Assembly: GCA_026929865.2 (NCBI GenBank)
Contig: CM049407.1
Location: 31,587,501-31,651,500, forward strand
Length of the DNA stretch: 64,000 bases
DNA from: Hyperoplus lanceolatus
Taxonomy: Eukaryota; Chordata; Actinopteri; Uranoscopiformes; Ammodytidae
Direction of reading: 5' to 3'
Below the pieces are notes generated by a model that was not told the origin of the DNA, did not search any database, and saw only the letters and a program-made list of their open reading frames with translations. Below are positions 1 to 64,000 of the stretch, piece after piece. Both the position numbers and the translations under genes were made by a program. Every line of letters starts with the position of its first letter. Position 1 is the first letter of the stretch.

Positions 1-36
1 GAGCACGGCCAGAGGCAGGACACAGCAGCTCCTCAT
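1..36 (-). CDS. Partial first coding exon with signal peptide (possibly wnt11)
   Basis: On the minus strand an ATG at 36-34 opens a frame reading MRSCCVLPLAVL up to the window edge. This looks like the start of a hydrophobic signal peptide, so the product would be secreted. Only 12 codons are visible, so the protein cannot be identified from sequence. Inference from synteny: in mammals WNT11 lies next to THAP12 on the same strand and in the same relative order as seen here (this exon left of two THAP12-type genes, all minus strand). That makes wnt11 the first candidate. Could also be a chance ATG. Confidence 0.35.
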   Translation of the reverse strand, partial: MRSCCVLPLAVL

Positions 37-1229
37 GATGACACTCTGATACAAAGGACTGCTTGGCTCACACTCAACAGTCTGCTCTCATGCCACGGCG
101 TGCTTCTCTAAACCCTGTAATACATATTAGAAATATTAGCAATGACTTGGCATTGCCACAGCGGGCCGTTTGGAACACTTTGTAGATGGTAGTAGTAGAA
201 CTACAGACCCGTACAAGGTTTAGGACCTCCAGATTAAAGATTTTAAAACTGGATGACGGAAAAATCTAATAAAGCAATGACACATTAATATGATGAAGAA
301 TATTTTAGTTCCAAAGTATTTATCACATTTAATAAAATAAAAACATGATAGCCAGATAATAATGTAAATTAGCTCAATTGTTTTGCTTTGCAAATCTAAC
401 ACTAGACAGAAGAAAGCAGACAAGTCTAAATGAAGGAAAATAGATGTATGGCCTATGGTAGGCCTACACTGTCCACAATGCTGACTTTCTTCATTGACTG
501 ACATTTTTCTTTTCCATGCTGTTTTGTTATCTATTGTAGTTTTATGGCCTATTATATTTATTATTAGAGTCATAAGATTAAGTGGCTGGTTGTTGTGACA
601 TGATACATGGTACTTTATTATTTTAAATCATTGATTTATGGCAGTGTTTGACGAGGAGTTAAATTAGACGGACGATTAAGGTTTCATACAATCACGTTAA
701 TTTGAGCTCAAGGCGTAGAGCAGGGCCTGTTTGATTACGCGCCCTTCGCTTTATGCTCCAGTGTGTTGTTGGAGACAGCGTTGGAAACGGAGAGTGAGTG
801 CGGCGGGAGGAGCGCAGTGCTGTGCGGCAGATAACGCTCCGTGGTCTGGGTAAGAACCATAGTATATTAAAGAACATATACTATCTATGGGTCAGAACAA
901 TGCGTTTGGAGAGCGTAAAGCGCCAGGTAGCGGAGAACGGGCCGCTCCTCGAGACGTTTGAAACCTTCAGAAATCACATCGACTGATGATTTAAATGATG
1001 ACAGAAACTCACAGGCCGACTGTGGTGTGTTGACTTGACTTGACCAACGTCTTTGCACGCACTGAAGGCTAAAATAGTCCTACCTTTTTACTGAACATTT
1101 AGGCCTAGGCTACAGTCTCTGTTTGCCGGTTGGTGTCATGTAATACAGTGACTTTAGGCCTTGAGTTTCAATTCACAAAGCAGCTCCTGTCTTTCCTCCA
1201 GCCCAGTAGATAAAGGCTAGGCGGCTCTC

Positions 1230-1336
<107 letters not shown>

Positions 1337-2597
1337 GTGCGTCTCTCATTCAGCCCAATGACTCTTAATCATATTTCCCAACGATATAAAAAACCCGTGA
1401 TCCACTCTTAAGTCTTCACGGGGAGATAGGCCAAATGCAAAATCTAAGCTTCTAGCTGAAAGTCTAAGAACTAAACGTGTAATGTTACACATGACATGAA
1501 AACAGGCTTCAATAAGTAGCCTAGGCTACAGGCTCTGACTCTTAAGAAAGTAAGGTGAATCACTATCAAACTCATATAAAGGCTCATTCAGCCCTGACTT
1601 TTCTCAGCAGAGTTCCGTTGACAACCCGACCCATTCACGCTCACTCACACCAAACTTTCCTTCCAACTAGTTTGAGCTCACCTTTGCTGCGGCGCGCAAT
1701 TTTCCACCGATCAACCAAAAAACAACACAAGAGAGAAAAAGCAGTAGTGTAATCTCAGCAGGTAGGGATATCCGTCAGCCGCGGTGTGCTCGCTATCAGC
1801 CAGACGCCTTAGTAAAATCCAGCATGGGGAGGTAGAATAGCTCCGGACAGGTACGCATGGTGAGTGTGTGTGAGAGAGATAGAGAGTGTCCAGAGAGGCT
1901 GCAGGCAGTGAGCCGGAGTGGGGGCAGACTGACTCTAAAGTAGCCCGGCCTGCTTTGATCTCACTGCTGATGTCAGACCTGCATTAGCATAAGAAAGCAC
2001 GAGCTACTTGGAAACACTCGAGTTGGCCTGAAAATCCGCTGGAATAGTGCCGTGGTATATCCCCATAGGGAAGTGAAGTGAGTTATAGTGCGTCTGTGGT
2101 GAGGGATAGTCCATGTTTAATGACCTGATTTTAATGGCATTTGTATAGCGGCTCTGGAATCAAACTGCACCAAACGCCATGAAGGATTCTCAAATGACCT
2201 TCTCTGACTGTCCTTAATGGTGGGCAATATTTTCACCTCACCAATTATTTAACACGGGACTGATGTAGGCTATTAGAGTTCCATCAAGCTGTTACAAAAG
2301 TATTCAAATAAGTTTCCTTGTCAAATATATTTTTTGATTAGAATAGCAGGCACTTTTCTCCATACTGACTTTTAACATGGTTCCCTGCTTAAACATATAG
2401 GATAATGATATGATAATGATCATTATTTTATGAAGTAGGCTACACTGTCAGTATCACTACTGCAATGGCTATAAATTAAGTGAAGTAAGTGTTCAAAGGC
2501 CACAATGAGACATAGGCCTACATGGTTTTATATTTCATTTTACAATTATACACGAGAGATAGTGTGTTGGTCCATTATTGTTCCTGAAACAATATCT

Positions 2598-2620
2598 GGT
2601 GTGTGTGTGTGTGTGTGTGT
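2598..2620. repeat. (GT)n microsatellite
   Basis: Short perfect GT repeat of about 11 units in intergenic DNA. Confidence 0.9.
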
Positions 2621-3980
2621 TGATCAGACTAAGCCCTTTGAGAATAAATAAAATAATTGTATCTGGAATAACATTTCTCATGCTCTTCATCCTAATCTAG
2701 AAACAATCTTTAACATTCCAGACGGCGTCAAATGATTTATCTCTTCGGACCAAAAGAAGAGAAGTACCAAAACGCTTCAATAACACTGATCAACTCTGCT
2801 TGCCACTGTTTGTCGTGAGCAAGCAAACTGCCGTCACAATGAATGTTTCTTCTGTGTCCTAAAATATGAATGCGGTTTTTTTAGCTACTGTTATATTTAC
2901 TATATTTCTACCTGTAACTGTTTTAATTAGGCTATATTGTACTTTCACCCATTTAATTTCATTTTAATTGCTGCCACTCTTCACCACTGTGTAAATGTTT
3001 CAATTGTTTTTTTGCTTTTTGTTTTTTTCTTCTCTTCACCTGTTGTTGTGTATTTGATGTATTTGCATTGAATATTGTGTATGCATTGTTGTTTTTCCTT
3101 GGAATTTGTTTGAACTCGACACCATTGAAAATGAGGGTCACCCCTCAATTGGTCTCTCGAGGATAAATAAAAGTTAAATGAAAATAAATGAAAAAAATAT
3201 TTGAAAAACAGTTGAAATGAATTGAAATGATGCATTACATTCACTAGCTACGATAGTAAAACCCTATTTTATTAAATAGTGCAGATACCATTTAACAGTC
3301 ACAACATGATGACAATTGTAACACAATAAGACATGATATTGTGGTACTCAAAAGTACCCACATGCACACACATAAAACTCTATCCAACGCATGCCCCTTT
3401 GAACCCCTTTAAATAAAACCTTCCTAAAGTTACATAGAGTTTTCCTGCACTGATTGCCTTCAATATTAAGACACACTGTAAGCGATACGCTGCAGAGCCA
3501 GCTGTGGGGAAGTACTGTAGAGTTTTCCTTGACAATGTGCGGTGCCTCCAGCGCTCAGACACAGGCAATAGGAGTGAGCTGTTGTCCAGACCTTGACCTT
3601 GATACATATAGCTAACATGGCTGGCCCTGTGCTCCACTGGGACGGGCCCATCAGGTGTTGTCATGCTGTGTGAGTGGACACATTAACCGACCACAACAAG
3701 CCCTCTGCTGCAGGGAAAACACACCCGGATCCTGTGTCTAAATCTGTCAGCCAAAGAGGGTGCACGGCAAACATTGGACATAGCCATATGTAGGTATCTT
3801 TATTTAGTGGGGCCGAGCTACGTGTTCCAGAGAGACTCAATGTGTTTTTACATGGCAGTCAACTGTGAATGGGCACAGGCCGGAGCATGAGTGGGAGCGA
3901 GGGGGAGCCAGCAGGACCGGGCCCGGGCTCCAGAGGCACTTTTTTTACACTCAAGCTCTCCATTCCTGAGCTATAGGATC

Positions 3981-4049
<69 letters not shown>
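3981..4049. repeat. (CA)n microsatellite
   Basis: Perfect CA repeat of about 34 units in intergenic DNA. Confidence 0.97.
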
Positions 4050-4051
<2 letters not shown>

Positions 4052-7000
4052 TCGGATCTGCTCTGTCACATGATTTACAATCACAATAATCAGCATGCTG
4101 AGATGACTGGTGGAAAAGCTACGGTACGTCCATGAAAATATGTCCCATTACATTAACAATAAAACATTTTTTTTACAACACTCTTTTTTTCCTTCAGATG
4201 TGGTTTGAGTCCCAGCTAGACGTTTTATTTTAAAATGAGTTTCAATTAGGGAATTACAATAATTCCAATAGAAACTGTATTTTAGTTTTGCTTCGGCAAA
4301 ACACAGTATGTGCAAACTGTATATCACAATTCTTGTGTTGTAAAAATATTGCCACAGTTTAAATCCTAAATGAAGAATGGAGTTAGCCTGGCTGTGGCTG
4401 AATGCAGTGAATGAGTCTCACAGCATTCAGCCATTCTCCATCCAGAGTCACCCGTCTACAATGTAGAAATGACGAACATGGCAAAAGAAAAGCTTTAAAG
4501 TTACATTTATTTTCCGTTTGCTATTTTAAATGTTTCAATGTGATTAAAAAAAGGAGAATTAGATGGTATGTTCTCAACTTCGCTCAGTTCTATTGCCAAT
4601 ACCTCAGATAATTGAAACATCCTCGCCACACTGTCAGGTTTATTTTTAATTTGAAGTGTAGTACCTTTGTGTTAATTATGTTTTGATAAAAGAACTGCAA
4701 TATGCAAACCAGAAAGATAAACTAATAATGGTTGAACACTCTGATGAGGTACGTTCATTTCTGCCTGTTCTCTATTACCGACTCAACCCATCTGACCATA
4801 TATGTTTCCCCAATCAAAACTAAAAGCAGGGGGTTTGATCAACAGCCATGGTGAATATATTAAAGTAAGAACTTGAAAAGGAATTTTCAAATGGAAACTA
4901 TCAGTGAACCATATCCGTAACGGTTACTTATTCATGTTGCCTCTTATCTCCAACCAAACAGTGAGCGGTGCAGGGCCCTGCTGCCAGCCCATTGCTGACC
5001 AGTAACAAGAACATCATGTATTGTCAACGGTATTCCTCAAGGGGAAAGACTGTCAGAGCAGAGAGGGACAGGGACAGCTAAAGATCTGGTGTCCCTCCTG
5101 TGAACGCTGCCTAGCTCATAGTTCGTACAGTCTCACTGTCTCTACTGTGCTTTGAGGACGCAGCCCTTTCAAGTGACAGATGGGTGGCACTTCTGAAAAA
5201 TTCATGTGGCCCTCTAGGAGCCTAAAACAACCACGCTGGGTCTTGACGAGACCTGTTGGTTTCAAGGGGCATGGTCCAGGTCTTCACCAGCAAAAGATCT
5301 TTTGTTTGAGCCGAGGGGATTGGTGTGTTATCGGTTAGTCAGAGAGGAGTGGATTCCAATGATAAACTAATCAAGCACATCACAGCCCTGCAATATTACC
5401 ATAGCATCTTAAGCCTGAGATTAATGAGTCCCTTCACTGCACAGAACCAGCGCTAGCAACCAAATATATATTTTAAAAGGAAGATCCACCATAAATAAGA
5501 TTTATTTTTGTTATCAAGTCGTCTTAAGACAGATCACCAACCCTGCCGCCTACATTGGAACATTTGAAGCTGATGATGTTAATTGATGTAGTCATCCGGA
5601 GAAATCATTTGGATTCTTTTCATTGACTGAATCAATGGGAAAGTATCATTTAATTTTTCACCCATTTCTCTAAGTAGGTTACAGTTGAATATGAACAGCA
5701 TTTACAGCTGCACATTAGAAGATCAGTATATAATACACTCAACTGTCTTGGGATTTTCTTTTTTTTAAGTTATTATTTACTGTCTGTGGAGCAGCTGCAG
5801 GATTTTTTTGGTAGTATTCACAGTATGTCTCAATGGGTCCAAGTCATGAATTAAAACTGAGTTACAGATCACTTAAATATTAACATGTGAGTTTTAGACA
5901 TTTCAGACAAGGGACATTTCTTCCAGCGTTAAGGGCCAGCCGCACTGTCTCTCACAGGTCCTTTATCCCACTGTATTGAAGCCATAGCACTGCGTCTGAA
6001 GAGGTGTCGCTGAAGAGGTGCAAAATGTGATGAGGGCCAGTCTGTGTGTGTGTGTGTTGAGACGAACTATGTGTGTGGGGTGATGACTTCAACAGAGTGT
6101 GGGGCGCCCCCTTCATCTGCAGACGTCTGTGCTCTCACCTCCCGGTAAACATAAAGCTGAGGATCACAAGCAGAGGCACCAGCCCGGCTGTGGGCCTCTA
6201 AACAGCACAATAGATAAATTGTGCTGATACATCTGGTTCTTATGTATTTAGATTGTGCTTTACTGAGGACTGCACCAGAGCATCCTTAGAAGCGATTAAA
6301 GCTCACTTCTTTATTCTTTAAAGATTACAAAGACATTTTCAAAATTCCAAGCTGCATTGTCCATTGCTTTGTGAAAAATGTCCAATAAATGTCCAAATTA
6401 ATGTCCAAATTAATGGGTGCTTTTGCGTAGGTCCAGAAAGGTGCTCAGTAGCATTTTGACAAGAGTTATTAAAAACAGTCGAGTAAAGGTTGTGACTAAT
6501 CAAAATAAATTGTATTTAATCGCGTGCTCCTTTATACAGTGTTGGTCAAACACATCCAAAGACACAGTCCTTTACACTCAGTTCAAAATCCTTAAGCTTC
6601 ACAATGCGACGTGACCCTTAAGTGTTCTGTATAATCAACAAGCTGAATAATTAAAACCATAGGTTTTGCTGGTAGTACTAGGTCAGAGGACATGAATTCT
6701 GGACTGTGCTGCCAATTTTCCCTGAAAGGAAACCTTGAAATAAAATCCACTTAAGCCCTCTGTCTTCCCCTCCAGAGAGTAGTTAAATCCTGGCTGTGTA
6801 TGGACATGATTACAGTGCCACGGGTCTTACATCAGTGCAGAACCTTGACTTCCAGCAGGAAACCTGCTGCACGGGTCAATTATGGCAATACCTTGTTCTG
6901 CTTAAAGATGGAGGATGTGTTCTTCATGCTCAAACACACCTACAATTTAAACAGTAACAATGTCCACTTTTACATCCAAAGTGTAAATAAATAAAAGCCA

Positions 7001-8387
7001 TCTTTAGGACATCCATGGCTGTTGGCAGACAGTGTAGAGCTGGGATTGTGCTCCACATGGCTACACTGTGAACACAGCAGACAGAGGCCTGTGCTCAGCA
7101 GCGGAGCGGGGATGAGGAGATGCTCCTTTCACACTGAGCTGAGCACCAACAATCAGGGCTTTGTCATCTGCTGTTACAGCCACAGGAAGAATACATGGCT
7201 CTTTAAAAAGAGAGAGGGGTTATCAGTGTTAAACATAAAGTGGCTTCATGTTAACAAACACAAACTGTATGTCAAAGGATTTAACAGTAGCATACGGTCC
7301 TTTTGTTCAAACCTAGGATAGGCTACTTGTTCTTTTAAGGGGAAAATATTACATTTTAAATAAACCCTGGGGAATTATGTCAGTGTAACTACAGCCAGTT
7401 AATAGAACCATTAACAGGATTATAATCAGCTGCAGGAAAACTGGAATAAAAAATGACTGCTATTTATACATACATACATATCAGTTGAAACATGTCAAGG
7501 TACTAAATGTTGAAGTTAATTTATATATACAGTATATTTGGAGGGACATTGTCATTGACCAGTGGTTATAACAATATAAAAAGTAAGAACTATGGCCTTT
7601 AACAAAGACATACCTAAAAGCTACTTCCCTGTGCTTTCATAATTATCTGTGTTACTGAAATGTCGGTCCTAAAAGACTTTAAGCCTACACGGGATCGCAG
7701 CCCATAACAAATTATTGAAAAGAAAAGCGGAGACTGTCCCACTGGAGACCCACGGAATTCCCTTGTTCTTAAAAATTACTTATCAACCAAACCACTATTC
7801 TTTGAAGACAATTACTCTAAGTACATATTTACCAACTCTCTAAAGTAAATGTAGTGGTTATATGACCTTAAAAAACCTCCCTCTAAAACCATCCTTGTTG
7901 ATCAGTAAGGGAATTGTGCAAGAAATGTTTTATTCAACGCATCATGACCCAAATAGAGGGGTAACTGCCCATTTGTGGCAATCATTTACAATGGCAGCCT
8001 GGATTGTGGAAGTCATGAACCATACACAGAGAGCACATTGAAATGCCCCATAACCACATCACAGCTAATATATAGGAATATTATTCTCTTTCTTAAATTC
8101 AAAAGGCTGCAGGTTCTTTGTGGTTGTGTAGCGTACGCATTTTAAGTATCACATAAGGAATGTGAATGAAGCCCAGAAGGTTCATAGCAATCAGCTACCA
8201 GCATATCAAATGTATATTCATCTATATATTGTGCAACTTCTTAACAAACTCACGTATCTCCTCTGTAATCAAGTTACAGCCTTGTGGCACCATCTTGTGT
8301 TAGTTTACAGACATGACAACACATGAAAGCCTACTGTAAATCTACTTTGATACAGAAACACAAAATCAAAAACATCTTTTTGGAACA

Positions 8388-8393
8388 TTTTAT
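8388..8393 (-). promoter_or_regulatory. Candidate polyadenylation signal AATAAA
   Basis: TTTATT on the plus strand reads AATAAA on the minus strand, about 580 nt beyond the stop codon of the four-module THAP gene. The distance suits a 3' UTR, but the hexamer is common in AT-rich DNA and no downstream element was verified. Confidence 0.3.
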
Positions 8394-8976
8394 TACTTTT
8401 TTGACAAATATATATGAAGGTTTTCCTATCAAGGAAACATTCTTTCAAAGATACGTTTACAGCAAATTCATTCCTGCAAACAGGAAACATGGGAAATCAT
8501 TAGAAGACATGATGGAACTAAGCGTTTCTACTTGTGCCCAAGGAAAGATAAGGGTGCAGTTTAATAATTGTAATGAATGTGACAGCGATACAGAAGTATG
8601 TTAACACCAATTAGACAATTTTAATGACTGTATACTTATGACACATGGGGTGAATTATCAGTTTTGCATCAAGGCACACAAGCATTAATAACCATTAGTG
8701 GAACATTGCTTTTTTTTTGCCAAGACATTGGTCCCATTGTGCAGTACAACTGTACAAACAAATTAAGAAAACAAAATATAACAAAGGGCTTGAACTGCAG
8801 GATAACAACTAAAGAAAATATCAAAGAAGTTAGATCAATAATGTACACAGAAATATTGAGTTCAGAGCGTGGGACCTCAATTTTGGTTTGAGAAAAATTC
8901 AGTTTTAAGAACGGAGGGGATGACATTTCAAACGCATTGCTCAAATCTGCTAGCTGTGACGGAAGACCTGCAACTC

Positions 8977-10511
8977 TTATAGAGGATGTAGATCAGTGAG
9001 GGGTCGCTTGTCCTGCTGTATAAACTCCTGTAAGCTTTTTTTCCCCTGCCTGAAGTTGCTCTCCCTTCTCGAGAAGGGCAGGATGACCTGGAGTCTGAGG
9101 AGAGTTTCAATGTTACTGAAACTTCTGATCTGTGACGTTTTGAGTGTATCGAGCACAGTGGTTGGGAGATAGCCTGCTAGGGGATCCAACCATTTCTCCT
9201 TCCACGACTTCATCTCAGAGTGAAGGGAGGCCTGATCTGGCAAGTCCTCCTTGTACAAGCGAAACACAAGACCACTAAGAATGCTGGTTTCTACTTTTGA
9301 CATTGCATAAGGCACAATCTCCAGACACCTCAAGGTATCCAATACCTTTTCTGTGAACAGGTCGTCAATTTCTTCTATCGAGTGTTCTACGACTTTCATG
9401 CTGACTGATTCCTTGTAAAACTCACTCAATGGCTCTAGAAGCACTGAATGCAACATTGTGACATGAAGTCTAGAAGCCAGTGCCACAGCTTCCTCAAACC
9501 AGGCCTTGTGATGCGAGTCAATATCGCTCTTCAGGTTACTGAGGGATGCTTTGAGATCAGGCAAAGTACTCATAGCAAGTAACATATCTAATGGTTTGCC
9601 CTGAAGTGACTGACTCAGCTTTTTAGTTATGTTCAAGATGTTCTTCTGCACCACTGTTGATAGGATGAACTCAAAGTTTGTGATGGAATGGAAGAAGAGG
9701 GCTGCTTGCTGCTGGATGGCTGTATTTCCCTCCCCTCTCAGCTCATTCAGACAGAGCATGGTGGCTTCTAAAACCTCTACCATCACCTCATGCATGTCAT
9801 GACTCTTATCCCAGTTTTTGATGAGTTTGTCCCTTAGCTCGTTGCCCTTTCCCTCATCATGCTGAAACACGTGAAGGATCATGTCTTCCAGTTTGTTCTG
9901 GCGTTCTGCATCCTCTGTGAGCCAATGTAACATTCTACCTATGAGAACGGCTCCATCTGCTGCCTCTTTAGCAGGAGAGGATCTAGCCAGCCATACATTT
10001 AGAGACAGAGCAGAGCTGACTGTTCTTACAGCCTGGGGGTACTTCTTAGCAATAGCTAAACTTACGGCCCTCATCTGAGCTCCTACTTCACCAACACTCA
10101 ACGAGGCCTGTCCTCTACAGTACTCCATGTTGAGTCCCCACTTTTCAGACAGGGCAATCTCAATAGAATCAGCAAGGACACCTGGGTCTGCACCCAAAGG
10201 GATGAAAGCTAACGTTTCCTCACACTGGATGTCTTCTTTGTTCAAGTATCTGATACACAATGGGACATATGGCTCACCGTCAATTTCAACAGCTTGCTCG
10301 GTAATGATTGTGAAGAACTGGGAGTCCCAGAGTTCCTTGAGGATTTGTTCACGAAGCTGTGGTTCATAGAAAGACACAGCATTTCTTGATCCTTGAACCG
10401 CCTCCAGCATTAATTCATTAGCAGCTGATTTCCCCACTCCATCGACAGGCATCTCCGCTACACTGGAGATGTGTGATTTGTTTGCGTCACCTGGTTTTAC
10501 GTCAATGCCTC
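8977..10511 (-). CDS. Exon 11: THAP12-type module 4, C-terminally shortened, with stop
   Basis: Acceptor TTAAATCAG, stop TAA at 8979-8977; 511 residues of module. Landmarks: FFTIITEQAVEI, VPLCIRYL, WGLNMEYCRGQASLSVG, WFEEAVALA, FYKESVSMKVV and PTTVLDTLKTSQIRSFSN. Compared with the other modules and thap12 it lacks the final ~30-40 residues (the ...MVxxY... end), stopping at TDLHPL. The residue at the first hAT aspartate position is changed (TE instead of TD). It is the terminal exon. Confidence 0.88.
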
Positions 10512-13500
10512 CTGATTTAAGATAAAAATAAGATGTTAGCCACATCATCATCATCATTTGTTGTGTAAATTAGAATCAAAAGAGTGACATTGTGCCATGG
10601 TTGCACTTACCACTGTCCAAGTTTAGTCTTTTTAGAGTTCCCATCACCTGAAAAATATGTGGAGCTGATTAAAATGGCTATTCAAATGCAATAGTTGCTT
10701 TCTGATGCAACATTATTATGGTTGAAGAAAATACATTTATTTTAAATGTACCTGGGAAAGACATGTGCTGCTCTCTGGATCGACTGCCATACACTTCTCA
10801 ATGACCTCCGGTAGTCTCTGCAGTGTTGTGCAGTGGGAAAGGAGAATCACATGATCCATCCTGCTGCCTTTGCATACAGTGTTTTTTAAACGATCCCTCA
10901 TGGAATTGAGAGTGGTCTTCATCAGGTCCCACTCCATACTGACACTAGGCAGGACAGCTACTAGCCTTAGCAGTAAGGTAACAGTTGGGTGGCTCTTCGA
11001 CTCGGGATGGACTAGTGTTTCAGTGATGGATGTTGGGGGAGCAACGTCCTGGTCTTTCTCTCTCCAGACAGTGGCCCAGGCATTGATCTCCTGCTCGGCT
11101 GCTTCAGGTTCGGGGAGATCTGTAAGGTAGAGGCTGAAGGGCTTGTCTGTGGACTCCTGTGACGTGGACTGTGGGTTGCAGGAGGGCAGCAATGATAGCA
11201 CTGATAGAGCCTTCAAGTGGCTGTCTGAGAAGCTGTACTTCATTTCATCAATGAGACTTTTGAGGAGAGGAACACTCAAATTTTCCCTGTAATAAAGCTC
11301 AGGAGACTCATAGCTGTTGACTTCCTCTGAGAAGCACACTTGTTCTGGAGCAACCTTTGTTGCTAGCTTGAACGCCTGCTCAAACCAAGTGGAGTGCAAG
11401 GTGCTCACATTTTCTAACATGTTGTTAAGAGTCTCTATGATGGAAGGGATTTTCTCCACCTCGCAGAGAATATCAGCAGGGTTTCCACAGCGGAAGACAG
11501 TGCTACAGTTACGAAGAGGAGCACAAGCATTTTTCAGAATCACTAGTGTGACAATGAAATCCATGTTTCTCAGAGCGGTAGAGAGAACTTGTGCATGCAT
11601 GGACTTGGCACCGACTGCACTAGAGCTGACAGCATCTAGGCAGCTGAGGACCCCCTCTAATGTGTCAGTCAGTATGTCAAAGAAGTCCTCTCTCTTTTTC
11701 CACCTCGAACAACATGTTTCTGCCATTTCCTCCAGGGCCTCTCTTGGCATATTCAAAAGCCCATCAACAGCCTGTGCTAGCTGGCCCTCTAGTTGAGGAG
11801 ATCCATTGAAGAACAGCAGCAGGTCTTCTGTGATATCCAACATTTTTGCTACTGAAGGACAAGGCACACTTCCTGCCAGCCAATGGGCAAGGCCGCAAGA
11901 CTCACTGGGTGTTACGACAGAGAGCGGATAGCTCCTGAGGAAATCCAAAGACATTTTCTTCAGGCTTTGATAACCTGAGCCAAAGTGCATGAAAGCTTGT
12001 CCACGACACTGAGACATTGGCAGGCCCCAGTCTTCAGTGATAATCTTTGCGAGGTTATTTGCTTGTTTATCAACTTGACAGTTTTCATCAAATGGTAGAA
12101 ACCCCATGAGCTCTACTTTGGGAGCAGATTCTCCAACGTACCTGACAAAAACAGGAAGGTGTGTCTTGTCAGCAATTTTCACAGGCTTGTCTGTGATAAG
12201 TGAGAAGAACGGTGATTCCTGTATTTCCTTGAGTATGACATCTCTGATTCCATTTATGAGGAGGAGGACCATTTCATCTTCACCTATAGAAGGTGTGCAT
12301 TTGTTCTCCTTTCCAAACCAATGGCACATGCTGAGCTCCTGGATGAAAAGCTCTCGATCCTCTTCTGAGAGGTCCAAGAGACTGCAACTATTCTTCCCCA
12401 GTAGTGCAGCGAGTCTGAACACTGTTGCTAAGCTTTGACGATTATCTCCAGAGTGCCCATTCTCATCTGTTGCTTTCATTTCTTGATCCTCAGTCTTGTC
12501 AGGAGATTGCTGAATGTTAGGTTCTTGGGGTTCCTCTTTGACATCAACTAAACGTCAGGGAGAAAAACAGACGTCACAATAATGACAAACATTCAGGTTA
12601 TGGGAAACAACTATCCATTACTTAACATTTGTTAAGTGATAACTCTCTTTACTCAGTAGTTGCCACATGAATTGAAGAAATATTGATTTCAACATCCATA
12701 CCTTCCATATTATTTTCAGAGTTCCTGATGAAGCTTTTGGATTCCTTGTCCTGTGAATATACAATGTATATATCAAAATTAGTCTGACATTAAAATAACT
12801 CATGAATATTATTATTTTTTTTTAAAGAAAAACAAAAACGTACCAGGCAGATACCCTCCAAAGCTTGCGGAGTGACCTTCAAACATTGGGTTACCATGTG
12901 GTCTAGGTCTCTGCTGAAGTCGGAGCCCACCTGAAGCATAGCCAAGCATGGGGACCTATTTTTGGGATTTGTATTTCTCAGGTAGTCTTGGAACTTCTTG
13001 TGGCGCATTACAACACCACAGTCCTCCAGTGCTGTGCTGGGTAGCACTGACATAATCTTCAGCAGTGCATTGATGTTCCCAAAATACTGCATAAGGGGTA
13101 GACGCAATGTGTGAAATATTGAGCCTGGAACAGTCACAGATGCAACTTTGGTCTTCCAAGTTACTCTCCAACAGCACAGCTCTGTGAAGAAGTTGTCAGC
13201 ATCAGGAAGATCTCTGCTGTAGAGGGGAGGCTTTGCCTTCAAGCTCTCAAACATGTAACTTGCTGTGACTGAGCATGGAACTAGGGAGAGGAAGTTGAGA
13301 GCTTCTTTGTGGTCCTCTGAAAAATGATCCTTCACGGCATTGATAAGGTTATCTACTAGGGGCACACTTAACCCATCTTTGTAAAAACCAACTGGCTTCA
13401 TCATTCCGTCTCTTGGCATCGAGTTTTCAGGCACTTCAATCTGCACTCTTAGACTCTGTGCCATTGCACAGGCTTCATCAAACCAGTTTTGGTGAAACAC

Positions 13501-16500
13501 TTTCATATTTGTTTTCACTCGGTTCAGAGTGGCCACTATACCACTAATTTGGCAAAGTTGGGATGCAGCGGTGAAGTGGTCCTTCTGGAGACCTGCACTT
13601 AGCTCTCTGGTAAAAGAGGAAGCATTCTTCAAGATCACCATAGCAATGATGAAATCAAATTCCATTACCTTCTGGAGGAGTGCCCCGGCTTGTTCTGAAA
13701 CAAAGGTTTTCCATCTCTGTGGGTTGTTTTTGACTTTCTCCAAACACTCAACTAGGGGCTCAAGCATCTGCACAAACACCTCATAAGAATCATGCTTCTC
13801 TTGCCAAAGGGCACAGAAGTTCCCCTGTAACTCTTGCACCTTTTCATAGCTCTCTCTCAGACCATAGGCTATAACGTGGTCGAGCTGTTTTTGTAGAGTA
13901 GCGCTGCTGCCAAAAAACATCAAAACCTCTTCAAATGTATCCAGGGCTCTCTTAATAGCAGACACTGGGATGGATTTTGACCACCAGGTGTTGAAAGAGT
14001 AGGTAGAGCAGTGTGTGCTTATAGCAAGAGGGTGCTTCTCCTGGACTTTGCAGGCAAAGGCTTTCAGCTTGTAGGAAACATCACCAGAGCCTAGGTATGC
14101 CTGACCTCTGCAGTTATTGAAGTCGAGGCGCCACTCAACTGTTACTATTTCCAGGAGACGCTGTACCATGGCATCACACTCGAGATCTGCCTCCAGGAAT
14201 CCCATCAACTCCAATCGCATGACATCAAAACTGTCCACAAACCTAAGGAAAAGTGGTAGATAGTCTTTCTCCCCGAACTTCACAACACTGTCGATGAACA
14301 AGGAAAAGAATGAACTCGCCACTTCCATGAGGATTCCTTCACGGACGGCATTCTCACACACATTGAGAACTTCTTTCATTTCAGACTTGGTCACATACTC
14401 AACCTCTGCATCCTGAGCAGAAGCATCACCATGTTGGCTGCTTTGACTGCTGAATGCTGCGGTCACTGCAGCCTGCAAAGCAGATTTGAGGGCTACTCTA
14501 TCAGTCTCTGCGCATTTCATCTCAACAAGCCTTTCAGCATCCATCTCTAGGTTTATGATTTGTAATTCTTCTTCGGTGTCCTTTTCAGCATGGTTCCCAT
14601 GTGATGCAACTAAAACGAAAAGGTGGGAATGGTCCTCATTAGTATTAGCATCAGCATATTGTAGCACTAGTAAAAAAGCAAATGCCAAAGTGTTCATATT
14701 CAATATCACACTTTAACCCATTGATGACGGCTGCTGCGCGATGCCACATTGTATCTCCTGCCTAATGCTGCGTCACGCAGCATTGTTACTTTATCTAATT
14801 TTCATGGCGTGCGCAACATAGAATGCACCGTCATTGGCTCAAATACACATGAGGTGGGTTTTGTTGATTTTTTAAGACCACGTGACCACCCAAAAAATGT
14901 GTGGTTTGCCGAAAATCACGCCAATCAAAGAATTCATAAATAAATAGTAATAATAAAAAATACGCCAGCTGTGTCGGCGATAGTGTATTACAGAACAGTT
15001 AGTGGCGTTCGGAGCGCAGCATCAAGGTCTACCGTAGGCTACTGACGAAAATCACACAACACATTGCATCTATTTATTAACAATATTTATGAATTTAGGC
15101 TATATTTTGCTGCTCCAACTCAAATTCAGCCCAGCCAGGCGATAGTTAAGTTTCAGTTTCGTTTTCATCTCCGTGGTATACAGCCGTTTGGACCAGCTGA
15201 GAAATCGGATTTATGGTGCCAGTGATAACCGAACTAAATAATAAAATAAAGCTATCTTCTCCTTCCTATATCTGTCTATCTTTATCCCTCCACTGCACAC
15301 TCAGTCACTACTATCCATGCTAAAAGGAAGCAGGATTATAACCTCGTTTAGCACACTATTTTTAAATATTTTATATTATTTATTCTTTTTTTTTCTCCCC
15401 CATCTGATTTTGACGATTTTTAGAAGAAAAATGTGTTGGTTTGTAAGCGCTAAGGGAGCATGTTTAAATAAAACCTGTGAACCTTAACTTTTAAATGTAT
15501 TTTATTTCATGTTTCTATGTGCTACACAGGCTTAGATATTAAGGTTTTGGTAGACTTTACAATTCATACTATTTTTTCAGAAAACACTCAGGCATTAAAG
15601 ACATGCATTCTAGATTGCCATAGTCATCAATGGGTTAACAAAACAATATTTTTATTATCATTATTATTATTATTATTATTATTATAGTCTTCCAGTCTAA
15701 AAGTCATTTAAATCCAACATGTCTTTTAAATCTTGCCATCACATGTACTCCGAAGACAAACATGCTGTGTAATGATATACTGTGATATGTGATAGAATAT
15801 AGCTGTGTGATTATCCAAAAGCTCAGCATGCTAAAATGGTCAAACAAACAAAGGTTCTCACCATGGGAAGGTTTCTCCTTTGTGTCATCATCCTAGACAA
15901 TACAGAAAATAGAATGTAATTTCAAGTACAATCATTTTATCACTTCAAAGGGCGATGACATTTAATAGCATTCTGGTTATGAACATCTACTAACCATTTG
16001 CAGCAACTTCAGGATGTCTGGATGCTTATGGACATATGACTCCACCATTTGTTCAACACTGAAGTGCACATCTTGGTTCACATAGACATATGCCATGCTG
16101 CATCGTCTGTGGTCCTCTGGTGTGGCGCTCAGGTAAGAGTGGCACCGCTCCAGTACCATATGGTATTGGCCATACACATCTGCCTCTGCATTGACACATG
16201 GAACAGTTCCCAACACTCTCAGCAAGCTCTGCACATTCGGGTAAAACCCAATATCTGGAATCTTGAGGGTAGCGAACACTGTGGTTGGTAGGATTCTGCG
16301 CTTGCTTGCATGCCGCCACTTCACTTCCCAACAACCAAGCTCTTCATAGAATGTGTCAGGCCTCGCAAGGTTGTTCAAGTTGGCATCTGCTACTTTATCC
16401 CGGCGAATGCTAAAATTGTGGTCGGCCATGTAAGATGGCACTAACGAAAGCCATCGGAGAATCCTGACCATCTCTGTGCTGAACACTCTCTTGACCTCTG

Positions 16501-19500
16501 CAACAAGGTACTGCAAGATAGGCCTACTCAGAGTTTCTCTGTAAAAGTCCTCCAGTGATGTTTCGGTTGTGTCTCCTTGGTCCATCTCTGGCTTAGTGAC
16601 CTCCACTCCCAGCTTCTTTGCTCTGCCAACTGCATCTGAGAACCATTTTCTGTGGAATATTGCAAGCTCCTGTTGGTATTTGCTGACCAGCTTTAAGGCA
16701 TTAGAAATTGTGTACTGCAAGGTACTGCTGATGCTTATTATTCCCCTGAGACTTGAGTTGAGTATGCTCACACAACAGAGGGTGTTCTTCAGAGCAACAA
16801 GTGTGATGATGAAATTGAAATTCTTCAAAACTGGCTTGAGCCTGGCCATCTGCTCAGCAGTGTTTTCATCTACCTTTGAAATGATTTCGTTAATGCAGTT
16901 AAGGAATGGCTCCAAAATTTCCAACATGGTCTGGAAGGCATCAGTGCCATATTCCCAATTCTCACTGACAGCTGCCTTGATCCTTTCAACTTCTCCTTTC
17001 ATGTGCCCATAGGTCATCTGGATCTTTCCCTCCAAACGCTTGCACAGCTCTGGTGTTCTCCTGAGTAATTTAGCCACCTCTTCTACAGTGTCTGCAACAT
17101 TTTGAATGGAGGGCACAGGCATGCAGCGAATAATCCATATGTTAAAGGCATAGGGGTCACTCGGTGACAGAACTACTTGTGGAAACTCCTTCAGAATTCT
17201 GCAGGTAAGGTCTCGCATCTTCTGACACATGCTGCCTGAAACCACATATGCCAGTCCTCTACAGTGCTCCATCCTCAGCCCCCATTTGTTTCGCAACTCT
17301 GAGAGAAGCATGAAAAACAGGTTCTCTGCATCCATGTCGCATGGTAAGAACCCAATGAGATGCTTTTGTGGGAACCCATCTACTGTGACAGACCTGATGA
17401 AAACTGGAATCTGCTCCTTGCCCTCTATAATGGTCACATCCTGGAGCAGAATGGAGAAGAATCGTGCCTGTATGAGGCTGTTTTGGATCTCCTCCCGAAT
17501 GAGGTCTTCGCTGGACTGGAGGATTTCTTTCTTGTCAATTTTCTCCACACAGATACGATTGAGAGCCTGCTGACCTCTTGTTCCTCCAATGGGCTCATCA
17601 CTGTTGATGTTTGCACCATTGATGCTGAATCCAGTCAGTGCCAGGATTTCCTTGAAATAGACTTTCAGGGTCTCTTTTGCTTTGAAACTGGTTATATCCT
17701 CTTGGGTTTGGTTCTCTATTTGCAGTTCAGGTGTTTCACTGTTGGCTCCAGACAAATCTCTTGTCTCCTCAGTCACACCATCTGTTGTTTTGTTTTCTAA
17801 ATGGGGGTGAGAAAAAACTGATTGAAATGCTGAAATTATTTATTAATGATTCAACCTTTCCAACAAGGACTGATAAAGTTTGACAAACACTTAAACTGAA
17901 ACTGCTAAAAATAAGGTATTTTTTAAGAATGAATAGGATGAAGTTGCTGTACCTTTTGTTTTCTTCACAGAAGAAGGTTCCTGTTCCGACTAGGTAGATG
18001 GAAAGGATAATTACAGGTTTGCAATTTTAGTGTTTAAAGGACTAAGACCAATTCTATGAAAAAGTAGGGCTGCACGATTATGGCCAAAATGATTATCACG
18101 ATTATTTTGATCAATATTGAGATCACGATTTTTTTAACCACGGTTATTCATTGATTTTAGTGACAAAAATATTTTTATTGGACTGTCACGTAACAACACT
18201 GTATTCATATCCATATGATGGACTATGCAATATTCATGCTAATGTACAAATCTTTGCATACAAAAAAAAGTATCCTCATTATTAACCTGAATATTAGGAG
18301 CTGCGCCTTGTCAAAATAAATCACAACCTATATGGCTTTACCATGTCAGAATTTAATTTCAAAGGACAGACACAGGAAGTGGCGGGCAACACTCAGCAGC
18401 AGTCCAAGTTAGTTAACCGTTGCTGCCTTATGCCTTTACTCGCAACACAAGGTTTGATCTTCGCTTCAGACAGAGGCACTGACTGTATGGAGTTATTTAG
18501 GGTTGCAACAACGAATCGATAAAATCGATTAAAATCGATTACTAAAAGCGTTGGCAACGAATTTGGTCATCGATTCGTTGAGCCGCGCGATTAATAAGTC
18601 ACTTGCAGGCGCGGCACTGTTTACATCCAGCCGCCGACAGGTTCATGCACGCCCACGGCGAGCCTTCACGTGCGGGAAAGCTATAGTGTGAGCGGCCACA
18701 GCTTGTATTTTGGTCATATCTAACACTAGACTGTAGGCCTATATAAATGTGTTGTACCTTTGCTTTCTTTGGGTTAAAAAAACTCCTTCAACTCATTATC
18801 CGTTTAGTCCAAAAAAACTCTGTCAGCTGCTGCTGCTGCAGACGGTGTGCAGACGGGCTCGGAGAGTCGGCATCGGCGCATCAACAGTCATTCAAAGCAG
18901 CGGCAGTAATCACACAATCGAACGGTGTAGAAAGTCCCGTCAGTTAAAAATAGTGATCCAGATTTTAAATCCATGTTAAAATCGGAAGGATATAGAGCTA
19001 GTTAGCTTAAAAAAAGTAGCAAACATGTCAACTGTGATGTGTTCAGGCCGGCTCAGTAATATGATTGATGTGTTCAAATGCAACACAAAAAAAAAGAAAT
19101 TTGAGATTTTGGCAAAACTTGTTTTCCCAGCAATATAAAATAGATAGTAAAGATGGAATTATGACCTATTTAATGTCCTATCTTGAGCTATGATCATATC
19201 AGCAATTAAAGCAATAATACAAGTTCTATTTCAACAAAATAATAGAAAATTATCAATTGTGATATCAATAAAGACTTTGATCCTTAAGGAGTCTTGAAAA
19301 TGGTATCAATATCAATACAAATGAACAATCTCCTGTCATCTGAGAGAAATTAAGATGATTTAATTTTTTTAACCGTTAGTATTTACTGGTTAAAAATATT
19401 ATCGGTTGACTGGTTTACCATGGACATCCCTTATACTGTATGAATGTATATCATACATTGTATGTTTTTTTTTGTGTTATCCCAGTTAAGTCTATTTTTA

Positions 19501-22500
19501 ATTTTTTATCATTTAATATTACTTTTAATAGTTCCGGGACGTTGGAGCAATAACCTGGTGTTTTGAACACTTCAGTCTGCACTGTGAATTTGAAGTAATG
19601 TTCAGTTTTTGAATAAAGATGCGGCATTTACAAATGTTTCTTTTTTTTTTATCCGATTCATCGATTAATCGAAAAAATAATCGACCGATTAATCGATTAT
19701 TGAAATAATCGTTAGTTGCAGCCCTACAGTTATTATTGGGTTATAAATCCGGCGCACAAAAAATAAGTCCTAATGAGGGGATGCATGTGATTTCACACGC
19801 GCAAATATCTGCTCTCCCTCGCGCAATAAGCAGCTTCCGCTCGCTCGTGGAGCACTTTCGCCGCGGGCGGAAAGTTATTCACACTTTGGGGGTTGAGCCA
19901 CTGGACTTTGATTGACAGCTCTCGGGGAGTCTGGAGTTGCCAGGTTTTGTGTTTTCATGTACTGTTGTACAGAAGAGAGACAGTTGCCTGCATGGACAGG
20001 CTGTGATTCCTTCACGCGGACACATGGTCAGCGAGTGGTTAGGGGAGCGACTGATTTGCTTCGCAACAGAGCACACGTTCGCATGATCATGTAAATTTGA
20101 TCGTGAGAAGCCAAAATCATGATCGTGATTATAATTGTGCAGCCCTACGAAGTATTTTAACTAAGCATCAAACAAAAAACTTACAGGATCTCTAGCTCGT
20201 TTCCTGTTGCAGGCTGATTGATTATTCACGGGCGTTGTAGAGTCAAACATCGTTGGAACAGCATCTTCCCTTAAGACAAAACTGGATGCGCTCTGAAAAG
20301 CAAAGAACATAAGATGACACTTTTAGTCTTACAGAATATACATGACTCATCAAACAAGGTCACACCAGACGATACTAAGGATGTGAACAATTTAATTTCA
20401 AAGGACAGACACAGGAAGTGGCGGGCAACACTCAGCAGCAGTCCAAGTTAGTTAACCGTTGCTGCCTCATGCCTTTACTCTCAACACAAGGTTTGATCTT
20501 TGCTTCAGACAGAGGCACTGACTGTATGGAGTTATTATTGGGTTATAAATCCGGCGCACAAAAAATAAGTCTTAATGAGGGGATGCATGTGATTTCACAC
20601 ACGCAAATATCTGCTCTCCCTCGCGCAGTAGGGGTGTAACGGTATACTAAAGTCATGGTTCGGTACGTACCTCGGTTTTAAAGTCACGGTACAGTACGGT
20701 ACGGTTCATAGTTAAGGGAGAATGAACAGTTTTAGCTGTCATGTAACTAGCTGACAGTGTGTAACATACAAATAAAATGCATAGGCCTAACAAATCTAAA
20801 AAGAATACTGCAATTCTCCAATAAATAAAATACTTATTAAATACTAGTGAATGTGCAGCATAAACTAAAATTGCAGTGGAAAAAAAGCCAGTGTTAATGC
20901 TCAGCAGGCTCTGTAAGCTGGTATGTAAAAAAAGGGTGTCATCTTTAAGGTATTTTTGACTTTAAAAAAATAAAATGTTACTGCAGCTCTCTGAAGCTCT
21001 GAAGCGCTCTTATAAATATAACAATTATCTAATAAAAGTGCAACTGCAGCATTAATTAAATGACAGCTTATGTATTTTCAGTATAAAAAAGAAAATACTG
21101 TCTGTCTTTGCACAGCTCGATTTTTCTTCACAGTAACGGTGATAGTAAGACCTGGATGGTGCCTTTTCAAATGCGTATGCATGTTCGACGTGTTGGCTCC
21201 CTTTATATGTCCATGGTTGGCTCCTACATAGGCGATCGCGGTGAAACAATAACCTGTGTGCCGACAGTGTTCCACACGTTTATCACTGTTTTCATAATTC
21301 TACTGGAATCCCTCAAGCGGGATTTGAATGACAGGGGGACGCCTGCAAGCTCCGGTTTCCTGTTGACTTTCGCCATGCAGTTCGCTCTCTGTTCGATAAC
21401 ACTGTATAACATCTTTATTTGCACTACTCATAGACTGTAAAAGAAAAGAGGGGTAGCCTACTGCAACTGCTAATAGTGATGCAAACGGAACACTTGAGCG
21501 GAGAGGTGTGTATCTCCTGCTCTGACCGCAGCTGGGAGGGGCTGCTGCGCGAGGACCTGCCCGCCTGTCAGTGCTCTGGGACGGGGCAGGAGCCTCGGGA
21601 GACAGCCGCTGCTCGTTTAGAAGTAAGAGCGATACATGCTTTAGCAACAAAGTCTCCAAAAGTCACCAATAACACCAGAGTGTCGCTTTTTTGAAAAAAA
21701 GTCGCCAGAGGGGTCTGAAAAGTTGCTGAGTTAGCAACACTGCACCTCATGCTGTGCTCACCATGGAGATAACAAACTCTAAATCGCTGGATGCTACTGC
21801 GCACGTGCGAGCGAGCCGGAGGCTAAATGGTCCGGGGGGAACTCCGACGACAAGTTTTAAGTTCCACACCGCAAAACAAGCCTGTACATTCGCCATATAT
21901 TAACGCTATTTAGGCTACGCCACAAACGGACCGCGGTCCACCTCTGTAACACCAAATACGTGCCTGTACCGTCACGGTACAAATACGTGTATCGTTACAC
22001 CCCTAGTAAGCAGCTTCCGCTCGCTCGTGGAGCGCTTTCGCCGCGGGCGGAAAGTTACTGTAAATGTAGTGTCTATGTCCGAAAAGGAGTGAGAGGAAGC
22101 CGAAGCTTATGTATTCCCACCCCTTGTTCAACTGCTCGTAATTACCTGCTATGCATTTATCAGTTTTAAACAACTATTAACATAAAGCGAATTCCAAGTA
22201 TTCATATTTATACAATACTCTTATATTTACAACATTTACAAAGCTTTACATTTTTTTTTTTAAATTGACAAAAATAAACAAACGAAAACAAAAACCCCCA
22301 AATCACTTATCCGAATACAACCAGTGTAGCTAATATCACACTCAAAATCACCCACATTCATCACGATAACGTTAAAAAAAAGTGTTTTTGTACCTATTTT
22401 TAAAGTGAATTATGTTTGTGCTAAGCTCTACTACCTGTTCTTAACGATTCTACAAATTCACCCTACAGATGGTAATGCACACACTTTTAAGAGTTGTTCT

Positions 22501-23302
22501 GAAATTGTATTTTTTTAAATTAAGTTCCCCTCTCAAATTATACCCACCCTATCTGTCCATAAACAGTTTCTGGATGTTTCCCAGAAGTAGTTGATTTCTT
22601 GCCTTGAACATGATTTGTGCAGTCTTAAATATTACCAGATCGGTGAGCTTCAGTGCATGTGACTTTAGGAATAATGAGTCTGTTCCCTCAAACCACCTAG
22701 CGAGCGGGTTAGACTCACAGCGTATGTTGCCGCAGTAACGGACTCTGAGATGCACTGAAGCTTCTTCATGAAATGGGAAAACCCAGAGTTTCCTCTAACT
22801 CAGAATGAACAAACTCTGGGTTGCCTCAAAACCCGCTTCATGAAACAGGCCCGTATACTTGCAAAGTGGGCAAGTGCTTTTGAAACCTTAGTGCCAACCC
22901 CTGCACTGCCCTGTATTGTACAAGAGTGTGACGCCCAGAAAAATGAACAAAGACAGTTCAGGTCAGTAAGGCCAACTAAACTGCATCAATGCAACACCCA
23001 AACATCGATGCATAATGCTGTATTATATGCTTTTATTTTGAAAATCTCCTTGCACGGGTCGGGTGCGTTTGACACGTATTTCAGCACGAGCCTGTCCAGC
23101 ACCGCAGCCTCAGCTAAAGTGGATAGCTCCACCAGGCTAATGAGCTAAGTTAGCGAGGAATCCACCAAGTTTAGCTTAGCGCCTTGAAGACCCACATGTC
23201 CCAAAACTACACAAGTGTACCTCCAAGCACTTTTTTTTTTTACTGCTGCTACACCTCATCTAACTATCTATAAATCTATCTATCTATAAAGCAAGAAACA
23301 TC

Positions 23303-23335
<33 letters not shown>

Positions 23336-26300
23336 CTGTGGCTCGCATATCTCTCTGAGTTTTAGTCAGATCGGCATGAGCTTCCGGATATTGCTTGCGC
23401 ACAGCCCTTCAGTGTGAAGTTTTTAGAAGTACGAAGGTGTGCATCCTTCAGTGTGAAGTTTTTAGAAGTACGAAGGTGTGCATCCTTCATTGTGAAGTTT
23501 TTAGAAGTACGTGCGCACACTGAAGGCTACAGTGAGCACAGTGAGAACGGAGCATGAAGTAATCTCCGAATAAACCCCGCCTCCCTCTGACGAGCGGGAC
23601 ACACACAGCAGACAGACACAGCCTATTGTTACTTCGTCAACAACTCCTCACCTGCTCCACCTGTCCGCTTTAGTGGTAAAGACTGCACTTCACGCTCTTT
23701 TCACTGTAATAATACAGCACGGTCTCAGATTCTTCCACAAAATGTTTTATATCCGTTTGAAAGCTAAACCGAAAGCCCGAGCGCGCGCCCAAGTCCCCCA
23801 CACACAGCTGACTGCTACTGACACGTTAACGTTAAAAAAGCTAAACTAAAAGCTTGAGCGCACGCATACACAGCTGACTGCTACTGACACGTTAACGTTA
23901 ATTAACAGCAAGGTCTCGGATGCTTCCACAAAATGTTTTATATCCATTTAAAAGCTAAACCGAAAGCCCGAGCGCGCACCATAGATAGTAAATAATATGG
24001 TTGTAGCATCCGGGCTGACCTCAGTTGACACGGCATCCAATAATCCTGGTTTGTGCGTGTCGCCATTTTGTGAGATTTTTACTCCGCCTCACGTCGGGGG
24101 GAGGGAGATAGCTGACGTATACCTCCGAGGCAAAGTGAGGGACAACGGGCGGAGAGCTATCACTCAAGAGATCGAGCCAATACATTTTAACCTCCAATAA
24201 AATAAAAACTAGCGTGGTCCAAAAAAAAAATCACCCCCCATAGTGTTGTCATGGAGATATGACCTAAACATACAGACTAAAATGGTTTTGTGGCCCAGGC
24301 TGTAAATAGGTTTAATAAGACCTTGAAAACGGCCTGTCTAACAAGTGAGTCATAGAAAAACTGCTCGGTCTTGGCACCACCCCCCAGTGGCACTTCCTGG
24401 TTACTACAGTTGTGGTCACTTCCTTATTGGATGCTGGTAAAAATCGCTGAGGTTGGGGCTTGGCGCGCACACAAGTCCCACCCCCACACACACACACAGT
24501 TGACTGCTACTGACATGTTAACATTAATTGACAGTTATCCAAACTCTGTCTTATCTTTCAAATACCTAACAGTAATGGTAATGGGTAGGGATGGGGATCG
24601 TTAATATTTTTTGATATCGATACCTTTATCGATTCGCCTTATCGATCCGGGTCTTTATCGATACCACTATCGATACTTTTCTATTATTTGGTTGAAAGAC
24701 GACGTAACAATATGTTTTTAACAGAACTGGTATTGCTTTTATTGCTTAACAAGTGAGCATAACAAAAACGTGTCTAGCCTTCAATAGTGGGTTAGTGATT
24801 AGGAAAATATTTAGGAAATAAATAATTGTATTTTAAATTAAATTACATTTTTAATAAATATTGGCATCAGTAGTTTAATTATATATTCTAAAATGATGAG
24901 AGCACTATACAACTGTATTACTCATGTTTCTCGCCAAAAACTCAATTTCCCATTCCTTTACGTTACACTTGAACGCATCATGATAACCTAATAGCCATCC
25001 TGAACACATCATCACGCAACACGTCTGAAACTTTGTTTACTTTTTAAGCTAACTAGCTTGTATGCTGCCGATTACAACACGGATTTCACAATTGGATTAC
25101 TATTTTTAACTGACGGGACAACAAGCTACACAGTCTCTGTGTGTGCGTTTACCGCTGGTACTTTGAGTGGATGATGAAGACGGGCCCTTCTGTGGTGCGG
25201 CGGCAGCAGCAGCAGGAGGAGGAGGAGGAGACAGAGTCTTTTCAATCCGGAGACAGTCGAAGGTACTGCATTTGGCCTTTATTTGATGCACAATGCTGAT
25301 GTGCTTGGCCATTGAGGTTGTGTTCCCCCCTTTACAAGAAATGATTTTGCAACATAAGTTGCATTTCGCTTCCGCTTTATCTTCGAGCTTGGTAAAATAA
25401 AGCCAAACTGTAGACCTTTCCGCCCGTTCAGCCATCCTCGCGAGCGAAGAAAACTGCCAGACTTCACTTGTTTTACTTTTAATACCTGTTTGCTTACAAT
25501 TTAATTCAAAAACATTGGTGGACACGCTGCAATGATTGGTTTGATTTGATTTAAATGCCGTGACGCGACTCGAGGTACACACGGGAGAAAAAAAAAACGA
25601 CAAGACTCGATAGTGGTATCGATAAACCCAAACGTTATTGATTTTCGGGTTTTGAAAAAAGTGGAACCGGGTCCTTGATAGAACCGGGTTTCGATCCCCA
25701 TCCCTAGTAATGGGGTTGACAATGCCATGACGTGCAGCATAGACTCCTTTTATACACAGTGCAGCCATTTACTATAGGCAACTGATTGTAAGTTTGAGTG
25801 CATTGTGCAGTATGGATAGCAGTTTGCAGGGTACCATAATATCAGATTGTATAGGTAACACCTGTACAGCTCGATTCTTCTTTAGGATTCAACACTTAAT
25901 TAACACATTTTCTGTTTCATTTCACTTAACAAAACACATGGAATTAGTTTGTGGTTATCTTTACACAATACACTAAGGAATGTTGCCCTACTCTATAGCC
26001 AACTTCTACAAAGTAACTTACTGATAATAACCTTTAACAGTGTAAAATTAGCCATTAATGATAGCAGCCAAATGTACTGTCTAATATCTTTCTTTGTTTA
26101 CCTGCTTCCTAAGGGCACTGCACTAGTATGAATAGAAAGAGATGGAAAGTTATTAAGGCAATCACACTTTTTTTTTACCTTTATTTTATAAAGGAAGTCC
26201 CATTGACATTCAATAAAACGTCATCAAAAAGAGGGATCTGGCCAAGGTAGCAGCTGAAGTTTATTGTTTAGGGCTGCAACTAACGATTATTTTAATAATC

Positions 26301-29300
26301 GATTAATCGGTTGATTATTTTTTCGATTAATCGGATAAATAAACATTACTTCAAATTCACAGTGCAGACTGAAGTGTCAAAACACCAGGTTATTGCTCCA
26401 ACGTCCCGGAACTATTAAAAGTAATACTAAATGATAAATTAATAATTAACTTTAAAAAAAACACAGTGTATGATATACTTTATACAGTATATAAGGGATG
26501 TCCATTGTAAACCAGTCAACTGATAATATTTTTAACCGGTAAATACTAACGGTTAAAAAAATTAAATCATCTTAATTTCTCTCAGATGACAGGAGATCGT
26601 TAATTTTTTATTGATATTGATACCATTTGAGACTCCTTAACGATCCAAGTCTTTATTGATATCACTATTGATAATTTTCTATTATTTTGTTGAAATAGAA
26701 CTTGTATTATTGCTTTAATTGCTGATATGATCATAGCTCAAGATAGGACTAAACAGGTCATAATTACATCTTTACTATCTATTTTATATTGCTGGGAAGA
26801 CAAGTTTTCCCCAAAATCTAAAAATAAAATTTTTTGTGTTGCATTTGAACACATCAATCATATTACTGAGCCGGCCTGAACACATCACAGTTGACATGTT
26901 GGCTACTTTTTTTAAGCTAACTAGCTCTATATCCTTCCGATTTTAACATGGATTTAAAATCTGGATCACTATTTTTAACTGAAGGGACTTTCTACACCGT
27001 TCGGTTGTGTATAGCCGCTGCTTTGAATGACTGTTGATGTGCCGATGCCGACTCTCCGAGCACGTCTGCACACCATCTGCAGCAGCAGCTGACAGAGTTT
27101 TTTTGGACTAGACGGATACTGAGTTGAAGGAGTTTTTTTAACCCAAAGAAAGCAAAGGTACAACACTTTTATATAGGCCTGCAGTCCCAGGGTTTTTCTT
27201 GCATTCAAAAAATTTTGGCGCCCGCCAAAGGAATTTTAGCGCCCCCCAAAGGAAAATCCTCAGCGCCAAAGTGTTTTTTTTTTTATTATATGGATAAATA
27301 AATGAAAATCTACTTAAAACGGCTCCGAATGTGTTTCCATTTCCGCGCCATTCCAGTCATATTACTTGCAATCTCAGTTGTAAAAAAAGAAATCAGGTCG
27401 GGGATAATCGTTATTAAACTATCATTGTTCCGCTCGCCAGGGCATGCAGGCTTATAAATGCAGCAGACCCTTTCAGCCGTGAGCTCCGCTCGGCCCCTCC
27501 CTCACCTGATAGTTTCGCTAACGGCTAGTCCAGAGAATACGAGGGAGATGTTGCGCATTGCCGGGTGTTTTGAAAAACTTCTAGATGACGAGAATAAAGG
27601 TAAAACTAATTGTGTTGTCTGAAAACACTTCAGACTCACAACAAACTAAAAAAAAATGCAAGATTTGTCACGCGCGGACACGCGAGTAACATGACATACG
27701 CGACCGAGAGACAGAGAGAGAAAGAAAAGTGATATACGACCTGATCTGCACCTTTAAACATCCCGACCAATTTGTTTATTCACTTTAAGTCGAGTCATAG
27801 TGGTCTATGACCAAGCAATCACTGAATAAAAACACAGGAAGTTTAAAGCTCCTTGACTCCTGTCAACACAACTGTCAACACTACAATGCAACTGCCTATC
27901 CACCCTGCTCCTTGACATAAATAAATCATGCCCTTACATTCAATGCTAGCAAAAGACGTGCCCTATTAACACCATTTACAACTGGTTATTTTTATTTTGA
28001 CATATTTTTATTAAATTATTAAAAATATGTTTCACTTATTTATCCTTTTTCTATTCTCCCTGTTTTCAGTTCAATTAGGCCTCTGTTTAAAGTCCAAAGT
28101 CATGGTGTTTTTAGAAAAAAACCTTGTTAAAAGTAAAATAAATGCATAATGTTCTTAAATCAATGATTAACTGTCTTTAATAATCATGATAACACAATGT
28201 GATTACTCAAAATAATCATGATTATGATTTTTTCATAATCGAGCAGCCCTACCTTCTTCCACGGTTTAGATGAATTAGAAACAATTAAAGTATTAAACAG
28301 GTAGGCCTAGTCATTATTAGTATTTTGACTTCATATCTACAGGTTGTTTATTGTGATTTCATAAGCGTCAGTGAGCTCCATGGTAATGCAGTGATTGACA
28401 GGCTGACTGAAATACTCTTGAGCTGGACAGAAACTCCCCTCTCCCAACCCAACACCCCTCTTAAAATACACAAACCGTTTGCCTTTACTGTCGCGACCCC
28501 AAAAAAAGTCGGTCGCGTACTGACCCCCCAAAGGCCCATTCTGAGCCAGGAAAAACCCTGAGTCCAGTGTTAGATATGACCAAAATACAAGCTGTGGCCG
28601 CTCACACAATAGCTTTCCCGCACGTGAAGGTGGGCGTGCATGAACCTGTCGGCGGCTGGATGTAAACAGTGCCGCGCCTACAAGTGACTTATTAATCGCG
28701 CGACTCAACGAATCGATGACAAAATTCGTTGCCAACACTTTTAGTAATCGATTTTATTGATTCGTTGTTGCAGCCCTATTATTGTTTAAACCTTGAAATT
28801 TCAAGATCTTTAGTGTTAAGAATGATGCAATTATAATTAAGTTGTTTTTTTGTGAGTTGATATGAATTGACAGGTTGTGTTAAATGGGCATATCGTCAAT
28901 ATCAATCGCAGGCCCCGAATCGAATTAAATCGTATCGCAGCAGACTTTTGATATCGGCAAATATCATATCGTTGTCCAATGAATAGTTTTAATATCGTAT
29001 CGTAATGAAACCAGAGATGTACATCCCTAATTGTGACTGACAACCCTACAAACAAATAAATCATATTTCTACTGATTCTAAGATTAATCTTTAATTTTAA
29101 TGGTGCAAGTGAATACGGGCCAGTAGGGGTGGGAATCTCTTGGCACCTCACAATTCGATTCCGATTCAGAGGTCAACGATTCGATTCAAAATCGATTCTC
29201 ATTGCATCTTGATGCAATTTTTTTTCCGTTTACATACCCATGTGTGATTTTTAGGGACGGGCACGAGTAGTGTTTTCGCTACTCGAGTGATCGCTTGCAT

Positions 29301-32300
29301 TCCTCGAGGATCAATCGATTCCTCGTTAAACTTTTTTCTATTTTTAGAACGCAGCGCACCTGTCTGCAGAATAACAGTGCAGCACAATAATGCCAAGACC
29401 CAGCGCTTAATGCTTATTGTAAAACAGTCACAGTTACCATATGATTGTAAGGATTTATTTTCCACAAGTTTAAAACACATTTTCCTAACTGAAAGTAATT
29501 AAATAGGCGGGCCACAATTTAAACCGATCGAGTCTGAGGTGGGGAGAAAAAAAAAACATGGGCTGTAGTTGGCTAACAATCAAAAAAGACACCATTTAAA
29601 ATAAGAAGGGCAGCAAATACAATAAAATGATTGTCCTGCAATTGAAATACATTGATAAATAACTCACCAAAGCAGTAGAACTGGTAGTTGTATAGGCTAT
29701 CCAACCGCGTAATGCTCACTCCGTGTCCGTGACTATAATTAGCCTACCGCGACTAATTCCTCGTTAACGGAACGTTACACCGGTCGGATTTTGAATCTCA
29801 ATCCCATATTCCATAATAAAGGCTTCTTAACTGTCGTTGGCTCGGAGCGAATGTGCCCGAAGTCACCCTGGCTTCTTTACGTGACTTTCCAAGTTTTCCA
29901 GCACCGCATTCAGTGCCGCGGTGCTGTGGAGACCACACACTGGCTGTGCTGCATGGAGGTGGCAGTTATTTGCGGTTGCTGTTTGACACAACGCTCAGTT
30001 TATTTCACTTGGATCAAAATATTTAATATTGTTAAACTATATTTTACCCATTTTGTGTCGTTTTTTTACACGTGTATAACATTTTAAAATAGCGCCGGCC
30101 TACAGGCTACAGACACTTAAAAAAAATTAAATAAAAATAAATCGATTTTCCTCATCCACCAATCGAGTTCATTTGAAACGAGGAGTACTCGAGTACTCGA
30201 TTACTCATGCCCATCCCTAGTGAAAGCCAAACGGGCAGGAGAAAGCGACAGAGAATGTCAAAGGTTTGGGATCATTTCACGTTGAATATTAATGAGAAGA
30301 CCGTGGTGTGTGTCCACTGCAAGACCGAGCTGGCGTACCATAACAGCACGACTTCCATGCTGCAGCATATGAACAGAAAACACCCATTCCAATCGGCAGA
30401 CCGCCGTCCCGAGACAAGTAATTTTAAAATCAATGCTGCTATAGTTTACGCTACATTAGTGCAGATGGAGGCTAAGTTATTGTTTATGACTAACGTTATA
30501 AGTATAGCTAGTTAATTAAATGTGGCGGCTAATGAATATGCCCCCAAGACTAACGTCACCACAAAGTTTTTATTTTCAAAAAGACAGCGCTGTTCAAGAA
30601 ATAAATACACAATACAATAGCTTAAGCTGAGCTATAGCTGGTCACTTCTAGTTGAAAATACGGTGTTGAAGCAGACGTGTGTGTCTTGATTGATGGATAC
30701 AATATCTAAATAGCAGTTTGATGTGAATGAACTTACTCTATTATCATATTGTTCCATAGTCATTTTTATTTTATTTATATTTTTTTTCAGTAAACCATCA
30801 CAGTCTCGGATGGACACATTTATGCAGAGAACCCCATCTCAGAATTTGTTTTTAAAGCCAGAATGTTTGAAACTACAGTGTTTCCCACAGGATTATTTTC
30901 AGCAGTGGTGGCGTGGTCCCCAAACGTCCTAGGGTGGGCATGCCCCCCCGGCCAATTTTTTTTTGTACCCTTTACATTTGAATGCATTGATCTAGTGCAC
31001 TTTGAGAGGAGAATATGCACTAATTACTATTCAGATAGATGGGATTATTGGTGTTGCAACTTTGCCTGTCGTGTCTTTATTTACAGATTTTGACATTTTT
31101 GTATAGAAATGAATATTTAAACACAAAATGCCACAACGCAGAAAATGATTTGCACTATTTATTTACAGTTCTTGCTTAATGCTTAAACCAGACCTGCAAA
31201 CTCATAAGAGGTGAAAAAGGTGACAAACACCCGACCCCTCTAGACGACACCGTAAATTGGGGGGGGGGGGTTTCCTTTATTTGATTTTTTGGGGACATGG
31301 AACTAGACAGGGACATTGGGTGCTATAAATGGGAAGAGGTTCAGTAATGTACAACACAGAAGTAGGCCTACTGGTTATTATGAGCAATTGATAAGCAGGA
31401 CCTAAGACTTTAATTTAAAATAATGTGATAAAAATTACAAAGTATCCTTATACAAAGGCATATAGATACAAATAAAACAAAACAATTCATGAATTTCAAG
31501 GGTGTAGGTTGTGATTAAACCTTGGTTTTGGACACATGTTAATGTGGGGGTCTGGGGTCCCCCATAAATTTTGACATTTAACACTTCATTTCCTCATTTG
31601 GTAATTTCTATCACCAAATGTATTAAAGTATAATTGACAACATTTAGGTTCCTGTGACAAAATAGAATACAATACAATGCAGTAATATCATCATTCTGTA
31701 TTGCTTTCAAATATTTATTCTCCTGTATTGTTCAAATATTTGATCTAAAAAAATAATTATTCTCTCTATCATTAGAATGTAGTCTGTGGTATTTTACTTG
31801 CCTCAATCTTCGAATATTTAAAAATAATAAGCAAAATAGGTATAACCTCCTTCTGCTTCCTTAAAACTAGTGAGAAGTTCAGTGTGTCAGTGAGAGAAAA
31901 TATAGCCCTATACAGACGATAAAGGGAGAAGAGATAGTTTATTTTATAATTTAGCTTTTTGATTTGTGAAGTGATATCTATTTTAGACTACTCCATTTGC
32001 TCCTACACCCATCTCTGACAACACTTCCGACACAATAAAACAAACTGAAACTTAATATCTGTTCCTTGATTACACAAATATAAATTAATACATATTGTAC
32101 TAAACTGTAACACAAGTAATGAGTTGTGAATTTCACCAGTAGCTACAGTACCACATTCTTTCTCAGCCACTAATGTTTCTTAGTAATGTTCCATCTGTTT
32201 GTATGTCTCAGCCGATACACAGACCTGACAAAACTGACACCCTAAAGCCTACCCCCTCCGTCAGTTTTGTTTCATTACATTCACCCCCCATCATTATTTA

Positions 32301-34300
32301 CCCCTTTCTAAAATGCTTACAAAAAATAAAAAGAGATATGAGGAGAGAGATTTTAATACAAAAAATATATTGTTAAGTTTCAACTTTTTTCTGAATTCAA
32401 AGAAAAATTGTGTTCTGAAAGTGAAGTAAATGCTACTTAAACCCAAGAATTATCCATAAATAACTTCATTTACCATTACCTTTCAATCAACCCCCCCCTT
32501 GACTCCAACCACCCCCCAAAAAAATAATTTTTTTTTTAAATACATTTAACAAAAATTAAAATCTATTTTTTCCTTTTGGGTAAAAACCTCAAATAGAAAT
32601 ACCCCATCAACACAACCTACTACACCACCAAAAATTTAAAAAAACGTATTACAATTTTCTTTAAAATTTGATTTTAGGGACAATTATTATATTTCAACTA
32701 TGTTTTTGTGAACAGAAGATTTTTTTTTTCAATTTTTTTTTTTAATTGGGGATCCAAAACACCAAAACCTCTTATTAAAAAGAAACAACAAGTAGGCCAA
32801 AATAACCATAATGAATATAGCTACGCACACAGTAGGCCCAATAATACCACAAAACACCAACACCCCCCACCAAAAAGAACTTAAAATAACATTATATATT
32901 TATTCATAGATACCAAAACAAATTTTATTTAATGACAAAAAACATTTTTTTAAAATTTTTTTTAATTAAAAACCAAATTTTCAATATTTCCGCAAGACAG
33001 ACTAAAAACAATGAAGAACTAAATTTTTTTGTAAAATTTTCTTTAATAAAAATTTTTTTTCAAAAAAGAAATTTTTTTTATTTTCTTTTTTTATAATACT
33101 TTAATACAATATTTTCCAACCATAAAAACGAGAATAACATACAAAATTTCGAAGCTTCAGCCCACGGATTCAGCTCTCTTACAAAAACATAAACGAAAGA
33201 ACGTGGAGGGTTTGCGCTCGCCCTTTGTCCCCTTTGGTTAACACCGCGGTGGGGAGGGGGGAGTTTGTACCGGTTTTGACTGGTAGTAAATCAGGGTGAT
33301 ATTTGGCGCAACCCAAACCCTCCCCCCGGGGCGGGGGGGACTATCGACCAACCGTTTCTACCGTCAGCAGAAGTGCTGCACAATTAATGTACACGCAATC
33401 GCGAGCTTGCATGGACATAGCCGCGCAAAAGGCTGCAATTTATGGTAAATAAATGCGGGTGCATGCCACCAAGCGTTCCTCTCCTCTGGAAAGTTAAAAG
33501 TTGCGGGAAACACTGGGTAATATAATGACAACGAAACGGGACGCTTTTCCTATTAGAATTATTCTAAAAAAGATTGATAACATGCACAACTGATCTGATC
33601 TACTTACCATTTCAGAGATCATGGAGGGCTCAAAGTGCTTTGCACAAAGTTTGTACAGCTTATGCAACTGATCAGGAGATTCCAATGCCAAATCCTGGCG
33701 ATGACAGTTGTCCAACCATTGTTTGCAGCTGAAAAATAAAGGTTTAAGATTACATCAATTGTTTAGCATAGCCTTCGTGACTCAAATATGCAGAATATGC
33801 ATATTCCATGTAATCTTTTACTTTCTATACGACTTGACAAACAGACGAGTGCTCAAAAGGTTTGTGACCCGTATTAACATGGTTACTCTTTACATTACTA
33901 ACATGCCATCATAGTAGCAGACATAGGCCTACGCTACTTTCTTCATCTAGAAGGTTATGACTCATTAGAGGCACAAGACCTTCACCAAATACAAACATTT
34001 GTTCAGAAGTGTATACAAGGTGACATTGTTTTCTGATATTAAAGGGATAAACATGCTTACTGTGTGAAAAACTAATAGGAAAAATACACTGTTTATTTAT
34101 GTATTTATTTAATATTCTTTCGGACAATTCCACACAATACACAATTTTCTCTTGCAAATATTCATACATCATAATTTGTGTTGTCCGAAGGGAGACGGAA
34201 GAAGCCAAAGGCTTATCAGGTCCCGCCCCCATTTTCATCAAATTCGGATTCAGATACACAGTTACTGTTACAGAAAATAAAAATAAAACAAACAAAAAAC

Positions 34301-34346
<46 letters not shown>

Positions 34347-35630
34347 CACACACAATATTACCATTTCTCTCAAACATTGTTCACAAATCTGTCTAAATGT
34401 GTAATAGTGAGCACTTCTGCTTTGCTGAGATAATCCATCCCACCTCACAGGTGTGCCACATCAAGATGCTCTGACATCATGATTAGTGCACAGGTGTGCC
34501 TTAGACTGTCCACAATAAAAGGCCACTCTGAAATGTGCATTTTTTTGCTTTATTGGGGGTCTGGGGACTCAGAACCAGTCAGTATCTGGTGTGACCACCA
34601 TTTGCCACATGCAGTGCAACACATCTTCTTCGCATAGAGTTTATCAGATTGTCAATTGTGGCCTGTGGAATGTTGGTCCACTCCTCTTCAATGGCTGTGC
34701 GAAGTTGCTGGATATTAGTGGGAAGTGATGCACGCTGTCGTATACGCCGGTCAAGCACATCCAAAAAATGCACAATGGGTGACATGTCCGGTGAGTATGC
34801 TGGCCATGCAAGAACTGGGACATTTTCAGCTTCCAAGAATTGTGTACAGATCCTTGCAACATGGGGCCGTGCATTATCTTGCTGAAACGTGAGGTGATGT
34901 TCATGGATGTATGGCACAACAATGGGCCTCAGGATCTCATCACGGTATCTGTGTGCATTCAAAATGCCATCAATAAAATGCGCCTGTGTTCTTCGTCCAT
35001 AACAGATGCCTGCCCATACCATAACCCCACCACCACCATGGGCCACTCGATCCACAACATTGACATCAGCAAAGCGCTCACCCACACGACGCCACACATG
35101 CTGTCTGCCATCTGCCCTGAACAATGTAAACCGAGATTCATCCGTGAAGAGAACACCTCTCCAACGTGCCAGACGCCATCGAATGTGAGCATTTGCCCAC
35201 TCAAGTCTGTTACGGCGACGAGCTGGAGTCAGGTCAAGACCCCGATGAGGACGACGAGCATGCAGTTGAGCTTCCCTGAGACGGTTTCTGACAGTTTGTG
35301 CAGAACTTGTTTGGTTATGCAACCAAATTGTTTCAGCAGCTGTCTCAGTGGCTGGTCTCAGAGTGGCCTTTTATTGTGGACAGTCTAAGGCACACCTGTG
35401 CACTAATCATGATGTCAGATCAGCATCTTGATGTGGTACACCTGTGAGGTGGGATGGATTATCTCAGCAAAGCAGAAGTGCTCACTATCACACATTTAGA
35501 CAGATTTTTGAACAATGTTTGAGAGAAATGGTAATATTGTGTATCTGGAATGAATTTTAGATCTTTAAGTCCATCTCATGAAAAATGGGAGCAAAAACAA
35601 AAGTGTTGCGTTTATATTTTTGTTGAGTGA

Positions 35631-35714
<84 letters not shown>

Positions 35715-37067
35715 CACACACAGGAAAAATACACTGTTTAGGCTAGTTGTTTCAGCGAACACCTGCTGTTAAATTCATTAGAATTTTAACATACACACAA
35801 CTCTGCTTATTTATATAATTGGATGCTTTATATATGTTTGTGTTGAATCCTTATGTTTTTATCAGCTTTTTTTATTTATTTTCTTTGTTGATTGTTCAAG
35901 ATCAATAACAAATCAAATATTGCACAGTGCACATGCATGGGGCCATTATGCTTACAGGGGCATGTCTGCATCATTACATGGATATGGCACAGCACTGATA
36001 CATTTCTGCTTTGCTTAGCTGAATTTATAACAAGGACCTGCCGAAGTGTAAGTGATGATAAAAAGGAAAGAACAAAGTTGGAACTGGTTGCTGACTAAAG
36101 CCTTCTCCATTTAACACGAGGTATTTGCTTTCACTTTCATTACAATTCCCCCATAATACTTCTGTTAATTGGCTTTATTGATGTATGCAAAGATCATCAT
36201 AGAGGTGAATAGATTTCCCGCACATAAGTTTTGACTCTCCAAATATGGAGGCATTTTAGGTGGAGTCCACTAACAAGCTGAACTGTAGAAGTCAGTTCAT
36301 TCCAATTAATGGTTTATAAACAGGATAACACTCCTATAATTGCACAAATCTCAAAATGGAAATGAGAAAACACAAGTCAACGCTAGTAAGAGCGAGGCAA
36401 CAGCAGGATCAAGGGAGGCGCTAGACTGCTGTTTACAGGGACATCACCTGTTCAAAGCAAGTTTCTTTTAAAACTGCCAAAAATGAACTGTACAGTTAAA
36501 CGATTGATTACGTAACGTTTGGTAAGATATACAGACGATAACGCCAAAAAGCACTATCAGTAGGAGGCATTTGGATCTTGATAAACTAGCGCTAGTTCTA
36601 CTAACGTTACCACCCCATCGAGACGGTGGGTGTCGTATACCTAACCAATGGCGATTTAAATAACACAAAAAGTTTTTAAATGTGCTTTCTCTTGGTTTGT
36701 GGAATGACTCAACACATAAAATAAACTGACAGAGCTTATACAACACGCCAGTGTGTCTCCAGGCCTCAATGAGTGAACAGAGTTTATTTCACACGGACTT
36801 TTCTTACAAGAGTAACGTAAGTCTGCGCCATTTTCGATAGAGTTGTGTCGCCGTTAGCCAACATGATGTGAGGCTAACGACAGTGCTAACAGTGGATAGC
36901 TAACACATTCATTTTGAATGCAAAGTGGCTAATTTTTAGCAGAAATTTCAATTGAATAAGCACAAAACCTACCGTTCCGGATCCAAAGGAAAGCTGAAAA
37001 GTGGAGAGGAGTTTTCGGATTCCCCTGGCTGGTAATCACAGTTCGCTGCGGCGCAGCAGTCAGTCAT
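8977..37067 (-). CDS. THAP-domain protein with four tandem THAP12-type (hAT-derived) modules
   Basis: Eleven coding exons, read right to left: 37067-36973, 33728-33608, 20292-20185, 17989-17953, 17796-15995, 15892-15862, 14609-12844, 12750-12702, 12547-10752, 10647-10611, 10511-8977. Every junction has GT-AG and matching phase; the exons sum to 7377 nt, i.e. 2458 codons plus TAA. Exons 1-3 encode a THAP zinc finger (C-x4-C in CCAAANC; C-x2-H in LCAKH; AVPTMF box), the DNA-binding domain of THAP proteins. Exons 5, 7, 9 and 11 each encode a full ~510-600 aa module homologous to the body of THAP12/PRKRIR, which carries DUF4371 and hAT-dimerisation regions. THAP12 has one such module (761 aa in human), so the fourfold array is the oddity. 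The canonical gene lies just upstream on the same strand. Cellular role unknown; DNA binding through the THAP finger is expected. The protein model is splice-inferred, not transcript-proven. Confidence 0.85.
10611..10647 (-). CDS. Exon 10: linker exon of module 4
   Basis: 37 nt, phase 0 in and 1 out; acceptor ATTTTTCAG, donor GTAAGT. In the required phase it encodes VMGTLKRLNLDS. This is less acidic than the other linkers, while a shifted frame would read a more linker-like GDGNSKKTKL. The phase is nonetheless forced by both neighbours, so it may have shifted during evolution. Confidence 0.7.
10752..12547 (-). CDS. Exon 9: THAP12-type module 3
   Basis: 1796 nt, phase 1 in and 0 out; acceptor GACGTTTAG, donor GTACAT after codons CLSQ. 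It opens with VDVKEEPQEPNIQQSPDKTEDQE, where VKEEP resembles a sumoylation-type motif (inference). Module landmarks: FFSLITDKPVKI, LPVFVRYV, WGLPMSQCRGQAFMHFG, WFEQAFKLA and YYRENLSVPLLKSL. Retention of intron 9 would end the protein after four residues (VHLK). Confidence 0.88.
12702..12750 (-). CDS. Exon 8: linker exon of module 3
   Basis: 49 nt, phase 0 in and 1 out; acceptor ATTCACAG, donor GTATGG. It encodes DKESKSFIRNSENNME, a charged linker like the others. Confidence 0.75.
12844..14609 (-). CDS. Exon 7: THAP12-type module 2
   Basis: 1766 nt, phase 1 in and 0 out; acceptor CGTTTTAG, donor GTACGT after codons GICL. Encodes ~589 aa with the module landmarks FFSLFIDSVVKF, LPLFLRFV, WRLDFNNCRGQAYLGSG, WFDEACAMA, FYKDGLSVPLV and PGSIFHTLRLPLMQYFGN. 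An ATG upstream of the acceptor in the same frame (14709) lies in intron sequence that meets the MITE and is not a likely start. Reading through the donor would add about 17 residues before a stop. Confidence 0.88.
14717..15634. mobile_element. TTAA-flanked MITE (piggyBac-like) in intron 6
   Basis: TTAA at 14713-14716 and 15635-15638 flank inverted ends CCCATTGATGAC / GTCATCAATGGG. TTAA duplication is the signature of piggyBac- and Kolobok-type transposition. No transposase frame inside (918 bp), so it is non-autonomous. A related copy sits in an intron of the neighbouring thap12 (about 41463-41950, opposite orientation). Confidence 0.75.
15862..15892 (-). CDS. Exon 6: linker exon of module 2
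   Basis: 31 nt, phase 0 in and 1 out, acceptor TTGTCTAG, donor GTGAGA. It encodes DDDTKEKPSH plus one nucleotide completing a valine codon with the next exon. Too small for gene finders to recover easily, but needed to keep the frame between modules 1 and 2. Confidence 0.75.
15995..17796 (-). CDS. Exon 5: THAP12-type module 1
   Basis: 1802 nt, phase 1 in and 0 out, acceptor CCATTTAG, donor GTTAGT directly after codon KLLQM. Homologous along its whole length to the thap12 body. Landmarks in order: FFSILLQD (position of the first hAT RNase-H aspartate), IPVFIR, WGLRMEHCRG, WF-DAV, FYRETLSRPIL, an LPTTVFATLKIPDIGFYPN stretch, and an EQMVESYVHKHPD end. If intron 5 were retained the frame would stop after five codons (VSRCS). 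The second hAT catalytic aspartate normally found after CRGQAY is absent, as in THAP12, so no transposase activity is expected. Confidence 0.88.
17953..17989 (-). CDS. Exon 4: linker exon of module 1
   Basis: 37 nt, phase 0 in and 1 out, between acceptor TACCTAG and donor GTACAG. It encodes SEQEPSSVKKTK. The corresponding linker exon of thap12 (41021-41057) is also 37 nt with the same phases and similar charged composition. Confidence 0.8.
18065..20147. mobile_element. hAT-type element with nested insertion (intron 3)
   Basis: Inverted ends TAGGGCTGCACGATTATGGCC at left and its diverged complement ending GTGCAGCCCTA at right. Such ends are typical of teleost hAT elements. Flanking octamers (TGAAAAAG / CGAAGTAT) match only in part, so the target duplication is decayed or the ends are slightly misplaced. 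No transposase frame seen. A second hAT (18498-19726) is inserted in it. Confidence 0.7.
18498..19726. mobile_element. hAT-type element inserted inside the 18065-20147 element
   Basis: Inverted ends TAGGGTTGCAACAACGAATCG and (complemented) TAGGGCTGCAACTAACGATT. Flanking octamers GAGTTATT and CAGTTATT match at 7 of 8. An uninterrupted copy of the target (GAGTTATTATTGGG) exists at about 20531, confirming the insertion point. The interior matches, in reverse, the element at 26269-28778. Non-autonomous. Confidence 0.85.
20185..20292 (-). CDS. Exon 3 of four-module THAP gene: AVPTMF box and basic tail
   Basis: Acceptor CTTTTCAG, 108 nt (36 codons, phase 0-0), donor GTAAGT. It encodes VLREDAVPTMFDS, the AVP-type motif that closes THAP domains, followed by a basic stretch (NRKRARD) that could serve in nuclear import. 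It stands isolated between large intron blocks full of transposons, 13 kb from exon 2, so transcript confirmation would be useful. Confidence 0.87.
20389..22057. repeat. Second copy of a ~296-bp repeat, split by a hAT insertion
   Basis: The segments 20389-20628 and 22006-22057 together match 18350-18497 plus 19727-19877 almost base for base (for example AAAGGACAGACACAGGAAGT and CCGCGGGCGGAAAGTTA in both). The two copies are each interrupted at a different place by a different element, so each serves as the empty-site control for the other. Confidence 0.85.
20629..22005. mobile_element. hAT-type element (TAGGGGTGTAACG ends)
   Basis: Inverted ends TAGGGGTGTAACGGTATAC and (complemented) TAGGGGTGTAACGATACACG, a common fish hAT end. 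The empty site is seen at about 19828 (CGCGCAATAAGCAGC). The octamers next to the ends (TCGCGCAG / GTAAGCAG) do not form a clean duplication. No full transposase frame inside. Confidence 0.75.
22758..22846. repeat. Short inverted repeat (MITE-like)
   Basis: TTCATGAAATGGGAAAACCCAGAG on one side and CTCTGGGTTGCC...TTCATGAAAC on the other can pair over two blocks around a small loop. Probably the remnant of a palindromic MITE; the family is not identified. Confidence 0.5.
23280..23334. repeat. (CTAT)n and (GT)n microsatellite
   Basis: A few CTAT units followed by about 13 GT units. Confidence 0.85.
23408..23512. repeat. Three tandem copies of a ~43-bp unit
   Basis: The block CTTCAGTGTGAAGTTTTTAG with its following AAGTACGAAGGTGTGCATC is present three times, the third copy with one internal change and a different end. 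Direct tandem duplication in intron 2 of the THAP gene; no function seen. Confidence 0.85.
23750..24540. repeat. Diverged direct repeats sharing CAGCTGACTGCTACTGACA
   Basis: The string CAGCTGACTGCTACTGACAC followed by GTTAACGTTAA occurs near 23806 and 23871, and a diverged form (CAGTTGACTGCTACTGACAT) near 24499. The segment around TTTTATATCCGTTTGAAAGC is likewise repeated near 23938. Likely tandem or segmental duplications of a repeat; family unknown. Confidence 0.65.
24586..25706. mobile_element. hAT element with perfect 8-bp target duplication
   Basis: Exact octamer GTAATGGG at 24578-24585 and 25707-25714 flanks inverted ends TAGGGATGGGGATCG / CGATCCCCATCCCTA. The 1121-bp element keeps the first transposase exon (BED finger, minus strand) but not the rest, so it is a deletion derivative. 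Confidence 0.92.
25153..25435 (-). pseudogene. BED zinc-finger exon of a hAT transposase (remnant)
   Basis: ATG at 25435-25433 opens MAERAERSTVWLYF; the frame has C-x2-C (CNLC) and H-x4-H (HISIVH) in BED spacing, then a proline/alanine-rich stretch, and ends at a GTAAAC donor with 94 codons. BED fingers form the N-terminal DNA-binding domain of hAT transposases. No downstream catalytic exon is present inside the element, so it is not a working gene. Confidence 0.8.
26269..28778. mobile_element. hAT element carrying a second inserted transposon
   Basis: Exact 8-bp duplication TTATTGTT (26261-26268 and 28779-28786) with ends TAGGGCTGCAACTAACGATT / TTCGTTGTTGCAGCCCTA. Same family as 18498-19726 in the opposite orientation; the two are alignable over most of their length. 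Interrupted at 27188-28560 by another element. Confidence 0.92.
27188..28560. mobile_element. CAGGGTTTTT-ended DNA transposon, 5-bp target duplication
   Basis: Perfect inverted ends CAGGGTTTTT...AAAAACCCTG flanked by AGTCC on both sides (27183-27187, 28561-28565). The empty counterpart in the sister element reads GGCCTACAGTCTAGTG near 18736 (minus-strand sense), confirming the insertion. A short frame MLRIAGCFEKLLDDENK at about 27549-27599 ends at a GTAAAA donor and may be a first exon remnant. Near 28190-28250 an end resembling the 18065 hAT (GAGCAGCCCTA) is also present. Superfamily not certain; a hAT branch is plausible. Confidence 0.75.
29252..30219. mobile_element. hAT-like element inserted in the BED hAT remnant
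   Basis: Ends TAGGGACGGGCACGAGTA and (complemented) TAGGGATGGGCATGAGTA. Flanks GTGATTTT / GTGAAAGC share only the first four bases, so the duplication is decayed. It splits the 5' region of the surrounding hAT from its BED exon. Confidence 0.7.
30220..30417 (+). pseudogene. BED zinc-finger exon of hAT transposase
   Basis: The frame reads GRRKRQRMSKVWDHFTLN, then C-x2-C (CVHC) and H-x4-H (HMNRKH) with standard BED spacing; donor GTAATT after GAGACAA. Transposon-derived, not a host gene: it lies between hAT ends and lacks the catalytic part. Confidence 0.8.
30876..33515. mobile_element. Putative element with CAGTGTTTCCC ends
   Basis: Left end CAGTGTTTCCCACAGG at 30876, right end (complemented) CAGTGTTTCCCGCAA at 33515, as in many hAT elements. 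Flanking octamers TGAAACTA / GGTAATAT do not match, so either a deletion removed one flank or these are ends of two copies. The interior has no credible coding frame and includes an odd homopolymer-rich tract (about 32480-33150). Confidence 0.5.
33608..33728 (-). CDS. Exon 2 of four-module THAP gene: second half of THAP finger
   Basis: Acceptor TTTTTCAG, 121 nt, donor GTAAGT. It encodes CKQWLDNCHRQDL...SPDQLHKLYKLCAKHFEPSMISEM, which contains the invariant THAP tryptophan and the C-x2-H zinc-ligand pair. It closely parallels exon 2 of thap12 at 42020-42137, with the same phases (2 in, 0 out). Confidence 0.9.
34077..34095 (+). repeat. Left copy of a 19-bp direct repeat flanking the Tc1 block
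   Basis: AGGAAAAATACACTGTTTA, identical to 35722-35740. The two copies bracket both microsatellites and the Tc1-like element. Confidence 0.9.
34306..34350. repeat. (TA)n(CA)n microsatellite
   Basis: About 18 TA units then a short CA run; directly abuts the shortened left end of the Tc1-like element. Confidence 0.95.
34352..35627 (-). mobile_element. Tc1-like transposon, left end truncated
   Basis: Long inverted repeats of about 170 bp (34352-34523 and 35371-35545; for example GGCACACCTGTGCACTAATCATGATGTC at right has its complement at left, with few mismatches) enclose a transposase remnant. The right end continues to GCGTTTATATTTTTGTTGAG, a familiar fish Tc1-type terminus; the outermost part of the left repeat is missing, replaced by a microsatellite. 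Confidence 0.85.
34579..35322 (-). pseudogene. Tc1-like transposase, N-terminus deleted, catalytic residue lost
   Basis: 247 residues with the Tc1/mariner motifs TDESRF (first Asp), FQQDNARPH (second Asp) and PAYSPDMSPIVHFLDVLDRR. In active relatives the last motif reads SPIEH; here the catalytic glutamate is a valine. The helix-turn-helix N-terminal ~90-100 residues are missing because the frame runs straight into the right inverted repeat. Complete members of the family have about 340 residues. Not functional. Confidence 0.9.
35628..35709. repeat. (GT)n(AT)n microsatellite
   Basis: GAGT/GT units followed by about 18 AT units, abutting the right end of the Tc1-like element. Confidence 0.95.
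35722..35740 (+). repeat. Right copy of a 19-bp direct repeat
   Basis: Identical to 34077-34095; see that entry. Confidence 0.9.
36973..37067 (-). CDS. Exon 1 of four-module THAP gene: start codon and first half of THAP finger
   Basis: ATG at 37067-37065 begins MTDCCAAANCDY and reaches FSFPLDPER, the typical THAP start (first two zinc-binding cysteines; conserved FP and DPER segment). The exon is 95 nt and ends in phase 2 at a GTAGGT donor. The equivalent exon of the neighbouring thap12 ends at the same codon and phase, supporting common descent. No in-frame upstream ATG gives a better THAP start. Confidence 0.88.
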
Positions 37068-37714
37068 TTTGGACTGCAATGTAGCTTGCTAACCAGTTAG
37101 CTAGCTTAGCTGACGGTTGCAAGCTGGCAAGCCTACTGTGAACAAACCTGCAGGAGAGCCTACAGAGTCATGCCTTGGGCAAACCCCGCCGCAGACACAG
37201 TTTCAAAGTTATTGTCGCTTAATGTCTCTTTGCAAACTATGAACCCTCTAATTCCATGCTTTCAAAAGTTGATGTTGCGTTGGAGCCAAGAGTCGCCGAA
37301 AGCGTGTTATCCCAACAACCAGGAACTAAACCGTGCAGTACGGCGTGTTAACCAGGAGAGGGCAGAGTGGCACCACCAGGCCTCACCAAAGACTTTCACT
37401 GTCAAGATAGTTCGCATCCCTATTCCGAGGACCGCTGCTAGCTTTTCTGTTCACAAAAATGTGGTAGTTACTCTTCCTCACACGTTGTAAATCGGATTAT
37501 GTCATTCTTACTGATCCTACCCATTCTTCAGTGTCGTAAAACCCATTCTACGTTTCTATCCTCTGTATTGTGTCTGTTGCAATCTTTTATATACTATCTA
37601 TGGTTGCAATGCGCTATTGACCGAAACCTAGAACATAGTGATTGGTGTGTCTCTAAGTTTTTTCTTTTTTTATAAACAAAAAAATATATATATACAGATA
37701 GAGGAATAGATTTG

Positions 37715-37875
37715 ACTGATAAGTATACCACAGCTGACTGACACAGTCCTCCCTGTCAGGGTATGTCTTCATGTACACCTCAACCAGCTCATAACCAACA
37801 TCATAGTTTATCCTCAAGAGTTCGACTTTTTCTCATTTGAATTAGTCAGACGAGCATGGTCTCCGTGTAGCCTAC
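37715..37875 (-). pseudogene. Relic of a THAP12 C-terminal end
   Basis: On the minus strand this reads LLRINYDVGYELVEVYMKTYPDRED, nearly identical to the last residues of the neighbouring thap12 (LLSMNYDVDYDLDELVEVYMKTYPERED), with a 6-bp gap and scattered changes. About 150 bp align; nothing else of a module is seen around it. It lies between the two THAP12-type genes and upstream of exon 1 of the four-module gene, so it marks a lost or partial third copy. Confidence 0.85.
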
Positions 37876-38700
37876 ACCTAGTATACAAATAAATTCAGAG
37901 GTGAGTGTGTTTCTGTAGATGTCTTTTATATAAGCCATTGCTATAAAATATATCTGAAGATGATGAGTGAAAGACATGCTGAACTTGGCCTTACGCCATC
38001 CTGCAGTGGGCCCTGCAACTGCAACACCTAAATGATTATTAGCAACCATGGGTGTTATCATTCACGGCTGTGTGCTGCTATGATCAATTAAAAAGGTCTC
38101 CAGTTAAAAAGGTCTTGAAGGAAGAAAGGAATCGGCTGATCATTTAATGGATTAATAATATAGCATACAAAATAAAGCTAATGCATTCAAATAACCTTTA
38201 AGAGAAAAAAAACACCATATTGTGTCATTCAAACATGTGTTATGAGCTGCAGATGATTAAGGTGGTTCTTTGTTTACATTTCATAATGCTCCCCTTTGTG
38301 TTTGATTGTATCACATTTCACCACATACTTGAGTGTAAATTTGAGTCAGAACAGATAACTACCATATACCTCCTTTGCAGACATTATACCCAAATTGCAA
38401 GTTGGCAGGGGTGTAGATAAGAATTGTGATACGTATTCACAGGAGCCTTGAAGCTTCACACTACTTTGTCCTGATGTCCAACTCACCATGTTGGCACTAG
38501 TCTCTGTGTCCCAAATCTGTCCTGGAAGGAAAATGATGTAGTAAACACATACATCATTACTACTCTTTCCAGCATGTCTCAAGAAACACAAGTCTCTGGA
38601 TTGGTATTTTGACCTCATTCAGAAAAGGAAAAAACAAAGAACACACTCAAACATTTCAAATACAGACCACAAAAGATTCTTAAACCAGAGAGAATACCTC

Positions 38701-38706
38701 TTTATT
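38701..38706 (-). promoter_or_regulatory. Candidate polyadenylation signal of thap12
   Basis: TTTATT on the plus strand is AATAAA on the minus strand, about 380 nt downstream of the thap12 stop codon. Plausible 3' UTR length; not otherwise verified. Confidence 0.35.
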
Positions 38707-38804
38707 AACATGTTAATAAGCCCTTATCCAACAGTGACAACAATTTGCAACTTAATTAAACAATGAAGCTAAGGAATGGACTGCATTGCAAAGGCTGGAA
38801 TCAG

Positions 38805-38870
38805 AAGGTTTACAGGGTGGTCAACACCTGCTACCTGGAAGGTTTACAGGGTGGTCAACACCTGCTACCT
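38805..38870 (-). repeat. Two tandem copies of a ~33-bp unit
   Basis: The string GGAAGGTTTACAGGGTGGTC followed by AACACCTGCTACCT occurs twice in succession. It falls in the probable thap12 3' UTR. Confidence 0.9.
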
Positions 38871-39083
38871 AAATCATAACGTGAAACTATGAAGCAAGAC
38901 ACAGCAAGAACTAAATTAAAAAATGTCTGAAGTTAATAACGTCACCGTTTGACACTACAGTGAAGTTGCTGGTTCCTTTACATTTTATATTTGTCCACAA
39001 CACACTAAACAAAAAAGAACAAGAAAAAGACGTAGTCTTCAAATGAATGATGAGAAGAGCTGTGGATTATGTGTCCAGACGTA

Positions 39084-42000
39084 TCAAACCACAGCTGACA
39101 GAGACACGTCCTCCCTCTCAGGGTATGTCTTCATGTACACCTCAACCAGCTCATCCAGGTCATAATCAACATCATAGTTCATGCTCAGAAGAGCAAGACT
39201 TTTTGATTTGAATTTGTCTGGCGTGGTCTCCATGTACATGTGGAAGCGCTTGTACGCCACATCACAGGTGTTCTCCATGGCCAAGGTAGGCAGGATGCCC
39301 ATCAGTCTCAGAACAGCCAGCATGTTTGGGAAGAATTTGACATCGGCCAGCTGCAGTGTCCCCTGCAGATTGGGGGGCACTGTGTCGCCTTTGCCCTTTT
39401 TGGTCCATTTGACCCACCAACAGTGCAGCTCTGCAGAGAGGGTTCCTGCATTAGGGATGTCATTCTGAAAGACTTGAACACTCTCTTCATCAGGTTCGGT
39501 AGTCTTCTGCTGCTCTATCACAGCAGGGACCAGTGCTAGACATCTCAGAGCCTTCAGGTGCTCCTCACAGAAGAGTCCATTCATCTCTGTGAGGAGATGG
39601 TTGACCACAGGAATGGACAGGTGCTCTTTGTAGTAACGCTCTGCTCCACTGGCTCCACCTTCTGACTGATGCTTTCTTAAGTAGGAGCGAGGAACCTTAA
39701 CGGGGATCTCCATGGCGGCGGCTAGGTTCACCGCCTCATCGTTCCAGAACTCGTGATACACATCGATGTTGTCGGACACTTCCTTCAGGGAGTGCAGTAC
39801 GGCTTTCAGACTGGTTGCAGCAAAGTGGGCGTCTGTTGCTGTCCCTTGCATGTTGGTGCCAAAGGCTCGTGTCAGTGTCAGAGTGTTTTTCAGCACCACT
39901 AATGCCATGACAAACTCAAAATCAGCTAGTGCTTTTGAAATCTCCAAAGCACTGTGTGTGACTTGATCATCCCACCTCATGTCCTCGTTGTCATGGACAC
40001 TGTCCACACAGAGGAGCAATGCCTCCAAGATCTCCACTGCCACCTCAAACGCATCGTTACGTCTGGTCCAGCTGCCCTGACAGATCTCCTTCAGCTCCTT
40101 GGCTTTCTCCTCCCTGTCCGGGTAGAAAATAGAAATGGCATTTTCCAACTCTAACTGAAGTAGAGGGGAGTGAATGAAGAATGATTCGACCTTCTTAAAG
40201 GCAGACATGACAAGCTGAACCCCTGACAAAGCAATACCATTTGCCAATGATACGTTCAATGTACGAGTAGATCTTGGTGTGAGCACTGCCATTGGATATT
40301 TCTCCAGCAGTTTGGCAGCAAATCTTTTCATTTTACTCCAATGTGTCCCGCTGCAGGAGTGGGCCTGTCCTCTACAATGTTCCATATCCAAGCCCCATTT
40401 GTCAGTCATTTCAGACAGCAGTCCCTCTGCTAAGGCATCTCCATCTCCTTCAAAGGACAATAATCCAACAAACCTCTCCTGCTGGAAGTTAGACTGGTCC
40501 ACGTAGCGGAGAAAGACGGGGAGAAACCATTCTCCTGAGATCTTCACCAAATCATCGGTAAGCAATGAGAAGAAGCCATTTTGTTTAACTTCCTCCGCCA
40601 CCTTACTATGGATGTAGTGCTCGCACACCTCAATCAACCCACTCAGCCGAGAGGAGGGGCAGCACTCCTGATTCACATCGTACCTCTTCTTAAGGATTTC
40701 ATCTCCACAATTCATGCGATATTCTAACAATGCCTGAAAGTTGCTTGACCCAAGGCCATCCTGTTTATCATCCCCAGGTCCTGTCGGAGGAATGCTTTGC
40801 TCTCCCAAGAGTACAAGAACTTCAAATAATGAGCGTAGATACTCTGTGTATTGGTCCTTCTCTGGGAGGGCCTGGACATCTTCTTTGACTGACTCTGCTG
40901 CTTTCCCCTTTTTCATTCCTAAAAAGGGAAACAGATACAGACAGAGACCCAATCAATCATTCATCATGTGCCACGTGGGTGTAGGAGACAACGTGTCTTT
41001 CTGTTAATATTTCTACTTACTTTTTCTCCCCTTATTCTCCGTTTCTTCCTCTTTTGTCTACAGAATACAAACAACAAAAAAATGACATTAAAACTACAAA
41101 AGTCTAACAATAGAAATAGTTTTTTACACATTTAAATGTAATAGGATTTATTTTACACACCGGCCCTTTGCTGCGTTTCACCTGCCCATTCTGAGGTTGG
41201 CTCGCTGGAACAACAAAGATGGTTGGTAAAGCATCCTCCTTCAACACTGCAGTCTGAGAGTCCGGTAAACAAAGTCAAGCAAAAAAGCTTTATTACATTG
41301 TACATATGAAGGTTCTATATAAAACTGCTGAACTTGTATTCAGATCATACATATATTTACTAAGTACCACCCAATATACAATATTCATTGAATAATTAGG
41401 CTAATAATGATACTCTGACTGCATTAAGCCCCTATCACATATTGATTACAGATTTGAAATTACATTAAAAGCCCATTGATGACTATCAATCTAATCATTC
41501 CTTACCCTGAGGTTTTCTAAAATAGTAAATTTCAATCTACCAAAACCTTAATATCTACCTGTGTACCATAGAAACATGAAATATACATTTAAGTTAAGTT
41601 CACAGGTTTTATTTAAACATGCTCCCTTACGCTTCAAACCAACAAATATTTCTAAAATCGCAAAATGAGATGATTAGAAAATTATTAATATTGTTATAAT
41701 AGATCAATTGTTGTGTGATTTTCCGTAGTCTATTGTAGACCTTGATTCTCCCCACCAACGCCACTACTGTTCTCCCATTTTTATTATTTTGTTTTATTTT
41801 TTTTTTTTATTTTTTGATACATATTTTTCAAACCACCCCACTTTTGGGGTCACGTGGTCTTAAATCACACCCCCTCATTTAACCACGTCTCTGCCAAATG
41901 TAATGCGCCACACAGCGGGAGCCAACACCTCACAGGGTAACACTGCAAAGTCCAGAGGCATATTGTCCCTGCAATTAAGTCACAACACCTTTTACGACTT

Positions 42001-43294
42001 GAAAACATAACTTACTTACACTATCAAACAAAGATGGTTCAAAATGTTTTCCACAGAGTCTGTAGTATCTGTACAACTGGTCAGGGGATTTGTCTGCGAG
42101 ATCTTGCCTCTGGCAATTTTCAACCCACTTCTTGGACCTGAAAGGAGAGGTTATACCAAAATGAGAACATGTTTAAGAATTGATAGAAATGTGGGCTTTG
42201 CCGTTCAGTGATTCAACAATTTAACACATACATTTTTCCAATAATAAATTACTAGTAACAATGACTGAGAATCCAATCCATCCAACATCAACAGTTATAA
42301 CATATTTAAAATGTCCTATATATTATTATTGAATAGGAAATAAGGTGTCTTCAGGTCAAGTTAGCATGATTAATTATAAACGCAGCTTGTGTTGACAGTG
42401 ACACACGTTATAATGCAGCACCACAGTTCAAATGGGTTTGGTACTGGGCATCGCTCTTTTGTTTGACTCAAATGTAATGAATGTGCAAGTTGTGGATTGA
42501 TACAGATGCTTATGCTAGAACAACAAACAACAGCAACATGGTCATACTTTTAAAAAGGGTTCATACTGGACTAACAGACCTTTTCATTGCAGATATTTGG
42601 AATTGTCAAAGCAGAGAAGGCACAGGTGAAACATACCATTAGCAATGGCTTAATTCCATCAAGACTCCCTTTTATAAGCCAGAATGCCACCAGCCACATA
42701 AAACTAGGAATGCAGCATTTTATAATGTTTATAATACACACGTGCTTCTCTTGTTAGGATATGCAAACATGTCTGCTGTGAACAGGTCTGTGGACTGAAG
42801 GACTTGTCTTTTCAGCAGTAAATGCTGCAGGTGTTTGTACTGCTCCTTTACGCTCAGGTTCACCCACATGTTGTATTAGGAACCACCGGCTATGCCTACA
42901 CATGTGACCAGCCTACACATGGTCTACACATGTGCCATGTGTGTAGGCTACCTTTCGCAAAAAAACACAGGCACGTGCATCTGTCAAACTTTTAGATTAA
43001 GTGTTGCCGATCTTGCTACTGTATTTGTATCTGGTGGAAGTCATAAAGGACATATAGGCAACTCATTTTGAACCGATTTCTTTTTTCTTTCTTTTTTTCA
43101 ACTAAAGTGAGCCCTGTTTAAAATGTGTTGCCTTGTAGTTTACTTGATTTTAGGCGGTTGGACAGCCGACCTTCTAGCTTTAGCATCGGTATTATTAGCA
43201 TTAGTTACCTTTCTGGATCCTGCGGAAACCGGAAGAGTGGTTGCGGCTCGGATTTGCCGCTGGTACAGTTCAGCGCAGCGCAGTGACTCTGCAT
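39084..43294 (-). CDS. thap12: THAP domain-containing protein 12 (PRKRIR homologue)
   Basis: Five coding exons: 43294-43209, 42137-42020, 41253-41161, 41057-41021 and 40918-39084; GT-AG throughout, total 2169 nt (722 aa plus stop). Exons 1-3 encode the THAP zinc finger (MQSHCAALNC; LCGKHF; ALPTIF), exon 4 a 37-nt charged linker, exon 5 the hAT-derived body with FFSLLTDDLVKI, WGLDMEHCRGQAH, WNDEAVNLA and YYKEHLSIPVV. Human THAP12 is 761 aa with the same layout and strong similarity throughout. THAP12 was described as a repressor of the inhibitor P58IPK, upstream of PKR; its role in fish is not shown here. The start codon is set by the conserved first THAP cysteine. Fish have more than one thap12, so a or b cannot be assigned. 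Confidence 0.95.
41463..41950. mobile_element. MITE related to the 14717-15634 element
   Basis: In the thap12 intron between exons 3 and 2. Starts TTAAAAGCCCATTGATGACTATCAATC and then resembles the complement of the right part of the MITE at 14717-15634 (shared strings such as AACATGCTCCCTTA and CCAAAACCTTAATATCT). The far end is diverged and its boundary is approximate. Confidence 0.6.
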
Positions 43295-43997
43295 CTTGAA
43301 AAGTACAAATACAAATATCATAAAGCTCTTTTTAGCGGTTAAATCTTTCTGAGGAAAGCCAGCTATGTTGCTAACGATATTTATATGTCAAGCCACTGAC
43401 TATGAATGTCTAAATACTGTTTCCGACTTAGCTTTCAAAATAAAATATGTTTATTTGGTTTAATAGGCCTACATTAAATTAATCAGATAATGTAAAAGGA
43501 ACGGTTTTTCTTTCAACATACTGATGATGACATAAGCCGTTTAGAAGCGCTCCAACATGCCCCCATGCCCCCACGTTGTGTCAGCTTGTCAAGTGAAATG
43601 TCATAACGGTACTACACTGCCATTACGTAACAAATCTAGAGGATCCCTCTAGCTTTGTATTGTGTTGTGTGTACTTATTACACTTGTAATATACACAAAA
43701 AATAATAGCAATAGCATATGCTTTTTTGTTTTTGGTTGTAGTTAAGATTTTATTATGAAGGCGAATTAACTTGCTTGTTCGAACCATGGGTTCGGTTCAA
43801 ACACTTTTGTAAAGCTTGATTTTTTTTAGCAACGTGCATCATGATCCCAATCCGCGCTTCTTTTGTTTCCCACAATCCCTTGCAACATTTTCAAAGCCCA
43901 AAAATTGAAAACCATGTTGAAAACATGCCATGACATGTTTCCAAACCAAAAACAACAACTTTAATAGGATCTATTTCTGTATTATTCAATAATTTTC

Positions 43998-44165
43998 ACA
44001 CCTGTAGGTCCAGGGAGTAGGCTGCTACTCCTCCCGTAGAGGATCAATCCTCAGTAGCAACGAATCACGGGTTCAAAACTGGCCCGTGTTCGTTCTCTGC
44101 ATGCCATTCTCATCTCTGTTTCTACAGTTATCCATAAACATAGAAATGCCGAAAAGTAATTAAAA
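43998..44165 (+). repeat. tRNA-SINE-like remnant
   Basis: Contains TAGGCTGCTACTCCTCCCGTAG, then CACGGGTTCAAAACTGGCCCG, resembling a B-box (GGTTCRANNCC), followed by CATGCCATTCTCATCTCTGTTTC and ATAAACATAGAAATGCC, as in the tail of common fish tRNA SINEs. Not a tRNA gene: it does not fold into a full cloverleaf by eye. Confidence 0.5.
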
Positions 44166-44188
44166 ATCCATTATATTCTCTGACTTAG

Positions 44189-44735
44189 TAAGGGAGAGTG
44201 GGGTGAGTTGTGCCAGGGGGAAGTAATGCCACCCCTTGTTTAAAAAAAACCATATAAGAAATTGGTCATGTGACCACATATTTTGGAAGAGCCATCCATT
44301 TGACTCATCCTGCAATGAAGGGAGACATATGGAATGAGATGTAAGCTCATTTAAGCCAAAATAAAATTACAGTGTTTTGCCTTCAAAGTAAAATGTCCAT
44401 GATCAAGGTTGTTTGATTATTGTGTTTAAACAATTATAGACACATTTGAAAACATTTGACATGTTTTAATGCTTTAGTATGCTACATAGTCACAAATAGC
44501 ACAATGTTAGTCCTGAAGATGGCCAGAATGATGATGATGATGGTGACTTTGTCATTGTGAGCTTTGCAGGTAAAACCACCTAGACCTGCTAGGCCTTAGT
44601 TAAGAAAAAAATGACCATCAATCTTTGTAAATATTTACTTTAAATAAACCTAAAATGAGTAATTTTCTAATGGATTTGTCTTGCTTTTATATAGCATTAC
44701 AGTTTATGAGATATATCAATGAATTTACCCCAACG
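44189..44735 (+). mobile_element. Copy of a GGGAGAGTGGGGTGAGTTGTGCC repeat
   Basis: Homologous to the relic spread over 55290-57525 in stt3a (opposite orientation). Shared strings include CCATCCATTTGACTCATCCTG (57450 region, complemented, diverged) and a coding-like piece reading DDDDGDFVIVSFAGKTT at about 44533-44583 that recurs in the second copy. A transposon fragment of uncertain superfamily. Confidence 0.6.
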
Positions 44736-45607
44736 TATGAATAATGGCAGCCGATTACTCTCTTCATTACACAGGAACTATAATTGGTGCCACAGTAATT
44801 TATCAGCTGCAAATATCTGATATAATTATCTTGAAGCTTTTTTTAAGTCTCTCTAAACCCAGACTTAAATAGTCTAAATCAATGTACGATATTGGGTGTT
44901 GGATGTCTCAATACGCTTTTCCAAAACAAACAAAAAAAATGCTCTTTTTCTGACCTTTGGTTTTGATACTGACGTAATACTGACTCACTTACAGTGTTTC
45001 AGGATTAAATGTATGGAAAACATCATCCGTCACTGCTTCAGATAATATCCTATTCATTTCATCTCTTTGACTCATTTTATGAGATGGCAAGAAGACCTCA
45101 ACTAACCTGCTGTATACGTTGTTGTAAAAATAAACAATTAGTGGAATGTTTAAGTTGTTACATCGCCCTTACCATGTAATGTTCTTAGTTGTTGTTTTGT
45201 GTTTCCTGCTGTTGTTTGAGCATTTTTTTTCATGTGAAAATAAGATGTTAATTAAGATCATTGTTCATTATCTAACTAATATGTATTATTCAGAAGGCCT
45301 ATGCTTAACGTAATAGGTCCACGGACCTACTGGTACTGACATATAGGCCGATATATTGACACTATGTGCATTTTGTGAAGTGTGAGTCATAAAAAAAATA
45401 ACACAGTCAATGGATATCACACTCGTTGAATATGAATGAGCATTTCTCCTTACAGTCTGACATGCTCTGGGCGTGTGGCAGTTTGAACAGACCGGTAAGA
45501 GTGGAATTCTATTTGCGTTCAAACATTCAAACCGAAGGGCTGAGCAGTTGCAGCATGAAAGAAAGAACTACTTTCCCACTCTCGTGGTTAATTTTTGGGG
45601 ACATTCT

Positions 45608-45645
45608 ATTGGACTTCATTTTCTCGCGATACTAGCACGACCAAT
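45608..45645 (+). promoter_or_regulatory. Paired CCAAT boxes upstream of the CKAP2-family gene
   Basis: ATTGG at 45608-45612 and CCAAT at 45641-45645 lie 33 bp apart, with TCTCGCGAT between them and possible CHR-like TTTGAA / TTCAAA at 45485 and 45527. Double CCAAT boxes about 31-33 bp apart bound by NF-Y are a known feature of G2/M gene promoters, which fits a mitotic gene. A probable noncoding first exon follows (ending at about 45771 at GTAGGA). Inference only. Confidence 0.4.
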
Positions 45646-46260
45646 TGCAGCGCAGCAGCACCAAGTCAAATCCCAATGTTTTTTCCGCACTGAGGCAGAG
45701 GCAGGCGACGTGTTTTTCTCCAGAGCTGAGCGGCTGAAGATTGGATTTCTACAACAAAATACGACAACAGGGTAGGATAACTTTTATTATTAACAACATT
45801 ATTATAAATGCCGTCAACGCATTTGAGCAGAATGTAACTACGGCCAACGTCTAGAATGAATGATATGCTTTTATTTGTCATGTCAGCTTCCTTTACATGT
45901 TGGCCACGTTACGCCACAAATCACATACTAAATATTGCTTTGCGTTCCGTTTTACATCACTTGCCCAACTTACGGTATAATTTGTTCAAATTGTTCTTAA
46001 AAAGTAAAAAAAACTAATTGAAAATAGTAAAAAATTGAAAAAAGAATTACTGTATTGTTAGCTTGTGGGAGTTAAGACGACAGCGTCATGCATTAAACAC
46101 GTGCGTAAAAAGACCTTAGTTGCAGATTATACTGAGGATTATTCTAGCATGTTAGAGGGTGTAAATTAATGAGCCTGGTTGTTCACATTAACCATTTGTC
46201 TGTATTCCTTTTTTCGCCCCCCAGAAATTTCAATTCATTTAACCTGGTTGAGGCTTCACA

Positions 46261-49200
46261 ATGGAGAACGTTGCAATTTCAAGACGAAACCAGACCTATA
46301 AGAAAGTAAGTTAACGTAATGGATATCATATAGCATAGGTCTACAACCTGTTGTGTTTACAAAGTTATATTGAGATAGATTCAGTCAACTTATGGTCCTG
46401 TTCTGATTGTTTTAGGGAAACAAGGAAAATGCTCAGCCAGTGTCACATAACCGGGCCCTCCGCACTGAACATGGTGTCAGACACCACACAATAGTTTCAC
46501 AAGCTCCAAAGCCGCCAGCTGCTCTGCCATCATCCAAAGCTGCTCCTGGCATGTACAAAGGCAAGGTCATCCAGTCAAAGATTGGATCCATTTGGAAGTC
46601 CAGTGCCACTGTGTGCCGGGCAGAACCCAAACCATCAGCACCTAAAACAGAGGGCAAAGTGACAAAGAGAAGGTCCCTATCTGAGAGTGACATCCGGGGG
46701 AAACAGAGGGCCGCGCCTACAAACTCCAGGTCTGTTTTAGACAGAGCTACTGTCCCAGGCCGCCGCCCTGCTGCAGCCTGCTCTGCTCACCCTCCCACCA
46801 GAACCAACACAGCAACACTCCACACTAACACACACACCAAGGGAAGAGGGAATCACAACGTACTGCCAAAGGCTCCAGGGACAGAGAAGAAGGTCAACAA
46901 ATCTGCTGTCTCAAGCTCACTCAGCCAGTACAGATTTACCATGGAGACTGCAGAGCAAAGAAGGTAACATTTTTACACAAACACACAAAATATTTGCTCT
47001 GATGTAACTTTACATCAGAAACATTTTTTAATTTATTTGTGTTCCCTTTGCAGAGCCAAACTAGCCAGCTGGCAGGCTGCCAAGGGCAAGACTGTTAAGA
47101 GACCAGCCATGACAGCAGCAAAACCCAAAGTCTCTTCAAACCCCGGAGCCCATCTCAAACCACAGTCTCAGTCTCTGGTTGAGCTCCGGCCAGCTGCACA
47201 GTGCAACCCTCAACCTGAAGCCAGTGTGGAAGCATACAGGCCTCACTGTGCATCCACCCAGCCAGCACACAGCCAGACTCCTGTCATAATGAACACCACC
47301 CTGGACCTGCTGGAGACCTCTGAGGCAGACCTGCCTGTTTACCCAGAGGGCTCGGTGGATGACGTAAGCAAAGGGCCAGGGTTTCTGGATTACCAATATC
47401 ACCTCCCACGGTCATAAAGCATCTTCTTCTCTTTGTTGTCATTTGGACAGATTGTTGTGAACCTGTGTGATGCTCTGGAGGCCTTGGCCACGCCCTCTAC
47501 ATGTGACCATGGTAAGCTCCCCTGCAGAAATGCTGCATTTGGTAAATGTAGTGGTATTAGGTCAGTTCTGAAATATATAATTGATCTATTCGGGTCATTG
47601 ACATATGTAGTCGGATAAATAACAGTAATCATGACTGCCTTTTCTTTGTATTTACACAACTCTCTTGTGACTGTTCCCATTAGAGTGTTCACAGGTGACG
47701 GATGTGTGCAAAGATGAAAGGGAGAATGCTGAATGTGAAGAGAAGCCTGAAGATGTTAGCCAGAAGCTAACGGAGGAAGAAGTGAAGCATGAAGGACAGA
47801 GTGAGACAGAGGATGGGGAAGTAGAAAGTGATGAGGATGTGATGGAGAGCACACCCAGGATGGAGGGAGCTTCAGTTGTCAAGTACAGCGTCAAGACCAC
47901 TCCATACCTGCAAAGGTTAGTTTATTAACTTTCACTTTCACTCAAAATAATAAGTCTTTTGCCTTATCCTTTCATTCAACTATTGTTTATCAATTAATTT
48001 AAAGCCACTACGAGTAACATTTAAATATCTTTTAAACAGCCTCATGTTTCCTCTGATAATCATAAATTACCTTTAACAGCAAACGAGACCATCAGTGCAA
48101 AGAAAGACGTTTTTATATAGTTTTTATTACTGCATTTGGTCTGGTCGCACACCCAGTCCGATTTTCGGTTCGCTCGTGCAAGCTCTATGGTCACATATCC
48201 GTATTGGTCGCAGATTTCAGTGTGGCGCAGCAACGTGAATTGAGAAGCCTATCCCTCCAGGTGAGGGAAGGGGAGCGGGAGCCTTGTTTGATACAGTTAT
48301 TTGTCGTCATAATGACTGATAACGGGGCTGAACCATCAAAGAAAAAAAAGAAAATGCAATGAAGAAAAGCTAAAAGGGAGGGTGATATAGGCTACGGGGG
48401 GACGAGGGCGTTGCCAAGCAACGTGTATACAATTTCACGAGAGTGAAACTAGACTGCAGTGTTTACTCCTAAATGAATGAGCGGTTGATACTAACACAAA
48501 GTTTGCTTTGCTTCACCATCATCAGATAACCATTATCTGAAATAGTAATTATTTACAACAACATAAACACATTACCTCATCGTGATCCATACTAACTGCC
48601 GTCTATCGTTCATTCGCTTTCTGTGAGGAGTCGGACACGTAGCCTAATCTTTCAGCTCTGTGGGAGAGAGAGTAGTTAGGTGAACCTGCATCAACTCATT
48701 GCAATCAGGTGCGTGTGTGACTGGCATTAGTTCTTGCAGTGTCAAAACCACTCTCACGGAGCCGAAAAGAGTCCTCACACTTTCAACACACGGACATGCA
48801 CTATATTGCTCCCTTCTCAGTTCACACTCACGCGCCTGGCACGCGCTAGAAAACAGCTTTGCGACAGCGGGCGTCGTAAAAATACTACCGCTTTTGTCCA
48901 AAGGGGACGCCAACGTGCCATGTTACTCGTAGTGGCTTTAATGGCCACTCTGTAATTTATTTTCTTTTTTATCAAATGTTTTAACCTTCAAATATCCCTT
49001 TATTCCTTTTAGTGTGAAGAGGACAATTGAAGAGGAAGCCAGCACAAATTCCTGCAGGAGAAAGAGCAACATCAAAGATCTGAAGTTCCTGACCCCAGTG
49101 CGCCGCTCCTGTCGTATCCAGAGGAAGAGCTCTGTGCTGCCCAGCATGCTGGTGGACCATGACCCCTGTGTCTCCAGCCTGGCTGAGCTGCTCACCCTGG

Positions 49201-49277
49201 ACCAGGAGGCTCATGCCTACATCTACAGGAAGAACCCTGCTCTCCTGGAAGACCTGCCAGACCAACACACAGCCTGA
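46261..49277 (+). CDS. ckap2: Cytoskeleton-associated protein 2 family (CKAP2/CKAP2L)
   Basis: Six coding exons: 46261-46305, 46416-46963, 47054-47363, 47451-47511, 47684-47915 and 49013-49277, all GT-AG with matching phase; 1461 nt, 486 aa. The family binds and stabilises microtubules at the mitotic spindle. Recognised by the AAPGMYKGKVIQSKIGS motif, AKLASWQAAKGKTVKRP, VVKYSVKTTPYLQ, and the C-terminal DLKFLTPVRRS followed by LPSMLVDHDPCVSSLAELL. Residues 18-20 are KEN, the APC/C degron known in CKAP2 proteins. Shorter than human CKAP2 (~680 aa), mostly because the central helical segment is reduced and an acidic stretch (exon 6) is present instead. CKAP2 and CKAP2L cannot be separated confidently by eye. 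The 5' UTR exon lies at about 45680-45771 and the start exon begins at 46225. Confidence 0.9.
47999..48941. mobile_element. TTAA-flanked MITE in the last ckap2 intron
   Basis: TTAA at 47999-48002 and 48938-48941; inverted ends AGCCACTACGAGTAACAT / ATGTTACTCGTAGTGGCT match perfectly over 18 bp. No transposase. TTAA use fits Kolobok or piggyBac; 935 bp, apparently young because the ends are identical. Confidence 0.88.
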
Positions 49278-49517
49278 GAAGATAAACCACTAGAAATGTA
49301 TGGGACTGGAGCTAATGGACACTTTATATATAATGTTACTGTTTAAAATATTCCACTAATCAATGTTTCTAAGCTGAGTATTGTATATATTATTTTAATG
49401 ATTTGAGGGGGGAGGGGCATACCTCCTTTCTTCTGAATGTATAACTCATTACTATCCCCTAACACTATATTCTATGTTAATATGAAGTTGATAATTATTG
49501 CCAAATGTGCCGAGTAC

Positions 49518-49523
49518 AATAAA
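49518..49523 (+). promoter_or_regulatory. Polyadenylation signal AATAAA of ckap2
   Basis: AATAAA 241 nt downstream of the stop codon, in a suitable 3' UTR context; a second AATAAA follows near 49678. Confidence 0.55.
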
Positions 49524-49699
49524 AGAAAGTTGCCTAATCCTAAATAGTTGTGCTTTAATGATAGGAAGCCTAACGAAGTACCGGACTTCTAGAGTTGATA
49601 AAACAACTTTATCTTCATACAGCCTACATACTGTACACACAGTACTCGAGTTGAGGGGGGATGGCATCCCCCTTGGAAATAAAGATCGCAAAATCATTC

Positions 49700-51225
49700 C
49701 CCTTCTAAGACGGCCATCCCACCTTCCCATCCCGTTATTTTATCAACGAATGTGGAAATATTTCAACATTTAGTAACACCGGCACTTTGGCTGCCGGTAG
49801 CCTACTCCACTCTGCCCTAGATGCCAGCGCTCGCCAGGGGCAGGGAAATGTATTTTTTTTTCCAGCCAATTAAAAAATGTGAATGTAACATACCATTACC
49901 GTTTCTAGTTTCTGATTGGGTGGGCACGGGCTTTCGCCGCCTCAAGTCATCTGCTTTTCTGTGGTCAACTCAACTGTCACATTCCTTAATATCAGTGTTT
50001 CTGACAGCAGAAGTGGATTTTTAATTGAAAGATACTGTCATAATTTATTTTTTTAAGAATCTGAAAATTGTATACAGATGGTTGTTATACTGATGTGGAA
50101 AGCTTCTGGTAGCAGTGCTATCATGGTCAGCATTGATGTGCTTACAAAGCTTACATTACAGTAACTGTGCCAAAAAGCAGGCGCAAAAGAATTCCGCTCA
50201 CATGCTCAGCACGCTTGCATTTTAGGTATCTCTGCCCACCTATTAAACATATTTCTATCAGCCCAACACCTGAATGGAGCGGCTGTTTAATCTCTGTGCC
50301 TTCACTCTAAATATTCAGAATAAAACAATGGTTAACTGATTGCAAGCTAATATGTGAAGAAGGTAGTACTGGCAACCCCCAGTTGACATAGGTAGCATTT
50401 GTTGGTGGTGTTTAGTAAAAGGAAGATCCAGACTTAAAATCCAGCCTGCTATTTCGTTGCACTGCTCAATTGGTTGATGCCCAGAAACATCCCGCCGGAG
50501 CAATGGAACTCACAGTACAGCCTGATGGGGAGGAACTGTGGACTACTAGTGGAGTTTCTGTGGCAAACTTCTCAGGTGCTTCCTTTACTCGGGACATGGG
50601 AGCTTCAGACTTGTGTGCATTCCAGTTAATCTGCTAGATTTGTATTTGATCTTTTATATACAGTCTATGGTTTGTATAAGACATGGTCCTAGGTTCCACA
50701 TTTTCAAAATTGATGAAAAGGTCATTATGCAAACGGTGTGCTGTCATGTCTGAAGTTGGCGATTTTCCACGTACAATTGAACGCATCATGCATGTCTGAG
50801 TGAGTTGTCAGTGCGAGTGCAGACTGCTGTTACGATGCAGAATCTCTGTCTGTACTTCTTATAACGTCTGGGTCACAATGTTGGATCAGAACACAGAAAG
50901 CATTCTGCAGGTAAGAACTGACAATGTACTGACTTCATACAGTCAATAATGTTCGGTTTTGAAAGAAACTCCAGAAGTGTCTGCAATTACATGTACAGCC
51001 ACTAGAAACAAGGTAACTGAAGTGTTCAAGGTTACAGCTTTAATGAAAATACCACATAGTATGCCTTTAATAACAACTGTGGGTCCAGCTTTCATACAAT
51101 TAACATAACTTGCTATATGCAACCGAGTAGTAAGTTCATCCTCTCAACCAGTTTTGGGTGTAACCCAGATCCATGAACTGCTCTAAGTGAGAATAAAATG
51201 AAAGACAAAGCACTATTTTAATCAT
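49700..51225. other. Intergenic stretch between ckap2 and stt3a
   Basis: No coding frame with recognisable features. Contains TE-like debris, for example TTTTATATACAGTCTATGG near 50653, a terminus seen in many fish repeats. The two genes converge here (ckap2 plus, stt3a minus); a variant signal ATTAAA on the minus strand near 51225 could end stt3a transcripts. Confidence 0.5.
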
Positions 51226-51552
51226 GTTTAATCCCACTTTAATTGAACAAATAGAAAAAATCCATAGCGCTCTTTAATGAACACTGCTTTCTTTTGACCA
51301 CTTCATGGTGAATCACACTTCCTGACATGAGGCTGGACGTTTGACACCAGCTCCCTCCGATCTCAGATGAGACATTTCATTATAATAAAAAAAATAAAAT
51401 GAAAATCATTCACAAAAAAAAAAAATCTCAAATGCAAATTTCTTCCCCCAAACCAAAGTATAAAAAGTACTCTTTTCCCACTCATCTGCAGACCACAGGG
51501 GAAGGTGTTCAGTGCTGTGCGCTAAAAGGCTGTTTCACTGCCGGCTGAAGCT

Positions 51553-64000
<12,448 letters not shown>

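Follow-up and report, generated by a model that had tools for sequence, protein, structure and literature searches.

The 64-kb window analysed here (C13:31587501-31651500) carries, on its minus strand from 37067 to 8977, a gene that is probably a long-kept, protein-coding tandem paralogue of THAP12, in which a pair consisting of a micro-exon and a body exon was duplicated in frame, linking several bodies that are predicted not to cut DNA. Its 11 exons join to 7377 nt and encode a protein of 2458 amino acids (about 278 kDa, predicted) without an internal stop. The coordinates, the 10 GT-AG junctions, the matching phases and the length, all proposed in a sequence-only reading of this DNA, were exactly reproduced. 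At the level of DNA, the anatomy of the gene, its phase, its one THAP finger, its four homologous bodies and the coding constraint on them are established. After the finger, the pair of micro-exon and body exon comes in four copies (37+1802, 31+1766, 49+1796 and 37+1535 nt). All four micro-exons are entered in phase 0 and left in phase 1, and body exons 1–3 restore phase 0. The first three bodies run for 600, 588 and 598 residues after their acceptors, vs. 510 for body 4. Thus, of the “four complete copies” claimed earlier, bodies 1–3 are indeed complete, but body 4 is truncated and lacks the C-terminal stretch of the family.

Features of the array gene and of the neighbouring single-body gene (positions in the window)
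Feature	Position	Strand	Remarks
Exon 1: start codon, THAP finger (first half)	36973..37067	-	56% identity over 32 columns to neighbour's exon 1
Exon 2: THAP finger (second half, CxxHF)	33608..33728	-	E 6e-16 to neighbour's exon 2
Exon 3: AVPTMF motif and basic stretch	20185..20292	-	E 0.005 to neighbour's exon 3
Micro-exon 1, 37 nt	17953..17989	-	length and phase shared with the micro-exons of the two single-body THAP12 genes
Body exon 1, 1802 nt	15995..17796	-	
Micro-exon 2, 31 nt	15862..15892	-	
Body exon 2, 1766 nt	12844..14609	-	DUF4371 E 9.7e-5, under cut-off
Micro-exon 3, 49 nt	12702..12750	-	
Body exon 3, 1796 nt	10752..12547	-	
Micro-exon 4, 37 nt	10611..10647	-	
Body exon 4, 1535 nt including stop, truncated C-terminus	8977..10511	-	
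Neighbouring THAP12-type gene, 722 aa, 5 exons	39084..43294	-	THAP 65.3 bits
Exons of the neighbouring gene	43294-43209, 42137-42020, 41253-41161, 41057-41021, 40918-39084	-	

Where did the repeated unit come from? A THAP12-type gene with one body lies directly upstream of the array, and a second single-body gene of this type (L024; 5 exons, 761 aa) is found on C4. In both, a 37-nt micro-exon immediately precedes the sole body exon in the same phase, and exons 1–5 of the array match the exon plan of these genes (two THAP exons, exon 3, micro-exon, body) in order and phase. Because the micro-exon/body plan and its phase are common to the single-body genes, the most natural reading is that the array unit copies exons 4 and 5 of such a gene. 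The micro-exon, which the earlier reading had not included in the repeat, is part of the unit and is the key to the origin of the array. We propose that a splice donor arose at the end of a THAP12-type body, and that its exon 4 (the micro-exon) and exon 5 (the body) would then have been duplicated as a pair in frame to give four copies; this order of events, like the joining of all exons in one mRNA, is what we infer. The domesticated body seems to have turned into an exon unit open to duplication and to have been amplified inside a gene. There is good support for the earlier proposal, in which a domesticated transposase gave rise to a host gene that then grew into an in-frame array: the exon pair is duplicated, its phase is shared, the donors are homologous and the copies are under coding constraint.

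The array resembles THAP12 (PRKRIR, THAP0, DAP4, p52rIPK) in its THAP finger, intron phases, micro-exon and homologous body; the name is one that we take to apply from general features of the family, the sequences compared being those of this genome. The four array bodies match that of the neighbour at E values of 3.6e-58 to 1.4e-85. Whereas the single-body genes (722 and 761 aa) carry one body each, the array has four, linked by acidic stretches. Since these lie in one frame and not one per protein, the array is a variant and not an ordinary THAP12 member. Two smaller similarities were noted around these genes. A relic of the neighbour's 3' end (37727-37869, minus strand; 79% DNA identity to 39088-39236) lies between the neighbour and the array and is a further partial tandem copy. 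An 82% identical repeat, probably a transposable element, is shared by the intron after array micro-exon 2 (15401-15634) and intron 2 of the neighbour (41472-41672).

The THAP finger of the array is single, as had been claimed: a profile search found one PF05485 domain, scoring 63.6 bits (cut-off 23.9), with intact zinc ligands (C-x4-C-x49-C-x2-H). With nine THAP-region exons as tblastn queries against the 64-kb window, only the two known sets and weak matches (E ≥0.055) were returned, so that no cryptic THAP exon lies between the bodies at a lower E value, again as first stated. Genome-wide, THAP-domain matches number at least 150, counted from the best 150 of 222 candidates scored, with the top one on C12; they would represent either a THAP family of large size or transposons that carry THAP domains.

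We then considered whether the bodies belong to one gene or to several. Array bodies 1–3 end not in the family's stop codon but in a splice donor, placed eight codons past an invariant proline and in phase 0. Scored with weight matrices that we take to approximate vertebrate values, these donors rank first in their local stretches for bodies 1 and 3 and second for body 2 (7.9 vs. 9.4 bits). In the neighbour and the C4 gene, donors before the stop score 3.6 bits or less, and the C4 gene has a 5.8-bit donor just after its stop. The gaps between bodies were scanned with similarly approximate matrices for stop-free, phase-matched exons of 25–55 nt, a length range and phase rule chosen after the micro-exons had been seen; in each of the three gaps, the top pick was the proposed micro-exon. 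Candidates as good arose in 0/500, 2/500 and 0/500 dinucleotide shuffles, and in 4/74, 7/366 and 1/452 real control segments taken elsewhere in the window. As a yardstick, the neighbour's own micro-exon was equalled in 1/500 shuffles and 7/450 control segments. Micro-exon 1, which sits in a longer gap, is weak by itself (46/500 shuffles as good), so the case for it is its match to the micro-exons of the two single-body genes.

These observations make it unlikely that the bodies represent distinct genes lying close together, or a mixture in which a gene for THAP plus body 1 is followed by THAP-less body genes with promoters of their own. Such an arrangement would account for the in-frame stop and ATTAAA after body 1, for the gap of 1385 nt that separates body 1 from body 2, which holds one ATTAAA and four AATAAA as well as space for a promoter, and for the AATAAA (10741) after body 3. 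However, the gap between bodies 2 and 3 spans only 296 nt and has neither AATAAA nor ATTAAA, and that between bodies 3 and 4 spans 240 nt with a single AATAAA; these leave little room for separate genes with polyadenylation and a promoter of their own. Separate genes would also have to explain why homologous donors replace the family stop codon in bodies 1–3, and why every gap between bodies holds a phase-matched micro-exon.

A related alternative accepts the long gene but holds that its main product is short (THAP plus body 1), made by intron retention or early polyadenylation, the long form being minor or regulatory. If the intron after body 1 were retained (15966-15995, minus strand), it would add five codons (VSRCS) followed by a stop, with an ATTAAA at 15966, making a short isoform with THAP and one body possible; the donor of body 1 (GTTAGT, 5.8 bits) is also modest. 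But bodies 2–4 are under coding constraint of their own and hence should be made in some product, and we regard a mainly short output as quite improbable.

That constraint is apparent despite great divergence. At the protein level, the array bodies are 22.8–28.9% identical to one another and 26.0–30.3% identical to the two single bodies, which share 45.6% identity. In a genome search, body 1 matched the other five bodies at E values of 2.8e-48 to 2.8e-72. By blastn of the array against itself, DNA similarity between units is lost except for one 38-bp match; this, together with a window free of N, disfavours a recent duplication or an assembly artefact. Identity by codon position followed the order 2 > 1 > 3 in 15/15 body pairs, a mark of selection on protein. 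None of 1000 neutral simulations, run without indels to an endpoint (about 20% identity) beyond that of the real pairs, stayed open, the fewest stops being 11. Homology, the simulations and the codon-position pattern rule out chance open frames.

Could the array instead be a decaying duplicate, once coding and now losing function? The missing family C-terminus of body 4 would fit, as would the longer branches of the array bodies in the tree (1.0–1.46 vs. 0.48 and 0.62 for the single-body genes). Yet the reading frame is open in 11/11 exons, every junction is GT-AG, the zinc ligands of the finger are intact, and neutral drift to such divergence would leave stops; decay is thus very unlikely. 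With three hAT frames as outgroup, the bodies and THAP12 form one group (100/100), which, along with the common micro-exon/body plan, disfavours four independent transposon insertions. The order of the array bodies is not settled in the tree with outgroups, and the six-row tree shows weak joins and long-branch warnings. For a single clade of the four array bodies there is neither support nor rejection (AU p 0.49); a tree that groups them with the body of the neighbour is disfavoured (p 0.017). The THAP part of the array is closest to the neighbour (52/88 identical vs. 43/93 to the C4 gene). This would fit either bodies that evolved fast or bodies that arose before the two single-body genes separated.

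Further bodies were sought in the whole genome (806.7 Mb in 527 contigs) with body 1 (best 71 of 73 candidates scored), the neighbour's body (best 71 of 117) and body 4 (80 of 80, E ≤1e-6). All three queries recovered the same six bodies as strong matches; the next best fell to E 3.8e-7 with body 1 and 2.5e-11 with the neighbour's body. Nine weaker matches were examined and contain hAT-type motifs. No second array was present among the matches scored for these queries.

The predicted structure of body 1 has the hAT-type organization of an RNase H-like core with a helical insertion, and its top match is Hermes. Foldseek alone gave no match at E ≤0.001, and a profile search of solved structures gave none. 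DUF4371 exceeds its curated cut-off in 0/4 array bodies and, among all six, only in the C4 gene (32.9 vs. 32.1); Dimer_Tnp_hAT had no Pfam match up to E 10 in the six bodies. A hAT-transposase-like fold has probably been retained by the bodies: body 1 resembles hAT transposases (Hermes and the DUF4371 group) in its predicted core, and there is motif-level similarity to hAT frames of this genome. In contrast to those transposases, which bear a BED finger, the array bears a THAP finger and four bodies per chain. The second catalytic Asp is replaced in 6/6 bodies, leaving the DDE triad incomplete, so the bodies are predicted not to cut DNA.

What might such a protein do? Around the joins between bodies, the stretches (delimited by eye) are acidic, with a pI of 4.5–4.7, and the second join, before body 3, contains at residue 1339 a VKEE motif that we take to be of the SUMO-acceptor type. 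Human THAP12 is reported to be nuclear, to bind target promoters and to require its DNA-binding domain to restore complex I (PMC13404843); homodimers of THAP0 via residues 1–488 are also reported (PMC6402169). Fish prkrir is listed among up-regulated antiviral transcripts in an account that, as far as drawn on here, does not give its architecture (PMC9204966). We infer that the array protein is a nuclear, multivalent relative of THAP12, whose bodies pair among themselves or engage different partners: one THAP finger would deliver four linked bodies to DNA, where, catalytically dead, they would most likely act as modules for protein–protein interaction or oligomerisation. Hermes dimerises via an intertwined domain and forms a ring of four dimers (eight bodies) by a helix swap of its insertion domain (PMC10368747). 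It is conceivable, if doubtful, that the array is a single-chain transposase oligomer in which the four bodies, or those of two chains, pair into a tethered partial or full Hermes-like ring. Hermes multimerises to collect many DNA-binding fingers, whereas the array as an oligomer would place many bodies behind one finger, and each body would be free to adopt its own partner.

Like the array, ZBED1, ZBED4, ZBED5, ZMYM6, ZNF862, GTF2IRD2 and Buster3 are host genes from hAT transposases, in which the fused transposases mostly persist as long exons; unlike the array, none is described with more than one transposase body in the parts of that paper on which we draw (PMC3257199). No description of a multi-body THAP12 was found among the titles and abstract openings covered by the literature searches; protein databases and fish annotation were outside this search, so such a protein may well be annotated without comment. 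To our knowledge, a transposase that is domesticated usually contributes a single body to the host proteome. In the array, the copies have diverged to below 30% identity with every copy still open. If transcribed, the array would offer a natural four-body series for asking what the THAP12 body does after loss of catalysis, and whether a single chain can have hAT-type oligomerisation built into it.

Three other coding features were noted in the window, all on the minus strand. A Tc1/mariner-like transposase frame (DDE_3, HTH_Tnp_Tc3_2; 34579-35370) lies within intron 1 of the array gene, and a BED zinc finger frame (25106-25768) within its intron 2. Part of an oligosaccharyl transferase STT3 gene (PF02516, 45.6 bits) is found at 62236-62688.
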